NCBI GenBank assembly: GCA_028692875.1 | Contig: JAQUWL010000001.1 | Coordinates: 62,001-126,000 of the forward strand | Direction of reading: 5' to 3' | DNA: 64,000 nt | Source: Sulfurospirillaceae bacterium | GTDB taxonomy: Bacteria; Campylobacterota; Campylobacteria; Campylobacterales; Sulfurospirillaceae | Shown: positions 1 to 64,000 of the stretch, one piece after another | Layout of the letters: the number at the start of each line of letters is the position of its first letter | Position numbering within the stretch: position 1 is the first letter of the stretch | Translations under genes and position numbers: made by a program | Notes under the pieces: generated by a model | Seen by the model: the letters and a program-made list of their open reading frames with translations, nothing else | What the model was told of the DNA's origin: nothing | The model's database searches: none

Positions 1-77
1 GAACATTGACTTTACAAAATGTTGAAGATGGTGCTTGCTTTACAGTAGGACTACCCAAAGAGCTTAAAAAATCTTAA
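1..77 (+). CDS. C-terminal end of a probable sensor histidine kinase (partial)
   Basis: An open frame enters from the left edge (codons in phase from base 3) and stops at TAA 75-77. The 24 visible residues end in a stretch of the type GACFTVGLPKEL. A 'G..F.v.LP' ending is typical of the last strand of the HATPase_c domain of histidine kinases. Too little is visible to name the protein or its ligand. The next gene starts about 17 bases downstream on the same strand, so the two may be cotranscribed. Confidence 0.45.
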   Translation, partial: TLTLQNVEDGACFTVGLPKELKKS

Positions 78-94
78 CACAAGGCTGGTTGAAG

Positions 95-3000
95 ATGTGG
101 TTAAAACTTAAAAAAAGTATTTTCTTTTGGATTGGGACATTGGTGTGCATCTATGCATTGGCGGGATTTGTTGTGGCTCCATATGTCGCAAAAACGCAAG
201 CCATATCATTTTTTGAAAAAAACTATGCTCTAGGGCTTTCGATAGAAAAAATCAATCTCAACCCATTTACCTTTGAGCTTGGCGTTAAAAAACTCTCCCT
301 TGCAGATAAAGACTCAAGACCTGCCATGGGATTTGAAGAGCTTTACATTGATTATGCCCTTTTGGGACTCTTTGAAAAAGTTGCTTTAGTAAAAAGCTTT
401 AAACTTTCAAAACCATTTGTCAACGCAAGAATCAATCCAGAGGGAGAGCTTAATCTTCTTGCTATGTTTGAAAACAGCTCAAGCCCCTCAGCTACAAACG
501 AAACGGAAAAACCAAAAGATAACAAAGAGCCTTTTTTTGGTTTTTTACTAAGTCGTTTTGAGTTAGATAACGGTAGTGTGAGTTTTCACGACGCACGTGG
601 CACAAAACCATTTTCTTTAGAGCTGGGACCCATTAACTATGTGATTAGAGATTTAGGTACACGCAAAAACGATTTAAGTTCGCACGCACTTAATGCTGAT
701 GCTCAAGACAATCAAGCCTTTAGCTACAACGGGGCTATATCTCTAGACCCACTTAAGATTTACGGTCAAATTGATATAAAAAATCTACAATTAAGTGATT
801 TTTGGGATTATGCACTTAGGGACATCAACGCAAATCTTTTAGCAAAAGCCTCTTTGCATGTTCCCTATGTGCTTGATTTAAGCAAGGAGGTGCCCGAATT
901 TTCAATCAGCAACGCCTCTGCAAATATTAAAAAAATAAAGATTCAACAAAAAGACGATAAAAATTCTTTTGTCTCTTTGGATGAAATTGACATTAAAAAT
1001 ATCAATTTTGCTATGCCACAACAAAATGTAGATATTGAAAGCGTAGATATACACAAGCCTTTTGCAAATCTTATATTGGATAAAAACAATCAAATAAATC
1101 TAACTCAAGCTTTTGTATTTAATGGTGTTGAGCAAAAAGAAAATCTCCAAAGCGATTCAAACACAACACAAAAACCGTGGGCTTTTTTATTAAAAACGCT
1201 ACGAATTCACGATGGCGGAGTAGATTTTACAGATTTGAACCCTAAAGAGTCACCAAAAACATCTATTGCCTCCATAAATACTACGGTTGAAAATATTTCA
1301 CTAGATAAGCAAACGCCTATAAATTACACCATAAATGCTACTATAGACAAACTTAGCACACTTGCCTCTCAAGGAACTATCGAGCAAGAACCTTTAGCCA
1401 TCGCAAGTTCTCTTGAGCTTAAAAATATCCAACTACTCAAAGCAAAACCTTATATTGAGCCTTTTGTAAATGTTGATTTGCAAAGTGGCAATATCGACCT
1501 TAAAGCAAAGGCAAATATAAAACTCAAAGAGCAACTTGATGCAAATGTTAACGCCGACTTGTCGGTTAAAGAGTTCTCTTTGGCAGATAAAAACAGAGCG
1601 AAACTACTCTCTTTTTCTTCACTAGACTTAAGCAACATTGCCTATGCACATCAACAAAAATCTCTTAATATAGACAAAATTTTACTCTCAAAACCAACTA
1701 TAAATGTTGCTATAGAAAAAGATAAAACAACAAATTTTTCAACACTTATAAAACCACAAAGCAACACTCAAGAGGCTCAAAAAAAGACAAATGAAAAAGA
1801 GCCAACCCAAGCCCCTCTAAATGCTCATATTAAAGAGTTTTCTCTTGCTGGTGGAGCCATATCAATGGTGGACAATGGACCACAAAAGAGTGTACATGTA
1901 GAGTTGAATCCCCTCAATATCGGACTTAAAAACATATCGACAAATCCAAAAGATACTATTTTGTATACTCTAAACACTGCCATAAACAAAAAATCCAAAC
2001 TTGCACTTAGTGGAGATTTTCAGCAAAAACCTCTGAAGCTAAAAACCAACTTTAATGCACGCGATATATATCTTCCATTGGCACAAGACTATCTTGAGCC
2101 TTTCATAAATCTAACTCTAGCAAAAGGGTTACTCTCTCTAAAGGGGAAAAGCGAAGTGCTAGTAGAAGATGGCAAAGAGCCTCAAGTAAGGGTTGATATC
2201 GACTCAAATATAAAAGATCTTCTTATTCAAGCCGAGGATAAAACTTCTCTGCTTTCATGGGGCTCACTAGTTTTTGATAACTTAAAATACGACCATTCTA
2301 AAGAGTCTTTGTACATAAAAAGCGTCACGCTAAAAGAGCCTTATGCCAATTTGCATATCAAAAAAGATAAAAGCACCAACTTTGGCAATATTGTCAAAAA
2401 AAATGAACTTTCTTCTGGCGAAAATGAGTCCGCTACTCAAGATACTTCTGCCAAAAAAGATATGCATCTCAATCTTGGACCGCTATCTTTAAAAAATGGT
2501 AGTCTGGACTTTAAAGACGAGAGTCTGCCTATACCTTTTTCAACATACATAAAAGGACTTAACGGCTCATTTTCAACGCTAAATACTCAAACAACAAAAC
2601 CATCTGTTTTGCTACTTGAGGGCAAAGTAAACAAATACGGTTACTCCAAAATCAGTGGCTCGGTACTGCCTTTTGATGTAAAAAACAACACAAATATAAA
2701 TGTCTTGTTTAAAAATATAGACATGACCTCACTTACACCATACTCTGGAAAATTCGTGGGATACGCCATAAAAGAGGGAAAATTATCTTTGGATTTGGGC
2801 TATAAAATCCAAAACGGTTCAATGCTAGGAGATAACAAGATAAACCTAGATTCTTTAACATTAGGTGAGACTATCGAAAGCCCTGATGCGGTAAGTTTGC
2901 CTTTGGGTTTAGCTATTGCTATTTTAAAAGATTCAAACGGTCAAATTGATATTGATTTACCTGTTAGTGGCGATTTAAACAATCCTGATTTTAGTTACGG

Positions 3001-3664
3001 TGGCATAGTTTGGAAGGCTATTGGCAATCTCATAACAGGCTTAGTTACATCCCCTTTTAGATTTTTAGGCTCAATGCTCGGCGTTAGCTCAGATGCTCTA
3101 AAAAGCGTTGAGTTTGCACAAGGAGATTTTAGCTTGGTGCCTTCTGAAGAGGAGAAAATGGAGCAATACGCCAAAATTGTTGCTAAAAGACCAAATCTAA
3201 AACTAAGCATTTCTGGTGGTTTTGATATGCAAGAAGATGCTAAAGCACTCAAGCAATCTGTTTTAGATGCAAATATTGAAGAGGAGAGCAAGCGTATTTT
3301 GGCAAAAGATAAAACCATAAGTGATCCTTACGGCGAAGCACTTAAGCAGTTATTTGTCAAAACTTTTTCAAAAGAGCGTTATGACACTATCTTGAAAAGC
3401 TACCAACAAAAACAAAAAGAGCAAAAACAGGCAAAGTTGGATTTTGCATCTTTACATGTACAGATGCAAACACATCTTTTGTCTCGTATTGTTATAGCTC
3501 CAGATGCGGTCAATCAATTAGCCAAAAAAAGAGTTCAGACTATTATTGACACTTTGGTTCAAAAACACAATATACCAAAAGACAAACTCATCGAAGGAGA
3601 GATTAAAGAGAGCTCATCTATTCGTGAAAAATGGGTTCCATGTGAGGTTTCAATATCCATCTAA
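95..3664 (+). CDS. DUF748 (AsmA-like) large envelope protein
   Basis: This protein of about 1190 residues has one N-terminal membrane segment (about residues 10-30) followed by a very long periplasmic region. The region contains repeated units of the type 'F.LS...L.nG.v.F.D', seen near residues 155-170, 370-380, 580-600 and 790-810. That architecture is the DUF748 family, related to AsmA/TamB-type proteins thought to act in lipid or outer-membrane assembly. The C-terminal 200 residues are helical and charged. The open frame extends to TTG at 89, but ATG at 95 has a better distance to the AAGG at 81-84. The gene ends in a hairpin shared with the convergent bcp gene. The family call is fairly sure; the cellular role is inference. 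Confidence 0.75.
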   Translation: MWLKLKKSIFFWIGTLVCIYALAGFVVAPYVAKTQAISFFEKNYALGLSIEKINLNPFTFELGVKKLSLADKDSRPAMGFEELYIDYALLGLFEKVALVKSFKLSKPFVNARINPEGELNLLAMFENSSSPSATNETEKPKDNKEPFFGFLLSRFELDNGSVSFHDARGTKPFSLELGPINYVIRDLGTRKNDLSSHALNADAQDNQAFSYNGAISLDPLKIYGQIDIKNLQLSDFWDYALRDINANLLAKASLHVPYVLDLSKEVPEFSISNASANIKKIKIQQKDDKNSFVSLDEIDIKNINFAMPQQNVDIESVDIHKPFANLILDKNNQINLTQAFVFNGVEQKENLQSDSNTTQKPWAFLLKTLRIHDGGVDFTDLNPKESPKTSIASINTTVENISLDKQTPINYTINATIDKLSTLASQGTIEQEPLAIASSLELKNIQLLKAKPYIEPFVNVDLQSGNIDLKAKANIKLKEQLDANVNADLSVKEFSLADKNRAKLLSFSSLDLSNIAYAHQQKSLNIDKILLSKPTINVAIEKDKTTNFSTLIKPQSNTQEAQKKTNEKEPTQAPLNAHIKEFSLAGGAISMVDNGPQKSVHVELNPLNIGLKNISTNPKDTILYTLNTAINKKSKLALSGDFQQKPLKLKTNFNARDIYLPLAQDYLEPFINLTLAKGLLSLKGKSEVLVEDGKEPQVRVDIDSNIKDLLIQAEDKTSLLSWGSLVFDNLKYDHSKESLYIKSVTLKEPYANLHIKKDKSTNFGNIVKKNELSSGENESATQDTSAKKDMHLNLGPLSLKNGSLDFKDESLPIPFSTYIKGLNGSFSTLNTQTTKPSVLLLEGKVNKYGYSKISGSVLPFDVKNNTNINVLFKNIDMTSLTPYSGKFVGYAIKEGKLSLDLGYKIQNGSMLGDNKINLDSLTLGETIESPDAVSLPLGLAIAILKDSNGQIDIDLPVSGDLNNPDFSYGGIVWKAIGNLITGLVTSPFRFLGSMLGVSSDALKSVEFAQGDFSLVPSEEEKMEQYAKIVAKRPNLKLSISGGFDMQEDAKALKQSVLDANIEEESKRILAKDKTISDPYGEALKQLFVKTFSKERYDTILKSYQQKQKEQKQAKLDFASLHVQMQTHLLSRIVIAPDAVNQLAKKRVQTIIDTLVQKHNIPKDKLIEGEIKESSSIREKWVPCEVSISI

Positions 3665-3682
3665 GAGGGCTTACCCTCTTAG
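3661..3682. terminator. Bidirectional hairpin terminator between DUF748 gene and bcp
   Basis: Nine-base arms CTAAGAGGG and CCCTCTTAG flank a 4-base loop (CTTA). The hairpin covers the TAA of the DUF748 gene on the plus strand and the TAA of bcp on the minus strand, so one structure can end both convergent transcripts. No long T-tract follows on either side. Confidence 0.65.
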
Positions 3683-4146
3683 CCTTGGAGCTGTTCTAGC
3701 TTTATGGCAACATTTTGCACATGATCTTCAACTTTAACATTTTCCCACATGTAAGCTATCTTTCCCTCTGGATTTATCAAAAAAGTTGAACGCACGATTC
3801 CCATATACTCTTTGCCATAATTTTTTTTCATCTGCCACACACCATACTCTTTGGATACTTCATTTTTTTCATCAGCAAGCAGTGTAATATCTAGTTTTTG
3901 TTTGGCTATAAAACTTCTGTGTTTTGCTGTACTATCAGGACTTACGCCTAAAATAACGGCGTTTAAATTTTCAAATTTTGGCAAAGATTCGCTAAATCCA
4001 CACGCCTCTTTGGTACATCCAGGCGTATTGTCCTTCGGGTAAAAATACAATACTATCCATTTTCCCTCCAAATCCCTCAAGCCTATTTCCACATCATCTT
4101 GGTTCGGCAGAGTAAAAAGTGGTGCTTTGTCTCCTATATTTAACAT
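3679..4146 (-). CDS. bcp: Thioredoxin-dependent peroxiredoxin, Bcp/PrxQ type
   Basis: This 155-residue cytoplasmic peroxidase reduces H2O2 and organic hydroperoxides using thioredoxin. The motif NTPGCTKEAC places the peroxidatic cysteine at 44 and the resolving cysteine at 49, the atypical 2-Cys arrangement of the Bcp/PrxQ group. Length is normal. It is a single gene, convergent with the DUF748 gene and divergent from ilvE. A clear -10 box lies 24 bases upstream of its ATG. The trxA and trxB genes that would supply electrons are in the same window at 11-13 kb. Confidence 0.93.
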   Translation of the reverse strand: MLNIGDKAPLFTLPNQDDVEIGLRDLEGKWIVLYFYPKDNTPGCTKEACGFSESLPKFENLNAVILGVSPDSTAKHRSFIAKQKLDITLLADEKNEVSKEYGVWQMKKNYGKEYMGIVRSTFLINPEGKIAYMWENVKVEDHVQNVAIKLEQLQG

Positions 4147-4169
4147 ATCGGCTCCTTTTTTAAAACCTC

Positions 4170-4175
4170 ATTATA
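4170..4175 (-). promoter_or_regulatory. Probable -10 box for bcp
   Basis: ATTATA on the plus strand reads TATAAT on the minus strand, 24 bases before the bcp ATG. No convincing -35 is seen, which is usual for Campylobacterota sigma-70 promoters. Confidence 0.5.
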
Positions 4176-4244
4176 GCCTGTTTGAAAGATATAAAACTCT
4201 CTTTAATCTTAAGTAGGGTATCATTGTGACCATTTGAATACCAC

Positions 4245-4250
4245 TATAAT
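4245..4250 (+). promoter_or_regulatory. Probable -10 box for ilvE
   Basis: A perfect TATAAT lies 22 bases before the ilvE ATG at 4272. A weak TTGTGA at 4224-4229 could serve as a -35, but the 15-base spacing is short. Confidence 0.5.
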
Positions 4251-4271
4251 TTTAAAATAAGGCAAACTAAA

Positions 4272-5186
4272 ATGGACAAGGCTCAGTATATTTGGATGGA
4301 TGGAAAGTTGGTTAATTGGGATGATGCGAAGATTCATATCTTGACTCATACACTTCATTATGGCAACGGTGTCTTTGAAGGCACAAGAGCTTATATGACC
4401 GATAATGGTTTGGCTATTTTCAAACTCAAAGAACATACTCAAAGACTTTTAAACTCCGCAAAAATTACACGTATTAAGCCAAACTTTTCACTAGAAGAGT
4501 TGGAAAAGGCACATGTTGAGCTTTTAAGAGCTAACAAATTTAAGTCAAATGTATATCTTAGACCGATTATATATTTGGGCTATGGCATCATGGGAATAAA
4601 CCACATCAAAGCACCTGTAAATACAGCCATAGCTGCATGGCAATGGGGAAGTTATCTAGGCGACGAGGGACTTGAAAAAGGTATTAGGGTAAAAATCTCA
4701 TCATTTACAAGAAATCCTGTTGGCTCAACAATGGGTAAAGCCAAAGCATCAGCAAATTACCTAAACTCGCAGATGGCAAAATATGAAGCCATAGAGGCAG
4801 GCTACGAAGAGGCGCTTCTTTTGGACGATGAGGGTTTTTTGGGAGAAGGGAGTGGAGAGTGTTTTTTTATTGTTAGAAATGGAGTTTTGATATCCCCCCC
4901 CAATGACACATCGCTTGAGAGTATTACACAAGGAATGGTGCTTGAGCTCGCCAAAGATATGGGCATTGAGGTGCAAAGAAGAAGAATCACAAGAGATGAG
5001 ATTTATATCGCAGATGAGGCATTTTTCACAGGAACTGCTGCTGAAGTAACACCTATTCGCGATGTGGATAATTATGTCATTGGAGACGGAAAAAGAGGGG
5101 AGATGACTCGTAGACTTCAGCAAGCCTATTTTGATGTGGTGTATGATAGAAATCCTAAATACAAACATCTTTTAACCTTTATCTGA
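4272..5186 (+). CDS. ilvE: Branched-chain amino acid aminotransferase
   Basis: This 304-residue class IV PLP-dependent aminotransferase makes the final transamination step to leucine, isoleucine and valine. The start region (W.DGKLV.W.DAKIH.LTH.LHYG.GVFEG.R) is the family hallmark. The catalytic lysine is K158 in KAKASANYLNS, and the C-terminal TGTAAEVTPIR phosphate-binding segment is present. It has its own promoter and is divergent from bcp. A short hairpin follows the stop. Length and motifs are normal. Confidence 0.95.
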   Translation: MDKAQYIWMDGKLVNWDDAKIHILTHTLHYGNGVFEGTRAYMTDNGLAIFKLKEHTQRLLNSAKITRIKPNFSLEELEKAHVELLRANKFKSNVYLRPIIYLGYGIMGINHIKAPVNTAIAAWQWGSYLGDEGLEKGIRVKISSFTRNPVGSTMGKAKASANYLNSQMAKYEAIEAGYEEALLLDDEGFLGEGSGECFFIVRNGVLISPPNDTSLESITQGMVLELAKDMGIEVQRRRITRDEIYIADEAFFTGTAAEVTPIRDVDNYVIGDGKRGEMTRRLQQAYFDVVYDRNPKYKHLLTFI

Positions 5187-5201
5187 TTAGATAAAATAAA
5201 T

Positions 5202-5228
5202 TTCTTGTCATTTTGCAAGAACTATAAT
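5202..5228 (+). promoter_or_regulatory. Hairpin and -10 box upstream of the SPFH gene
   Basis: TTCTTG (5202-5207) and CAAGAA (5216-5221) form a 6-bp stem with an 8-base loop, 15 bases after ilvE. It may be a weak terminator or an operator. A perfect TATAAT follows at 5223-5228, only 17 bases before the ATG at 5246, with AAAGGA as ribosome site at 5235-5240. The leader would therefore be very short and the hairpin sits in the -35 region. Confidence 0.4.
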
Positions 5229-5245
5229 AAAAACAAAGGAATAAT

Positions 5246-6331
5246 ATGCCAGCAGATTTGAATGATTATTTTAAAAAGAAAAACGGTGGAGGCGGAAGTG
5301 GTGGCGATGACAACAATCGAACACCTCTAAATATTGAACCGCCAGAATTTTCCAAACTATTTGGTAAAAAAACAGGTTTTTTGTATGTAATTATTGGATT
5401 GATAGTTATTTTTATAATTGCCAAGCCTTTTGTTATTATCAACTCTGGAGAGATGGGCATAAAAGCAACAGCAGGTAAATTTGAGGCACATCCTATGGAG
5501 CCGGGATTTCATCTTTTTGTTCCATTTATTCAGCAAGTTTTTATTGTGGACACGAAAGTTAGGATTATGAACTATTCATCCACTGAAGATTTGGGAGAGG
5601 TTCTTCAAAGAGGCTCAGGCATCAAGAAAAATGCTGCTATCTCTGTTTTGGACGCAAGAGGTCTTCCTGTTTCTATTGACTTAACCGTTCAATATAAATT
5701 AGAATCAGCCACTGCACCTCAGACTATTGCTTCATGGGGTATGGCGTGGGAAGACAAAATCATCAACCCAGTAGTAAGAGATGTTACAAGAAGTGTTGTT
5801 GGCAAGTTTAATGCAGAAGAGTTGCCGCAAAAACGAAACGAAATCGCTGTAAACATAGAGGAGGGCATTAGAAAGGCTATTGATGCACAACCAGGACAAC
5901 CAGTTGAGCTATTGACAGTACAACTTAGAGAGATAGTTTTGCCTTCTAAAATCAAAGAGCAGATTGAACGTGTTCAAGTTGCCAAACAAGAGGTTGAGCG
6001 AACTCGCTATGAAGTAGAAAAAGCAAATCAAGAGGCATTAAAGCGTGCTGCGGAGGCTGAAGGTCAGGCTAAAGCTAGAGAAATAAACGCTCAAGGCCAA
6101 GCAAATGCCATTAAAATAGAAGCGGAAGCCGATGCCTATGCAAATAAAAAGATAAGCGATAGCATCTCTGAGCCTCTTTTAAAGCTTCGCCAAATTGAAG
6201 TTCAAGGAAGATTTAACGATGCCCTCAGAGAGAACAAAGATGCAAAAATTTTCCTAACACCTGGTGGTGCAACTCCAAATATTTGGGTTGACACAAAAGA
6301 TACACAAAAAACAATAAGTGCTACAAAATGA
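5246..6331 (+). CDS. SPFH/band-7 membrane protein (HflK/prohibitin-like)
   Basis: This 361-residue protein begins with a Gly/Ser/Asn-rich linker of HflK style, followed by one membrane segment (about 43-66). An SPFH domain follows (NSGEMGIKATAGKFE... to about 250), then an Ala/Glu/Gln-rich coiled coil (about 250-310, with RAAEAEGQAKAREINAQGQA). SPFH proteins form ring or cage assemblies that organise membrane domains and restrain FtsH-type proteases. No HflC partner is adjacent, so it may work as a homomer. The stop overlaps the hisIE start by four bases (ATGA), suggesting translational coupling. Confidence 0.85.
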   Translation: MPADLNDYFKKKNGGGGSGGDDNNRTPLNIEPPEFSKLFGKKTGFLYVIIGLIVIFIIAKPFVIINSGEMGIKATAGKFEAHPMEPGFHLFVPFIQQVFIVDTKVRIMNYSSTEDLGEVLQRGSGIKKNAAISVLDARGLPVSIDLTVQYKLESATAPQTIASWGMAWEDKIINPVVRDVTRSVVGKFNAEELPQKRNEIAVNIEEGIRKAIDAQPGQPVELLTVQLREIVLPSKIKEQIERVQVAKQEVERTRYEVEKANQEALKRAAEAEGQAKAREINAQGQANAIKIEAEADAYANKKISDSISEPLLKLRQIEVQGRFNDALRENKDAKIFLTPGGATPNIWVDTKDTQKTISATK

Positions 6332-7026
6332 GTTTTGACAGTAGCGTATTAAAGACGGTGGACTGGGGCAAATCTCCCCTTCTGCCTGCGATTGCACAAG
6401 ACTTCGTAACAGGAGAGGTCTTGATGCTTGCCTATATGAATCAAAAAGCACTTGAGCTTAGCATAGAAACTGGTCTCGCACATTACTACTCAAGAAGCAG
6501 AGAAAAACTTTGGAAAAAGGGCGAAAGCAGTGGACACTTTCAGCACATTAAAGAGATATATCTTGACTGCGACAGCGATTCTGTTTTGCTAAAAATAGAA
6601 CAAGATGGCGGTGTTGCATGCCACACTGGAAGAAAGTCTTGTTTTTATCAAAAGATAGATTCCAACTCTTGCGAGACTATTTGCGAACCAGTCAAAGATA
6701 TATCTGGCTATAGTATTGGCGACAAAGTGTATCACGCTATATTAGAGAGAAAACATGCAGATCCAAAAGAGTCTTATGTTGCATCTTTGTTTTATAAAGG
6801 CGAAAATGCGATTTTGAAAAAAGTTGTCGAGGAAGCTGGAGAGTTTTGCTTTGCTATCAAAGATGGGGATAAAAAAGAGATTGTTTATGAAGCTGCTGAC
6901 TTAGTGTTTCATGCACTGGTAGCACTTGGACATAAAAATATCAATCCTGATTTGATTTCGCAAGAGCTTGAAAAACGATTTGGAACGAGCGGTATAGCCG
7001 AAAAGCAAAGTAGAAATGATCATTGA
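6328..7026 (+). CDS. hisI: Bifunctional phosphoribosyl-AMP cyclohydrolase / phosphoribosyl-ATP pyrophosphatase
   Basis: This 232-residue HisIE fusion performs steps 2 and 3 of histidine synthesis. HisI occupies about residues 10-125 and shows its metal-binding motif (DCDSDSVLLKI..DGGVACHTG..SCF). HisE occupies about 130-220 with the MazG-like acidic helix (KKVVEEAGEFCFAIKDGD....YEAADLVFHALVAL). It overlaps the SPFH gene upstream and the DUF2393 gene downstream (11 bases), so all three are probably one transcript. Other his genes are not adjacent; hisC is at 38 kb. Confidence 0.94.
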   Translation: MSFDSSVLKTVDWGKSPLLPAIAQDFVTGEVLMLAYMNQKALELSIETGLAHYYSRSREKLWKKGESSGHFQHIKEIYLDCDSDSVLLKIEQDGGVACHTGRKSCFYQKIDSNSCETICEPVKDISGYSIGDKVYHAILERKHADPKESYVASLFYKGENAILKKVVEEAGEFCFAIKDGDKKEIVYEAADLVFHALVALGHKNINPDLISQELEKRFGTSGIAEKQSRNDH

Positions 7027-7540
7027 TGCACTAAAAACATCTATGCTTTTTTATATTCGCCACATGGAGCTATATGATTATCTAGCTTTTATGTGGCTTT
7101 TTGCTACTTTTTTTATTACACTAATTTTAGTTGCTATCATTATCAAAAAATCCCCCCCTATTTCGTTTTTCCTAGTTATAGTATCCATTGCACTCTTTTG
7201 TGTAGGACCTTTTGTGCTTAAAGAAAAGCTAAATGAAAAATACAGAAGTGTTGAGATTGAAGATGTCAATCTTAAAAAACTTAACTTTTCAAATACATTG
7301 ATTGCCACAGGAACACTTCATAACAGATCGCAAAAAAACTTTACTACATGCCTTGTTCAGACATCTATTTTTAAAAAAAATGATAAAAACTATATGCAAA
7401 TACTAAAACCTATTGAATATCAGCCGATGTTACTCGGCGAACCTCTACTTCTTGGTGATTTTATCGAGTTTAGGGTTGAGTTTGATGATTTTTCTTACGA
7501 AAGTGACATTAACGCCTCCATAAAAGCTGAATGTTACTAG
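7016..7540 (+). CDS. DUF2393-type membrane protein, copy 1
   Basis: This 174-residue protein has two N-terminal membrane segments (about 20-44 and 50-66) followed by a roughly 100-residue soluble domain. The soluble domain has a beta-rich pattern (TGTLHNRSQKNFTTCLV), resembling proteins annotated DUF2393 in Campylobacterota. Function is unknown. It overlaps hisIE by 11 bases and is followed by a paralogue, copy 2, with the same plan. A second possible start (an ATG at 7043) gives a shorter N-terminus. Confidence 0.6.
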   Translation: MIIDALKTSMLFYIRHMELYDYLAFMWLFATFFITLILVAIIIKKSPPISFFLVIVSIALFCVGPFVLKEKLNEKYRSVEIEDVNLKKLNFSNTLIATGTLHNRSQKNFTTCLVQTSIFKKNDKNYMQILKPIEYQPMLLGEPLLLGDFIEFRVEFDDFSYESDINASIKAECY

Positions 7541-7566
7541 TGTAAAATTTTAAGGGGGTTGTTGTT

Positions 7567-8109
7567 GTGGCATATTTTACTATTGTGCATTGGCTAACAC
7601 TATTTGGATTTTTTGTTATTTTTGTCATCCTTAGTGTCATATCTCTTCGTGAAACCAATCGAAAAATATTGCTGGCAATGATTTTTTCAATTTTTTTAGT
7701 TATTGGAATGCTGTCAGTTTTATCAATGTTTATTCTTGACAAATATACTAAAAAAGCAGCTCTTGAAGAGATGGACCAAAAACGTATTTTGCTTAACGAG
7801 TCTTTTTCAATTAGTGGAAAAATTCGCAATATTGGAAGGTTTGATATCGCAGAGTGTTCGCTTGAAGTAAAGCTTGTAAATGAAGCAATAGATAGCGGAA
7901 ACATCAGCGGATCTGTTTTTACTCCACGAAGTGGTTTGGGAGATTTTTTTAAAAGCAAAAATGTTCTTGAAAGACCTTATACCATCGTACAAGATTTTGT
8001 AATAGCAAGAAATCTAAAAAAGGGTGAGCTTAGAAACTTTAGCGTGCTGATGCCATACCCATCGTATTTTCAAAAACCAAATCTAAAATACACTTTAGAG
8101 TGTCGCTAA
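7567..8109 (+). CDS. DUF2393-type membrane protein, copy 2
   Basis: This 180-residue protein has the same layout as copy 1: two N-terminal membrane segments (about 6-24 and 32-52) and a soluble domain. The core 'SGKIRNIGRFDIAECSLEVKL' region is equivalent to 'TGTLHNRSQKNFTTCLVQTS' in copy 1. Start is GTG at 7567, supported by a strong AGGGGG ribosome site at 7552-7557. It converges with and overlaps the minus-strand radical SAM gene by four bases. Function unknown; tandem duplication is inferred from the shared plan. Confidence 0.6.
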   Translation: MAYFTIVHWLTLFGFFVIFVILSVISLRETNRKILLAMIFSIFLVIGMLSVLSMFILDKYTKKAALEEMDQKRILLNESFSISGKIRNIGRFDIAECSLEVKLVNEAIDSGNISGSVFTPRSGLGDFFKSKNVLERPYTIVQDFVIARNLKKGELRNFSVLMPYPSYFQKPNLKYTLECR

Positions 8110-9062
8110 TAGTTTAATCCACTATTTTTTAAAGCAATTCTAATATTTTTCATTTGGGTATGCTTATCATCACACCATTTTGGAGAAAGTAGCGTTTGGT
8201 TTGAAACTCCAGCGCTTACTCGTTGCACAATAGTAGTTTCAGGAATTATCTTAAATGCCTCCACAAGTGTTTCAATATACATCTCTTGTGTTATAGGCTC
8301 AAAACTTCCCTTAACAAAATCATTTGCCAAAGCTGTTTTTTGAACTACATATAAAGGGTGAATCTTTAACGACTCAACCCCAAGAGAAATGGCCATTTTA
8401 ACACTCTGCAACATCATATCTTTAGTTTCTTTTGGAAGTCCAAAAATCAAATGTGCACACACTTTTAAACCGTATTTTCGTGTAAGATTTATATATTTAA
8501 TGATGTTTTCGACATCATGCCCTCGATTTATACGTTGCAAGGTTTCATCAAAAGCAGACTGAATGCCATACTCAACCCACACCTCTTTGCTTTGTGCCAA
8601 ACAGCTTAGATACTCTAAAACTTCCAGCGAGACACTGTCTGTTCTAGTTCCTATACTAAGACCAACAACATCTTCAAATCTCAAAGCCTTCTGATAAAGA
8701 GCTTTTAGGGTTTCCAATGGGGCATAGGTATTTGTAAAAGATTGAAAATAGATAATAAATTTTTTGGCTTTAAATTTATGAGACAAGATAGCTTTAGTGT
8801 GCTTGTATTGAGACTCTAGTTGCGATAGTTGCATCTCTAAAAAAGGGTTATGTTTCGAAGACGGACTAAGAGTAAATTTTTGACCTTTTTTTGAATTCAG
8901 ATTTGGGCTAAAAGATTCATTTTCACAAAAAACACATCCGCCACGTGCTACACTTCCATCAATATTTGGACATGTGAAGCCCGAAATGGATATAGGAATC
9001 TTATAAACACTGCAACCAAATTTTTGACGAAAATACCTTCCTGCGGTTAAAATATCTCGCAT
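8106..9062 (-). CDS. TIGR01212-type radical SAM protein (YhcC-like)
   Basis: This 318-residue radical SAM enzyme of unknown substrate has its cluster ligands in 'CPNIDGSVARGGCVFC' near residues 30-45. The spacing is the C-x11-C-x2-C form typical of YhcC rather than the usual CxxxCxxC. The barrel segments 'GLSIGTRTDSVSLEVLEYL' and 'WVEYGIQSAFDETLQRINRGHD' are characteristic. Its ATG overlaps the purF stop by one base, so it is the distal gene of a purF transcript. E. coli YhcC has no settled role to my knowledge. Confidence 0.85.
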   Translation of the reverse strand: MRDILTAGRYFRQKFGCSVYKIPISISGFTCPNIDGSVARGGCVFCENESFSPNLNSKKGQKFTLSPSSKHNPFLEMQLSQLESQYKHTKAILSHKFKAKKFIIYFQSFTNTYAPLETLKALYQKALRFEDVVGLSIGTRTDSVSLEVLEYLSCLAQSKEVWVEYGIQSAFDETLQRINRGHDVENIIKYINLTRKYGLKVCAHLIFGLPKETKDMMLQSVKMAISLGVESLKIHPLYVVQKTALANDFVKGSFEPITQEMYIETLVEAFKIIPETTIVQRVSAGVSNQTLLSPKWCDDKHTQMKNIRIALKNSGLNY

Positions 9063-10399
9063 TACTTAATAAAATAATTTCCATCAAAACTAACTAAAGA
9101 GTAGTTCATATCGTTACCGATACTATCTTTTAAAGCATCAATACTTAAGAATTCCAAAGAGTCAGCACCGATAAATTCTCGCACCTCTTCCACACTCATA
9201 TTCGCACTAATCAACTCTTTATAACTAGGTGTATCAATACCATAGCGACACGGATGCTCTATTGTTGGAGAAGCTATACGCATGTGCACTTCTGATGCCC
9301 CAGCTTTTTTAAGTAGCCCAATTATCTGTTTTGATGTAGTTCCTCTAACAATGCTATCGTCAATTACTACTATTTTTTTGCCTTCAAGCACTTTATGAAT
9401 AGGGGAGAGTTTTAGCTTGACCTTAAGGTCTCTCATCTCTTGTGTCGGTTCAATAAAAGTTCGTCCTACATAGTGGTTTCGCACAATTGCCATCTCAAAA
9501 GGTATACCGCTTTGTTGGGAATAACCTATCGCAGCAGAGACTCCGCTATCTGGTACAGGTATAACCAAATCTGCCTTGAAGTTAGACTGTTCAGCTAGTT
9601 TCATTCCCATTCTTTTGCGTATTTCGTAGACATTTTTACCCTCTATAACGCTATCTGGTCTTGCGAAATAGATAAATTCAAAAGCACAGATATGCGGATC
9701 TGGCTCGAAAAGTTGTATGCTTTGGTATGTGTGTTTTTCCTGCTCAAAAACAATCATCTCTCCAGGACGAACATCACGAACAAACTCAGCTCCTATCAAA
9801 TCAAATGAACATGTTTCGCTTGCGACGATATATCCGCCATCTTTAAACTTTCCCAAAGACAAAGGTCTTACGCCATATCTATCGCGAATAGCAAACATTT
9901 TTGTTCGGCTCTGGATTAAAAGACAATACGCCCCTTTGATAACATTTAGTGCCTCTACAATTCTGTCTTGAAGTCTCTCTTTTTGACTTCTTGCAATTAA
10001 GTGTATAATATTTTCAGTATCCATAGATGATTGAAAAATAGCACCTTGTTCTATAAGCTTACTTCGCACTTCGCTTTTATTAATCAGATTTCCATTGTGT
10101 ACGATGGATATATCGCCCAATTTGTAGCTTGCAAAGACTGGTTGTGCATCTAGAACAGATTCGCTTCCAGCAGTCGAATATCGGTTGTGTCCTATTGCCA
10201 TATTTCCATTTAGGAAATTGAGCTTTGACTCATCAAAAACTTCAGTAACTAAGCCTCTGTTTTTAATTGTCTTAATTTTTTTGCCATTACTAGCACTAAT
10301 ACCAGTTGCTTCTTGACCTCTATGTTGCATTGCAAAAAGGGAAAAATAGGCCACTCTTGAAGCATTTTTTACATCAAATACACCGACAATCGCACACAT
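9062..10399 (-). CDS. purF: Amidophosphoribosyltransferase (PurF)
   Basis: This enzyme carries out the first committed step of purine synthesis, PRPP + glutamine to phosphoribosylamine. The 445-residue protein starts MCAIVG, so the Ntn nucleophile Cys2 is exposed by removal of Met alone with no longer propeptide. The PRPP loop VVIDDSIVRGTTS is near residues 344-356. Compared with the iron-sulfur Bacillus subtilis enzyme it keeps the cysteines in 'HICAFEFIYFARPDS' and 'HPCRYGID', but it ends in '...SLVSFDGNYFIK' and lacks the C-terminal CxxC pair. It may therefore lack a normal [4Fe-4S] cluster. Upstream is dapB, 16 bases away. Confidence 0.95.
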   Translation of the reverse strand: MCAIVGVFDVKNASRVAYFSLFAMQHRGQEATGISASNGKKIKTIKNRGLVTEVFDESKLNFLNGNMAIGHNRYSTAGSESVLDAQPVFASYKLGDISIVHNGNLINKSEVRSKLIEQGAIFQSSMDTENIIHLIARSQKERLQDRIVEALNVIKGAYCLLIQSRTKMFAIRDRYGVRPLSLGKFKDGGYIVASETCSFDLIGAEFVRDVRPGEMIVFEQEKHTYQSIQLFEPDPHICAFEFIYFARPDSVIEGKNVYEIRKRMGMKLAEQSNFKADLVIPVPDSGVSAAIGYSQQSGIPFEMAIVRNHYVGRTFIEPTQEMRDLKVKLKLSPIHKVLEGKKIVVIDDSIVRGTTSKQIIGLLKKAGASEVHMRIASPTIEHPCRYGIDTPSYKELISANMSVEEVREFIGADSLEFLSIDALKDSIGNDMNYSLVSFDGNYFIK

Positions 10400-10415
10400 G
10401 GGTTTGCTACCTTTT

Positions 10416-11183
10416 TTATAAACCTAAACAATCAGCAATGGTATAAAGACCATTTGGCTGTTTTGATATCCATTTAGCCGCCCTAATAGCACCTTTGGCA
10501 AACGTATCTCTACTAGTGGCCGTATGATTTAACTCCACAAACTCACCATCATTGTAAAAACCTACAGTGTGTCTTCCAACAACATCTCCGCCCCTAATCG
10601 CCATGATAGCAATCTCATCTTTACTACGTTCGCCAATAAGCCCATTTCTTCCGCTTACTCTAACGTCATCCAAAACAAGCCCTCTTCCTCTAGCAGCGTG
10701 CTCTCCCAAAGTTAAAGCTGTACCGCTTGGTGCATCTTTTTTGTAACGATGATGTTGCTCAACTATCTCAATATCAAAATCACCCAAACTTTTTGAAGCT
10801 AACTCGACAAGCTTATTAAGAACTGCTACACCTAAAGACATATTGGTTGAGTATAAAATAGGCATCTGTGTTGAAGCCTCTTTGAGTAAATTTAGTTGAT
10901 GCTCACTTAATCCAGTTGTGCCAATTACAAGCGGAGTGGGATTTTTAATAGCCTCTTCTAGTAAAGATTCTGTTCCCATAGCTATCGTAAAATCAATAAC
11001 AACATCACTATTTTGCAAAAGCACACTTGTTTCTTCTGTAATTTTTACACTATCAGGCACTGCAAAATCAATATCCTCTATAGCATGTAAAACAGACACT
11101 TTTGCGTCAGTATCTTTTTTTAGATTTTCCAGCAACAATCTTCCGACTCTTCCAGTTGAGCCGTGAATTCCAACTTTTATCAT
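10416..11183 (-). CDS. dapB: 4-hydroxy-tetrahydrodipicolinate reductase
   Basis: This 255-residue enzyme is the NAD(P)H-dependent step of the diaminopimelate/lysine pathway. The nucleotide loop [13 protein letters not shown] is at residues 5-17. The catalytic region [15 protein letters not shown] contains the histidine pair at 144-145, the lysine near 149, and the substrate-binding SGT. It lies between trxB (19 bases upstream) and purF (16 bases downstream), as in other Campylobacterota. It supplies lysA at 35 kb. Confidence 0.96.
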
Positions 11184-11202
11184 TGACTATTTCCCTTTTA
11201 TT

Positions 11203-12135
11203 TTAATGGTTAACATATTCTAGCGCTTCTATGCCTGCCGTTGCTCCATCGCCCGCAGCACAAACAACCTGTTTTGAAGAATCAATCCTGATATCGCCCG
11301 CAGCAAAAAGCCCAGAAACAGAAGTGTGCATCTTTAAATTAACAATGACATTGCCCGCTTCGTTAGTTTCGCATAAAAAACTACCATCATCTTGTCTTAA
11401 GATGGAGTTATTTACATTCATACCTACAAAAACAAAAACACCTGTAACTGCGAGATCTCGCTCTTTTTTGTCCTTATCTAAAAGAATAATCCCATTTAGT
11501 CCACTGGCATCGCCATAAACTTGTTTGACAGTACTGTTTAAAATAAGCTCTATTTTGGGGTTATTTTTAACTTTTTCTACTGTAACTGGAGAGGCTCTAA
11601 AAGAATCTCTTCTATGAACAAGATAGACTTTTGAGCAGATATGTGAAAGATAAAGTGCCTCTTCAAGTGCGCTATCGCCACCGCCAAGTGCCACTACTTC
11701 TTTGTTGCGATAAAAAAATCCATCACATGTAGCACATGTACTTATGCCTTTACCAAAAAATTCATTTTCACCTTCAAAATTGGCTCTCTTAGGAGAGCTT
11801 CCTGTGCAAATTATAACGCTTTTTGCCTCTGTTTTTTCTCCACCCAATAGAGCTATCTCAAAAATACCATCTTCTCTTTTTGAGACTCTAGAAACTTCTG
11901 CCATATTGTGCTTAAGTCCAAAACGCATACACTGCTCAGGCCAAGACGCCATCAAATCCATACCGCTCATTATATTTGCAACGCCTGGATAATTCTCTAT
12001 CTCGCTACTGCTAGTTATCTGTCCGCCGGGAAAACCTTTCTCAAACATTACAACATTTTTCAAACCACCACGAGTGGCATAAAGTCCTGCAGTTAAGCCA
12101 GCAGGTCCTCCCCCAATAATCGCTAAATCCAACAT
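11203..12135 (-). CDS. trxB: Thioredoxin reductase
   Basis: This 310-residue FAD/NADPH disulfide reductase recharges thioredoxin. The FAD loop GGGPAG is at residues 8-13. The redox pair CATC is at 134-137 in the family's [11 protein letters not shown] context, with an NADPH loop [11 protein letters not shown] just after it and a second FAD motif 'GLFAAGDIR' near the C-terminus. It sits two genes below trxA with a small thioredoxin-like membrane protein between, forming a likely trxA–hyp–trxB–dapB–purF transcript. Confidence 0.96.
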
Positions 12136-12145
12136 CGTACTTTCC

Positions 12146-12601
12146 TTATAGTTCTATTAAATTTACAGCACTATCTTGTTTATATAGACCATTTCTAATA
12201 CGCTTAATGTAGAAATAGCAAGGTGCTTCATAGATATTAAATCTTTGAATCATCTTCAAAAGCGTATTGGTTCCAGAAGTTATGTAGATAGCACTACTAT
12301 CTTCCTCTGGTCGCGTCAAATACAAATCTACTGCTAAAATAGGCTCTTTTCTATCCATTTTTTCTAAAATTTTTCCAACGTCTTGCATTGAAGAGCTATA
12401 AAATAGAACAAGATATCGCTCTTTGTCTGGTTGAAAAATATCACTTTTACGATAATAAATCCATTTGTCGAAATCTATAAATTTATATTCGGAAAAACGA
12501 TAGTTAAAATAGGCAAAAGCACCAGCTATCATTAGTGCACCAAAAAAAGAGGCAAAAAGATAGTTAAGGGAGAATGACCTTCTCCCTTTGTTTGTATTCA
12601 T
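12146..12601 (-). CDS. Hypothetical membrane-anchored protein between trxA and trxB
   Basis: This 151-residue protein has one N-terminal membrane segment (about residues 13-31) and a domain of about 110 residues outside it. The middle ([20 protein letters not shown]) and the end ([15 protein letters not shown]) resemble the first strand/helix and the cis-proline loop of thioredoxins ('YGIRSIPTLLFFKNG' in the neighbouring TrxA). There is no CxxC. I do not recognise a named family. The placement between trxA (overlapping by one base) and trxB suggests a role linked to redox chemistry, but this is inference. Confidence 0.5.
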
Positions 12602-12918
12602 TATAGAAGTGAATTTATTTTATCTGCCAAAGCCTGTTTTGAAGATGCTCCAACCATTTGGTCAACTAGTTTGCCATTTTTAAAGAAAAGTAGCGTAGGG
12701 ATAGATCTGATACCATATTTTATGGCAACCTCTTGCTCTTCGTCTGTATTAACTTTACAAATCTTAGCTTTGCCATCAAAATCTTGTGCTAACTCTTCTA
12801 TTACAGGAGCTATCATTCTACAAGGCCCACACCATGGAGCCCAAAAATCCACAAGCACTGTACCATCGGCTATTGTAGCATCAAAATTTGACGCATTTAA
12901 TTCTATGTATTTTCCCAT
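12601..12918 (-). CDS. trxA: Thioredoxin 1
   Basis: This 105-residue cytoplasmic thioredoxin has the active site WCGPC with cysteines at 30 and 33. The cis-proline is in GIRSIPTLLFFKNG. It donates electrons to peroxiredoxins such as Bcp (4 kb) and to ribonucleotide reductase. It has a gap of about 95 bases upstream, so it is likely the first gene of the trxA–trxB–dapB–purF transcript. Confidence 0.97.
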   Translation of the reverse strand: MGKYIELNASNFDATIADGTVLVDFWAPWCGPCRMIAPVIEELAQDFDGKAKICKVNTDEEQEVAIKYGIRSIPTLLFFKNGKLVDQMVGASSKQALADKINSLL

Positions 12919-13013
12919 ATTTTCTCCATTAAATTTATTTTTTATACTACTAAAGTCAAATATTATACATAGTAAAACTTTAAATTTACCATAGCATTGG
13001 TTTTTAAAATTTT

Positions 13014-13340
13014 TTAGTAGCTAATATTTTTTATTATCTCTATCTCTGTTGGTGTGACCAGCAAAGCATCTATTTCATAATTGCCTAAAAAACTAGTTTT
13101 AAGTAGGTAAAAATTTATTGTCTTAATAATTTTTTTCATTTTTAGGGGGGTTATTCTAAGTATTGGATCACTGTTTTTTGAATACTTAACCTCAACAAAA
13201 TGCAACACACCATCTTTTTTCGCAATAATATCTATTTCGCCAAATCGCGAAAAAAAATTTCTTTCTACAATAATATACCCTTGGTTTACAAGATATGAGC
13301 ACGCACGATCTTCTGATATGCGACCTGCCTCAACACTCAT
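13014..13340 (-). CDS. UPF0102 (YraN) family endonuclease-like protein
   Basis: This 108-residue protein has a restriction-endonuclease-like fold of the UPF0102/YraN family. Visible motifs are 'GRISEDRACSYLVNQGY.IVERNFFSRFGEIDIIAKKDGVLHFVEVK', that is E, then GEID, then FVEVKY, the PD-(D/E)xK-type metal site. The biological role is not established; links to DNA processing have been proposed for relatives. It abuts hom (the shared A of TAATG) and is probably cotranscribed with alaC and hom. Confidence 0.85.
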   Translation of the reverse strand: MSVEAGRISEDRACSYLVNQGYIIVERNFFSRFGEIDIIAKKDGVLHFVEVKYSKNSDPILRITPLKMKKIIKTINFYLLKTSFLGNYEIDALLVTPTEIEIIKNISY

Positions 13341-14611
13341 TAACTCTCTATCCTTATCATGGCGGGTTTTTCTTTAACGAAAACCAAAGAGCCTATCTGC
13401 TTAAGAGCAATTTGTATATCTTTTTCTTTACATGTATGGGTTGAAAAAAGCAAAATCGCATTACTCTCATCTTGCACGTCTGGTTTTTGTAAAAAACTTC
13501 CTATTGAGATGCCTTGTGCGCCTAGAACTTGAGAAATTTGTGATAAAACACCTATTTTGTCAGCAACTTTAATGCGAATATAGTACTTGGTCTCTATATC
13601 ATCCGAATTCATCAATGTTAGATTGCAATTTTCAAGTGGTTTTTTAAACCCTAGCATAGGCGATTTTTTGCCACTTCGAGCAATATCAATCAAATCTGAA
13701 ATAACAGCACTCGCAGTTGCATTACCACCAGCTCCCGGACCATAATACATAGTTTCTCCGACCCTATCGCCCACAACACTAATACCATTCATAACACCAT
13801 CTACTTTGGCTATCATTTGGCTCATGGGCACTAAAGCTGGATGCACTCTAAGCTGTACTTGGTTGCCACTTTTTTTGGCAATCGTCAAAAGTTTGATGTT
13901 ATACCCAAACTCTTTGGCAAAAAAGATATCTTCGTTGTCAATATTTTCAATACCCTCTATTAAAATATCCTCTGGTTTAACATCTATTCCGTATGCGATA
14001 CTAGCCAATATTAACAATTTGTGTGCCGCATCAAATCCACCAACATCAAACGTTGGGTCAGCTTCGGCATAACCTAGTGCTTGTGCCTCTTTTAGCACAT
14101 TTTCAAAGGTGGCTTTCTCATTCATCATTTTTGTCAAAATATAGTTACATGTACCGTTCATAATACCTTTAATGCTTTGAATATGATTTGCACTTAACCC
14201 TTCTCTTAAAGCCTTGATGATGGGTATTCCACCAGCAACACTCGCTTCATAACCTATTGGGGTATCTCCAGCAATATCTCTTAATTCAAATCTGTGATAA
14301 GCCAACAGAGCTTTATTTGCAGTCACAACAGCCTTTTTTGATAAAAGTGCCTTTTTGACAACAGCAAAAGCATCGTCAACTCCACCCATCAACTCAACGA
14401 CTACATCAATATCATCGTTTTGTAAAACATCATCCACATTGTCACTTAGGGGAATGTCAATATCTCTTTTTTTGCTAAGATTTTTAACAACTCCCATAAC
14501 AGGAACTATCTTTTTTCCACTACGAGCCGTAATAATATCAGCGTTTTCTTGCAAAATCTTAACAACGCTACTTCCAACAGTTCCAACCCCTACAATGCCT
14601 ACCTTAATCAT
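13340..14611 (-). CDS. hom: Homoserine dehydrogenase
   Basis: This 423-residue enzyme reduces aspartate semialdehyde to homoserine for threonine and methionine synthesis. It has an N-terminal NAD(P) loop (GIVGVGTVGSSVV), a catalytic domain with 'GIMNGTCNYILTKM' and 'EADPTFDVGGFDAAHKLLILA', and a C-terminal ACT domain (about 345-420) for feedback control. Two TACATGTA octamers fall inside it (13429 and 14146), both read as ACA TGT. The start overlaps the alaC stop by four bases. Confidence 0.96.
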   Translation of the reverse strand: MIKVGIVGVGTVGSSVVKILQENADIITARSGKKIVPVMGVVKNLSKKRDIDIPLSDNVDDVLQNDDIDVVVELMGGVDDAFAVVKKALLSKKAVVTANKALLAYHRFELRDIAGDTPIGYEASVAGGIPIIKALREGLSANHIQSIKGIMNGTCNYILTKMMNEKATFENVLKEAQALGYAEADPTFDVGGFDAAHKLLILASIAYGIDVKPEDILIEGIENIDNEDIFFAKEFGYNIKLLTIAKKSGNQVQLRVHPALVPMSQMIAKVDGVMNGISVVGDRVGETMYYGPGAGGNATASAVISDLIDIARSGKKSPMLGFKKPLENCNLTLMNSDDIETKYYIRIKVADKIGVLSQISQVLGAQGISIGSFLQKPDVQDESNAILLFSTHTCKEKDIQIALKQIGSLVFVKEKPAMIRIES

Positions 14612-15828
14612 TTTTTTGAATCCTCTAAGCTTTTCAAATATCTCTTAATATTGCGTGCTGCTTGGCGGATGCGATTTTCGTTTTCTATCAAAGCAATTCT
14701 TACATACCCTTCGCCTGCTTCACCAAAACCATTTCCGGGACTTACTGCAATTTTTGCTTCAGTGAGTAGCTGTTTAGAAAATTCCATACTTCCCAAATGT
14801 TGTGCCACAGGAGGAATTTTTGCCCAAACAAACATCGTAGATCGAGGTTTTTCCATTGGCCAACCAGCATTGTTAAAACTTTCAACGAGCACATCTCTTC
14901 TTTTGCGATATTTTTCTCTGATTTCATCCACGCACTCTTGCGGACCATCCAAGGCGATAGTTGAAGCAACTTGTATAGGTGTAAACATACCATAATCAAA
15001 CCACGATTTTATTTTTTGAAGTGCACCAACAAGTTTTTTATTTCCTACAACAAAACCAACACGCCATCCTGCCATATTGTAGCTTTTTGAAAGTGTATAA
15101 AATTCAACAGCAACGTCTTTGGCACCTTCTACTTGAAAAATGGATGGCGTCTCATAACCATCAAAAGATAAATCTGCATAAGCAATATCGCTGATTATGT
15201 AAAAGCGTTCTTCCTTGGCATAAGCCACTAATTCCTCATAAAATGAAACATCTGTTGTTACACATGTAGGATTGTGTGGGAAATTTACTACAACATATTT
15301 TGGTTTTGGGGCAGATTCACGAAACACTTTTTTGAGTTTTAAAAAAAACTGCTCTTTATCGAGCTCGTACTTTTCATTGTAGTCCAAACCAAACTTATGA
15401 ACATTGCCTCCTGCAATCATAAAAGCATACGCATGAATGGGGTAGGCAGGGTCTGGAACAACTACTACATCGCCCGGATTTGTAATTGCTTGTGCAAGAT
15501 GAACAAATCCTTCTTTACTTCCAAGAGTTGCTACTGCTTCGGTATTTGGGTCTAGTGTAACGCCATATTTTCTCAAGTACCAGTTGCAAATAGCTAAACG
15601 TAATTTATAAATTCCCTTGCTTACAGAATAACCATGTGTTCCATCTTTTTGGGCTGATTCTACAAGCTTATCAATAATATGCTGAGGAGTTTTGCCGTCG
15701 GGATTTCCCATTGAAAAATCAATAATATCATCCCCAGCCCGTCTTGCAGATAGTTTTAAATCGTTAATTTGGGCAAATACATACCCCGGCAATCTATCAA
15801 TAGTATTAAATCTAATTTCATCAAACAT
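14608..15828 (-). CDS. alaC: Class I/II PLP aminotransferase, AlaC type
   Basis: This 406-residue fold-type I aminotransferase aligns from memory end to end with E. coli AlaC (glutamate-pyruvate aminotransferase). Shared segments are 'RLPGYVFAQINDLKLSARR', 'DIIDFSMGNPDG', 'YALRKYGV'-like and 'TLSKSYNMAGWRVGF'. The PLP lysine is K248. In Campylobacterota it is often annotated as aspartate aminotransferase or LL-DAP-aminotransferase-like, so the exact substrate is uncertain. It is directly upstream of hom, consistent with amino-acid metabolism. Confidence 0.85.
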   Translation of the reverse strand: MFDEIRFNTIDRLPGYVFAQINDLKLSARRAGDDIIDFSMGNPDGKTPQHIIDKLVESAQKDGTHGYSVSKGIYKLRLAICNWYLRKYGVTLDPNTEAVATLGSKEGFVHLAQAITNPGDVVVVPDPAYPIHAYAFMIAGGNVHKFGLDYNEKYELDKEQFFLKLKKVFRESAPKPKYVVVNFPHNPTCVTTDVSFYEELVAYAKEERFYIISDIAYADLSFDGYETPSIFQVEGAKDVAVEFYTLSKSYNMAGWRVGFVVGNKKLVGALQKIKSWFDYGMFTPIQVASTIALDGPQECVDEIREKYRKRRDVLVESFNNAGWPMEKPRSTMFVWAKIPPVAQHLGSMEFSKQLLTEAKIAVSPGNGFGEAGEGYVRIALIENENRIRQAARNIKRYLKSLEDSKK

Positions 15829-15847
15829 TTGACTTTCCTTATAAAAG

Positions 15848-16666
15848 TTAGTTTTTAATCTGTACGGACAATCCGTGTTTTATATTGTCAAGTAGGTAGA
15901 GATCGCTTATTTTTACGTAATAACAATCAATTGGAATGGAAATCTTTACACCCTTTGTCGGAGTTTCCTCTTTCAGCTCTTTAATAACACGCAAACTTTC
16001 ATCAAAGAAAATAACATTAGGAAACCATTTGTCAGCCAAATGAGCTTTGATAACAATTGTTTGCATATTTTTAACATCTATCCAATACGGTCTAATCGGC
16101 TTTGGAAGATCTACGAATGTGTCTAATTCGAGACTTTTTGCATCTACTTTGGCATTTTTCGAAGATATGGTGTAGTTCCAAAAGTGTTGTTCCGATATCG
16201 TAATATCTTCTATCTCACATCCTCTTTTTTTTAAAACCTGAGATAGCAGAACAGGATCAACAATGTGCTCAGTTTGTAAGGAAATCTTCCAATTTAGCCC
16301 ATCACTGTTTTTTGTCATGCTCTCGGTTAAATAATAGCTATATCCTATAGCCTCCAAGGCTTCACTAATAACTTTTAAAAAAATCATAGAGTTGCTTTTG
16401 GTATTAAAGGCGATTTTAAGTGATATGGGTTTTTCATAAAACAATTTTAAGAGACCATTTTTCTTTAAAATTTCCAGAACTTTTATACTATCAACAAAAC
16501 CTTCTTGATTTAAAAATTGATCCTTTTGAATAAACAAAACCTTGATAAGATTTTTTTGTTGTTCAAATTTTTCTTGCCCAATATAGCTTCTAATCTTCTC
16601 GTTTATATCACTTGAGGAAAACAAGCATGTACTCAGGAGGATAAAAACAAAGATTTTCTTTACCAA
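15848..16666 (-). CDS. Hypothetical secreted (periplasmic) protein
   Basis: This 272-residue protein starts with a classical signal peptide (MVKKIFVFILLSTCLFSSS; a serine-rich cleavage region, lipidation possible at Cys14 though the context is not a clean lipobox). The mature part alternates strands and helices with no motif I know. It overlaps the start of the RodZ-like gene by seven bases. As I recall, C. jejuni has a periplasmic protein of similar size at the same place in the hom–rpmE run, so it may serve cell-envelope work with the RodZ-like protein. Confidence 0.55.
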   Translation of the reverse strand: MVKKIFVFILLSTCLFSSSDINEKIRSYIGQEKFEQQKNLIKVLFIQKDQFLNQEGFVDSIKVLEILKKNGLLKLFYEKPISLKIAFNTKSNSMIFLKVISEALEAIGYSYYLTESMTKNSDGLNWKISLQTEHIVDPVLLSQVLKKRGCEIEDITISEQHFWNYTISSKNAKVDAKSLELDTFVDLPKPIRPYWIDVKNMQTIVIKAHLADKWFPNVIFFDESLRVIKELKEETPTKGVKISIPIDCYYVKISDLYLLDNIKHGLSVQIKN

Positions 16667-17577
16667 TTTTTGCCTTTATTGAGTTCCAAAAATTCATTTG
16701 AAGAGAGACGCTTTATTTTTCCATCTTTAACTTCAAATTTAATACTTCCTTGCTCATTAAAATCTTCTTTTTTACCATCTATTACTATGCTAAAACGCCC
16801 ATGTCCTGTTGAAATGAGTTGATTTTTGCTAATATCAACACTCATATTGCTATCAAAATTTTTAGATTTCTTATCATAGCTTGGTATATAGATAATACCA
16901 ATCCATATTCTTTCTTTGGGTGCAAATATTATCTCTGAGGAGATATTATCTTCTTGTTCTTTGATGGGAATCATAGGATTTTCAATCTCTATTGAAATGT
17001 TTTCATCTGTTGAGGCGTTTTCATCTACAGATTCTGTATTGCTTTCGTTGCTATCTAAAATACTAACAGTAATTTCACTTTGATTTTTACTACTGTCTCT
17101 GACAATGTCTCTAATCACGGTGTCGCCCAAAACTTTTTGTGCTTCTTTAACTGAAGGCGTAGTATCATAAGAAGTATCAGTTTTGTTCGTGTCAAAGCCT
17201 GTTTGATTTAAAAAATTAACATTTGATTGAAAAATATAATAAGCCACAAAACAAAAAGAGATTAATGATACAAAAACAAAAAACACAATAATTTTTCTAA
17301 ACGCACTTTCTGCCGAAGGAGCAACCACAAAAATTTTGTCATTTTTAAGCTCATCATCTTTGCGATTTTCATACCAATAGTTGTTAAAAGCATCAACCCA
17401 TTCGCTTAAGTCAAGTTTGTATTCACGAGACAGAATCTTAATAAAGCCCAGTGTGTTGATTTTATTTAGTTTTTCAAATTCGCCATTTACCATATACTCA
17501 AGATATTTAACCTCTATATGGGTTTTCCTTGAAACTTCTCTTAGACCAATTTTTTCTAAAGCTTTAATTTTGTCCAT
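16660..17577 (-). CDS. RodZ-like cytoskeletal/membrane HTH protein
   Basis: This 305-residue protein has an N-terminal helix-turn-helix domain of RodZ type (about 1-75, GLREVSRKTHIEVKYLEYMVNGEF). One membrane segment follows (about 94-117), then a low-complexity Ser/Thr/Asn/Glu-rich periplasmic linker (about 130-210) and a small beta-rich C-terminal domain. This is the RodZ plan: binding MreB inside and reaching the wall-synthesis machinery outside to support rod shape. The N-terminal domain probably binds protein rather than DNA. It overlaps the rRNA methyltransferase gene by 14 bases. Confidence 0.65.
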   Translation of the reverse strand: MDKIKALEKIGLREVSRKTHIEVKYLEYMVNGEFEKLNKINTLGFIKILSREYKLDLSEWVDAFNNYWYENRKDDELKNDKIFVVAPSAESAFRKIIVFFVFVSLISFCFVAYYIFQSNVNFLNQTGFDTNKTDTSYDTTPSVKEAQKVLGDTVIRDIVRDSSKNQSEITVSILDSNESNTESVDENASTDENISIEIENPMIPIKEQEDNISSEIIFAPKERIWIGIIYIPSYDKKSKNFDSNMSVDISKNQLISTGHGRFSIVIDGKKEDFNEQGSIKFEVKDGKIKRLSSNEFLELNKGKNW

Positions 17578-18253
17578 TTATAATCCTGTCACACAATACG
17601 GCTGTTGCCGCACTTACATTCAAAGAGTCGAACTCCCTCGCCATATTTATTGACACTATAGCATTAAGTCTCTCTTTAACTTTTGCGGAAAGACCCTTGC
17701 CCTCACTTCCCATAATGAGGGCCTTTTTCTTGGAAAATTGTATTTTTCTGACGTCTGTACCGTTCATATCGGCTCCATACAAACCAAACCCCATTTGCTT
17801 TAACTCATGAATCATATCTAGCGTTGAAGGATAAAGCACTATGGGCAACTCAAAGGCAGCTCCACTGCTTGTTCTTACAATAGCTTCTAGATTTATGTTT
17901 TTTATACCGCTTATAATAACTGCATCTGCACCAAAAACATAAGCACTTCTCAAAATAGCTCCAATATTTCCCGTATCGGTAATTTCATTTAAAATTACCA
18001 AAAAAGAGCCTTTTTTTGCTTCCAAAAAAGAGGAGAATTCCAAATCCTCAATGTCCGCTATAAAGCCTTGATGATTTCCACCATGGCTTAAGGCTTGTGC
18101 TTTTTGATTGTCAATGGTGCAAATTTTATCTGTTGCTTTGGCTATTTTTGAGAAAAGTTTTTCATCGCACTTTTTTGGCAAATATACACACCTTATCCTT
18201 TTTGGATATTTTTGCAACACATGTAAAAATAGTTGTTTGCCGTATATAATCAT
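17564..18253 (-). CDS. SpoU/TrmH-family RNA 2'-O-methyltransferase (RlmB-like)
   Basis: This protein of about 229 residues is a SAM-dependent methyltransferase with the SPOUT knot motifs 'NEITDTGNIGAILRSAYVFGADAVII', 'LIMGSEGKGLS' and 'NVSAATAVLCDRI'. The family methylates ribose in rRNA or tRNA; the RlmB site G2251 of 23S rRNA is the likeliest target but is not proven by sequence. The open frame extends to GTG at 18277; the ATG at 18253 gives the usual 'MIIYGKQ' beginning. It is followed by the RodZ-like gene with overlap. Confidence 0.8.
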   Translation of the reverse strand: MIIYGKQLFLHVLQKYPKRIRCVYLPKKCDEKLFSKIAKATDKICTIDNQKAQALSHGGNHQGFIADIEDLEFSSFLEAKKGSFLVILNEITDTGNIGAILRSAYVFGADAVIISGIKNINLEAIVRTSSGAAFELPIVLYPSTLDMIHELKQMGFGLYGADMNGTDVRKIQFSKKKALIMGSEGKGLSAKVKERLNAIVSINMAREFDSLNVSAATAVLCDRIINGQN

Positions 18254-18313
18254 GGGGCTTATTTTATCTAAAATCACTTAAAGTTTTATCTAAAAAGAGA
18301 ATAGGGAAAAAAT

Positions 18314-19129
18314 CTACTTTTTCTGAAGGTTTTCATACCAATATTTGATGGATTCTCCGGTTATTTTTGATAACAATTTTGCTTTTTGTTTTGGCGGTAA
18401 ATCTAATGTTAGAATATCTTCAGCGGTAATAGGCTCGCCTCCAAATCTCTCTTTGGGAGAAATTATCACAACCCACTCGCCTTTTAAGTTGGTTTTTTCA
18501 AAAGCTTTTTGCACTTCGCAGGGGGTTCCAAAAAAACGCTTTTCAAAACGCTTTGTTGCCTCTTTTATAGCAAAAATATTTCTTAGTGGCTCACGTTGAC
18601 AAAGTTCATCCATAAGCTTTTCAATCCTATGCGGAGACTCATATAAAATTGTCGGGTAATAAGAATTCAATATCTCGCTCAGTCCATCACTACGCTCTTG
18701 TCCTTTGTGAGGTAAAAAACCATAAAAGATAAAGCGAGAAGAGTTTATACCGCTCGTAGCATATGCCAAAATTGCGGCATTTGCTCCAGGAAGGACTTCG
18801 TATTTTAGTTTTTTTTCCTGGCAAAATTTTATAAAAATAGCCCCCGGATCGCTTATGCATGGCATTCCTGCGTCACTAAGATAAGCAACATTTTTATCAA
18901 AAACAGATAAGTCTATCTTGGATAAAACCGTCTCTTCATTGTGCGAGTGCATAGATATAAAATTTTCTACTTCGAAATGAATTTGGTGTTTTTTAGAAAG
19001 AAGGGAAAGAAGTTTTTTTGTAACTCTGGTGTCTTCGCAAAAAAGAGTGTGACAATCGGCAAGAAGTCTTAAGCTTCTTACCGAAATATCATCGATATTT
19101 CCTATCGGAGTAGGAATAAAATAGATCAA
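18314..19129 (-). CDS. rsmI: 16S rRNA (cytidine1402-2'-O)-methyltransferase
   Basis: This 271-residue tetrapyrrole-methylase-fold enzyme acts on C1402 in the ribosomal P site. Family motifs are 'PTPIGNIDDISVRSLRLL', 'CEDTRVTKKLL', 'YLSDAGMPCISDPG' and 'VLPGANAAILAYATSGI'. Length is about normal. It sits between rpmE and the RlmB-like gene, so three consecutive genes concern the ribosome. Confidence 0.95.
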   Translation of the reverse strand: MIYFIPTPIGNIDDISVRSLRLLADCHTLFCEDTRVTKKLLSLLSKKHQIHFEVENFISMHSHNEETVLSKIDLSVFDKNVAYLSDAGMPCISDPGAIFIKFCQEKKLKYEVLPGANAAILAYATSGINSSRFIFYGFLPHKGQERSDGLSEILNSYYPTILYESPHRIEKLMDELCQREPLRNIFAIKEATKRFEKRFFGTPCEVQKAFEKTNLKGEWVVIISPKERFGGEPITAEDILTLDLPPKQKAKLLSKITGESIKYWYENLQKK

Positions 19130-19144
19130 AATAAGTTATTAAAA

Positions 19145-19345
19145 CTATTTAAGATTGTATTTCTTATTGAATTTCTCAACACGACCGGCAGCATCAACGA
19201 TTTTCTCGCTACCTGTAAAAAACGGATGACAGCAACTGCAGATGTCAACCCTTATTTCAGGCTTGTTGGATAGTGTTTGAAAGGTGTTTCCACAAGCACA
19301 TACTACTGTGCACTCTACATATTCTGGATGAATATCTTTTTTCAT
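19145..19345 (-). CDS. rpmE: 50S ribosomal protein L31 (zinc-ribbon form)
   Basis: This 66-residue ribosomal protein has cysteines at 16, 18, 36 and 39 ([10 protein letters not shown]...[13 protein letters not shown]), the zinc-binding C+ form of L31. The start is supported by AAGGAAACGAAATG. It is 16 bases upstream of rsmI and probably leads the rpmE–rsmI–rlmB run. A -10 box lies about 80 bases upstream. Confidence 0.97.
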
Positions 19346-19423
19346 TTCGTTTCCTTGTAATTTATAAAAATAAATATATTATTTCTTCGACCGAGTTTAA
19401 TAATCTTAGCCGTAGGGGATTGA

Positions 19424-19429
19424 ATTATA
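19424..19429 (-). promoter_or_regulatory. Probable -10 box for rpmE
   Basis: ATTATA on the plus strand reads TATAAT on the minus strand. It would give a leader of roughly 70 bases before rpmE, long enough for regulation, though I see no strong hairpin in it. Confidence 0.35.
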
Positions 19430-19510
19430 TCAGAAAATATTTATCATTTCAAGACTGTGTATTAGTCCATAACATATGGCACTGAGGGTTATTTTTTATC
19501 TGTGTAGTTT

Positions 19511-20146
19511 TCATATAATTTTTCTTATTGCCAGAGAAGCCAAAGCAAAGCCAAAAGCTCCAGTAACGCACATCAAGCTCCCAAGCTCTTTACATGTAGG
19601 CTCTTCGTCAGAAAAAACTGTTATAAAATCTCCCTCGAAATCACTTTTCTTAAGCTCGTAGCGAAACTTTTTTGCGAGTGCGTCGCCGTGTGTTTTCCAA
19701 ATCGAGCAGTAGCGTACACGTGTCGGGTCGAGTTTTTTGGCACTTCCACTTGCACTTAAAAGTTTTTCAAAAGCCTTATGTGCGATAGCAACTTTAGCTC
19801 TCATGTCGTCAATCGCATCAATAACTACATCATAAGGAGCAAAATCAAAATCCTCCACCCACTCTGGCGTAATCAAAACTTCAATGGGCGTAATGCCCTT
19901 ATATCGTCTAGCAAGGCTTGTCACTTTGACTTCGCCAATGGCTTCAGAGCCAAGCTGTCGGTTTTGATTTGAGATGTCAAATGTATCAAAATCCACAATC
20001 GTAATATCCTTCACTCCACTTCGATATAGTGCATCCAAGCAAACTCCACCGACTCCACCGACTCCCAAAAGTAAGATTTTAGCTTTTTGAATTTTTTCAA
20101 AATCATCGCCAAAAAGTGTGCGAACTCTTGAAAATCTATCCATCAC
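19511..20146 (-). CDS. tcdA: tRNA threonylcarbamoyladenosine dehydratase (TcdA/ThiF-like)
   Basis: This 211-residue E1-like ThiF-fold ATPase has a nucleotide loop 'LLLGVGGVGGVCLDALYRSGV', the 'DFDTFDISNQNRQ' adenylation motif and 'VVIDAIDDMRAKVAIAHKA'. This is the TcdA/YgdL group that cyclises t6A37 in tRNA to ct6A. MoeB or ThiF are alternatives, but the short length and lack of an adjacent sulfur carrier favour TcdA. It overlaps surE by 11 bases, the same pairing I recall in C. jejuni. It carries one TACATGTA copy (19591). Confidence 0.8.
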   Translation of the reverse strand: MMDRFSRVRTLFGDDFEKIQKAKILLLGVGGVGGVCLDALYRSGVKDITIVDFDTFDISNQNRQLGSEAIGEVKVTSLARRYKGITPIEVLITPEWVEDFDFAPYDVVIDAIDDMRAKVAIAHKAFEKLLSASGSAKKLDPTRVRYCSIWKTHGDALAKKFRYELKKSDFEGDFITVFSDEEPTCKELGSLMCVTGAFGFALASLAIRKII

Positions 20147-20927
20147 TTTTTATCCATTTTTCAAGGTTTTCCAACTCGTCATGTGCTGTCATGTCAAGCT
20201 TGATGGGCGTGATAGAAACATAACCTTCATCGATAGCACTCATATCGCAGTCAGCTTTTTCGCCCTTTTTCCACTCCATCGTGTGAACGCCCAGCCAATA
20301 ATACTCCTCGCCTCGTGGGTTTCGGTGCAAATGGGCATCATTGCCGTACATGCGATATCCTGCCCTAGTGACTTTGTAGCCTTTGCATTCATCTGCTTTT
20401 ATCGGAGGGATGTTTACATTTAAAAAGCGTCGCTCGCCCAATGGAAACGAGCCTTGCAGTATCTTTTTTGCTAACTCGTAGACTGTTTGTTGCGCAAGAG
20501 AGTAGCCGTGCTCTTCTATATTTTGTGCTCCACCAACATAGACTTGCGAGATGGCGATGGCTGGAACTCCGTGCAAACACGCCTCCATAGCCGCACTTGC
20601 TGTTCCACTGTATGTTATATCTTCGCCGAGGTTTGAGCCTTTGTTGATACCGCTTACAACCAAATCAGGCTTTGAACTTCCCTCAAAAAGTGCGTTAAGT
20701 GAAAGATAGATACAGTCTGTCGGAGTGCCATCGTCTAGCTTGAAAAAGTCATCTTCTATGGAGATAAAGCGCAAAGGTCTTGTGAGTGTTAAAGAATGTC
20801 CGCAGGCTGATTTTTCGGTAGTCGGAGCAACTATCGTTACATGTCCCAAAGGGCGTAGGGCTTGAGCTAGTGCATGAAGTCCAGCACTCTCAAAACCATC
20901 ATCGTTGGTAACCAAAATACGTTTCAT
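20136..20927 (-). CDS. surE: 5'/3'-nucleotidase SurE
   Basis: This 263-residue metal-dependent phosphatase acts on nucleoside monophosphates and is associated with stationary-phase survival. The N-terminus ILVTNDDGFESAGL contains the metal-binding aspartate pair at 8-9. 'SGINKGSNLGEDITYSGTASAAMEA' is the second metal/phosphate motif. The gene has its own promoter and is divergent from the accessory HTH gene. Confidence 0.95.
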   Translation of the reverse strand: MKRILVTNDDGFESAGLHALAQALRPLGHVTIVAPTTEKSACGHSLTLTRPLRFISIEDDFFKLDDGTPTDCIYLSLNALFEGSSKPDLVVSGINKGSNLGEDITYSGTASAAMEACLHGVPAIAISQVYVGGAQNIEEHGYSLAQQTVYELAKKILQGSFPLGERRFLNVNIPPIKADECKGYKVTRAGYRMYGNDAHLHRNPRGEEYYWLGVHTMEWKKGEKADCDMSAIDEGYVSITPIKLDMTAHDELENLEKWIKSDG

Positions 20928-20952
20928 AAAATGTAGCCTTGTTTTTGTTTGA

Positions 20953-20958
20953 ATTATA
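20953..20958 (-). promoter_or_regulatory. Probable -10 box for surE
   Basis: ATTATA (TATAAT on the minus strand) lies 26 bases before the surE ATG, with T-rich sequence further upstream, as is usual for this phylum. Confidence 0.45.
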
Positions 20959-21054
20959 GCGAAAGAGCAAAAAGTTTATATCAAGATGCACAAAGATTTA
21001 AAAATTATCAATTATTTTGTTTTAAATGTCATGGAAGTAGCATAAAAAAATGAT

Positions 21055-21114
21055 TATATAAATTTTAAGTACCAAAACGGTACAATTACGGCAGATTCTA
21101 AAAAGGTTTGCCGT
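21055..21114 (+). promoter_or_regulatory. Promoter and two inverted repeats in front of the HTH gene
   Basis: A TATATA -10-like box (21055-21060) is followed by GTACC-AAAAC-GGTAC (21069-21083), a 5-bp inverted repeat of operator style. ACGGCA (21088-21093) and TGCCGT (21109-21114) can then pair around the AAAAGG ribosome site and the GTG start at 21113. The first repeat is a candidate autoregulatory site for the encoded HTH protein. The second could hide the ribosome site in mRNA. Both functions are inferred from position. Confidence 0.4.
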
Positions 21115-21364
21115 GATTAGTAGAAGCGATGCAGAATTAGCCGAAATTCTTAAAGTTGATAGAGTTACGGTTACGCGCTGGAAAAATCAAACACGATTCC
21201 CAAAATTTGACGAAGTTTTAAAATATGAAGAAATTTTAGGGTTGCCATTTGAATGTTTTATAAGCCGTGAACCAAACCTAGAAGCAATAAAAGAAAAACT
21301 TGAAATGCAGTTAAGGGCTGTTAAAAAAGCCATTAAAGAAAAAGAACAAGAGAGTCTTATATGA
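21113..21364 (+). CDS. Small helix-turn-helix DNA-binding protein
   Basis: This 83-residue protein has an XRE/Cro-like helix-turn-helix (about 5-40: DAELAEILKVDRVTVTRWKN.TRFPK) and a Glu/Lys-rich C-terminal helix (about 55-80), probably for dimerisation. The start is GTG at 21113 with AAAAGG 8 bases before. Its stop overlaps the RhuM gene start by four bases (ATGA), so the two are translated together. The pair looks like a regulator/effector unit on an accessory island. No named family is claimed. Confidence 0.65.
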   Translation: MISRSDAELAEILKVDRVTVTRWKNQTRFPKFDEVLKYEEILGLPFECFISREPNLEAIKEKLEMQLRAVKKAIKEKEQESLI

Positions 21365-22215
21365 ATGACCCAATCATCCAAATGGAAAAATTTTCATCCG
21401 ATATGGTTGTTTATAATGATGGAGAAATAGAGTTAAAAGTTTCTGTAGATGAAGAAACGGTGTGGTTAAATAGAATTCAAATATCCGATTTGTTTGAGAG
21501 AGATGTAAAAACCATAGGCAAGCACATAAACAATGTTTTTGATGACGGCGAACTTGAGAAGTTTTCAGTTGTCGCAAATTTTGCGACAACTGCCCGTGAT
21601 GGCAAAAGTTATAATGTTGAATATTACAATTTAGATGTCATCATCTCGGTTGGGTATAGAGTCAAATCACCAAAAGGTGTAAAATTTCGCCAATGGGCAA
21701 CCTTAGTTCTCAAAAGCTACATACAAAATGGCTATGCTATCAACGCCCACAAAATAACAGAACAACGCCTATCTATTCTTGAAAATGATGTAACCACCAT
21801 CAAGTCTCACATTAAAAATAACACCTTAGACTTCAAACAAGGCATCTTTTTTAATGGGCAGATATTTGACGCTTATGCACTTTTATCAGACCTGATAAAC
21901 AGCGCGAAAGGCTCTATCGTATTGATAGATAACTACATTGACGCATCCATTCTGACACTCTTTTCCAAAAATCCCCATGTTACATGTACCCTCTACACCA
22001 GCGCCATTTCTAAACAACTGGAACTGGATATTCAAAAATATACCAAACAATACGGCAATCTCAGCGTTAAAACCACTAAAAACTTTCACGATAGATTTTT
22101 AATCTGCGATGAAACCGTGTACCACTTTGGCGCAAGCCTAAAAGACTTGGGACACAAAGTTTTTGCGGTCAATAAAATGAATATGTCGGCTAATGATATA
22201 CTGAAGAATGTATAG
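21361..22215 (+). CDS. RhuM-family protein with PLD-like C-terminal domain
   Basis: This 284-residue protein has an N-terminal half (about 10-135: VDEETVWLNRIQISDLFERDVKTIGKHI, then YYNLDVIISVGYRVKSPKGVKFRQWA) of the RhuM virulence-protein family, found widely on islands and mobile regions. The C-terminal part (about 165-280: ...IVLIDNYIDASILTLFSK... and NFHDRFLICDETVYHFGASLKDLG) resembles a phospholipase-D-like nuclease fold. In it the usual HxK is HDR, followed by D and a GaSlKD segment. The molecular function of RhuM is not established. A striking palindrome lies inside the gene (21566-21592). Confidence 0.75.
   Translation: MNDPIIQMEKFSSDMVVYNDGEIELKVSVDEETVWLNRIQISDLFERDVKTIGKHINNVFDDGELEKFSVVANFATTARDGKSYNVEYYNLDVIISVGYRVKSPKGVKFRQWATLVLKSYIQNGYAINAHKITEQRLSILENDVTTIKSHIKNNTLDFKQGIFFNGQIFDAYALLSDLINSAKGSIVLIDNYIDASILTLFSKNPHVTCTLYTSAISKQLELDIQKYTKQYGNLSVKTTKNFHDRFLICDETVYHFGASLKDLGHKVFAVNKMNMSANDILKNV
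21566..21592. repeat. 27-nt intragenic palindrome in the RhuM gene
   Basis: Arms CAGTTGTCGCAAA and TTTGCGACAACTG match perfectly over 13 bases around a single central T. It encodes the Ser-Val-Val-Ala-Asn-Phe-Ala-Thr-Thr-Ala stretch of the RhuM domain. As RNA it would fold into a strong hairpin with a tiny loop, and as DNA it could bind a dimer or extrude as a cruciform. Confidence 0.8.
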
Positions 22216-22217
22216 AC

Positions 22218-22499
22218 TTAATCTTTCCCCACTACATGTAAGCACTCAGAAGTAACTTGCCTTACTTTATCTTGCGTGCGCACATTATTCGGATTAAAAC
22301 GCTTATAATCGGATTTTACAACGCTGTAACGTCCATAGCGTGATAGTATCGCTTTTATCTCTTCTTGGCTCATGTAGCCCTCGTTATTGTAGCTTACAAA
22401 GATGTATTTGAATTGTGCATTCCTGATTAGCTCTTCAAAGGCTACATGTACGCTTTTTTTGAGACAGTACGAACTCGTCTTACATGTACGTTCATTTTT
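22218..22499 (-). pseudogene. C-terminal remnant of a D12-class adenine-specific DNA methyltransferase
   Basis: The minus strand is open for 93 codons from an upstream stop (complement of 22500-22502) to TAA at 22218-22220, without a start codon in the first 50 codons. The translation contains AFEELIRNAQFKYIFVSYNN followed by EGYMSQEEIKAILSRYG and ends in ECLHVVGKD. This is the recognisable last third of D12-class (Dam-like) N6-adenine methyltransferases: 'KYIFLSYNNEGLMS..EI..I...YG'. The DPPY and FxG catalytic motifs would lie upstream and are missing; lpxB occupies that space. It is a truncated relic of a restriction-modification or orphan methylase gene. Three TACATGTA octamers lie within it. 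Confidence 0.7.
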
Positions 22500-22561
22500 T
22501 TAAGACATTTTTGACTATCATCTATCAAAATATTCCCATCTCTTATCAAAAAGGAAAACTA

Positions 22562-23590
22562 TTGAAGATATTGGTTTCGTCACTAGAGCCATCGGCAAAT
22601 TTACATTTAGAGCCTATCTTGAAAGCGTTGGGCGAGTGCGAGTTGTGCGGTATTTTTGATGAGAGATTTGGAGAACCACTTTTGCCAAGTCGTGCTTTTT
22701 CTATTATGGGGTTTTTGGATGCCATTCCCAAAATCAAAAAAGCCAAAGAGGCTATCAAGAAAATGGCACAGATGAGCCTACATGTAGACAAAGTTTTGCT
22801 CATAGACTCTCCAGCTTTCAACCTTCCTTTGGCAAAAGCCATAAAAGAGCTAAACCCAAATGTGAAAATCATCTACTATATTTTGCCTCAAGTTTGGGCG
22901 TGGAAAGCAAAAAGAGTGGCAAAAGTGGAAAAATACTGCGATGTATTGGCTTCAATCTTACCGTTTGAAAAGCAGTTTTACAGCAAAGCGACTTATGTTG
23001 GGCACCCGCTTTTGGACGAGATACCAACTTTTAAAAAGTCGTACGAAAAAACAGGCACCATAGCTTTTTTGCCCGGAAGTCGAAAAAGTGAGATAAAAAC
23101 TCTTTTGCCCATCTATAAAGCGGTTTCCAAAACTTTGGGCAAGCGTTCTATTTTGGTTATTCCGCCACATTTTAGCGACACCGAGATAGAGCAGATTTAT
23201 GGAGATGTAAGCCAATTTGAACTTTCAAAAAATACATATGATGCGTTTTTGAAAAGTGAATTTGCGTTTGTGTGTTCAGGCACGGCAACGCTTGAGGCGG
23301 CACTTGTTGGTGTTCCGTTTGTGTTGGCGTATAAGGCGAAATGGTTGGATTATGTCATCGCCAAAAGATTTGTCAAACTCTTACATGTAGGGCTTGCAAA
23401 TATTCTGTTTGATTTTGAGAAACTTCCACCTCTACATGTAGAGCTTTTGCAAAAAGATGTAAACGTAGAAAATCTAATAAAAGCGTATAAAGATACCAAT
23501 TTAGAGCTTTTTTTTAAGAGAGCATTAACGCTACGGACTCTTTTGAGACACGGTAGCAAAGAAGAGATGATAAAGATAATGAGTGTATAA
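22562..23590 (+). CDS. lpxB: Lipid-A-disaccharide synthase
   Basis: This glycosyltransferase of about 342 residues joins UDP-2,3-diacylglucosamine and lipid X in lipid A synthesis at the inner membrane. The N-terminus 'MKILVSSLEPSANLHLEPILKAL' and the nucleotide-sugar loop 'FLPGSRKSEIKTLLP' are characteristic, and 'CSGTATLEAALVGVPFVLAYK' is the donor-binding end. The open frame reaches back to ATG at 22484, but the first 26 codons run through the methylase relic. TTG at 22562, preceded by AAGGAAAA, gives the family start. Three TACATGTA copies lie inside, all read Leu-His-Val. Confidence 0.93.
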   Translation: MKILVSSLEPSANLHLEPILKALGECELCGIFDERFGEPLLPSRAFSIMGFLDAIPKIKKAKEAIKKMAQMSLHVDKVLLIDSPAFNLPLAKAIKELNPNVKIIYYILPQVWAWKAKRVAKVEKYCDVLASILPFEKQFYSKATYVGHPLLDEIPTFKKSYEKTGTIAFLPGSRKSEIKTLLPIYKAVSKTLGKRSILVIPPHFSDTEIEQIYGDVSQFELSKNTYDAFLKSEFAFVCSGTATLEAALVGVPFVLAYKAKWLDYVIAKRFVKLLHVGLANILFDFEKLPPLHVELLQKDVNVENLIKAYKDTNLELFFKRALTLRTLLRHGSKEEMIKIMSV

Positions 23591-23616
23591 TTGAGCTTAG
23601 AAATGAAGGAGTATAG

Positions 23617-24111
23617 ATGAATAATAAAGAGCCGATGACCGAATATGGCTATAAAAAATTGACTCATGAGCTGGAAGATTTGAAGAAAAAACAGCGTCCA
23701 GAAACCGTAATAGAGCTTGATATAGCTCGTAGTCATGGGGATTTGAAAGAAAATGCAGAGTATCACGCCGCCAAAGATAAGTTGGCTTTTATAGACTCAA
23801 GGATCGCAGAGCTAAGCAATATACTCTCAAAAACACATGTTATGGACCCTTCGTCTTATGAGCACGACAAGGTACGATTTGGCTCAACCGTTGTGTTGCT
23901 TGATACTTCAACAGAGCTTGAGGTTTCCTATACGATTGTAGGAAGTACCGAGAGTAACCCTGGCGAGGGCTTGATATCGTATCATGCGCCACTGTCAAAA
24001 CAGCTTTTAGGTAAAGCGGAGGGCGATGAGGTGGTTTTGAGTTTGCCTTCTGGAAGACAAGATTATGAGATTGTAGAGATACGTTACGAAACTATTATTT
24101 TTGAGAGATAA
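23617..24111 (+). CDS. greA: Transcription elongation factor GreA
   Basis: This 164-residue protein rescues backtracked RNA polymerase. An N-terminal coiled coil (about 1-78, [17 protein letters not shown]....[17 protein letters not shown]) with the acidic tip is followed by the FKBP-like C-terminal domain ([11 protein letters not shown]... [16 protein letters not shown]-like). Start ATG at 23617 has GAAGGAG upstream. It lies 26 bases after lpxB and 2 bases before argC. Confidence 0.96.
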
Positions 24112-24113
24112 AC

Positions 24114-25127
24114 ATGGAAAAAACAAAAGTTGCTATTATCGGTGCGAGTGGTTATACGGGACTTGAGTTGGTTAAACTTTTAGTAAGTCATCCTTACTTT
24201 GAGATTGCATATGTGGGCACGTCTGAAGGTGGTGTAAAACTAACAAATCTTCACCCTTCTTTGGTTGGTGTTATCGAACAAGATGTCCTTAAGAGTGATG
24301 CCAAAGAGATAGCCAAAGTTGCTAAGTTAGCATTTTTGGCATTGCCACATCAAGCAGCGATGGGTTTTGCAAAAGAGTTGTTGGCTTTGGGTGTTAAAGT
24401 GGTTGATTTGTCGGCGGATTATCGGTTGGGCGTTGAGGCGTATGAGAAGCATTATTGCGAACATGTAGACAAGGAAAATCTAAAACATGCGGTTTATGGA
24501 TTGCCAGAAATTTTTAGGCAAGAGATAAAAAATGCTCAACTTGTGGCAAATCCAGGATGTTATCCAACTGCATCCATTTTGGCGATACTTCCGTTTTTAA
24601 AGTATATTAAAGAAGATGCACCGATATTTATAGATGCCAAAAGTGGAGTTTCTGGAGCTGGAAAAAAACTAAGCGAATCGGCGCATTTTGTAAACGTCAA
24701 TGAAAACATCACAGCGTACAATCCTCTAAAACATCGACACTCTCCAGAGATAACCGAAAAACTTCAAAATGCTAGCGGTAAAAAACTTGAGGTCAACTTT
24801 GTTCCACATCTTCTTCCTATAACTAGAGGGATGTTGATTAGTGCTTATTTGGTGCTTGATGAAGATATAGATGCATCTGCGGTTTTAAAAGATTTTTATC
24901 AAAACGAAAAATTTGTAAGAGTTCGAAATACTCCTGTAAATGTAAAAACAACTGCAGGAACAAACTTTTGTGATGTTTTTGTAGCACAAAATGGACGCTC
25001 TGTTTTTGTCTCTTCAAGCATAGACAATCTACTTAGAGGTGCCTCTTCTCAAGCGGTGGTAAATGCCAACTTGATGTGCGGATACGAAGAGACTGCAGGA
25101 ATACCAGTTATCGCCTATGTACCTTGA
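24114..25127 (+). CDS. argC: N-acetyl-gamma-glutamyl-phosphate reductase
   Basis: This 337-residue enzyme performs the third step of arginine synthesis. The NADP loop GASGYTGLELVKLL is near residues 10-23. The catalytic cysteine is C149 in ANPGCYPT, and 'HRHSPEI' and 'PHLLPITRGM' are family motifs. It begins 2 bases after greA and overlaps the phosphoesterase gene by 11 bases, implying one transcript. Confidence 0.96.
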   Translation: MEKTKVAIIGASGYTGLELVKLLVSHPYFEIAYVGTSEGGVKLTNLHPSLVGVIEQDVLKSDAKEIAKVAKLAFLALPHQAAMGFAKELLALGVKVVDLSADYRLGVEAYEKHYCEHVDKENLKHAVYGLPEIFRQEIKNAQLVANPGCYPTASILAILPFLKYIKEDAPIFIDAKSGVSGAGKKLSESAHFVNVNENITAYNPLKHRHSPEITEKLQNASGKKLEVNFVPHLLPITRGMLISAYLVLDEDIDASAVLKDFYQNEKFVRVRNTPVNVKTTAGTNFCDVFVAQNGRSVFVSSSIDNLLRGASSQAVVNANLMCGYEETAGIPVIAYVP

Positions 25128-25857
25128 GATAAAAGAGGGGGCGGTTTTTATCGCCGATGCACATGAAAATGAAAGCACCAATGCTTTTTGGGATTTTCTA
25201 AAATTTGTAGAATCTGGCGACATCCAAACCCCTCAGCTTTTTTTGATGGGAGATATGTTTGACCTTTTAGTTGGCGAAGTCTCCTTCTGTGCAAATTTAT
25301 ACGCCAAATATATAGAACTTATCGAAAAAATATCTTTACATGTAGAGATTTATTATCTTGAGGGCAATCACGATTTCAACCTTAAAGACCTTTTTTCAAA
25401 TGTTAAAGTTGTAAAAATAGAGTCGCAACCACTTGCATGTAGCCTTCCAAATGGACAAAAGATGCTTTTGCTACACGGCGATAAGTATGGCGACACTCTT
25501 CACAATATCTTTACATGTATCATCAGAAATAGTACTTTTTTGTCATTTCTAAATGTCGCAGACAAGGCAATGGACGGCTATATTTCAAAAAAAATCAAAT
25601 CCAACCAGCGAAATAAAAAACTTTGCGAGAAGATACCAGATTTTAGAACAAAGGTTGAGCAAAAACTTTCAAGATATGACCTAAGCAACATCTCTTTGGT
25701 GGCAGAGGGGCACTATCATCAAAATAGCGTGTTGAGTTTTGAAAAGATAAGATATATTAACTTTTCATCTTTTGCGTGCAATCAAAGTTATTTTATTGTA
25801 CAATCTTCGCAAGATACAGAATTTGCGCAAAAGCAATTAAGGGGTTGCAATGTTTGA
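25117..25857 (+). CDS. LpxH-like calcineurin-family phosphoesterase
   Basis: This 246-residue metallophosphoesterase has ordered metal motifs D-A-H (residues 13-15, IADAH), GDMFDLL, GNHDFN, LLHGDKYGD and AEGHYHQ. This set, with the size, resembles UDP-2,3-diacylglucosamine diphosphatase (LpxH), which makes lipid X for LpxB; lpxB is three genes upstream. The family is broad, so LpxH activity is probable rather than shown. It overlaps cheV by eight bases. Two TACATGTA copies lie inside (25337, 25512). Confidence 0.75.
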   Translation: MYLEIKEGAVFIADAHENESTNAFWDFLKFVESGDIQTPQLFLMGDMFDLLVGEVSFCANLYAKYIELIEKISLHVEIYYLEGNHDFNLKDLFSNVKVVKIESQPLACSLPNGQKMLLLHGDKYGDTLHNIFTCIIRNSTFLSFLNVADKAMDGYISKKIKSNQRNKKLCEKIPDFRTKVEQKLSRYDLSNISLVAEGHYHQNSVLSFEKIRYINFSSFACNQSYFIVQSSQDTEFAQKQLRGCNV

Positions 25858-26800
25858 TGAAAACGTGCTAAAGGTAGGCTCCAATGAGATGGAGCTGGTT
25901 GATTTTCGTATATTTAAAAAAGAGGGCGAGCGCATTTACGAAGGCATTTACGGCGTAAATGTTGCTAAAGTTCGCGAAATTATCAAGATTCCTAACTTGA
26001 CGGAACTTCCTGGAGTTCCGGCATATATTGAGGGAATTTTTGATTTAAGAGGTGTTGTTATTCCTGTTGTAAATCTTGCAAAATGGATGAACATTGAAGA
26101 GCCAAAAGATATAAACATTAAACCAAGAATTATCATCACAGAATTTAGCGATATTTTGATAGGTTTTGTAGTTCATGAGGCAAAACGTATTCGTCGTATT
26201 AGCTGGAAAGATATTGAGCCAGCATCGTTTGTGGCAAGTATGGGCTCACTTGATAGAAGCCAGATAACAGGCGTTACTCGTATTGAAAATGATGAAGTTT
26301 TACTGATTTTGGATTTGGAAAGTGTTGTTGAGGCTTTGGGTATCTATAAACCTAAAATTGACCTAGAAGACAGCGAGATAAACACAATAGATGGAACAGC
26401 TTTGGTGCTTGATGATAGCTCGATTGCTAGAAAGCTCGTAAGTGATGCCCTTAAAAAAATGGGAATGCGAGTTGTGGAAGCCAAAGATGGGGTCGAAGGT
26501 CTTGAAAAAATAGAAGAGCTGTATAACATCTATGGAAATCGATTGGGCAGTGAGTTGAAAATTATAGTTAGTGATGTTGAGATGCCACAAATGGATGGTT
26601 TTCATTTTGCTTCCAATATAAAAGAGGATGAGAGATTTAAGATGATACCTGTTGTATTCAACTCTTCTATTAGCGACCATTTTAGTGAACTAAGAGGAAA
26701 AGAGGCGGGCGGAGAAGCCTATTTGACAAAATTTGATGCATCGGTTTTTTACAAGGAAATTTCCAAAGTAATAAAATCGCACGTGAAAATCGATAAGTAA
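25850..26800 (+). CDS. cheV: Chemotaxis coupling protein CheV
   Basis: This 316-residue protein has an N-terminal CheW-like domain (about 15-165, IYGVNVAKVREIIKIPNLTELPGVPAYIEGIFDLRGVVIPVVNLAKWM) and a C-terminal receiver domain (about 183-310: VLDDSSIARKLV, SDVEMPQMDGF with the phosphorylated Asp, then a Lys in LTKFD). It couples receptors to CheA and can act as a phosphate sink. First gene of the chemotaxis run cheV–cheAY–cheW, with 10 bases to cheA. Confidence 0.95.
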   Translation: MFDENVLKVGSNEMELVDFRIFKKEGERIYEGIYGVNVAKVREIIKIPNLTELPGVPAYIEGIFDLRGVVIPVVNLAKWMNIEEPKDINIKPRIIITEFSDILIGFVVHEAKRIRRISWKDIEPASFVASMGSLDRSQITGVTRIENDEVLLILDLESVVEALGIYKPKIDLEDSEINTIDGTALVLDDSSIARKLVSDALKKMGMRVVEAKDGVEGLEKIEELYNIYGNRLGSELKIIVSDVEMPQMDGFHFASNIKEDERFKMIPVVFNSSISDHFSELRGKEAGGEAYLTKFDASVFYKEISKVIKSHVKIDK

Positions 26801-26810
26801 AGGCAGAACG

Positions 26811-29195
26811 ATGGAAGATATTCAAGAAATTTTAGAAGATTTTTTGGTTGAAGCGTTTGAGCTTATCGAACAGATTGATCAAAATTTGGTAGAACTCGAA
26901 TCAAACGCAGATGATTTAGATTTGTTAAACAGCATCTTTAGGGTTGCACATACGATTAAAGGCTCTTCCTCCTTTTTAGGATTTGAGATTCTTACGAGAT
27001 TGACGCATCATATGGAAGATGTTCTTAACAAAGCACGAAAAGGTGAGTTAAAGCTTACAGGTGATGTGATGGATGTGGTATTAGAATCCATTGATATGAT
27101 GAAAGCACTTTTGCACGCTATTAGAGATAGTGGAAACGATACTTCTATAGGAATGGACATAGCAGATATTTGTACCAGACTAGATGCTATATCTAATGGA
27201 GAAGATATTGCTGTTGAGAAAGTGGCTTCCCAAGAAGAGTCAATGGTTCAAGAAGAGGAGCACGTTGCTCAAAATGTTCCTGCTTTGATGAACAGTGGTC
27301 CGGAGTTGGATTATTCTAAGATGAGTGATAAAGAGGTTGAAGACGAGATAGAGAGACTTCTTAAAATTAGAAAAGAGGAAGACAAAAAAAGAAGAGAAGC
27401 CAAAAAAACAGAAGTAATACCAACTTCTGCTTCATCTTCAACAGAAAAAAGTTCGACACCAGCAGAAGAGAAAGAGAGTCCTCAAAAAACTGAAGCTCCT
27501 TCAAGACCTTCTGTTAGTGCATCTTCAACAACTGCACCAGCCAAAAAAGAGGCAACCGCACCAGCTACAGCTATGGAGCAGACAATAAGGGTTGAAGTTA
27601 AACGACTTGACCATTTGATGAATCTTATCGGCGAGCTTGTTTTGGGCAAAAATAGATTATTGAAAATTTATGATGACGTTGAAGAGCGTTATGAAGGCGA
27701 GAAGTTTCTTGAAGAGCTAAATCAAGTTGTTTCGTCCATATCTCTTGTAACTACTGATTTGCAAATAGCTGTTATGAAGACAAGAATGTTGCCAATAGCT
27801 AAAGTATTTAACAAATTTCCTCGTATGGTGCGAGACCTCTCAAGAGAGCTTGGAAAGGGTATTGAGCTTGAGATTTCGGGCGAAGAGACAGAGCTTGACA
27901 AGTCTATCGTTGAGGAGATTGGCGATCCATTAGTTCATATTATCAGAAATTCATGCGACCACGGTATTGAAGATGGAGTAACTCGAAAATCAAGAGGCAA
28001 ATCAGAATCAGGACTTATTGAGCTAAAAGCTTATAACGAGGGAAATCATATTGTTATTGAGATAACCGATGATGGAAATGGACTTGACCCAGATATCTTG
28101 CGTTCTAAGGCGATAGAAAAAGGGATGATAACCGAGAGAGAAGCTGATGCGATGTCTGATAAAGAGGCCTTTACTCTTATATTTAAACCATCTTTATCAA
28201 CATCCAAAAAAGTTACAAATGTTTCTGGTCGTGGCGTGGGAATGGATGTTGTTAAGACAAATATCGAAAAACTCAATGGCATTATAGATGTAGATAGTGA
28301 ATTCGGCAGGGGAACGGTTATTAAGCTTAAAATTCCTTTGACATTGGCTATTATTCAAGCACTATTGGTTGGTGCACAAGAGGAGTATTATGCTATTCCG
28401 TTGGCATCTGTTTTAGAAACAGTTAGAATTCCTCTTGATGAGATTTATACTATTGAGGGCAAAAACGTTCTAAGGCTTAGGGACGAAGTTCTCTCATTGG
28501 TTCGTTTGTCGGATATTTTTGGAGTTAAGCAAGTATATGATAATTCAGAACATACATACGTAGTTGTTATAGGTTTAGCTGAGTCAAAACTCGGTGTTAT
28601 AGTGGATACGCTTGTAGGACAAGAAGAGATTGTTATCAAGTCTATGGGCGATTATCTTCAAGGCATAGAGGGAATTGCTGGTGCAACTATAAGAGGAGAT
28701 GGAAGGGTAACATTGATTGTTGATGTTGCTGCATTGATGGATTTGGCAAAAGGTATAAGTGTTGATATTCGAGCAGTTTCGGAAACTGCCGAAAAGATAA
28801 AATCATCCCCAAGCGACTATGTGGTTTTGGCGGTTGATGATAGCAAAATGGATAGAAACATTATGCGAAAATCCATGGAGCCTATTGGGGTAACTGTAAT
28901 CGAGGCTTCCAATGGTCAAGAGGCTTTAGGAATCTTGAAATCAGGCGAGTACAATATTGATGCCATATTGATAGATATAGAGATGCCTAGAATGGATGGT
29001 TACACGTTGGCAGCAGAGATTAGAAAGTATTCAAAATATAAAAATCTACCTTTGATTGCTGTAACTTCTCGTACCTCGAAATCAGACAGATTAAGGGGTG
29101 TTGAGTCGGGCATGAGTGAGTATATCACTAAGCCTTATTCGCCAGAGTATCTTGAGAGCGTTGTGCGAAAAAATATAAAACTTTTATCGGAGTAG
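26811..29195 (+). CDS. cheA: Chemotaxis histidine kinase CheA with C-terminal receiver (CheAY)
   Basis: This 794-residue protein has an HPt domain with phosphorylated His47 (AHTIKGSSSFLGF), a Glu/Lys/Ser/Pro-rich linker (about 140-255), a dimerisation domain, an HATPase domain (HIIRNSCDHGIE, DDGNGLD, GRGVGMDVV) and a CheW-like regulatory domain. A C-terminal receiver follows (about 672-794: AVDDSKMDRNIM, LIDIEMPRMDGYT, AVTSRTSK, TKPYSPEYL). The CheA-receiver fusion is the normal Campylobacterota form. No P2 CheY-binding domain is obvious in the linker. Confidence 0.96.
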   Translation: MEDIQEILEDFLVEAFELIEQIDQNLVELESNADDLDLLNSIFRVAHTIKGSSSFLGFEILTRLTHHMEDVLNKARKGELKLTGDVMDVVLESIDMMKALLHAIRDSGNDTSIGMDIADICTRLDAISNGEDIAVEKVASQEESMVQEEEHVAQNVPALMNSGPELDYSKMSDKEVEDEIERLLKIRKEEDKKRREAKKTEVIPTSASSSTEKSSTPAEEKESPQKTEAPSRPSVSASSTTAPAKKEATAPATAMEQTIRVEVKRLDHLMNLIGELVLGKNRLLKIYDDVEERYEGEKFLEELNQVVSSISLVTTDLQIAVMKTRMLPIAKVFNKFPRMVRDLSRELGKGIELEISGEETELDKSIVEEIGDPLVHIIRNSCDHGIEDGVTRKSRGKSESGLIELKAYNEGNHIVIEITDDGNGLDPDILRSKAIEKGMITEREADAMSDKEAFTLIFKPSLSTSKKVTNVSGRGVGMDVVKTNIEKLNGIIDVDSEFGRGTVIKLKIPLTLAIIQALLVGAQEEYYAIPLASVLETVRIPLDEIYTIEGKNVLRLRDEVLSLVRLSDIFGVKQVYDNSEHTYVVVIGLAESKLGVIVDTLVGQEEIVIKSMGDYLQGIEGIAGATIRGDGRVTLIVDVAALMDLAKGISVDIRAVSETAEKIKSSPSDYVVLAVDDSKMDRNIMRKSMEPIGVTVIEASNGQEALGILKSGEYNIDAILIDIEMPRMDGYTLAAEIRKYSKYKNLPLIAVTSRTSKSDRLRGVESGMSEYITKPYSPEYLESVVRKNIKLLSE

Positions 29196-29199
29196 TAAA

Positions 29200-29694
29200 A
29201 TGAGCGATAAATTAAATAAGATTATTCAAAAGCAAAAAAAGCAGATTGAAGAACCTCACAAAAAAGAGGATGATATCGTTCAGTTAGTTGGTTTTATTAT
29301 CGGGCAAGAAGAGTATGCGGTGCCGATACTAAATATCCAAGAGATTATTAAACCGATAGAATACACTCGCGTTCCAAGTGTTCCTTCATATATATTGGGC
29401 GTTTTTAACCTAAGAGGAAGTGTTATTCCGTTGATTGATTTGCGTCGAAAGTTTAAAATGGAGCCCGCAAAAAATACAGATGATACACGCTATATCGTTA
29501 TGAGAGGAAAAGACAATATCGCAGGTTTTGTTATAGATAGACTAACTGAAGCCATTCGTATAAATCGAAGCAAAATCGGACCTCCGCCGGAGACAATTCA
29601 TAGCGACAAGGGTATGATTTATGGAATTGGTATGCGAGAGGATTATATTTTGACGATTTTAAAGGTCGAGGCACTTTTAAAAAGAGATTTTTAA
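29200..29694 (+). CDS. cheW: Chemotaxis scaffold protein CheW
   Basis: This 164-residue adaptor links chemoreceptors to CheA. A single CheW fold occupies about residues 25-163 (VGFIIGQEEYAVPILNIQEII, VPSYILGVFNLRGSVIPLIDLRRKF) after a short Lys-rich lead. It follows cheA by 4 bases and ends the chemotaxis run, with a clear terminator 9 bases downstream. Confidence 0.96.
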   Translation: MSDKLNKIIQKQKKQIEEPHKKEDDIVQLVGFIIGQEEYAVPILNIQEIIKPIEYTRVPSVPSYILGVFNLRGSVIPLIDLRRKFKMEPAKNTDDTRYIVMRGKDNIAGFVIDRLTEAIRINRSKIGPPPETIHSDKGMIYGIGMREDYILTILKVEALLKRDF

Positions 29695-29703
29695 ACTCAA
29701 ACA

Positions 29704-29728
29704 AAAGGAGGAAGTCACATCCTCCTTT
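29704..29728 (+). terminator. Hairpin terminator after cheW
   Basis: Nine-base perfect arms AAAGGAGGA and TCCTCCTTT surround a 7-base loop and are followed by T-rich sequence. It closes the cheV–cheA–cheW transcript. Confidence 0.75.
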
Positions 29729-29773
29729 ATCTTCACTTTTCTGCTTTTTATTCCTTTGTTAATGGATTTTTTG

Positions 29774-29779
29774 TATTAT
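29774..29779 (+). promoter_or_regulatory. Possible -10 box for serB
   Basis: TATTAT lies in a T-rich stretch 35 bases before the serB ATG and directly after the cheW terminator, where a new promoter is expected. Confidence 0.3.
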
Positions 29780-29814
29780 GCTTGAAAATTAATAATTGCC
29801 AAAGGGTCTTTTAA

Positions 29815-30435
29815 ATGAAATTATGTGTTTTTGATTTTGATTCTACTTTAATGGATGGCGAAACAATAGATTTTTTAGCCAAAGAGCTAGGATTGATAAA
29901 AGAGGTTTCTGCTATAACGGAACAAGCTATGCAAGGTAAGTTAGATTTTTTTGAAAGCCTCACAACAAGAGTTGGGTTGCTCAAGGGTTTAAACCTTAGA
30001 AAAGTAACCCATGTTTGTGAAAATCTTCCCTATATGCCAGGAGCAAAAGAGACGATTGAAGGACTTAAAAAGGCTGGATATAAAGTGGTTGTTTTTAGTG
30101 GCGGATTTAGAAATGCAACATCTTATGCCAAAAACATTTTGGGTTTTGATGCGGATTTTGCCAATATCCTACATGTAAGGGATGAGCATCTTAGCGGAAT
30201 GGTTGGAGGAGATATGATGTTTAACTTTTCCAAAGGCGATATGCTTAAAAGAGTACAAGCACTTTTGGGTGTTCGAATTGAGGATACAATTGCCGTTGGC
30301 GATGGTGCAAATGACCTATCTATGTTTGAGCATGCTGGAAAAAGAGTTGCGTTTTGTGCTAAGCCCATCTTAAAAGAGGCCGCAAATATTGTGATTGACG
30401 AGAAAGATTTACGAAATTTATTAAAGTCTATATAG
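29815..30435 (+). CDS. serB: Phosphoserine phosphatase
   Basis: This 206-residue HAD phosphatase is the last step of serine synthesis. The nucleophile motif is VFDFDSTLMDGETID (Asp7 with Asp9), followed by VVFSGGF, a lysine in MLKRVQALLG, and the metal motif AVGDGANDLSMFEHAGKRVAF. It has no ACT extension and is close to the compact bacterial form. It starts a new unit after the chemotaxis terminator and is 10 bases before tal. One TACATGTA copy at 30170. Confidence 0.93.
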   Translation: MKLCVFDFDSTLMDGETIDFLAKELGLIKEVSAITEQAMQGKLDFFESLTTRVGLLKGLNLRKVTHVCENLPYMPGAKETIEGLKKAGYKVVVFSGGFRNATSYAKNILGFDADFANILHVRDEHLSGMVGGDMMFNFSKGDMLKRVQALLGVRIEDTIAVGDGANDLSMFEHAGKRVAFCAKPILKEAANIVIDEKDLRNLLKSI

Positions 30436-30445
30436 AGAGAAAAAT

Positions 30446-31450
30446 ATGTATAAAAAAGATAGTAATTTTGCACTTTGGTGTGATTTTGTTGAGAGAAGTT
30501 TTTTGGATGGAGAATTTGTAGAGCTGTTAAATAATAACATTGTTAATGGTGCTACAAGCAATCCTTCTATTTTTAAATCCGCCTTTTTAACCTCAAAGGC
30601 TTACGCAAAAGACAAAGAGGAACTTTTTGGCAAAAGCCCAAAAGAGATATATGAATCTTTAGCCATAGGCGACATTAAGAGCGCTGCTTCAAAGCTTTTG
30701 CCTTTATATGAGAGTGGAGATGATGGATTTATTAGTATTGAGGTTGATCCTTTTTTGTGTGATGATGTGGAAGGGACGATAGCGGAGGGCAAAAAGCTTT
30801 TTGAGCTTATAAATTTTCCTAACGTTATGATTAAAATTCCTGCGACTACAGCTGGTTTTAAAGCGATGGAGGCATTGATAAGTCAAGGCATAAATGTCAA
30901 TGCAACGCTTGTTTTTTCGATGTTTCAAGCTGAAAAATGTTTGGAGGCTTTCAAAAAAGGCAATGACGAATTTTGTAAAAACAACACTAGCAAAGCATTA
31001 CCAAAAGGTGTTATTAGCGTTTTTGTAAGTAGATTTGATAGAGAGTTGGATGACTTTTTTAGGGCTATAAATTTTCCTCAAAGCAGACTAGGGATTATGA
31101 ATGCTTTGAGAATTTATCATTTGATAGAAGAGTATGGCTTGTCAAATATTCGTTGTCTTTTTGCAAGCACGGGTGTTAAAGGCGATGCTTTGAGTGCGGA
31201 TTATTATATTAAAGAGTTATTGTGTAAAAATTCAATTAACACAGCACCGCTTTCTACTATCAAGTATTTTATCGCTCAGCCCAAAGAAGCGGTTGAAGTT
31301 GTTGTTGATAAGGAAGAGGTGGAGCTTTTTTTTGATAAACTAAGAAGCGATGCCAATATTGATATTGAGAAGGTTTGCTCAAAGCTTATGCAAGAGGGTC
31401 TAGGTGCTTTTAGAGAAGCGTTTGAAGAGATTTTGAAAGAGCTAAAGTAG
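30446..31450 (+). CDS. tal: Transaldolase
   Basis: This 334-residue pentose-phosphate pathway enzyme has N-terminal 'GATSNPSIFKSAF' and the Schiff-base lysine K130 in NVMIKIPATTAGFKAM. 'GINVNATLVFSMFQAEKCLEAF' is the signature helix/strand. It follows serB by 10 bases, the serB–tal pair I also recall from C. jejuni. Confidence 0.94.
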   Translation: MYKKDSNFALWCDFVERSFLDGEFVELLNNNIVNGATSNPSIFKSAFLTSKAYAKDKEELFGKSPKEIYESLAIGDIKSAASKLLPLYESGDDGFISIEVDPFLCDDVEGTIAEGKKLFELINFPNVMIKIPATTAGFKAMEALISQGINVNATLVFSMFQAEKCLEAFKKGNDEFCKNNTSKALPKGVISVFVSRFDRELDDFFRAINFPQSRLGIMNALRIYHLIEEYGLSNIRCLFASTGVKGDALSADYYIKELLCKNSINTAPLSTIKYFIAQPKEAVEVVVDKEEVELFFDKLRSDANIDIEKVCSKLMQEGLGAFREAFEEILKELK

Positions 31451-31468
31451 TTCAAAGAAGGAGTTGGC

Positions 31469-32683
31469 ATGTATACCCAAACCACAGGAGTAGATGTTAG
31501 TGAATTAACTTTTGAGATGACAAAAAAGCTAAAGTTCTATCTTAGCAAGCTTGTTGAATTCAAAGGAAGCGATTTACATCTAAAGACCGGTACCAACATT
31601 AGAGGCAGAATCAATGGAGAAATAGTCTCTTTATCTAAAGAGATTTTAACCCATGCTGATGGATTGACATTGGCAAAAGAGTTGCTGCGTGGAAGGTTTC
31701 CAGAGTTTGTGGAGAAGAAAAATATTGACTTTACCTTTAAGCTTAATGATGAGTACCGTTTTCGTGTAAATATCTTCTTTCAAGTCGATGGTGTATCGGC
31801 AGTTTTTCGTACAATTCCTATGAGTTTACCTACGATAGAATCTTTAGGCTTGCCTGTTGTCTTAAACTCTTTGTGTGATGTTTCGAGGGGTTTGGTTTTG
31901 GTAACAGGACCAACAGGAAGTGGTAAAACAACAACTCTAGCAGCTATGATTAATCGTATAAACAAGCTACAAAAAAAACATATTATTACTATCGAAGATC
32001 CGGTAGAGTTTGTCTACAAAGATGATTCTTGTATTATAAACCAAAGGGCAGTCGGACAAGATGCACTTACGTTTGCGGATTCTCTAAGAGCAGCTCTTCG
32101 TGAAGATCCAGATGTTATTTTGGTAGGCGAAATGAGAGATTTAGAGACTATCGAAACAGCGATGCATGCTGCAGAAACAGGTCACTTGGTTCTTTCTACT
32201 TTGCATACGATAGATGCTAAAGAGACTATAGGTAGGATTGTAGGAATGTTTCCCGGTAATGAACAAAATAGAATTAAGATGTCTCTCGCTTCTGTTTTGC
32301 AGGGAGTTGTGTGCCAAAGACTTGTTAAAACCATCCAAAAAGGAAGAACGGCAGCCGTTGAAGTTTTAGTTAAAAATGCTCGAATAGAGAGTATCATTAT
32401 GGAGGGGCGAGAGATGGAGGTTCCAGATGCGTTAAGAGAGGGAAGGGATGTGTATAAGACGCAAACTTTTGATCAATCTCTTTTGGATTTGTATGCAGCA
32501 GGTCGAATTACCAGAGAAGAGGCAGTTAGAAGTGCAACCAGTAGAAATGATATAGCATTGGCATTGGACTATTATGATGCTGAAAAAGAAAACCAAGCAA
32601 TGAGAAAAGGTAGAGAAAATATTGAAATCTCAGCAAGAGATGAAGAAGAAAAAGATAAGGATATTATAAACCTTAAACTATGA
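31469..32683 (+). CDS. pilT: PilT-type retraction ATPase
   Basis: This 404-residue hexameric ATPase of the type IV pilus retraction family has Walker A GPTGSGKTTT (about residues 150-159), an Asp box IITIEDPVEFVY, Walker B VILVGEMRDLETIE and a His box HAAETGHLVLSTLHT. It carries an extended charged C-terminal tail of about 40 residues (Lys/Glu/Asp-rich) beyond usual PilT. No pilin genes are adjacent. It could alternatively be a PilU-like paralogue. Confidence 0.88.
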   Translation: MYTQTTGVDVSELTFEMTKKLKFYLSKLVEFKGSDLHLKTGTNIRGRINGEIVSLSKEILTHADGLTLAKELLRGRFPEFVEKKNIDFTFKLNDEYRFRVNIFFQVDGVSAVFRTIPMSLPTIESLGLPVVLNSLCDVSRGLVLVTGPTGSGKTTTLAAMINRINKLQKKHIITIEDPVEFVYKDDSCIINQRAVGQDALTFADSLRAALREDPDVILVGEMRDLETIETAMHAAETGHLVLSTLHTIDAKETIGRIVGMFPGNEQNRIKMSLASVLQGVVCQRLVKTIQKGRTAAVEVLVKNARIESIIMEGREMEVPDALREGRDVYKTQTFDQSLLDLYAAGRITREEAVRSATSRNDIALALDYYDAEKENQAMRKGRENIEISARDEEEKDKDIINLKL

Positions 32684-32710
32684 TTTATAGTTTTTTTAGT
32701 TTATTTTATG

Positions 32711-32716
32711 TACAAT
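32711..32716 (+). promoter_or_regulatory. Possible -10 box for rplY
   Basis: TACAAT lies 30 bases before the rplY ATG, with an AT-rich upstream region. rplY would then lead the rplY–pth–lptG run. Confidence 0.3.
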
Positions 32717-32745
32717 TCGTTCCTCATTTTTCATAAAGGATAGAT

Positions 32746-33282
32746 ATGCTAGAAGGCATCATTAGAGAGAGTATCGACAAGAAGGCAACTAAGGCGCTTC
32801 GTAGAGATGGATATCTAATTGCAAATATATACGGCAAGGGACAAGAAAACGTTAATGCCGCATTTAAAGCAAACGAATTCATCAAAGCAGCAAAAACAAA
32901 AGACTCATTGGTTTTCCCTGTTAAAGTTGGAGGCAAAGAGTATAAAGTAGTAATTCAAGAGTATCAAAAAGAGCCAATCAACAGTAGCTTGCTACATGTA
33001 GATTTAAAAATAGCAATTGATGGTGTTGAAGGCAAGTATATGGTTCCTGTAAATTTGATTGGAATTCCAAAAGGAACAAAAAACAAAGGTGTTTTGATTC
33101 AATCTAAAAAGCGTTTAGCTGTTAAATGCAAACCAGAAAATCTTCCTAAAAGTTTTGATGTAGATGTTAGCGGTTTGGATGTAGGCGATGCAATTTTAGT
33201 TCGTGATGTCAAAGTTAGCAATGATTTAAAAATACTTGCTGAAGATAGAATTGCTGTAGCCGGAGTTATCAAGGCTAAGTAA
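32746..33282 (+). CDS. rplY: 50S ribosomal protein L25, Ctc form
   Basis: This 178-residue 5S rRNA-binding ribosomal protein has an N-terminal L25 domain (about 1-90, [15 protein letters not shown]) plus the C-terminal beta domain of the general-stress Ctc form (about 95-178). It is 13 bases upstream of pth, a common pairing in bacteria. One TACATGTA copy (32993), read Leu-His-Val. Confidence 0.94.
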
Positions 33283-33295
33283 CGATTAGAAAGAG

Positions 33296-33862
33296 ATGAC
33301 ACTAATCGTAGGTCTAGGTAATCCCGAAACCCAATATAAACAAAATAGACACAATATAGGTTTTCAGGTTGTTGATGCAATAATCAGCGACCTGAAAACA
33401 GCTTCTATTACAAAGAGTGCTTTTAAGGGCATTCTCTACAAAGACGACGACACCCTTTTTCTCAAGCCAACGACATATATGAATCTTTCAGGCGAAAGTG
33501 TTCGTGCTGTGAGTGACTATTTTAAAGTTGATAAATTGATTGTGATTCACGATGATTTGGATTTGCCTTTTGGAACATTGCGTTTTAAAAAAGGCGGAGG
33601 ACATGGCGGACACAATGGGCTTCGCTCCATCGATGCACATATTGGAAGTGACTATATACGAGTGAGATTTGGCATTGGAAAGCCTCAAAGCAAAGAAGAT
33701 GTAGCACGTTATGTGCTTTCAGATTTTTTGCCTTGCGAAAAAGAACATCTTAAGGATATAATCACTCAAGCCAAACAAGCGATATTTGCGTTAAAAGAGA
33801 GAGAATTGGAAGAAGTTGCTTCAAAGTACAGTTTAAAACAATCCTTTTGTCGTGGAGAGTAG
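33296..33862 (+). CDS. pth: Peptidyl-tRNA hydrolase
   Basis: This 188-residue enzyme recycles peptidyl-tRNAs. 'IVGLGNPETQYKQNRHNIGF' has catalytic His19, with 'TYMNLSGESV', 'VIHDDLDLPFG' and 'GGGHGGHNGLRSI' further on. It overlaps lptG by 16 bases. Confidence 0.96.
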   Translation: MTLIVGLGNPETQYKQNRHNIGFQVVDAIISDLKTASITKSAFKGILYKDDDTLFLKPTTYMNLSGESVRAVSDYFKVDKLIVIHDDLDLPFGTLRFKKGGGHGGHNGLRSIDAHIGSDYIRVRFGIGKPQSKEDVARYVLSDFLPCEKEHLKDIITQAKQAIFALKERELEEVASKYSLKQSFCRGE

Positions 33863-34926
33863 CGATGAGATTGTTTGAAAAATATGTGATTAAAAACTAT
33901 GTTAGCAATGTTTTTGTTATATTTGTTTCACTAGAGCTTTTTTATGTCGGAGTAGATTGGCTTAGTAATTATAAGACAATACCAGATTCTGCAAACTTGC
34001 AAATTTTATATTTTCTTTTTCAAGCACTAAGTGCTATAAATTATGTTTTGCCACTTTCTATTGTTTTTGGAATGATTGTGACAAAATTTGCACTAATAAA
34101 ATCCAACGAACTTATTTGTATGTATGCTAGCGGTATTACCAAGCGCTCATTGGTGATACCGTTTTTTCTTACCTCTTTGGTTTTGACACTTTTGTATATT
34201 GGACTCAACTGTACACCTTTTGTGTATGCTTATGAGTATGGTTCAAATTTGCGTAAATACAATCGCATATCTAACGGCTCTGGTGAGCTTTTTTTAAAAA
34301 ATGGCGACCAGTATGTATTTGTAAAAAAACTTGACCCTCTTAAAAAAACTGTGTTTGGAATTACAATATTTGATGCCTCCAATGGAGATGTTCAAAAAAT
34401 AACAAAAGCCCAAAGTGGCTATTTTGTGGATAATTTTTGGCTTTTGCAAGACGTCAATATTACGGACAAGCCAATTGCGAAAAGCCTTAGCGATATTGGC
34501 TTAAAAACCACGATTAAGTCGAAAATGACGGCATTGGAAAATTTTAAACCTAAGATTATTGACAATATATATCAAGGTCAATATATTCTTTCAATATTAG
34601 ATGCAATAGAGGCTATGACCTTCTTTGAGGAACAAGGGGTAAATACAAGCAGAATCAAAGCGATGCTTTTTTCACAACTTTTTCCCCCTCTATTTGCTCC
34701 TTTTTTAATTGTTATTTTATATTTTAATTCGCCCATTAGCAGTAGATATTTTAATACAGCGTTTCTCTCTTTTGTTTTTGCTTTTGTAACTCTAGCTGTT
34801 TGGGGAGGGTTGTTTTTATTAAGTAAGCTTTCACTCAACACAGTTATTCCCTCAGAGATAGGAATTCTTGCACCCATTATTGTTTTGGGGCTTTTGGCAT
34901 TACATTTTTATTACAAAGAAAAATAG
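33847..34926 (+). CDS. LptF/LptG-type LPS export permease
   Basis: This 359-residue inner-membrane permease has three N-terminal membrane segments (about 17-35, 55-80, 95-120), a periplasmic beta-jellyroll domain (about 140-255) and three C-terminal segments (about 275-355). That is the YjgP/YjgQ plan of the LptB2FG lipopolysaccharide exporter. Start may be ATG at 33847 or at 33865 (MRLFEKYVIKNY), the latter preceded by GGAGAG and matching the family start better. LptG is slightly favoured over LptF by its place after pth. Confidence 0.83.
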   Translation: MSWRVAMRLFEKYVIKNYVSNVFVIFVSLELFYVGVDWLSNYKTIPDSANLQILYFLFQALSAINYVLPLSIVFGMIVTKFALIKSNELICMYASGITKRSLVIPFFLTSLVLTLLYIGLNCTPFVYAYEYGSNLRKYNRISNGSGELFLKNGDQYVFVKKLDPLKKTVFGITIFDASNGDVQKITKAQSGYFVDNFWLLQDVNITDKPIAKSLSDIGLKTTIKSKMTALENFKPKIIDNIYQGQYILSILDAIEAMTFFEEQGVNTSRIKAMLFSQLFPPLFAPFLIVILYFNSPISSRYFNTAFLSFVFAFVTLAVWGGLFLLSKLSLNTVIPSEIGILAPIIVLGLLALHFYYKEK

Positions 34927-35035
34927 ATATCTTCTATCACAGCTCTTGATTTAAGCAGTTTTAATAATCTTTTTCTAAAGTTTTCGATAAAATAAATCGC
35001 ATTCTACTGCACCACCACGATAATTAAGGGTAAAT

Positions 35036-36241
35036 ATGATTAATTTTGCGAATTTGGCAGACAAATACGGCACACCTTTGTATGTCTACAACTTTGATAC
35101 TATCACAGAGAGATTTAATTTACTAAAAGACTCTTTTAAAGCACGAAAATCATTAATCTGTTTTGCGGTTAAGGCAAACTCTAACTTGTCTGTTTTGAAA
35201 CATATTGCAAGCCTAGGTGGAGGATGTGATTGTGTCTCTATCGGAGAGGTAAAAAGAGCTTTACATGCAGGAATTGCTAAGTATAAGATTATTTATAGTG
35301 GCGTAGGCAAAAGAGATGACGAGATAGAAGAGGCTCTAAAAAAAGATATTTTAATGCTTAACCTTGAGAGCGAAGAGGAGATGGCACGTGTTGAGGCAAT
35401 CGCATCAAAACTGCGAGTGGTGGCTCGCATTAGTGTCAGGGTAAATCCAAATATTGATGTCAAAACTCATCCGTATATCTCCACAGGATTGCATGAAAAC
35501 AAATTTGGTGTTGAGGTAGATGTTGCAAAGCGTATGTATATCAAAGCTAAATATTCAGAATTTTTAGAGCCAGTGGGGATTCATTTTCATATTGGAAGTC
35601 AGATTGTTGAAGTTGAGCCTTTTAGGGAGGCTGGTGTTGTACTCTCAAGCTTGTTGAGATCTTTAAGGGCACTTGATATTGATATTAAATTTTTTGACAT
35701 CGGTGGCGGAGTAGGCATACGTTATGAAAACGAAGAGACCATCTCTTTGTATGAGTATGCACAATCCATACTTGCCTCTTTGGGCGGAGTGGATGTGACT
35801 ATTGTTTGTGAACCAGGGCGTTATTTGGTCGGCGAGTGTGGTTATTTTTTAACAAAAGTGCTATATGAAAAAAACAATGGCGTTAAGCGTTTTGTGGTAG
35901 TTGATGGTGCTATGAATGATCTCATAAGACCTAGTTTGTATAGTGCCTACCATGAAGTTGAGCTTTTAAATAGCTCAAATGAGGATGTTAGCGAGGCTGA
36001 TATCGTTGGACCTATTTGTGAAAGCGGTGATTTTTTGGCAAAAAAAAGAGCACTTCCAAAAACAAAGCACAATGACCTGATTGTAGTTAAAAATGCTGGA
36101 GCCTATGGTTTTACGATGAGTAGCAACTACAACACTAGAGCTAGAGTTGCAGAGGTTGCACTTGAAGGCGAAAATGATAGATTGATTAGAAGGCGTGAAA
36201 GTTTTGAAGATATAATTGCTTTGGAAAAAGACTTTCTATGA
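35036..36241 (+). CDS. lysA: Diaminopimelate decarboxylase
   Basis: This 401-residue fold-type III PLP enzyme makes lysine from meso-diaminopimelate. The PLP lysine is K46 in ICFAVKANSNL. 'HFHIGSQI', 'FFDIGGGVGIRY', 'CEPGRYLVG' and 'GPICESGDFLAK' are signature segments. It leads a tightly packed run to fliH and overlaps the HAD gene by four bases. dapB is at 10.4 kb. Confidence 0.96.
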   Translation: MINFANLADKYGTPLYVYNFDTITERFNLLKDSFKARKSLICFAVKANSNLSVLKHIASLGGGCDCVSIGEVKRALHAGIAKYKIIYSGVGKRDDEIEEALKKDILMLNLESEEEMARVEAIASKLRVVARISVRVNPNIDVKTHPYISTGLHENKFGVEVDVAKRMYIKAKYSEFLEPVGIHFHIGSQIVEVEPFREAGVVLSSLLRSLRALDIDIKFFDIGGGVGIRYENEETISLYEYAQSILASLGGVDVTIVCEPGRYLVGECGYFLTKVLYEKNNGVKRFVVVDGAMNDLIRPSLYSAYHEVELLNSSNEDVSEADIVGPICESGDFLAKKRALPKTKHNDLIVVKNAGAYGFTMSSNYNTRARVAEVALEGENDRLIRRRESFEDIIALEKDFL

Positions 36242-37014
36242 GTTATCTCATTGATGTTCAAGGAACTTTGATTGATGATGAAAATAAAAAACCCATTGAA
36301 GGTGCGATAGATTTTATAAATGCACTAAATCAAGCAAAAATACCTTATGTTGTGGTAACTAATAATACAAAACTAACTAGCGAGGCATTTTATAAATTTT
36401 TAGTTGATTTGGGGTTTGATATCCCGAAAGAGAACTATTTAGACCCTTTTATGAGTTTGGAAAAGATTTTAAATACGCATGAAACTCTTTGCTTTGGAGC
36501 TGACGAATTCTTACATGTAATGACAACGTTAGGGTATGAATTGCAAGCTAAAAAACCAAAAGCGGTAGTGATTGCGAGTAAAAAAGATTTTAGTGCAGAT
36601 GAGTATGCTTTGATGATAGAGAGTGTTTTGGATGGAGCTAGGCTTGTAGGAATGCACGCTACAAGTATTTATAAAAAAGACAAAAGAAGATATCCAGGCG
36701 TTGGAGCCATTTTGGAGATGGTCTCATATGCAACTGGGGTAAAGTACGAAGTGGTCGGAAAGCCAAGTTCACTTTTTTACGCACAAGCAAAAGAGCTTTT
36801 AAAATCGCAAGGATGGAGTCCGTCTCAAGGTAAGCCAATCATGATAAGTGATGATGTGATTGGGGATTTGGTTGGTGCAAAACAAGAGGATATAAAGACA
36901 ATTTTGGTTTTAAGCGGAAAGTGCAAAACCGAAAAAGAGGTTCTACATGTAAGGACGATGCTAGATTGTATTGTTCCTAGCATCAAAGATGTTAAGGTGA
37001 CCAAAAATGGATAA
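36238..37014 (+). CDS. HAD-IIA family hydrolase with altered DxDGT motif
   Basis: This 258-residue HAD protein of the NagD/4-nitrophenylphosphatase type has motif II 'VVTNNT', a C2 cap and 'VGKPSSLFYAQAKELL' with 'MISDDVIGDLVGAKQ' as motifs III/IV. Motif I reads DVQGT (Asp5-Val-Gln7-Gly-Thr), so the second Asp, which normally acts as acid/base, is Gln. The nucleophile Asp5 is kept. The substrate is unknown. It is overlapped by lysA and pheA (8 bases). Two TACATGTA copies lie inside. Confidence 0.8.
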   Translation: MSYLIDVQGTLIDDENKKPIEGAIDFINALNQAKIPYVVVTNNTKLTSEAFYKFLVDLGFDIPKENYLDPFMSLEKILNTHETLCFGADEFLHVMTTLGYELQAKKPKAVVIASKKDFSADEYALMIESVLDGARLVGMHATSIYKKDKRRYPGVGAILEMVSYATGVKYEVVGKPSSLFYAQAKELLKSQGWSPSQGKPIMISDDVIGDLVGAKQEDIKTILVLSGKCKTEKEVLHVRTMLDCIVPSIKDVKVTKNG

Positions 37015-38077
37015 ACTTGAGGTATATCGCAAAGAGATTGATGCAATTGATGATGAGATATTAAAGCTTTTAAATCAGCGCATGGAGATAGTGCGAAATG
37101 TTGGTATTTTAAAGCAGACTTCAAGAACAGCGATTTATCGACCTGAGCGTGAAAAACAGATACTAGATCGTTTAAAATCTGCCAATATTGGACTGCTAAA
37201 ACCATCTGCTATTGATGCTATATTTTTAGAAGTTTTTGCCGTTAGTCGTACGTTGGAATTTCCAGAGAAAATCGCCTACATGGGACCAGAGGGAAGCTAT
37301 ACGCATCAAGTTGCCGAGAGTCGTTTCGGTGCTATGGGCAACTATATCGGCGTAAACTCCATCGAGGCGGTTTTTCATGTTTTGCAAAATAAAGAGGCAA
37401 AATATGGCGTTGTGCCTATTGAGAACAATACCGAAGGTGCGGTTGGAACGACCTTGGATTGTTTGGGAAAGTTTGATTCAAAAATCGTTGCTGAAATTTA
37501 CATGGATATTCACCACTCTTTTGCGACTGCTTGTGAAGATATCAAGGATGTGCAAGTTATCTATTCGCATCCTCAAGGGTACAATCAGTGCAGGCGATTT
37601 TTGGAGGAGCATTTTTTATTGGGCGTTGAATTTATACCCACAAAATCAACTGCTGAGGCTGCCAAAAAAGCCCATGAAAATCCAAAATCAGCAGCTATTT
37701 GCTCACACATAGCTGCAAAACTTTACAATGTTCCAGTATTGTTTGAAACGATTGAGGACAATTTGGCAAATCGGACGAGGTTTATTATTTTAAGTGATTT
37801 TAAAAATACAAAAGGTCTAAAAAACAAAACCTCTATTTTGGCAAAAACCGCAAATAAGCCTGGAGGGTTGGTTGAGTTTTTGCAGACGTTTCAGGCTCAA
37901 AATGTAAACCTTACTAAAATAGAATCCCGCCCAACAAAAGAGAGAGGTTTTCAAACAGTTTTTTATATGGATTTTGAAGGGCATATTGATGATGAAAATG
38001 TCCAAAAAGTATTGGAAGAAAATAAAGAGAGATACGATATTAAATGGCTCGGTAGCTATATTTGTGGAGGAGAATAG
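37007..38077 (+). CDS. pheA: Bifunctional chorismate mutase / prephenate dehydratase
   Basis: This 356-residue enzyme leads from chorismate to phenylpyruvate. It has an AroQ chorismate mutase domain (about 1-85, RKEIDAIDDEILKLLNQRMEIV), a prephenate dehydratase domain (about 92-270, YMGPEGSYTHQVAE, VPIENNTEGAVG, ENPKSAAICSH, NLANRTRFIIL) and a C-terminal ACT domain (about 278-352) for feedback by phenylalanine. It is followed directly by hisC, whose product can also transaminate aromatic keto acids. The partner tyrA is at 57.6 kb. Confidence 0.96.
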   Translation: MDKLEVYRKEIDAIDDEILKLLNQRMEIVRNVGILKQTSRTAIYRPEREKQILDRLKSANIGLLKPSAIDAIFLEVFAVSRTLEFPEKIAYMGPEGSYTHQVAESRFGAMGNYIGVNSIEAVFHVLQNKEAKYGVVPIENNTEGAVGTTLDCLGKFDSKIVAEIYMDIHHSFATACEDIKDVQVIYSHPQGYNQCRRFLEEHFLLGVEFIPTKSTAEAAKKAHENPKSAAICSHIAAKLYNVPVLFETIEDNLANRTRFIILSDFKNTKGLKNKTSILAKTANKPGGLVEFLQTFQAQNVNLTKIESRPTKERGFQTVFYMDFEGHIDDENVQKVLEENKERYDIKWLGSYICGGE

Positions 38078-39178
38078 ATGAAATTTAACGCAGTATTGGA
38101 CAATCTAAAAATTTACGAAGCAGGCAAGCCAATCGAGCTAGTGGTAAGAGAGTATGGTATCGATTCCAAGGATGTTATCAAGCTAGCTAGTAACGAAAAC
38201 CCTAGAGGATGCAGTCCTAAAGTTATTGAGGCGGTTCAAAAAGATGCCTCAAAAATGAATCTTTATCCAGATGATAGTATGTATGAGTTAAAAGAGGGAC
38301 TTGCTAAGCGTTTTAACGTAGGTAGTAAAAATATCATAATAGGTGCAGGAAGCGACCAAGTGATTTCATTTGCAGTTCATGCAAAATCAAACCCAAATAC
38401 GGCTGTTTTGATGGCTAGAACAACATTTGCCATGTATGAGATTTATACAAGACAAACAGGAGCAAAAATTTTAAAAACTCCTTCCCATACTCACAATTTG
38501 CCTGAGATGCTTGAAATGTATCAGCAAAACAAAGATATATCCATAATCTTTTTGTGTTTGCCAAACAATCCTCTAGGTGAGTGTTTAGATACTAAAGACA
38601 TAGAGGCATTTTTGGAAAAAATCAATCAAGATACGTTGGTAATTATTGATGGAGCTTATCAGGAGTATGGTAGTTTTAAAGACAAAAACAAAGCTATAAA
38701 TCCAAAAGAGTTAATAAAAAAATATCCAAACACAATCTACATGGGGACATTTTCTAAAGCTTATGGACTCGGTGGTATGAGGTGCGGTTATGGTATAGCA
38801 CAAGCTGATATTATCGAAGCGTTACATAAACTTAGAGCACCTTTTAATATCACAAATCTATCGCTTAAGGCTGCTATCGTTGCTTTGCAAGATGAGGCAT
38901 TTGTTCAAAAATGTATGGCAGAAAATTTTCAAGAGATGAAGCGATATGAAGTTTTTGCCAAAGAGCTAGGATTTGATTTTATCGATAGCTACACAAATTT
39001 TATCACTTTGGAATTTGATAATTCCAAAAAATCCTCGGATATTGCCGAAAAACTTTTGAAAAAAGGTATAATCGTAAGAAATCTTGGTGCATATGACATG
39101 AACGCTATTCGAGTTACCATTGGTACTCCAGAGCAAAATAGTAGATTTTTTGAACTATTTAGAACAGTTTACATGTAG
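38078..39178 (+). CDS. hisC: Histidinol-phosphate aminotransferase
   Basis: This 366-residue fold-type I PLP enzyme has '[19 protein letters not shown]', '[10 protein letters not shown]', 'DGAYQEYG' and the PLP lysine in '[16 protein letters not shown]'. It serves histidine synthesis and, given its place after pheA, possibly the last transamination to phenylalanine/tyrosine. It starts on the base following the pheA stop. The last codons and stop (TAC ATG TAG) lie within a TACATGTA octamer at 39170. Confidence 0.94.
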
Positions 39179-39193
39179 AAAACGGAAGGCTAA

Positions 39194-40921
39194 ATGGACT
39201 TTAGAACACTCTTAAATCAAATAGCGGCATTGATACAAAATCTAACAATGCGACAACGTATTGTTGCTGGGTTGTCGGTATTTGTAGTTATTGCCTTTTT
39301 AGCATTTTTAACCCTATACCGAAACAACAACTCTATGGTCGCAAACGGTTATGGTGTTTTGTTTGAAAATACAACTCCTAGCGATTCGGCTTTAATTATT
39401 CAACAGCTGGAAAAAGATGGTGTTCCATATAAAATCTTAAACGAAGGCACGATAGCTGTTCCTTCGTCTTCGGTTTATAAAGAGCGTATTGCTATCGCCT
39501 CTTTGGGTATTCCTAAAAATAGCAAGGTTGGTTTTGAGATTTTTGATAAGACGGAGTTCGGTGCAACAGATTTTGAGCAAAAAATCAAACATCTAAGAGC
39601 ACTTGAGGGAGAACTTGCTAGAACTATTGAAGGGTTAACTCCTATTGCAAAAGCTAGTGTTCATATTGCTATTCCAAAAGAGACTGTGTTCGCACAAAAA
39701 CAGGCTCCAGCAACTGCATCTATCGTTTTAAATATTAAGTCAAGTATGAACCTTTCACTTAAGCAGATTGTTGGTATTAAAAATCTTGTAGCCTCTTCCA
39801 TCTCAAATTTAGACCCAGAAAATGTATCTGTTGTAAACCAAAATGGTGAAACATTGGGAGATAAAGATGGAGCTGATTTTCAATCTGAGCTTGTAAAGAG
39901 CCAAGTAAAGTATAAAAAAGAGTTTGAAAGCAATTTTGAGCAGAAAATCGTAAATGTTTTAGCACCTGTTATTGGTGGTGTAGACAAAGTAGTGGCTAAA
40001 GTAACTATTGATTTTGATTTTTCACAAGAAAACTCTGTAAGCGAAGTGTATGACCCCAACTCTGTTCCTAGAAGTGAGCAAAGCGTTGAGGAGAAAAGGG
40101 AAGGTAAAGAGCCTCAAGATGTGGGCGGAGTTCCAGGAGCCATAAGCAATATCGGACCTGTTCAAGGACTTGAAAGCACTAAAAAAAGTGAGACTTACCA
40201 AAAAAGCTCTACCACTACAAATTATGAAATTTCAAAAAAAGTTATCAACACAAAAGATGAGTTTGCAAAAGTAAAAAGACTTACTACTGCCGTAGTGGTT
40301 GATGGAACTTATGGATATCCTTTGGATAAAGATGGAAAGAAAAAGAGTGAAATGGAGTATATGCCTTTAACGCAAGAGCAGTTAAATTCCATCAAAGAGA
40401 TTGTGAAACAAACAGTAGGATTTAATCCTAAACGTGGTGATGAGGTAACTGTTAGCAATTTTGAGTTTAAGCCGTTACAAGGAGATGGTACGCGAGCACC
40501 TACACAAGATTTTGTAAACAAAGTAAGCTATTATCTAGCTCCTTTAGCACCTATTGCTAAGTTCCTTGTTGTTGGCTTATTGTTATTTGCTTTTTACAAA
40601 AAAGTTATCGTGCCGTTTGCAGAAAAAATGCTTGAACATAAAGTTGAAGACTACATAGACGAGTCTTCTGAAAGTGTTCAAGAAGAAGAGGATAGTGCAG
40701 AGGATACATTGGAAAAATTCAAACAAGCACGCAAAAAAGTAGAAGACCAGTTGGGCATCGGTAAGGATTTTAACGAAGAAGAGTTAAGATATGATGTTTT
40801 ACTTGAGAAGTTAAAAACATTAGCAGATCAAAGAAGTGAAGAGGTTGCCGGACTTCTCCAATCTATGTTGCGAAATGAAACTGATTATGAGTCTAAGAAT
40901 TCATCGAAGGATATAGGATAA
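39194..40921 (+). CDS. fliF: Flagellar MS-ring protein FliF
   Basis: This 575-residue inner-membrane ring protein has two membrane segments (about 24-44 and 453-472) enclosing a large periplasmic region with ring-building motifs ('TPSDSALIIQQLEKDGVPYKI', 'VGFEIFDKTEFGATDFEQKI', 'ALEGELARTIEGL'). A cytoplasmic acidic tail binds FliG. First of fliF–fliG–fliH, placed after hisC with 15 bases between. Confidence 0.97.
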   Translation: MDFRTLLNQIAALIQNLTMRQRIVAGLSVFVVIAFLAFLTLYRNNNSMVANGYGVLFENTTPSDSALIIQQLEKDGVPYKILNEGTIAVPSSSVYKERIAIASLGIPKNSKVGFEIFDKTEFGATDFEQKIKHLRALEGELARTIEGLTPIAKASVHIAIPKETVFAQKQAPATASIVLNIKSSMNLSLKQIVGIKNLVASSISNLDPENVSVVNQNGETLGDKDGADFQSELVKSQVKYKKEFESNFEQKIVNVLAPVIGGVDKVVAKVTIDFDFSQENSVSEVYDPNSVPRSEQSVEEKREGKEPQDVGGVPGAISNIGPVQGLESTKKSETYQKSSTTTNYEISKKVINTKDEFAKVKRLTTAVVVDGTYGYPLDKDGKKKSEMEYMPLTQEQLNSIKEIVKQTVGFNPKRGDEVTVSNFEFKPLQGDGTRAPTQDFVNKVSYYLAPLAPIAKFLVVGLLLFAFYKKVIVPFAEKMLEHKVEDYIDESSESVQEEEDSAEDTLEKFKQARKKVEDQLGIGKDFNEEELRYDVLLEKLKTLADQRSEEVAGLLQSMLRNETDYESKNSSKDIG

Positions 40922-41946
40922 TGAAACTGACGGATTCTCAAAAAAACCAATATGATGAATTGACGATGCCTGAAAAGGCAGCTATTTTATTGATTCAGTT
41001 GGGCGAAGAGACGACAGCAAATCTTTTTTCACATATGGAGATAGACTCTGTTACTGAGATTTCAAAGCATATTGCTACGGTTAAAAATATTGACAAGCAA
41101 GTTGCCAATGCAGTACTCGAAGAGTTTTATGCTATTTTGCAATCAAACCAATACATAAGAAGTGGCGGCATGGAGTATGCCAAGGAGATTTTGTATCGAA
41201 CATTTGGAGCAGAAGGTGCACAAAAGATTTTAGAAAAACTCTCCAAGTCTATGGAAAATACACAAAGTTTCGGTTATCTATCGCAGATAAAGCCACAGCA
41301 GTTAGGCGATTTTATTATTAAAGAGCATCCTCAAACTGTCGCACTTATATTGGCTCATATGGATCCTATGAGTGCAGCAGAAACTCTATCTTTCTTCCCA
41401 GATGAGTTAAGAAGCGAAGTAACCATAAGAATGGCAAATCTAGGCGATATCTCCCCTTCTGTTGTAAAAAGAGTATCAGCGGTTTTGGAAAATAAGCTCG
41501 AGTCTCTTACATCGTACAAAGTTGAGGTGGGCGGACCTCGTGCGGTTGCTGAAATACTAAATAGATTGGGGCAAAAAGCATCTAAAACTACCATTTCATA
41601 TATTGAGCAAGTGGATGAAAGATTGGCTACGGTTATTAAAGAGATGATGTTTACTTTTGAAGATATTACCAAACTTGATGGTAATGCGATACGAGAAATT
41701 TTGAAAGTTGCCGATAAAAAAGATCTTATGGTAGCACTTAAAGGCTCTGGGGATGAGCTTAAAAATAAGTTTTTTGAAAATATGTCTCAACGTGCACAAG
41801 AGGCGTTTTCAGAAGAGATGAACTTTTTAGGTGCAGTTAGGGTAAGGGATGTTGAGGACTCACAAAGAAGAATTGTGGAAGAGGTTCAAAAACTTGCAGA
41901 ACAAGGTATAGTTCAAATAGGCGAAGCGGAAGAGATGATAGAGTAA
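40921..41946 (+). CDS. fliG: Flagellar motor switch protein FliG
   Basis: This 341-residue rotor protein transmits torque from stators. N-terminal FliF-binding, middle FliM-binding ('KPQQLGDFIIKEHPQTVALILAHM', an EHPQ motif) and C-terminal torque domains are all present ('DLMVALKGSGDELKNKFFENMSQRA'). The start shares a base with the fliF stop (TAATG). Confidence 0.97.
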   Translation: MKLTDSQKNQYDELTMPEKAAILLIQLGEETTANLFSHMEIDSVTEISKHIATVKNIDKQVANAVLEEFYAILQSNQYIRSGGMEYAKEILYRTFGAEGAQKILEKLSKSMENTQSFGYLSQIKPQQLGDFIIKEHPQTVALILAHMDPMSAAETLSFFPDELRSEVTIRMANLGDISPSVVKRVSAVLENKLESLTSYKVEVGGPRAVAEILNRLGQKASKTTISYIEQVDERLATVIKEMMFTFEDITKLDGNAIREILKVADKKDLMVALKGSGDELKNKFFENMSQRAQEAFSEEMNFLGAVRVRDVEDSQRRIVEEVQKLAEQGIVQIGEAEEMIE

Positions 41947-41949
41947 AAA

Positions 41950-42756
41950 ATGAAAAATCTTATTGATAGAGAAAAATTAGAAGAGCATGTTATACAGCGG
42001 TATAGATTTAAAATTTTAGGTGGTACCCATCAAGAGCCACAAGAAGAGTTACCTGCTACTGCTCCTAGCGAATTTTTTGAAAATGATTTGAATTTTCAAC
42101 CACAAATAACAAATCCTATGGATGAGCCTCTAATGCCTCCTAAGTCGGATGAAGGGCAAATGTTATTTGTAGAGGAGTTGCTTCGAAAAACAGACGAACT
42201 ATCTAGCAATATGATAAAACTTCAAATGCAAATGGAAAAGCAAGAAGAAGAGTTTAAGAACAGACTAAATGAAGAGATTGCAAGGGAGCAAGAGAAGTCT
42301 TTTGCTGATGGTTTTAGAAAAGCAAAAGAGGAGAGCGAGAAATCCACAGAGGAAGTTCGCTCAAAATATATCAAATCCATTGCAAAGTTAGAAGATACAT
42401 GTAAGAAAAGAGATGCTTTTTTTGAGAAGATGCAAAATGATATTGTAAGCACATCCATAGAGATTGCCAAAGAAGTTATTAAAAAAGAGATATTGTCTTC
42501 AAGTTCAAAAGTTGCGATTGAGCTTTCAAAAGAGTTGCTTAAAGAGATTAAAGATGCTCAGAAAATTGAACTAAAGGTTAATCCAAAAGATTTTGAAACA
42601 CTAAGAGAGCAGTATGAAAAAGAGAGTAAAATAGTTGTAGAGGCAGATGACTCTGTTGCATTAGGTGGGGTTATTTTGCTTAGTGATGCCGGAAATTTGG
42701 ATGGAACCATTGCGACCAGATTGGAAAAAATAAAAAATTTAATGCAGGACAATTAA
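41950..42756 (+). CDS. fliH: Flagellar export regulator FliH
   Basis: This 268-residue protein regulates the FliI export ATPase. It has an N-terminal disordered Pro/Glu-rich part, a long coiled coil (about 75-150, Glu/Lys-rich), and a C-terminal domain (about 160-265: ISTSIEIAKEVIKKE-like, VNPKDFETLREQY...) of FliH/V-ATPase subunit E type. It lies 3 bases after fliG and 8 bases before dxs. Confidence 0.9.
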   Translation: MKNLIDREKLEEHVIQRYRFKILGGTHQEPQEELPATAPSEFFENDLNFQPQITNPMDEPLMPPKSDEGQMLFVEELLRKTDELSSNMIKLQMQMEKQEEEFKNRLNEEIAREQEKSFADGFRKAKEESEKSTEEVRSKYIKSIAKLEDTCKKRDAFFEKMQNDIVSTSIEIAKEVIKKEILSSSSKVAIELSKELLKEIKDAQKIELKVNPKDFETLREQYEKESKIVVEADDSVALGGVILLSDAGNLDGTIATRLEKIKNLMQDN

Positions 42757-42764
42757 AACTACTT

Positions 42765-44609
42765 ATGAAAAACATCAAGAAAAAGACGATTCAAGAGCTA
42801 AAAGACGAGTGTGTGTTGTTGCGAGAAAAAATCATACAAACAGTAAGCAAGAACGGAGGTCACTTAAGTAGTAATGTGGGTGCGGTTGAGCTAATTGTAG
42901 CTATGCATTACGTCTTTGATGCTACAACAGATCCTTTTATATTTGATGTTAGTCATCAGTCTTATGCGCATAAGCTTCTTACTGATAGGTGGGATAGTTT
43001 TGATACATTGCGTAAGATAGATGGAATAAGCGGATACACAAAACCTCAAGAATCTTCATTTGATTATTTTATTGCAGGACATAGTTCTACATCGATTTCT
43101 TTGGCAGTAGGTGCGGCTAAAGCGATTTTTCTTAAAGGCGAGCAGACAAAAAGAGTTCCAGTTGCGTTAATAGGCGATGGCTCAATGAGTGCGGGTATGG
43201 CATATGAGGCTCTTAACGAGCTGGGGTATCGCAAATACCCAGTAGTTGTTATTTTGAATGACAATAAAATGAGCATCGCAAAACCTATTGGTGCAATTAG
43301 TAATTTTTTATCCCACGCAATGGCTGGAAATTTTTATCAAAAAGTCAAAAAAATTAGTGAGCAAATTTTGCAATATTTGCCAGATAGTGCGACTTATATG
43401 GCGAAAAAATTTGAAGAGAGTTTAAAGCTCATTACTCCTGGGATGCTTTTTGAGGAGCTGGGGATCGACTACATCGGTCCAGTTGATGGTCACAATATAG
43501 AATCGCTCATTAAGGCTTTTGAGGCAGCAAAGAGTCTAAAAAAACCTGTTATAGTTCATGCGCAAACACTCAAAGGCAAAGGTTATGAGATAGCCGAAGG
43601 TTTTTATGAAAACTGGCATGGCGTTGGACCTTTTGATGTGGTAAGTGGGAAAGCCATTAGAAAAGAGAGTTTAAAAAATGCTACAACAATGTTTAGTGAA
43701 GCGTTAATGTCTTTGGCTAAAAAGCATGAAAACGTTGTTGGTGTAACGGCTGCGATGCCAAGTGGAACAGGACTTGATAAACTTATTTCTGCTTTTCCAA
43801 ATAGATTTTGGGATGTTGCTATTGCAGAACAACATGCGGTAACATCTATGTGTGCGATGGCAAAAGAGGGATACAAGCCTTTTATTGCTATCTATTCAAC
43901 ATTTTTACAACGTGGATATGACCAAGTGATTCACGATGCATGCATTATGAATCTAAACGTTGTTTTTGCTATTGATAGAGCGGGTATTGTCGGAGAGGAT
44001 GGCGAAACCCACCAAGGTGTTTTTGATATATCTTACCTTTCAGCCATTCCAAATATGACACTTTTGGCACCACGAGATGAGCAGAGTATGCACGAGGCTA
44101 TCTCGTATGCTTATATTCACGAAGGACCCATTGCTATTCGCTATCCTAGAGGTGCTTTTAGTGCTCAAAATACAATAACACAACCTGCTTCTTACATGTA
44201 TGGAAAAGCACAAGTTCTTAAAGAGGGTACAGATGACGTTTTGTTTTTAGGATATGGCGATGGTGTTGGAAAAGCTCTTTTGTGTGCCCAAATGGTTAAA
44301 AAAGAGGGTTTGGATGTCGGAGTAATTGATCTTTGTTTTGCAAAACCACTAGACAAAGAGCTACTTTTTGAGAGTTCAAAAACGTATAAAAAATGGTACG
44401 TGTTTAGCGAAAGCTCTAAGATAGGAGGAGTTGGCTCTTTGCTCTTGTCTTTAAAAGAGGAGTTGTCGCTTGATGTTCAGATAAAAAGTTTTGAATATCA
44501 GGACTCTTTTATAGCACATGGAGCAACTTCTCTCATTGAGCAATCATTGGGCTTGTCGCCAGACCAGTTGGCTGAAAAAGTTTTAAAAGATACAATAAAA
44601 ATTAATTAA
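42765..44609 (+). CDS. dxs: 1-deoxy-D-xylulose-5-phosphate synthase
   Basis: This 614-residue thiamine-diphosphate enzyme starts the MEP isoprenoid route from pyruvate and glyceraldehyde-3-phosphate. It has 'GHLSSNVGAVELIVAMHYVFD', 'FDVSHQSYAHKLLT', the ThDP motif 'GDGSMSAGMAYEALNELG....VILNDNKMSI', 'AEQHAVTSMCAMAKEGYKPF', and 'DRAGIVGEDGETHQGVFD'. It follows fliH directly, the same placement as in other Campylobacterota, so isoprenoid supply is transcribed with flagellar genes. Confidence 0.97.
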   Translation: MKNIKKKTIQELKDECVLLREKIIQTVSKNGGHLSSNVGAVELIVAMHYVFDATTDPFIFDVSHQSYAHKLLTDRWDSFDTLRKIDGISGYTKPQESSFDYFIAGHSSTSISLAVGAAKAIFLKGEQTKRVPVALIGDGSMSAGMAYEALNELGYRKYPVVVILNDNKMSIAKPIGAISNFLSHAMAGNFYQKVKKISEQILQYLPDSATYMAKKFEESLKLITPGMLFEELGIDYIGPVDGHNIESLIKAFEAAKSLKKPVIVHAQTLKGKGYEIAEGFYENWHGVGPFDVVSGKAIRKESLKNATTMFSEALMSLAKKHENVVGVTAAMPSGTGLDKLISAFPNRFWDVAIAEQHAVTSMCAMAKEGYKPFIAIYSTFLQRGYDQVIHDACIMNLNVVFAIDRAGIVGEDGETHQGVFDISYLSAIPNMTLLAPRDEQSMHEAISYAYIHEGPIAIRYPRGAFSAQNTITQPASYMYGKAQVLKEGTDDVLFLGYGDGVGKALLCAQMVKKEGLDVGVIDLCFAKPLDKELLFESSKTYKKWYVFSESSKIGGVGSLLLSLKEELSLDVQIKSFEYQDSFIAHGATSLIEQSLGLSPDQLAEKVLKDTIKIN

Positions 44610-44683
44610 TAATTACTATTAGTTGATAACGCCTTGGCACAATTAATAAAAATTATGACACTATCTCGGAAGAGGAGTTCGTT

Positions 44684-45094
44684 ATGGATACTTTTTTGGA
44701 TATTTTAAAAGCAAAAAAATTAAAAGCTACACCCCAGAGAATCTCTATTTTAAAAGAGCTCAATAGAGATTATCATCCTACCATGGAAGAGTTGTATTTG
44801 GCCATTAAAAAGGATAGTCCATCCATATCTTTGGCAACAGTTTATAAAAATATTGCAACCTTAAAATCTGAAGACGTTGTAATTGAGCTGATGATGCCAA
44901 ATGGAAAAACACGGTATGATTTGATACACAAGCCCCACATTCATCTTGTATGTAAACGATGCAACTCCATAGAAGATATTAGCAACACAGAAGATGCAAT
45001 ATGTTGTAAAACAAATCTTGAAAAAGATGTTAATGTAAAAATAATTAGATTTGATATTTCCGTTACGATAGATGGTTGCAAAAGGTGTATGTAA
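44684..45094 (+). CDS. perR: Fur-family peroxide-stress repressor, probably PerR
   Basis: This 136-residue Fur-family regulator has a winged helix (about 1-80: KATPQRISILKEL, PSISLATVYKNIATLKSEDVV) and a dimerisation domain. Zinc sites are CKRC (90-93) and C-terminal GCKRCM, with a metal-sensing HIHLVC stretch. Fur and PerR cannot be told apart with certainty by eye. The PerR call rests on its place just after dxs, as in C. jejuni, and on its convergent neighbour ahpC, a classic PerR target. It ends inside a shared terminator palindrome. Confidence 0.8.
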   Translation: MDTFLDILKAKKLKATPQRISILKELNRDYHPTMEELYLAIKKDSPSISLATVYKNIATLKSEDVVIELMMPNGKTRYDLIHKPHIHLVCKRCNSIEDISNTEDAICCKTNLEKDVNVKIIRFDISVTIDGCKRCM

Positions 45095-45116
45095 GAGCTT
45101 ATATAAGCTCTTACAT
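45089..45116. terminator. 28-bp perfect palindrome, shared perR/ahpC terminator
   Basis: A perfect 14+14 inverted repeat without loop bases: the left arm is ATGTAAGAGCTTAT and the right arm its exact complement. It contains the perR stop codon and lies 12 bases from the end of ahpC on the other strand. A TACATGTA octamer overlaps its right edge (45112-45119). Because it is symmetric it can terminate both convergent transcripts; a protein-binding role is also possible. Confidence 0.65.
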
Positions 45117-45127
45117 GTAGAGATATT

Positions 45128-45724
45128 TTAAAGTGCGTCTGAGTTGTTGGCAAGATATTGTGCAACTCCTTCGGTTGAGGCTGTCATTCCCTTATCGCCC
45201 TTGTGCCAGCCAGCAGGGCATACTTCCCCATATTCATTCGTAAATAACATAGTATCTACCATTCGTATCATCTCGTCAATATTTCTTCCAAGAGGTAGGT
45301 CATTAACAACAGCATGTCTCACGGTACCATCTTTGTCAATCAAAAAAGAGCCTCTTAAAGCAACCCCTTCATTGAATAAAATATCATAATCCCTCGATAT
45401 CTTCTTGGTAATGTCTGCAACTAGAGGAAATCTAACCTGTCCTATGCCACCTTGATTGATTGGTGTATTTTTCCATGCAAAATGTGAAAACTGAGAATCC
45501 ACAGATACGCCGATGACATTTATACCCCTGCTGGTAAATTCATCTAGTCTTTTATCAAAAGCAATGATTTCCGATGGGCACACAAATGTAAAATCTAAAG
45601 GATAAAAAAACAAAACGGTACCTTTTGAACCAAAATTCTCATAAAGGTTAAAATCATCAACAATGCTATTGTTGCCCAAGACAGCCGTTGCTGTAAAATC
45701 TGGTGCCTTATTTGTAACTAACAT
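45128..45724 (-). CDS. ahpC: Alkyl hydroperoxide reductase AhpC (typical 2-Cys peroxiredoxin)
   Basis: This peroxiredoxin of about 198 residues has the peroxidatic cysteine (C49 from the ATG) in DFTFVCPSEI and the resolving cysteine in GEVCPAGWHKGD. The GG(I)G and YF-type C-terminal motifs of oxidation-sensitive forms are not evident at the end (...YLANNSDAL). The frame reaches a GTG at 45730, but ATG at 45724 has AAGGAG at proper distance and the usual 'MLVTNKAPDF' start. It is convergent with perR. No ahpF is next to it; thioredoxin (12.6 kb) is the likely donor. Confidence 0.94.
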   Translation of the reverse strand: MLVTNKAPDFTATAVLGNNSIVDDFNLYENFGSKGTVLFFYPLDFTFVCPSEIIAFDKRLDEFTSRGINVIGVSVDSQFSHFAWKNTPINQGGIGQVRFPLVADITKKISRDYDILFNEGVALRGSFLIDKDGTVRHAVVNDLPLGRNIDEMIRMVDTMLFTNEYGEVCPAGWHKGDKGMTASTEGVAQYLANNSDAL

Positions 45725-45761
45725 AAACACTCCTTAAATAATAATTTTTATTAATAAGGAA

Positions 45762-45767
45762 AGTATA
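45762..45767 (-). promoter_or_regulatory. Probable ahpC -10 box, with AT-rich inverted repeat nearby
   Basis: AGTATA reads TATACT on the minus strand, 38 bases before the ahpC ATG. Between it and the gene is a stretch rich in TTATTAATAA / AATAATAA (about 45736-45757) that could be a PerR/Fur-type box, but its match to a known consensus cannot be judged by eye. Confidence 0.4.
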
Positions 45768-45832
45768 CAATTAAAATTTTCAACTTTATTTAAATACTAA
45801 GACTACTATTTTTGTCTCAGTCAATAAAAATA

Positions 45833-47803
45833 TCACGTTCTAAACTCTGAAAGCTTTAGATTTAGCTCCTCTGTCATGTTATTTAAATGTTCTGCCGCAT
45901 TTGCTATGTCGTTGACACTTTGTGTATTTTGGCTTGATATTTGATTTATTTCAGATATGTCAGTTATCATTTCCTCTATATCTTTGCTTGTTCTAAGATA
46001 GTTTTCCACTGTTTTATCTGAAACAGTTGTTGCTTGACTCATGGCATCGAACATGCTTTTAATTTTAGATTCAACATTGTTTGCAGAGGTGGCTAGGGAT
46101 TCGACTTTTTGAGAATTTTTGGTCATTTGGTCACTGCTATCAACGATAGCTTGAACAATAACATTAATTGTAGCGTTAATTTCTTGTAAGCTTTTTTGAG
46201 TACGTTCAGCCAGTTTTCGCACTTCATCTGCTACAACCGCAAAGCCTCTTCCATGTTCTCCGGCACGTGCTGCTTCGATAGCCGCATTAAGTGCTAGAAG
46301 GTTCGTTTGCTCGGCAATATCGCCAATAACAACAAGTACATTTTTTACCTGTTCCGCATCAGAGCTTAATTGTTGAATCTTTTGTGCCAACTCAACCTCC
46401 TTGGAAGCACTCTCTTGTATATCATTTGTTAAAGATAATACGACTGAATTTGCTTCTTTAAGATAGTTGTTTGCCTCAGTCAAGCCTTTTTTGCCCTCTT
46501 TGGCCTCATTTATTCCTATACCTATTTTATTTTTTAATATATCTGCTTTTTTGGTTGCTTGGTTGACAATCCTTGTAGAGTTTTCTAGTGCATCTTGTAC
46601 TTTTGATGATGAAGAGTATAGATTGTTGGAGATGGTTGAGTTGCCGCTAGATAAGTTTTTTGCGTCACTTATGATGATGCGCACTTTCTCAATAAAACGA
46701 TTGACTTGTTCACTTGCTTTGGCTATCTCGTCAGAGCCTATAACATTTAATTTTCGAGTCAAATCGCCATCTTGGCTGGAGAGCTCTTTAGCTTTTTCTA
46801 TCAAATTATTAAGAGGATTGGTAATAATTTTATTAATAGCAGACCATAGGAGCAAAATCATAAAAATAGTCATACCAATAGATACAAAAATCAGAGTGTT
46901 TCTTAGTTCATCGTTTGTTTTTTGAAAATCTTTTACATTTGCTTTGGCTACTAATATCCAGTTCCATTTATCGAATGCTTTAAATCCTATAATCTTTTCT
47001 TCGCCATTTTCTGAAATTTTAAGTATCCCATTTTTTACTTCAATTATTTTATTGTCTATTTGAGAATTTACACTAGATCCATCATTTTTGGGGTGAATAT
47101 CGTAAGATTTGTTTTGTGTGTTTATGGCATAAAAATAGCCATTTTCGCCAAGTTTCATTTTTTTAATACCTTCTTTTAGGGTATTTAGACCATCTGAAAA
47201 GTTGTATCCAATAAATAAAATTCCCAGTATTTTATCATCTTCAATGATTGGGGCATATACGGTAACATAATTTTTACCAAATAGTCTAGCTGTCCCAATA
47301 TATTTTTGTTTATTCATTATGGATTCATAAGCAGGACTTTTTTTGTCTAAAAATGTTCCTACTGCTCTGTTTCCATCTTCTTTTTTAAGTGAAGTGGAAA
47401 TCCTAACAAAGTCGTCTCCGCTTCGTGCAAAAATAGTTGCCACAGCACCTGTTAAATTGGTAAAAACTTCAACTTTTGTCAAGTTGTTGTTAAGAATAAA
47501 TCCGCTTGAAGAAAGTGTAGGTGTTTCCACGCCATTTACGCTAACTTTTTCATCAGGATTGAGATTGAAAAAACCAAAACTTGATTCGAAGATGTTGTAA
47601 AATTTAATAGCTGTCTCTTCAAGTGCACTATTGTACATTTGAACCGTTTGCTCGAGACTTAATATGTTTGAGTTAATTTTTTCTTGTGTTTGATTATTGA
47701 TATAGCGTGCTAGATATATATTGATGTATACAATAAAAGCAAACATAAGTACAGATATGACAAGAATCTGAAAAAGAGTCATTTTTTTTGCTATGGAATT
47801 CAT
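45833..47803 (-). CDS. Methyl-accepting chemotaxis protein with Cache sensor
   Basis: This 656-residue chemoreceptor has TM1 (about 9-32), a periplasmic Cache_3/Cache_2-type sensor (about 35-300, with [26 protein letters not shown] and WNWILVAKA), TM2 (about 303-325), a HAMP domain (about 325-380) and a cytoplasmic signalling hairpin with the conserved tip '[41 protein letters not shown]'-type sequence around residues 505-545. The ligand is unknown; Cache sensors often bind small organic acids or amino acids. A single gene, divergent from fdxA, feeding the CheV/CheAY/CheW system at 26-29 kb. Confidence 0.92.
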
Positions 47804-47924
47804 GATATATTCCTTCTGTTGAACGTAGATACAAGATATTATCTAAAAAAACCTTTTGCGATATTTATTCTTTATGTCTAGGTTTTTAAAATTATTTTTA
47901 ATACCAATTTTAATTTACTTTGGG

Positions 47925-47949
47925 TATAGTTTTTGACCGATTATAAAAT
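47925..47949 (+). promoter_or_regulatory. Candidate promoter elements for fdxA
   Basis: TATAGT (47925-47930) and TATAAA (47942-47947) are both plausible -10 boxes in the divergent 171-base gap between the chemoreceptor and fdxA. The first leaves a leader of about 40 bases, the second about 20. The rest of the gap is AT-rich, with a short ATATTAT-type palindrome near 47837 on the chemoreceptor side. Confidence 0.3.
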
Positions 47950-47974
47950 ATTGAATCAAAAAAAGGAGAAGATT

Positions 47975-48259
47975 ATGGCAGTAAAGATAACTGATATATG
48001 TATTAGTTGTGGTGCGTGTATTGATGAGTGTCCAGTAAGTGCTATTGTGGATGACGGTGATAACCCAACAGGAGCCGATACTTATTATGTTTATGCGGAT
48101 AAGTGCGTTGAGTGTGTTGGATACAATGACTCTCCAGCTTGTGCTCAAGCGTGTCCGACAGAGGGATGTATCGTTTGGGACGCTGTGTCTGCAGGTCAAC
48201 CTTCAAGAGATGACATAGGTGCAGATATGAGAAAAGGCAATACGCCTTGTGTTGATTAA
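47975..48259 (+). CDS. fdxA: 2[4Fe-4S] ferredoxin (FdxA-like)
   Basis: This 94-residue ferredoxin has cluster ligands CISCGACIDECP near residues 9-20 and CVECVGYNDSPACAQACP near 44-61. The longer second loop is typical of YfhL/Alvin-type 2[4Fe-4S] ferredoxins. The open frame runs back to TTG at 47933, but ATG at 47975 has a strong AAAAGGAG site. C. jejuni has, from memory, an ahpC–fdxA pair; here ahpC is two genes away with a chemoreceptor inserted between. Terminator directly downstream. Confidence 0.88.
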   Translation: MAVKITDICISCGACIDECPVSAIVDDGDNPTGADTYYVYADKCVECVGYNDSPACAQACPTEGCIVWDAVSAGQPSRDDIGADMRKGNTPCVD

Positions 48260-48272
48260 GTCAATTTTAATT

Positions 48273-48300
48273 AAAAAAGAGGGTTAGCCCCCTCTTTTTT
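48273..48300 (+). terminator. Rho-independent terminator after fdxA
   Basis: Eleven-base perfect arms AAAAAAGAGGG and CCCTCTTTTTT enclose a 6-base loop. The arm itself ends in the U-run. This is the clearest intrinsic terminator in the window. Confidence 0.88.
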
Positions 48301-48341
48301 AGAATATTTATTTTTTAATTAAAATTAAAACTTTTTTCTGC

Positions 48342-48347
48342 TATACT
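48342..48347 (+). promoter_or_regulatory. Probable -10 box for ndk
   Basis: TATACT lies directly after the fdxA terminator in an AT-rich stretch. It would give a leader of about 60 bases to the ndk GTG. Confidence 0.4.
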
Positions 48348-48413
48348 CCCACCTTCCAAAACCCGTAATATTTAAAAAGATATTTTCATTTACTATAAAA
48401 ACAGGAGACAATT

Positions 48414-48827
48414 GTGCAAAGAACATTATCAATAATCAAGCCTGATGCGGTCGCAAAGAACGTAATCGGAAAAATTATCGACAGATTTGAGTCAAATGGA
48501 CTAAAAATTGCCGGAATGAAAAAAATCCAGCTCAGCGAAGCGGATGCAGGTGCGTTTTATGCTATCCATGCGCAAAGACCATTTTTTGGTGAATTGGTAA
48601 AGTTTATGACAAGTGGTCCTGTGGTAGTGATGGTTTTAGAGGGTGAAAATGCAGTAGCAAAAAACCGTGAACTTATGGGCGCTACAAATCCAAAAGAGGC
48701 TTTGCCTGGAACTATTCGTGCAGATTTTGCTCAAAGTATAGATGCAAATGCAGTACATGGAAGTGATAGTTTGGAAAATGCAAAAAATGAGATTAACTTC
48801 TTTTTTGCAGGAAGAGAAATTTTATAA
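48414..48827 (+). CDS. ndk: Nucleoside diphosphate kinase
   Basis: This 137-residue enzyme balances NTP pools through a phosphohistidine. '[10 protein letters not shown]' is the N-terminal strand and the active histidine is in 'NAVHGSDS' near residue 117. The start is GTG at 48414 with AGGAGA upstream. First gene of ndk–yceD–rpmF–plsX–fabH, an order shared with C. jejuni as I recall it. Confidence 0.96.
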
Positions 48828-48830
48828 GTA

Positions 48831-49193
48831 ATGGATATAGAATTCAAAAAAATTCCTTTATCTGGAATAAGTTTTGAAGTTTCTTTAAATGATGTTAAAT
48901 TTGTCGGAAACGCCAAAAAAAACGATAGTTCATTAGTTGTTTGCAAAGGAAAATTGATAGGTTCTGCTCCTCACATTTGCGATAGGTGTGGAGAGACGCA
49001 TACAATCAGCCTAAACGAAGAGGTTGAGGTTTATGCCAATGATGGAATCTATAGCCATAGCGAAGAGCTTTTGAATGTTATAGAATTTTTTGACGGTGCG
49101 ATAAATTTTGATACAATGCTTCAAAGCGAATTAGAAGCATTTATGAGCGACTACCATTATTGTAGTCAATGCGAACAAAAACAAGGAGATTAA
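48831..49193 (+). CDS. DUF177/YceD-family protein
   Basis: This 120-residue protein has a central '[26 protein letters not shown]' and a terminal 'CSQCEQKQ', so CxxC pairs at about 46-49 and 113-116 may bind zinc. YceD/DUF177 genes lie upstream of rpmF in most bacteria, and plant relatives are needed for 23S rRNA maturation; a ribosome-assembly role is likely here. It starts 3 bases after ndk and ends 1 base before rpmF. Confidence 0.75.
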
Positions 49194-49194
49194 A

Positions 49195-49347
49195 ATGGCA
49201 GTTCCAAAGAGACGAGTGAGCAAAACAAGAGCGGCAAAAAGAAGAACACACTACACAGTAACACTTCCAGTACCGGTAAAAGATAGTGATGGTACATGGA
49301 AAATGCCTCACAGAATTAACAAGACTACAGGCGCATATAAAAACTAG
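49195..49347 (+). CDS. rpmF: 50S ribosomal protein L32
   Basis: This 50-residue protein starts [20 protein letters not shown], the L32 hallmark. The C-terminal half lacks the CxxC zinc pairs found in some L32 forms, so this is the cysteine-free form. The ribosome site AAGGAG lies inside the end of the upstream gene. plsX begins at the base after its TAG, so rpmF and plsX are coupled. Confidence 0.97.
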
Positions 49348-50349
49348 ATGATAACAATAGCAGTTGATGCTATGGGCGGAGACTTTGGTCCCGCTCCAAT
49401 CATCGAAGGAACCCTTCAAGCCTTAAAAGAGAAAAATTTTAAAGCTATACTTGTTGGTAAAACGGACGACATAAAACCACTTATCCCTCGCGAATATTTA
49501 AGCAGAGTATCTTTTTTGGATGCTTCAGATGTTTTAGAGATGAATGAAGCAGCCACAAACGCACTAAAAAGGAAAGAGACATCCATTTATAAAGCGGTTG
49601 ATTTGGTTAAAAACAAAGAGGCAAATGCTGTTGTTTCCATGGGGCATAGCGGTGCAACAATGAGTTTAGCGACCTTAAGAATAGGTAGGCTTAAAGGGGT
49701 TTTAAGACCTGCTATTGCGACAGTGATGCCAACAGCAATCATGGGTAAACCTAGTTTAGTGCTTGATGTTGGAGCAAATGTTGATTGTAGGGCAGAAAAT
49801 CTTTTTCAATTTGCCATAATGGGCGAGGCATATGCAAAAGATGTTCTTAAAATCCAAAATACAAAAATCGGATTGTTGTCTAATGGCGAAGAGGATACTA
49901 AAGGCAGTGAGATGACTAAAGAGGCCTATAAAATGCTTTTTCCTCTTGAGAGTTTTATCGGAAATGTCGAGGGAAACAATATTTTTGATGGTTCTGTTGA
50001 TGTGATTGTTTGCGATGGTTTTGTGGGCAATATTATGCTTAAAACCAGCGAAGGCGTAGCAGAGTCTATTACAAAAATTATCAAGCAAAATATCAAAAAA
50101 TCTCCACTAGCTATCGCAGGCTCAATGCTAATGAGAAAAGTTTTTGCGATTTTAAGGAAGCAAGTAGATTATGCAGAATATGGTGGCGCACCGTTAATTG
50201 GAATAAATGGATGTGCTATTATTGGGCATGGTAAGAGCAATCCAAAAGCTATTAAGAACGCTATTTTCCAAGCTATTAACTTTTCAAGCTCAAATATTAA
50301 CGAAGATATAGAAAAAAAATTGGCACAATTTGAGCCACAAGGGGTATAA
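49348..50349 (+). CDS. plsX: Phosphate acyltransferase PlsX
   Basis: This 333-residue enzyme makes acyl-phosphate from acyl-ACP for phospholipid synthesis. It begins [20 protein letters not shown]; '[16 protein letters not shown]' and '[32 protein letters not shown]' are family motifs. It is translationally coupled to rpmF and followed by fabH 2 bases later, the usual bacterial arrangement. Confidence 0.97.
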
Positions 50350-50351
50350 GT

Positions 50352-51344
50352 TTGTACGCATCTCTTAAATCTATCGGAGGGTATGCTCCAAAAAACATTC
50401 TAAGTAATGCGGACCTTGAAAAAATGGTTGACACAACGGATGAGTGGATTGAAAAACGTACAGGTATAAAAGAGAGACGAATAGCCTCCAAAGATGAAGA
50501 TACGAGCGATTTGGGTGTAAAAGCAGCACTTTTAGCGATTGAGCGAGCTGGAATAGACAAAGACGAGATAGATCTTATTATTTGTGCTACTTTGTCGCCT
50601 GATTATCTTTGTATGCCTTCCACTGCGTGTGTTATTGCTGGAAAATTGGATATCCAAAACGTTATGGCATTTGACATTAGTGCTGCATGTAGTGGTTTTG
50701 TCTATATGCTTTCTATGGCAAAAGCCTTTATAGAATCAGGTGCTAAGAAAAATATTTTGTTGATTGGTGCTGAAAAAATAAGTAGCGTTGTGGACTATAC
50801 AGACAGAGGAACTTGCATCCTTTTTGGCGATGGTGCAGGAGCTGCGATAATTGGTGTTACCGAAGATAAAAATGAAGCTATTATTGATATACATGCTTCA
50901 GCAGATGGCAGATATGGCGATTTGCTGATAACTCCAGGTTGTGGCTCAAAGTATCCATGTTCGCAAGAGACGCTTGATAAAAAGTTAAATTTTATCAAGA
51001 TGAGCGGAAATGATGTTTATAAGATAGCTGTTAAAACACTAACGAGTGACGTTATTGATATTTTAGAGAGCAATAATTTGAGCGTATCTCAGATAGACCA
51101 CTTTATACCACATCAAGCAAATTTTAGAATCATTGAAGCTGTGCGTGCAAAACTTGATTTTCCTGTTGAAAAAACCGTACTTACTGTTGCAAAATATGGC
51201 AACACCTCCGCTGCTTCTATTCCGATGGCGATTAATGACGCTTACGAAGAGGGTCGTATCAAGAAGGGCGACTTAATGTTGCTTGATACTTTTGGTGGTG
51301 GATTTACTTGGGCGAGTGCTCTTGTGCGTTTTGGCGGAAACTAA
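50352..51344 (+). CDS. fabH: 3-oxoacyl-ACP synthase III (FabH)
   Basis: This 330-residue thiolase-fold enzyme starts fatty-acid chains from acetyl-CoA and malonyl-ACP. The triad is visible: Cys in [12 protein letters not shown], His in IPHQANFRI and Asn in [11 protein letters not shown]. The start is TTG at 50352, with AAGGGG upstream. Last gene of the ndk–fabH run. Confidence 0.96.
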
Positions 51345-51383
51345 TTTTTAAGACACGTTAACCTTTTATTTATCCCTAGTAAG

Positions 51384-51411
51384 TAAAATTTTGTAAATGT
51401 AACTTACAAAA
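51384..51411 (+). promoter_or_regulatory. Promoter and perfect inverted repeat ahead of moxR
   Basis: TAAAAT (51384-51389) could be the -10 box. It runs directly into TTTTGTAA (51389-51396) and TTACAAAA (51404-51411), perfect 8-base arms around 7 bases. The repeat ends about 10 bases before the moxR GTG and includes the AAAAGG ribosome site, so it could be an operator or an mRNA hairpin covering that site. Confidence 0.45.
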
Positions 51412-51420
51412 GGATTCTTT

Positions 51421-52368
51421 GTGATTGAAGAGTTTACCCAATTAAAAAAAGAAATTTCCAAAGTTATTGTTGGTCACTCGGCGATGTTAGATTCTCTTAT
51501 CGTCGCATTGTTGTGTGAAGGGCATGTTCTTATAGAAGGTGTCCCAGGGCTTGCAAAAACAACGACTATTAACGCTTTAGCTAAAGCTTTGGGATTAAGT
51601 TTTGGAAGAGTTCAGTTTACTCCAGACCTTCTTCCTAGCGATATTGTTGGGGCGCAAATATACAGTCCCAAAACCTCCGAATTTAAAACAAAAAAAGGCC
51701 CCATCTTTACCAATCTTTTGTTGGCAGATGAGATTAACCGAGCACCCGCAAAAGTTCAATCTGCCTTGCTTGAGGGAATGCAAGAGCATCAAGTTACTAT
51801 AGGCGAGGAGAGCTTTGAGTTGCCTAGACCGTTTTTTGTTCTTGCAACTCAAAATCCGCTTGAATCCGAAGGCACTTATGCCTTGCCAGAAGCACAACTT
51901 GATAGATTTATGATGAAAATTCTTTTAAAATACAACACGAAAGCCGAAGAGATAGAGTTGGCTAGACGAATATCACTTCAAAGTAATGAGGCTATACAAA
52001 ATGTGTTGGATTTGCCTACACTTTTGCAGATGCAACAACAACTTAAAGCCGTACATATAGACTCTCAAGTTGAAGAGTATATCGCTGATATCGTTTTTGC
52101 TACAAGAAATCCTCAAGACTATGGTATGCCAAAATTGCAAGAGCTTATACGTTTCGGGGCTAGTCCTAGGGCGACCATTGACCTAAACAAGGCTTCTAGG
52201 GCTTATGCTATGATGCAAGGCAAGGATTATGTAACTCCTGTGGACGTTGTTAGTGTGGCAAAAGAGGTAATGCGTCATAGAATAATATTGAGCTATGAAG
52301 CACAAGCTGAAAATATTGACGTTGATACCATTTTGGATGAAATCATACAAACTTTACCACTACCATAA
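51421..52368 (+). CDS. MoxR-family AAA+ ATPase
   Basis: This 315-residue chaperone-like ATPase has Walker A GVPGLAKTTT (about 41-50), Walker B LLLADEINRAPAKVQSALLEGMQE, sensor-1 ATQNPLESEGTYALPEAQLDRF and sensor-2 GASPRATIDL. MoxR proteins work with vWA proteins encoded beside them to mature or protect partner proteins. Start GTG at 51421. First gene of the six-gene Bat-type run to 57.6 kb; its stop overlaps the DUF58 start by one base. Confidence 0.93.
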   Translation: MIEEFTQLKKEISKVIVGHSAMLDSLIVALLCEGHVLIEGVPGLAKTTTINALAKALGLSFGRVQFTPDLLPSDIVGAQIYSPKTSEFKTKKGPIFTNLLLADEINRAPAKVQSALLEGMQEHQVTIGEESFELPRPFFVLATQNPLESEGTYALPEAQLDRFMMKILLKYNTKAEEIELARRISLQSNEAIQNVLDLPTLLQMQQQLKAVHIDSQVEEYIADIVFATRNPQDYGMPKLQELIRFGASPRATIDLNKASRAYAMMQGKDYVTPVDVVSVAKEVMRHRIILSYEAQAENIDVDTILDEIIQTLPLP

Positions 52369-53204
52369 TGCAAACGCTACGCTATGATGCCCTAATTGCA
52401 AGGGCAAAAAAATCTGTTTTTGGCGAAACCGCTGGCAATAACACCTCTTTAAAGGAGGGCGATGGTTATGATTTTGCTCAAATACGTCCTTACATGTACG
52501 GCGATAATGTGCGTCGAATTGATTGGAAAAGTAGTGCCAAAACAGGAGAGATTCAGCTACGAAGTTTTTTTGAAGAAAAAGAGATCAATGTTCACGTAGT
52601 GGCTCAAATGAATGGAAGTATGCATTTTGGTATAAAACGCATGAAGCAAGAAGTTATGGCAGAAGTAGTTGCTATTATCGGATTTAGTGCGGTTAAGAAT
52701 TCTGATAATTTTTCACTCTGCATCTTTGGCGAGAAGTTGCTCTGGAGCTCAACCCCATCCAAAAAAGAGGCAGGGGTAAGAAGAGCCGTAAAAGAGCTTT
52801 TGAGTATTAGCCCCATTGGTCGCAAACTCAATGAAGACTCGATTAAGCATTATGCACTCAACCAGATAAAAAAACGCTCACTACTTTTTATTGTGGGAGA
52901 TTTTTTTGAGATACCTCATATTGAGGCGGTTGCAAAAAAACATGAGATTGTCATTGTTAAAATCAGAGACAAATTTGAAGAAAAACCTCTACATGTAGGA
53001 AGTGTGATGGTTGTTGATCCTCAAACGTTAAAATCAGAAAAAATAACGCTAAATAGTGATTTTATCGACTCTTATACCAAAAGACAAAAGCAGTTTGAAA
53101 AAGAGCTTGGCGGATATTTTAAGAAAAACAATATGCGAAATATCACAGTATATACTGATGAAAATCCATATATAAAACTTTGCTCAATGATGGGTCGCAT
53201 ATGA
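52368..53204 (+). CDS. DUF58 domain protein
   Basis: This 278-residue protein has the DUF58 signature 'GDGYDFAQIRPYMYGDNVRRIDWKSSAKTGEIQLRSFFEEKE' around residues 29-70 (the RxYxxGD.vR.IdW element), followed by a vWA-like fold. No membrane segment is obvious, unlike many DUF58 proteins. It normally pairs with MoxR and BatA/BatB. Two TACATGTA copies (52491, 52990); the first encodes Tyr-Met of the signature itself. Confidence 0.88.
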   Translation: MQTLRYDALIARAKKSVFGETAGNNTSLKEGDGYDFAQIRPYMYGDNVRRIDWKSSAKTGEIQLRSFFEEKEINVHVVAQMNGSMHFGIKRMKQEVMAEVVAIIGFSAVKNSDNFSLCIFGEKLLWSSTPSKKEAGVRRAVKELLSISPIGRKLNEDSIKHYALNQIKKRSLLFIVGDFFEIPHIEAVAKKHEIVIVKIRDKFEEKPLHVGSVMVVDPQTLKSEKITLNSDFIDSYTKRQKQFEKELGGYFKKNNMRNITVYTDENPYIKLCSMMGRI

Positions 53205-53587
53205 TGGAAGAGTTGCGAGATATAAAGGGTTTGGTGGCGATTGAAGATAGTTCGCTTTTGATATTTATAGCTCTTACATGTAGCCTTGTTTTGCTCGCTT
53301 TTATGTTTGTGCGATGGCTCCTGAAGTGGCGTAAAAGAGGGCAAAAACACAATCAAATCGCTATTGCTAAAGATATGCTTCAAAATCTTGACATAAGTAA
53401 CTCTAAAGAGACTTCATATAAGATTGGCAAGTGGGGAAGGCTTTTGTGTGCAGAAAACCCAGAACACATAGCACTTTTTGAAAAAATTTTTGAATTGACA
53501 AATTCCTACAAATACCAAAAAGAGGTTCCGCCCTTTGGCGAGAAAGAAAAAAATCTTATTCAAGAGTTTGTGAGTAAAGTCGTATGA
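53201..53587 (+). CDS. Small membrane protein of the Bat operon (DUF4381-like)
   Basis: This protein of about 128 residues has one membrane segment (about 17-38, LLIFIALTCSLVLLAFMFV) followed by a basic cytoplasmic region. Size and place between DUF58 and the first vWA gene match DUF4381-type proteins in other Bat operons. The open frame starts at TTG 53180, but ATG at 53201 overlaps the DUF58 stop (ATGA) and is preferred. It overlaps batA by four bases. Confidence 0.6.
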   Translation: MMEELRDIKGLVAIEDSSLLIFIALTCSLVLLAFMFVRWLLKWRKRGQKHNQIAIAKDMLQNLDISNSKETSYKIGKWGRLLCAENPEHIALFEKIFELTNSYKYQKEVPPFGEKEKNLIQEFVSKVV

Positions 53588-54501
53588 ATAATTTTACTTT
53601 TGAATATCCCGCTGTTTTTTTACTATTGATTCCTTTTGTTCTATGTGCCATTTTTTGCAAACAACGAGCAACTTCATTTTATATACCGCATATTTTAAAT
53701 ATGCCTTTACATGTAAAGAAAACAAGGCTTAGCGCCATACTAAAATGGATAAGTCTTACTCTTATCGTTACGGCTTTGGCTTCACCCGTAATACAAAGTG
53801 AAAGTACTCCAAAACGATACTCTCATGCCTTGATGCTTTTGATGGACGTTAGTGAATCGATGGTTCGAGGAGCTTTGGGTTTTGGGCAGATGGGCAGATA
53901 TGAAAATAAGTTTGATATGTCCAAATATTTGGCAAGCGAGTTTATCTTAAAGCGTGAAAATGACAATGTTGGCGTTATCGTTTTTGGCGATTTTGCATAT
54001 GTTGCTTCTCCTTTGACGTTTGACCACAAAAGTGCATCCAGACTTTTGGAGACCATTTTGCCAGGCGTGGCGGGGCGGAAAACGGCGATGTATGACGCTC
54101 TGTTTTTGTCGACAAGGCTACTTCAAAAAAGTGAAGCCAAAGAAAAAGTGGCGATTTTATTGACCGATGGTTTCAATACCGCTGGAAAGGTGCCGTTTAA
54201 CGTGGCATTGCGTGCCATACAGAGCGAAAAAATCAAAGTTTATACCATAGGCATAGGACGAGAGGGCGAATATGACGAGGCGGTTTTAAGGCATATTGCA
54301 AAGCAAAGTGGAGGGGATTTTTATAAGGCGAAAGATGAAAAGACTTTGCAGTTGATTTATGAGCAGATAGATAAGCAGGAAAAGAGTCTTCTAAAGTCCC
54401 AAACCATAGTGCGTTATGAATATCTCTACATGTATCCATTGTCATTCGGATTTGTCACGCTTTTGGGCTATCTTTTGATGGTTTTAAAGGAGCAAGAGTG
54501 A
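53584..54501 (+). CDS. batA: BatA-like von Willebrand factor A membrane protein
   Basis: This 305-residue protein has two N-terminal membrane segments (about 5-22 and 52-70), a vWA domain (about 85-265) with metal site DVSES (LLMDVSESMVRG) and 'LLTDGFNTAG', and a C-terminal membrane segment (about 280-300). It is the BatA component proposed to act in the periplasm in oxidative/aerotolerance stress and protein maturation with MoxR. Neighbours overlap by four bases on both sides. Two TACATGTA copies. Confidence 0.85.
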   Translation: MNNFTFEYPAVFLLLIPFVLCAIFCKQRATSFYIPHILNMPLHVKKTRLSAILKWISLTLIVTALASPVIQSESTPKRYSHALMLLMDVSESMVRGALGFGQMGRYENKFDMSKYLASEFILKRENDNVGVIVFGDFAYVASPLTFDHKSASRLLETILPGVAGRKTAMYDALFLSTRLLQKSEAKEKVAILLTDGFNTAGKVPFNVALRAIQSEKIKVYTIGIGREGEYDEAVLRHIAKQSGGDFYKAKDEKTLQLIYEQIDKQEKSLLKSQTIVRYEYLYMYPLSFGFVTLLGYLLMVLKEQE

Positions 54502-56180
54502 GTTTGGTTTATCCATATTTTCTTTTTGGATTGTTTGTCATAGCTCTTGTTGCGATGAGCGAGAAGTGGATATATAGCAAAGAGCGTTTTGTGGATATAG
54601 CTACACTAAAACATCTGATAGTTGGAGATGGAACATCTTTACATGTAAGAAAGAAAATAGGAATTTACACAGCGTTGGTTTTGGTTGTTATCGCCCTTTG
54701 CAGACCAGTTTTGATGAGTTTTCAAGAGAGTGAAAAAGTCGATGCAAAAGGTGTTTATCTAGGAATCGCACTAGATATTTCAAAATCCATGCTCGCACAC
54801 GACATATACCCAAATAGGCTCGATTTTGCTAAGAAAAATATCGAAACATTGATAAGCCAACTACCTCACGCAACAATTTCAATCAGTGCTTTTTCGGCTT
54901 CAGCCTTTTTGGTTTCACCTTTTAGCGAAGATAAAGATACGTTGCGTTTTTTGCTAAAACATCTAAATCAAGACTCGATTACAAGCGAGGGAAGCTCGAT
55001 ACTTTCGGCTTTAAAAGCTATGAAACAACTTTATGAGCCTTTTGATTTTGGAGTTAAAGATATTTTACTCGTGAGTGATGGGGCTGATGGAAGAGAGATA
55101 AAAGAGGCAGTTGAATTTGCCAAAAAAGAGAATTTTGTTGTTCATATTTTTGCAGTTGGAACTCAAAAAGGCTCGCCCATATATGCCCAAAATAAAGAGC
55201 TACTAAAAGATGCTCAAGGCAATATCGTTATCAGCAAAAGAGATGATAGTATGGCGATGTTGTCGGATGCAACAGGTGGTGTTTTTGTTGCAAGTGTTGG
55301 AGAGAGCACTGATATAAAGTGGCTCGTCTCAAATATAGAGAAAAAAATTCAAAAAAGAGAGATGAAAACAGAGCAAAACATTCCTTCCAAAGAGTTATTT
55401 TACTATCCACTCTTTTTTGCTATTGCAGTTTTGTTTATAAGTATGTTTGGCTTTTCGTTTCGCCATAAATCAATGGCAAGTGTTTTGTTTTTGGTATATT
55501 TGTCAAACTTGCCTTTACATGCAGGGATATTTGATTTTTTAACGATTGGTAAAGGAGAAAAAGCTTACGAAAAAGGTGCGTTTGAAGAGGCTCAAAAAGC
55601 CTATGAGAAGCTAAATAAAACACCCGCTTCCATGTACAATCTAGCAAATACAAAATACAAACAAGGCAACTATAAAGAGGCACTTAAGGCGTACGAAGAG
55701 GCTAAAACAGAAGCATCATCTTTTGAGCAAAAAAGGCTTTACAACAAAGCCAACACATTAGCAAAGCTTCAAAAAATTGATGAGGCGATAAAGAGTTACG
55801 AAGAGGCTTTAAATATAGGAGAGGATGAGGATGCGAGATTTAATTTGGAGTTGCTAAAAAAACAGCAAAAACAAAAAGAGCAACAGCAACAAAAAGAGTC
55901 TCAAGATGAGCCAAAAAAAGATGACAAAACCGACCAAAGTAAACAAAAAGATGGTTCATCACAAAAACAAGAGCCTCAAAAAGAGGAAAAAAATGATAAA
56001 AAAGATGGCAACAAAGAAGAGTCTAAAGAGTTACCAAAAGATAAAATACAAGACTCTTTAATGAGTGAGCAAGAGGCGAAAAAATGGGAAAAGCTTTTGC
56101 AAAATCAAGAGATTCCAACACGTCCACATGAGATGGTTAAGGGCGAAATAAAGGATGAGAAAAATGCAGTTACATGGTAG
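54498..56180 (+). CDS. batB: BatB-like vWA protein fused to a TPR (BatC-like) domain
   Basis: This 560-residue protein has two membrane segments (about 5-20 and 52-70) and a vWA domain (about 88-280; metal site DISKS, 'LLVSDGADG'). A membrane segment or pair follows (about 302-345), then TPR-like repeats (about 350-450: KGAFEEAQKAYEKL, GNYKEALKAYEEAK, DEAIKSYEEALNIG) and a very charged Lys/Glu/Gln tail (about 455-530). In other bacteria the TPR part is the separate BatC; here it is one polypeptide. One TACATGTA copy (54650). Confidence 0.85.
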   Translation: MSLVYPYFLFGLFVIALVAMSEKWIYSKERFVDIATLKHLIVGDGTSLHVRKKIGIYTALVLVVIALCRPVLMSFQESEKVDAKGVYLGIALDISKSMLAHDIYPNRLDFAKKNIETLISQLPHATISISAFSASAFLVSPFSEDKDTLRFLLKHLNQDSITSEGSSILSALKAMKQLYEPFDFGVKDILLVSDGADGREIKEAVEFAKKENFVVHIFAVGTQKGSPIYAQNKELLKDAQGNIVISKRDDSMAMLSDATGGVFVASVGESTDIKWLVSNIEKKIQKREMKTEQNIPSKELFYYPLFFAIAVLFISMFGFSFRHKSMASVLFLVYLSNLPLHAGIFDFLTIGKGEKAYEKGAFEEAQKAYEKLNKTPASMYNLANTKYKQGNYKEALKAYEEAKTEASSFEQKRLYNKANTLAKLQKIDEAIKSYEEALNIGEDEDARFNLELLKKQQKQKEQQQQKESQDEPKKDDKTDQSKQKDGSSQKQEPQKEEKNDKKDGNKEESKELPKDKIQDSLMSEQEAKKWEKLLQNQEIPTRPHEMVKGEIKDEKNAVTW

Positions 56181-57624
56181 ATTTTGGTTTTTGTTATGGA
56201 TGGCAACAACAACGCTTTTTGGAGCACAAGCATTTTTGCAAAACCCATCTATATACGAAGGTCAAGAGGCTATTTTGGTTTTAAAAGCCACGGGTGAAAA
56301 GATTGAATTTCCGAATATTTCAAGCATTGAAGGCAACGATATCGTCTCAAAACAAGAGAGGCAAAGTGTCGAATTTATAAATGGAAAGGTCAAAAAAGAG
56401 GTTGAAAAAAGATTTGGTTTTTATCCAAAACAGGACTTTGAAATACCCTCATATGAGATTATTGTCGATGGAAAAAAGGAGCTGACAGAGCCTATTAGGG
56501 TGGTGTTGAAAAAAGAAAATGAACAGCCTAAAAGTAGCAGTACAAAAGAGCCTTTTTCTCTTTTAATGCGAGTTTCCAATGAAAATCCAATGCAAAATGA
56601 GGCGGTAAAACTTGATATTGTTTTTAAGCGGGATAAGCGTTTAGAAGTTGTTGATATAAGATTTTCTCCTCCAGTTCTTGATGGCTTTTGGGTTAAAGAG
56701 GGCGAGAAAAAGCCTGTTTATGAAGAAGACGGTTTTATGGTTCACTCCCTTAGCTATTATGTTTTCCCCCAAAAAGCGGGAGATTTGAGTATTGAAAAAG
56801 CAAAAATAGAGTTAGCTCTTCCGCAAAGAGATAGCTCAAACGATATGTTTAGAATGTTTGTCTCCCAAGTACGTTGGAAGAGTGTTTTCTCAAATCCAAT
56901 AACCTTACATGTAGAGCCACTTGAAGGAACAAATCTTTATGGCGATTTTTCACTAAATATTACTGCGGATAAGCGTGAAATTGGCAAAAATGAGGCAGTT
57001 AATGTTTTGGTTGAGATAAAAGGCGAGGGTAATTTTGATGATATTTCTAGTTTTTCACTTGTTGCAAAAGGTGCCAATATTTTTGCAGATGAGCCAAAAG
57101 TAAAAAGCTATATTCAAAAAGATAAACTAATGGGACAATGGAGCCAAAAATTTTCTTTGAGTGGGGCGCAAGATTTTACGATAGAGCCTTTAGTGCTTAC
57201 CTTTTTTGATGCAAAAAAAAGAGCTCTTAAGACTCTTAAGACCGAGCCTATTGATATCAAAGTATCTGGGGATGCTCAAAAAGAAGAGTCGATAAAGTAT
57301 ATTTTTAAAACAGAATCAAACCAAAGTGCACCAATCCAAGAGACGCAAAATGTTGCTAAAAATGGCTTTGATATGGTTAGTTTTGCATTTGGTTTTGCAT
57401 TGGCAATAGCACTTTTGGTCGGATTTTTTATTTTTAAAAAGGTGTTTAGTTTTAAAAAATTTCAATATAGCGAAAGAGCACTACTTAAGATGTTTTTAAA
57501 ACATAAGGGCAAAAACGAAGCGATAGATAAAATCATCATGGAATTAGAGGAGAATATTTATCGAGGTGGCACAAATCGTATCAATAAGCGTGCCACCAAA
57601 AAGATATTAGAGGATTTTGTGTAG
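56164..57624 (+). CDS. batD: BatD-like membrane protein
   Basis: This protein of about 486 residues has an N-terminal signal segment (FWFLLWMATTTLFGAQA), a large beta-rich periplasmic region with repeated Ig-like strands (SLLMRVSNENPMQNEAVKLDIVF, LNITADKREIGKNEAVNVLVEIKGEGN), and one C-terminal membrane segment (about 403-422). That is the BatD/DUF3808-like oxygen-tolerance protein plan. ATG at 56164 is preferred over 56155 because AAAGG is 8 bases before it. It overlaps the batB end and converges with tyrA, sharing 18 bases. One TACATGTA copy (56906). Confidence 0.8.
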   Translation: MQLHGRFWFLLWMATTTLFGAQAFLQNPSIYEGQEAILVLKATGEKIEFPNISSIEGNDIVSKQERQSVEFINGKVKKEVEKRFGFYPKQDFEIPSYEIIVDGKKELTEPIRVVLKKENEQPKSSSTKEPFSLLMRVSNENPMQNEAVKLDIVFKRDKRLEVVDIRFSPPVLDGFWVKEGEKKPVYEEDGFMVHSLSYYVFPQKAGDLSIEKAKIELALPQRDSSNDMFRMFVSQVRWKSVFSNPITLHVEPLEGTNLYGDFSLNITADKREIGKNEAVNVLVEIKGEGNFDDISSFSLVAKGANIFADEPKVKSYIQKDKLMGQWSQKFSLSGAQDFTIEPLVLTFFDAKKRALKTLKTEPIDIKVSGDAQKEESIKYIFKTESNQSAPIQETQNVAKNGFDMVSFAFGFALAIALLVGFFIFKKVFSFKKFQYSERALLKMFLKHKGKNEAIDKIIMELEENIYRGGTNRINKRATKKILEDFV

Positions 57625-58434
57625 AGTGGTTGCGTTGCTCATCCACTGCTCTAGACCTTCCCAATTTTCAGATTCTAGCATCTGCTTAGATTTTTCTAAT
57701 TGTTGTTGAAAAATAGTTATGGATTTTAGAAGATTTTCTCTGTTTTGTTTAAAGATATCAACCCACATGTGAGGCGAACTTTTGGCGATTCGGCTCATAT
57801 CCTTAAATCCACCACCGGCCAACAGCAAGATGCTCTTTGGATCTTCTTGTTTCATTACGGTATTTGCCAAAGCGTAACTGACGGCATGTGGAAGGTGTGA
57901 TATAAATGAAGCGTGTTCGTCATGTGAGGTTGGATTCATAAAGACTATTTTCATTCCGATATGAGAAAATATCTGTATAGCTCTATTTTTATGCAAATCC
58001 TCACTATGTTCAGTATCACATAGAACGACAACTTTGTCGTGGTATAGCTCTTTTGTTGCGGCACTTGGACCAAATTTTTCCGTGCCAGCCATCGGGTGAG
58101 CACCGATAAAATTTTTGCGTATTTTTGTTGGAACAGACTTTAAAATCTTCTCTTTAGTGCTTCCCAAGTCGATAATAGTTGTTTTTTCTGGTATGTCTTC
58201 TAGCTCTTGAATGGTTTTGATGATGCTTTCAACAGGTATTGCCAAGAAGATAACATCACACTGTTTTATCTCTTTAAACGAGGCAATTTCATGAATTAGA
58301 CCCAGCTTTAAAGCTTCTTCGCAGTGTACTAAATTGTGATCAAATCCATAAACTTTTGAGACAAGTTTAGTGTTTTGAAGTGCAAGCCCCAAAGAACCGC
58401 CCATAAGCCCTAGTCCAACGATACCTACTGTCAT
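57607..58434 (-). CDS. tyrA: Prephenate dehydrogenase
   Basis: This 275-residue NAD-dependent enzyme leads to tyrosine. The nucleotide loop GIVGLGLMGGSLGLAL is at residues 4-18. 'DLGSTKEKI', 'FIGAHPMAGTEKFGPSAAT' and 'HDEHASFISHLPHAVSYALAN' are family motifs with the catalytic histidine. No chorismate mutase domain is fused (that is in PheA). It is transcribed toward batD and overlaps its 3' end by 18 bases. Confidence 0.96.
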   Translation of the reverse strand: MTVGIVGLGLMGGSLGLALQNTKLVSKVYGFDHNLVHCEEALKLGLIHEIASFKEIKQCDVIFLAIPVESIIKTIQELEDIPEKTTIIDLGSTKEKILKSVPTKIRKNFIGAHPMAGTEKFGPSAATKELYHDKVVVLCDTEHSEDLHKNRAIQIFSHIGMKIVFMNPTSHDEHASFISHLPHAVSYALANTVMKQEDPKSILLLAGGGFKDMSRIAKSSPHMWVDIFKQNRENLLKSITIFQQQLEKSKQMLESENWEGLEQWMSNATTLHKIL

Positions 58435-58541
58435 AACTTTTCTCCGAAATAGCTTTCTTTACAAATAATTAATTATTAGAATGGTACTATATCTTTTTAT
58501 GATTTTAAAGCATCTAAAATTACACAATAGGGCAGACTTGT

Positions 58542-60755
58542 ATGAAAAAATTATTGGCATTGTTTCTCATGGTTGCGACATCATTGTATTCAGCAACATT
58601 AAAGAGTATCAAGTTTGACGGATTGGTACACCTTTCTAGCGAAGTTGCTAGAGAGATGGTAGATATGTCTATTGGTGATACACTAGATATGGAAAAGATA
58701 GATAAAGCGGTTAAAACACTATATAGACAGAACTATTTTAAAGATGTTTGGGTTGAAGATGCTGGGGAAGGAAATTTAGTTTTTCATGTAAAAGAAAAAT
58801 CAGTAATAGCAAAAGTTGAGTTTTCTGGTATTTCCGATAGTGATAAAGAGGATATCGCAGGAGTTGCGGGTGTCAAGAAAGGCGAGATATATGATGCTGA
58901 TAAATCAGATAGCGGAAAAACAAAAATTATCAAATTTTTTGAGGACAAGGGCTATTTTGATACCGTTGTAGAGGCTAGCACGACAGATCTTAACGATAAA
59001 TCTTTGGCACTAGAATATTTAATTAACCGCGGTGAAAATATTATTATCAATGATGTCTCTTTATGTGGTGCTAAAAAATTAAAATATTCGGATGTTGAGC
59101 CTACAATAGCAAACAAATCAGAAGAGATGTTTTCGTGGATGTGGGGTTTTAACGATGGAAAGTTAAGACTAACAGATTTAGAGTATGATTCGCATCGTAT
59201 ACGAGATGTGTATATGCAAAACGGCTATTTGGATGCAAAAGTAAGTGCGCCTTTTTTAAAAACTTATCTAGACAGCTACAAGGCACAATTAACGTACAAT
59301 GTTCAAGAGGGTGAGCAATATGTTGTTGGAGCGATTGAGATTGATATTCCAGAAAATATGATTGATGTTGCAAAAACCATAGAAGAGATGAATTTGCAAT
59401 CAGGTAAAGTATTTAATATTTCTCGTTTGCGAAAAGACATTAATATTATTGAGACAAAAGTTGCAGACCTTGGCTATGCGTTTGTTAAAATTACTCCAGA
59501 TATCAAAAATGATTCCGCAAAACATATAGCAAATATTACCTACAAAGTTATTCCTGGTGAAAAAGTTTATATCAATAATGTGAGAATAGCAGGAAATAGT
59601 AGAACCATAGATAGAATAATAAGAAGAGAAGTTTTCCTAGCCAACGGAGATTTGTATAAGCGAACGGATATTATAGATTCAAAAAGCTCTCTAAAGCGAA
59701 CGGGTTACTTTGAGGATGTTGAAATTAAAGAAGAGCGTATTGGACAAAATTCTGTTGATATTGTAGTTACTGTAGAAGAGGCTTCAACAGGAGCTATCAG
59801 CGGAGGTGTAGGCTATGGCTCATCAGATGGATTGTTGCTAAATGCTAGCATAGCTGATTCTAATATTTTTGGCTCAGGAATGAGAGCATCTATTGATGCG
59901 GAGAGAAGCGATAAAGAGCTAAGTGGTGCAATATCGCTTTCTAATCCAAGAGTGTTTGACTCAGCTTATAGTTTGGGTGGAAGAATTTATCAAACAAATT
60001 ATGACTATTACGATTATGAAGAGAAAAATAAAGGATTTAATGTTTTCACAGGAAGAAAACTTACAAGAACGCTGAAGGCAAATTTAGGCTATATTTTGGA
60101 AACATCTAGGCTTTCTGATTTATCATCTACGATTGATCCATCTCTTTACCGTACCGACGAGACGATTAAAAGCTCTATTGTCCCAGGCGTCTCTTATGAC
60201 AGTACGGATGATTTTTATCTTCCTAGGCAGGGCATAAGAGCTAGTGTTAGTAGTGAGTTTGCTGGTATTGGTGGTGATGAGGAGTTCTTAAGCAATATTG
60301 CTAGATTTAATACCTATTACGGACTTAATGACTTAATAGATTATGATTTGATTATTCGCTATAAGGCACAAGCTAGATACGTTTTGGATAATGGGTATTT
60401 GCCAATTTCTGAAAAGGTATATATGGGCGGTGTAAAATCCATTAGAGGTTATGACTCAAGCTCTATCTCACCTAAAAACTCTAGCGGAGCTTTGCTGGGT
60501 GGTACTATGATGTTTGCCAACTCCATAGAGGCAAGTTTTCCACTATTGCAAAGACTCAAGATGAGAGGAACAGTTTTTCTTGATTACGGAATGATAGGCG
60601 AGGATGATTTGAGTATTAAGCGAGGCGGTACAGGTGTAGCACTTGAATGGATTTCGCCATTAGGCCCAATAGGGCTTATTTTTGCCAAGCCTTTAATGAA
60701 AGAGTCAAACGATAGAACATCCTCTTTTGAATTTACTATCGGTCAACAATTCTAA
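58542..60755 (+). CDS. bamA: Outer-membrane protein assembly factor BamA
   Basis: This 737-residue core of the outer-membrane insertase has a signal peptide (about 1-18, cleaved after LYSA), five POTRA repeats (about 20-405; e.g. IKFDGLVHLSSEVAREMV, VRIAGNSRTIDRIIRREVFLANGDLY) and a beta-barrel (about 425-737; YMGGVKSIRGYDSSSISPK is the L6 motif with RGY). It ends in '...FEFTIGQQF' with the C-terminal Phe. Divergent from tyrA, with 107 bases between. Confidence 0.96.
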   Translation: MKKLLALFLMVATSLYSATLKSIKFDGLVHLSSEVAREMVDMSIGDTLDMEKIDKAVKTLYRQNYFKDVWVEDAGEGNLVFHVKEKSVIAKVEFSGISDSDKEDIAGVAGVKKGEIYDADKSDSGKTKIIKFFEDKGYFDTVVEASTTDLNDKSLALEYLINRGENIIINDVSLCGAKKLKYSDVEPTIANKSEEMFSWMWGFNDGKLRLTDLEYDSHRIRDVYMQNGYLDAKVSAPFLKTYLDSYKAQLTYNVQEGEQYVVGAIEIDIPENMIDVAKTIEEMNLQSGKVFNISRLRKDINIIETKVADLGYAFVKITPDIKNDSAKHIANITYKVIPGEKVYINNVRIAGNSRTIDRIIRREVFLANGDLYKRTDIIDSKSSLKRTGYFEDVEIKEERIGQNSVDIVVTVEEASTGAISGGVGYGSSDGLLLNASIADSNIFGSGMRASIDAERSDKELSGAISLSNPRVFDSAYSLGGRIYQTNYDYYDYEEKNKGFNVFTGRKLTRTLKANLGYILETSRLSDLSSTIDPSLYRTDETIKSSIVPGVSYDSTDDFYLPRQGIRASVSSEFAGIGGDEEFLSNIARFNTYYGLNDLIDYDLIIRYKAQARYVLDNGYLPISEKVYMGGVKSIRGYDSSSISPKNSSGALLGGTMMFANSIEASFPLLQRLKMRGTVFLDYGMIGEDDLSIKRGGTGVALEWISPLGPIGLIFAKPLMKESNDRTSSFEFTIGQQF

Positions 60756-60812
60756 AAAACAATAAGCTGTACCATAGGATCAATTTTTGTGGTGCAGCAT
60801 CTTCTGCTTCGT

Positions 60813-62288
60813 CTATGTGTTAGGTTTAATTACTATGGCAAAAGATATGGGCTTGGTTAATTGTTTTATATGTTCTTTTGCTAAAAAAAGCCTATTTTCA
60901 CTGTGTATTATAAGTGTGTGATTTTCATAGCTAAACTCAATTTTGCCTCTGCTTGAGTCGGTATTGATGCATTTTGCCAAAGAGAGAAGAAAACTTAACC
61001 AGTTTACAACTTCAATATTGGGAAGTAGCTCTTTAAATTCCATTACCTCTTCATATGAAGGGAGTTTGTTTGTGTGAAATTTCGTTAGAATAGCTATTAA
61101 GGCCTTTTGTTTGTGAGAAAATCCATAGTTTAGTGTATTGATAATAAAATAAAAACTGTGAAGATTTGCTTGATAAAAATTTAGGTTCGTTCCTATATTG
61201 TAAACCTCTGCTGCAACACATAAAGGCTCTTTAAATTCGCTTGGGATACCATGCAAAGGCGTTAGTGTGTCAAAAAGTTTTGCTACAATTTTTCGTGTAT
61301 AAGCATCATTGTTTTGGCATATAGAAAATCTATCCTTTAAGCTTCTTAGACTTAGTTTAAAATTTGAACCAAAAGTGTAGTTAGAATTTCTAAGCAAATC
61401 ATGCAGATAAGCACCCTCTCTAACTCCAGCCCCACTTGTAATTGTTGATGATGATTTTAATTTTTTATAGAGTGTTTGAAAGATAATGCAACCCTCTCTC
61501 ATGGTGTCGTATCTATCTTTTCTAACACCCAATTCTTTAAGCCCAAAAACATCAGATGCAATAATAGTGCTAATAAAAGCATCCTGTTTCTCTATTTCGT
61601 ATTCAAAAGCATGAACAGTTTTAATTGGATATTTTTCTCGCTCTATAATGATTTTAGAAAGAGATCGAAGCGTTCCACCAATTCCAATAATTGTTTTTGA
61701 GTAAAACTCTTGAGGAATTTTTTCTACCTCTTTGTTGATAAAGTTTATTATGGACTCAAGAGGGCTTTTTTTGTCGAAAAAGAGTTCTTTTAGTCTAACT
61801 GTTCCGATATTTAGAGATATGGTGTGAGTAATATTTCCATTTTCTATTTTTGCAAGCTCTGTTGAGCCTCCGCCGATATCTACAGTAACGGCATCATCTA
61901 TCTTGTGAAGGTAGTTGATAGCACCGATAGCACCATAATAGGCTTCTGTTTTGCCATCAATTATTTTTATGTTAATTCCAACCTCGTCTTTTATTTTTTT
62001 AATAAAATCTTTGGAGTTTGGAGCGTCTCTAAGTGCAGAAGTTGCGATGCAAAGAGTTTTTTGGCACTTTAAATTTTGGATTATTTTTTTAAATTCGCTC
62101 AGGGAGTTGGTGGCTCTTTGCATGGCACCATCTTGAAGAACGCCATTAAGTTCATAAGCACCCTCCCCAAGCCTTACTCTGCTCTTTGTTTCATTTATAA
62201 GATGAAATGCAAATCGGCTACTTTTTTCAAAAACCGCTATTCTGGCTGAGTTGGAGCCAATATCTATAACAGCAGTTTTTTTTGCCAT
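60813..62288 (-). CDS. Ppx/GppA-family phosphatase
   Basis: This 491-residue protein has an ASKHA-type phosphatase domain (about 1-310: VIDIGSNSARIAVFE, ATSALRDAPNSKDFI, VDIGGGSTELA, IGIGGTLRSL) and a C-terminal HD-like helical domain (about 315-490: KLFDTLTPLHGIP..., VAAEVYNIGT). The family removes phosphate from polyphosphate or pppGpp; which is not decidable by eye. It overlaps the fdxB start by one base, as I recall also seen in C. jejuni. Confidence 0.88.
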   Translation of the reverse strand: MAKKTAVIDIGSNSARIAVFEKSSRFAFHLINETKSRVRLGEGAYELNGVLQDGAMQRATNSLSEFKKIIQNLKCQKTLCIATSALRDAPNSKDFIKKIKDEVGINIKIIDGKTEAYYGAIGAINYLHKIDDAVTVDIGGGSTELAKIENGNITHTISLNIGTVRLKELFFDKKSPLESIINFINKEVEKIPQEFYSKTIIGIGGTLRSLSKIIIEREKYPIKTVHAFEYEIEKQDAFISTIIASDVFGLKELGVRKDRYDTMREGCIIFQTLYKKLKSSSTITSGAGVREGAYLHDLLRNSNYTFGSNFKLSLRSLKDRFSICQNNDAYTRKIVAKLFDTLTPLHGIPSEFKEPLCVAAEVYNIGTNLNFYQANLHSFYFIINTLNYGFSHKQKALIAILTKFHTNKLPSYEEVMEFKELLPNIEVVNWLSFLLSLAKCINTDSSRGKIEFSYENHTLIIHSENRLFLAKEHIKQLTKPISFAIVIKPNT

Positions 62289-62539
62289 TAATTATCGCTG
62301 TTGAGTTGTTCAAACTTTAGTTTCAACTCTTCAACGCTCTCTACATTATCTGGGTCTGAAATAATGCAATCCACCGGACAAACAGATATACATGCAGGCT
62401 CATCGTAGTGTCCTACGCATTCAGTACAAATATCGGGGTCAATAACATAAATAGGATCAGACTCTTCGATAGCCTCGTTTGGACACTCATCTCTACAAGC
62501 ATCACATGCTATACATTCATCGGTTATTAATAGCGACAT
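62288..62539 (-). CDS. fdxB: 2[4Fe-4S] ferredoxin (YfhL/FdxB-like)
   Basis: This 83-residue ferredoxin has ligands CIACDACRDECP (about 9-20) and CTECVGHYDEPACISVCP (about 37-54), the Alvin-type long second motif. It is the second such ferredoxin in the window. It is placed directly upstream of ppx/gppA with one-base overlap and has 74 bases to the histidine kinase gene. Confidence 0.88.
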   Translation of the reverse strand: MSLLITDECIACDACRDECPNEAIEESDPIYVIDPDICTECVGHYDEPACISVCPVDCIISDPDNVESVEELKLKFEQLNSDN

Positions 62540-62613
62540 TTTTAATTTCCTTGCGGTTTTTTTAGAAAGGTTTATACACTAAAAATGCTTTAACGAAATT
62601 GAAAGGATTTTTT

Positions 62614-63915
62614 TTAAATTTTTTTTGAAGAGGGAATCATAAGTGTTGCTATAGCTCCTTGTCTATCTGTTCTGTTTTTGAGTGATATTGTGGCTCCTAT
62701 TGCATCAGATGCGCTCTTCGCTAGAAAAAGCCCCAACCCTGCTCCTGATTGTGTTCCGTACCTTTTAAATGGTGCAAAAAGGTCTTTTGTTTCATCAATT
62801 CCAATGCCCTCATCAACAACCTCAATAACAAAAAAATCTTTTGTTAGATAACTTTTTATTGTGATAGAACCAAATTCTGGAGTAAATTTTATGGCATTTT
62901 GGACAAAATTTTGCAAAATATGAATCAATAGTGTCGGCTGAATAACTATTTTATGGCTTTTTGGAGATATTTTTTCGACAATTTTTTTATTTTCTAGGTG
63001 AGCTAGTATCTTATAGTTGTTAGACTGTTCTTTTAAAAAGTCAATCAAATCGATTTCAACAGGCTGCTCAAATTGTGCACCTTCTTGCCTGCCAATTTCC
63101 AAAATACTGCTTATCATTTTATTCATCTCATCAATCGACTTGTTGCAATTCCTTAGTGCTTCAATATATTTTTCGCTCTCCCTTGTTTTTAAAAGAGTAA
63201 CATCATTTTTGGTTTTCATAACAGCCAAGGGTGTTTTAAGCTCATGCGCCGTTCCGATAAAAAGCTCTTTTTGAGAATTGACAAAAATCAATATACGCTC
63301 CACAAGCTTATTGATACTGTTTCCCAATGGTAAAAATTCATCTGGAAGGCTTTTGGGATCTATTTTTTTTAAAAAATTTTCATTCATATTGGCAAGCTTA
63401 TTGGTAAGTGCTCGAATCGGCAAAATAAGCATGCGAGACAAAAAAAGTGCGTAAAAAAGTATTAAGAAAATTGCTGTTAAATTTATAAAAAGGATGTTTT
63501 TAAGAATTTTGTTTAAAAGCTCATCTGTATTGGATATGTTTTTGGTTATAGAGATAAAACTTGACCTTTTCTTGTCCAATGGATAAAAAATAGTTAGGTA
63601 TTTTTTTTTGTCACTTTCGCTGTATTCGTAAGATTGTATAAATGGTTTATTGACCTTTATGGCAACTGATACTTTAAAATCTTGAGAGTTTAAAGAGGAT
63701 AACGGGTCAAAAATATTAAAGTCTTTTCCCTCAACTGCACTTGTTCTTGATGCTGCGATTGATTTTGCTTGTTTAAGGAGTTGTTGATTTACGTCTTCTA
63801 GGATGGATATTTTAATGTAGTTATATAAAATGATAGAGAAAATCACAATTAGTGTCGCCGAAGCAGACACTAATTGTAGTATAAAGCTGTTTCTTATACT
63901 TTTTTTGGAAAACAA
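62614..63915 (-). CDS. Two-component sensor histidine kinase
   Basis: This 433-residue kinase has TM1 (about 11-31), a short periplasmic sensor (about 32-135), TM2 (about 140-163), a HAMP-like linker and HisKA with phosphorylated His224 (FIGTAHELKTPLAVM). An HATPase domain follows (HILQNFVQNAIKFTPEFG, VVDEGIGIDETKDLF, GAGLGLFLAKS). Start is TTG at 63915, inside the end of the response-regulator gene, so the two are translated together. The stimulus is unknown. Confidence 0.88.
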   Translation of the reverse strand: MFSKKSIRNSFILQLVSASATLIVIFSIILYNYIKISILEDVNQQLLKQAKSIAASRTSAVEGKDFNIFDPLSSLNSQDFKVSVAIKVNKPFIQSYEYSESDKKKYLTIFYPLDKKRSSFISITKNISNTDELLNKILKNILFINLTAIFLILFYALFLSRMLILPIRALTNKLANMNENFLKKIDPKSLPDEFLPLGNSINKLVERILIFVNSQKELFIGTAHELKTPLAVMKTKNDVTLLKTRESEKYIEALRNCNKSIDEMNKMISSILEIGRQEGAQFEQPVEIDLIDFLKEQSNNYKILAHLENKKIVEKISPKSHKIVIQPTLLIHILQNFVQNAIKFTPEFGSITIKSYLTKDFFVIEVVDEGIGIDETKDLFAPFKRYGTQSGAGLGLFLAKSASDAIGATISLKNRTDRQGAIATLMIPSSKKI

Positions 63916-64000
63916 AATCTATAACCTCTTCGTCTGACAGTCTCTATCGTTGAAATTTCAAGAGGTTTGTCCATCTTCTGACGAATTTGGTTAATGGCAA
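63894..64000 (-). CDS. OmpR-family response regulator, C-terminal end (partial)
   Basis: An open minus-strand frame enters from the right edge and stops at TAA (complement of 63894-63896). The visible residues 'INQIRQKMDKPLEISTIET' then 'VRRRGYRF' are the wing of an OmpR/PhoB winged-helix domain. It overlaps the histidine kinase gene by 22 bases, making a cognate pair. Confidence 0.75.
   Translation of the reverse strand, partial: AINQIRQKMDKPLEISTIETVRRRGYRFCFPKKV

Follow-up and report, generated by a model that had tools for sequence, protein, structure and literature searches.

Why does one palindromic octamer, TACATGTA, recur so often in a 64,000-nucleotide stretch of a Sulfurospirillaceae genome (the window), and what keeps it there? 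The original prediction reported 29 copies where composition would give about two. We recover exactly 29, spanning positions 1893..56913, and the expectation is even lower, as dinucleotide shuffles predict 0.80 and a third-order Markov model 0.65. Under the latter, TACATGTA leads all 8-mers in the window in over-representation by a wide margin, and the only words, palindromic or otherwise, to approach its excess are those that overlap it; ACATGT is in excess because TACATGTA is. The relevant features of the window are:

Starts 1893, 3453, 13429, 14146, 19591, 21981, 22233, 22443, 22481, 22779, 23382, 23433, 25337, 25512, 30170, 32993, 36512, 36944, 39170, 42396, 44193, 45112, 52491, 52990, 53275, 53708, 54427, 54640, 56906 (no strand assigned): the 29 copies of TACATGTA, core of the wider palindrome CYYTACATGTARRG
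21981..23440 (no strand assigned): the window's densest TACATGTA cluster (7 copies within 1.46 kb), covering the last part of a RhuM-like gene together with the dead methyltransferase and lpxB
22221..22490 (minus strand): dead fragment with the final ~90 codons of a gene for a D12-class N6-adenine DNA methyltransferase

A palindrome enriched throughout the genome

The copies lie in genes of both strands and in three codon phases, as had been claimed (4 in phase 0, 14 in phase 1 and 7 in phase 2, with 4 outside open reading frames). No single peptide motif explains them, as synonymous codon shuffling of the window yields 3.2 copies on average and never more than 8, against 25 actual coding copies. 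The whole window genome (1.94 Mb) contains 887 copies of TACATGTA and 28 of the reversed control word, which rules out a normal count elsewhere in the genome. A 428-kb sample holds 191 randomly spaced sites (CV 1.0); 150 of them are genic, and 19 genic copies remain after synonymous shuffling. Density is ~3x higher in intergenic than in coding DNA of this genome, and in Sulfurospirillum the intergenic excess is >3x, between convergent or divergent genes. As in the HIP class of words described from cyanobacteria, the palindrome is singularly over-represented genome-wide, whatever the codon phase.

Two small contigs of the window genome (C7 and C24), each with DNA methyltransferase genes, carry no TACATGTA in 26 kb where ~12 are expected; mobile islands and mis-binned contigs are possible readings. 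Two S. diekertiae plasmids have 13-14 copies each, and time resident, not chromosomal location, may decide whether the word is present.

Distribution, dialects and anatomy of the element

The enrichment extends to relatives of the window genome, being found in 43 of 44 Sulfurospirillaceae genomes (92-1727 copies in enriched members other than the window genome; 424-573 per Mb in typical members); the 76 genomes that represent other families in the order show none of it (0-45 copies). The 44th family genome (G003, closed, 2.378 Mb), which encodes a ComEC-family protein, has 28 copies of TACATGTA but 685 of ATCATGAT, a word present 25-112 times in each of the 43 others; this genome has switched its word. 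A second dialect, clear only in G022 and G036, raises GACATGTC to 88 copies (control 4) and 55 copies (control 3), respectively. G022 has a relaxed preference, KACATGTM, and carries GACATGTC at two positions whose orthologues in relatives are TACATGTA. CATG is common to all dialects. The signature should be useful for recognising Sulfurospirillaceae DNA in metagenomes.

The preference extends beyond the octamer. In Sulfurospirillum (probably our genus g3) with the family-type enzyme described below, 146 of 159 sites read TTACATGTAA, and the preference for flanking bases fades outward (T 96%, T 76%, C 52%). What Sulfurospirillum carries is therefore really a palindrome of 14 bp with graded preference, CTTTACATGTAAAG, and its form in the window genome is CYYTACATGTARRG.

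Among aligned sites of Sulfurospirillum species that bear the enzyme, 347 of 463 are conserved against a background of 154 for any octamer, the species pairs sharing history and not being independent; in G013, which lacks the enzyme, no aligned site is conserved, with only six or seven distinct sites involved. The enzyme-bearing species show no excess of words with one mismatch (99 vs 113); in the window genome such words number 212 vs 119, mostly outer-base transitions such as CACATGTA (35 vs 4) and TGCATGTA (26 vs 6.6), and the core is intact (TACGTGTA, 1 vs 3). Deviations thus fall at the outer positions, and positions 4 and 5 are protected, again as in the HIP class. The flanking bases of the element tend to persist around these near-misses, which are therefore derived or weak elements, and the outer bases of the element look eroded in the window genome.

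A candidate methyltransferase and a dead copy of a relative

A methyltransferase family search found a D12 enzyme of ~327-346 aa, its class confirmed as PF02086, in most members of Sulfurospirillaceae. In seven closed Sulfurospirillum chromosomes its gene lies at 0.89-0.93 of the chromosome, on one strand throughout. In a protein search of 80 genomes we sorted the family enzymes by identity to L176, a homologue from a Campylobacterales MAG, into a family-type version (<=57% identity) and one that other families also have (>=61%). The family-type version occurs in 17 genomes, a class drawn up after the identities were seen, and every one of them has 424-573 TACATGTA per Mb; the 13 with the shared version range from 12 to 529 per Mb (p=4e-5). 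Chromosomal genes of the family type lie at C1:2827678-2828643 in G026 and at C1:2225024-2225989 in G031. Four of five near-complete Sulfurospirillum genomes without the enzyme have 42-249 copies per Mb, so that densities below 250 per Mb occur in 4/5 genomes without it vs 1/14 with it (Mann-Whitney p=0.004, Fisher p=0.006, without phylogenetic correction and with genomes that are not independent). The sole low-density genome among these 14 is G022, with the relaxed dialect; like G036, it carries a 346-aa version that is 61-62% identical to L176.

The correspondence has exceptions. Three ~99% complete genomes in which the enzyme was not detected keep many sites (G028, 500 per Mb; G004, 416 per Mb; G018, 242 per Mb), which requires either recent loss or independence from the enzyme. 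G014, G025 and G015 have an intact enzyme of a different clade and few sites (50-87 per Mb), and other families have similar enzymes (56-73% identity) without accompanying TACATGTA. The L176 gene stands alone beside tsaD, with five copies of TACATGTA in 7.4 kb and no restriction partner at the locus. The D12 adenine methyltransferase is probably solitary, and it is the leading candidate partner of TACATGTA.

Phage homologues of this enzyme are annotated as 'ulcer associated adenine specific DNA methyltransferase', which we take to mean the CATG enzyme hpyIM of H. pylori. The CATG specificity of hpyIM is given in the reference list of PMC2749054. CATG is depleted near two homologues (3 vs 30 near that of Pasteurella, 9 vs 25 near the other), and the homologue superfamily also holds other specificities, such as FokI- and LlaI-like. 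Given the names of the phage homologues, this depletion and the constancy of CATG in the dialects, the candidate is predicted to be of the CATG type.

The original prediction had placed copies of the palindrome in a dead gene fragment; they are there, and the fragment is the methyltransferase remnant listed above. Compared with the enzyme of S. diekertiae plasmid pSDCE1, its identity is 91.5% over 177 bp of DNA and 93% over 59 aa of protein. The fragment has TACATGTA at 22233, 22443 and 22481, the last two with the 38-bp spacing of the plasmid gene. This C-terminal fragment is the sole trace of a candidate-type D12 enzyme in the window genome. Given the DNA identity, either the loss was recent or the copy was acquired not long ago and then died; a dead copy of the plasmid-shared type need not equal the ancestral enzyme. 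The pSDCE1 record places the plasmid in Sulfurospirillaceae, and the second contig of G002 has the same gene at the same position (1692). In pSDCE1 the gene (L180 1692-2732) contains four copies of TACATGTA within 1 kb and continues at its 3' end into an IS21 element, which takes the place of the C-terminus. The plasmid enzyme had one match among viral contigs, of little informative value.

Other methyltransferases were rejected as partners. The C5 type (PF00145) is missing from three element-bearing genomes, and the N6_N4 type (PF01555) from about half of the family, G026 and further closed genomes with high counts among them; enzymes of Types I and III are present too. The two intact D12 enzymes of the window genome are DpnM/Dam-like, each with a likely restriction partner (L001, G000:C24; L019, G000:C6:10001-30000), which fits the avoidance of GATC (258 vs 1712 expected in the genome sample, 0.15 of expectation). 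With TACATGTA as its word and GATC strongly avoided, the genome does not carry HIP1 proper. CATG is not strongly avoided in Sulfurospirillaceae. As a separate observation, ACGT is almost absent (0-0.03 of expectation) from samples of genus g4 except G003 (L032-L039, L049-L050; G014, G025, G007), which suggests an ACGT-cutting restriction system.

Known systems and competing explanations

HIP1 (GCGATCGC) and the alternate HIPs of cyanobacteria are associated with orphan GATC/CGATCG methyltransferases, and a methylation-directed MutS/MutL ratchet has been proposed for their origin (Elhai 2015, PMC4390886). The likeness to HIP1 suggested originally holds in detail: both are palindromic octamers at roughly 500 or more copies per Mb in all codon phases, associated (for TACATGTA with exceptions) with an orphan-type methyltransferase whose target is the core (probably so for TACATGTA), with replacement palindromes in relatives and with deviations at the first and last base. 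TACATGTA differs in belonging to another phylum, in being A+T-rich with a CATG core and a wider graded 14-bp consensus, and in having dialects that retain the core; a dead methyltransferase and apparent site erosion occur together in the window genome. A further difference lies in repair. MutL (PF01119) was found in none of the 44 family genomes, in a search whose control was positive in 11 of 14 reference genomes, and the proposed repair mechanism therefore cannot be shared.

Three other systems offer comparisons. The DUS and USS words of Neisseriaceae and Pasteurellaceae (PMC12616744) are similar in density, dialects between relatives, graded flanks and intergenic enrichment, but are non-palindromic and have no methyltransferase tie, and TACATGTA is only a putative uptake word. 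Closer in taxonomy, within the same order, C. jejuni imports only DNA that CtsM has methylated at RAATTY (PMC10046745). RAATTY is a different word; it is likewise a short palindrome paired with an adenine methyltransferase, as TACATGTA putatively is, and an uptake role is again putative here. CATG methyltransferases of the HpyI/NlaIII type resemble the candidate in D12 class (PF02086), in the annotation of phage homologues and in the depletion of CATG near some homologues. The HpyI-type enzyme is the partner of iceA in H. pylori (PMC2749054), whereas the L176 locus has no restriction partner, CATG is not strongly avoided in Sulfurospirillaceae, and the specificity of the candidate is a prediction.

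We favour, with some but no great confidence, the view that Sulfurospirillaceae genomes are marked throughout by a HIP-class element with TACATGTA as its core. The D12 enzyme would methylate the adenine of the CATG core, and a second, sequence-specific reader would prefer the flanks of the element, the graded consensus being the reason to invoke a protein besides the methyltransferase. DNA with the methylated element would be favoured, most likely as self-DNA in uptake and recombination, and transformation or selection would keep making and restoring perfect sites. A methylated mark for uptake of self-DNA is our best guess because of the CtsM precedent in C. jejuni. In the window genome the enzyme would have been lost recently, leaving the element as a relic with eroding outer bases. 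Among the roles named in the original prediction, a methylation site has the best support.

It is less probable, and on balance doubtful, that TACATGTA is an uptake signal or another dimeric-protein site (for an uptake receptor, nucleoid or recombination factor) read independently of methylation, with the methyltransferase incidental. A consensus graded over 14 bp (96%, 76%, 52%) exceeds the usual length of a methyltransferase target, the element can persist in genomes without the enzyme, intergenic density is ~3x genic or more, the two small window-genome contigs lack the element, and its density falls within that of known uptake sequences. On the other hand, enzyme type tracks both density and dialect, the CATG core is invariant, the S. 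diekertiae plasmids carry sites too, and uptake sequences are not known to be palindromic.

The repair model of HIP1 is very unlikely to apply. It would make TACATGTA a functionless by-product, biased repair near methylated sites ratcheting neighbouring sequences to the palindrome. It shares the correlate, a methyltransferase for the core, and Elhai describes the same substitution pattern for HIP1, outer deviations with a protected core (PMC4390886). The ratchet cannot act here, however, as the MutL that it needs is absent, and the suggestion of a repair-associated word is refuted in its published MutS/MutL form; repair by a route that needs no MutL could bring it back. There is next to no probability that TACATGTA owes its frequency to codon usage, peptide usage or a repeat family: phase 1 (hydrophobic-His-Val) is indeed the commonest, but this cause is refuted by the synonymous shuffles (19 vs 150 coding copies), by the occurrence of the word in all phases and more densely in intergenic DNA, and by the replacement dialects.

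With MutL repair excluded, selection or biased transmission for perfect sites remains. A broader proposition, which we advance tentatively, is that TACATGTA exemplifies a palindromic mark of self-DNA that is coupled to methylation and whose dialects evolve, kept by drive or selection without mismatch repair, in which a methyltransferase and a putative reader would write and read the 14-bp palindrome at hundreds of sites in each genome. If true, such a mark would be a general mechanism and could explain HIP1 too. HIP1 has been unexplained since the 1990s. Sulfurospirillaceae provide a second, independent HIP-type case with cleaner genetics, in that full density, dialect switches and losses occur among related species, and in the window genome, which has no MutL, a methyltransferase died while sites apparently began eroding. 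The published repair explanation is removed for this family, and one small gene is indicated. In agreement with the original prediction, a full-text search of open-licence papers returned no description of such an element in Campylobacterota.

Other words in the order were also considered. An enrichment of GTTATAAC in G051, apparent in 20 kb, proved local in larger samples, and one of GCGATCGC in G057, likewise apparent in 20 kb, was near expectation in larger samples. In G053, from another family of the order (L102, L168-L171), TAAATTTA occurs 117 times in 100 kb vs 34 expected, and may be another highly iterated palindrome of the order, unrelated to TACATGTA.
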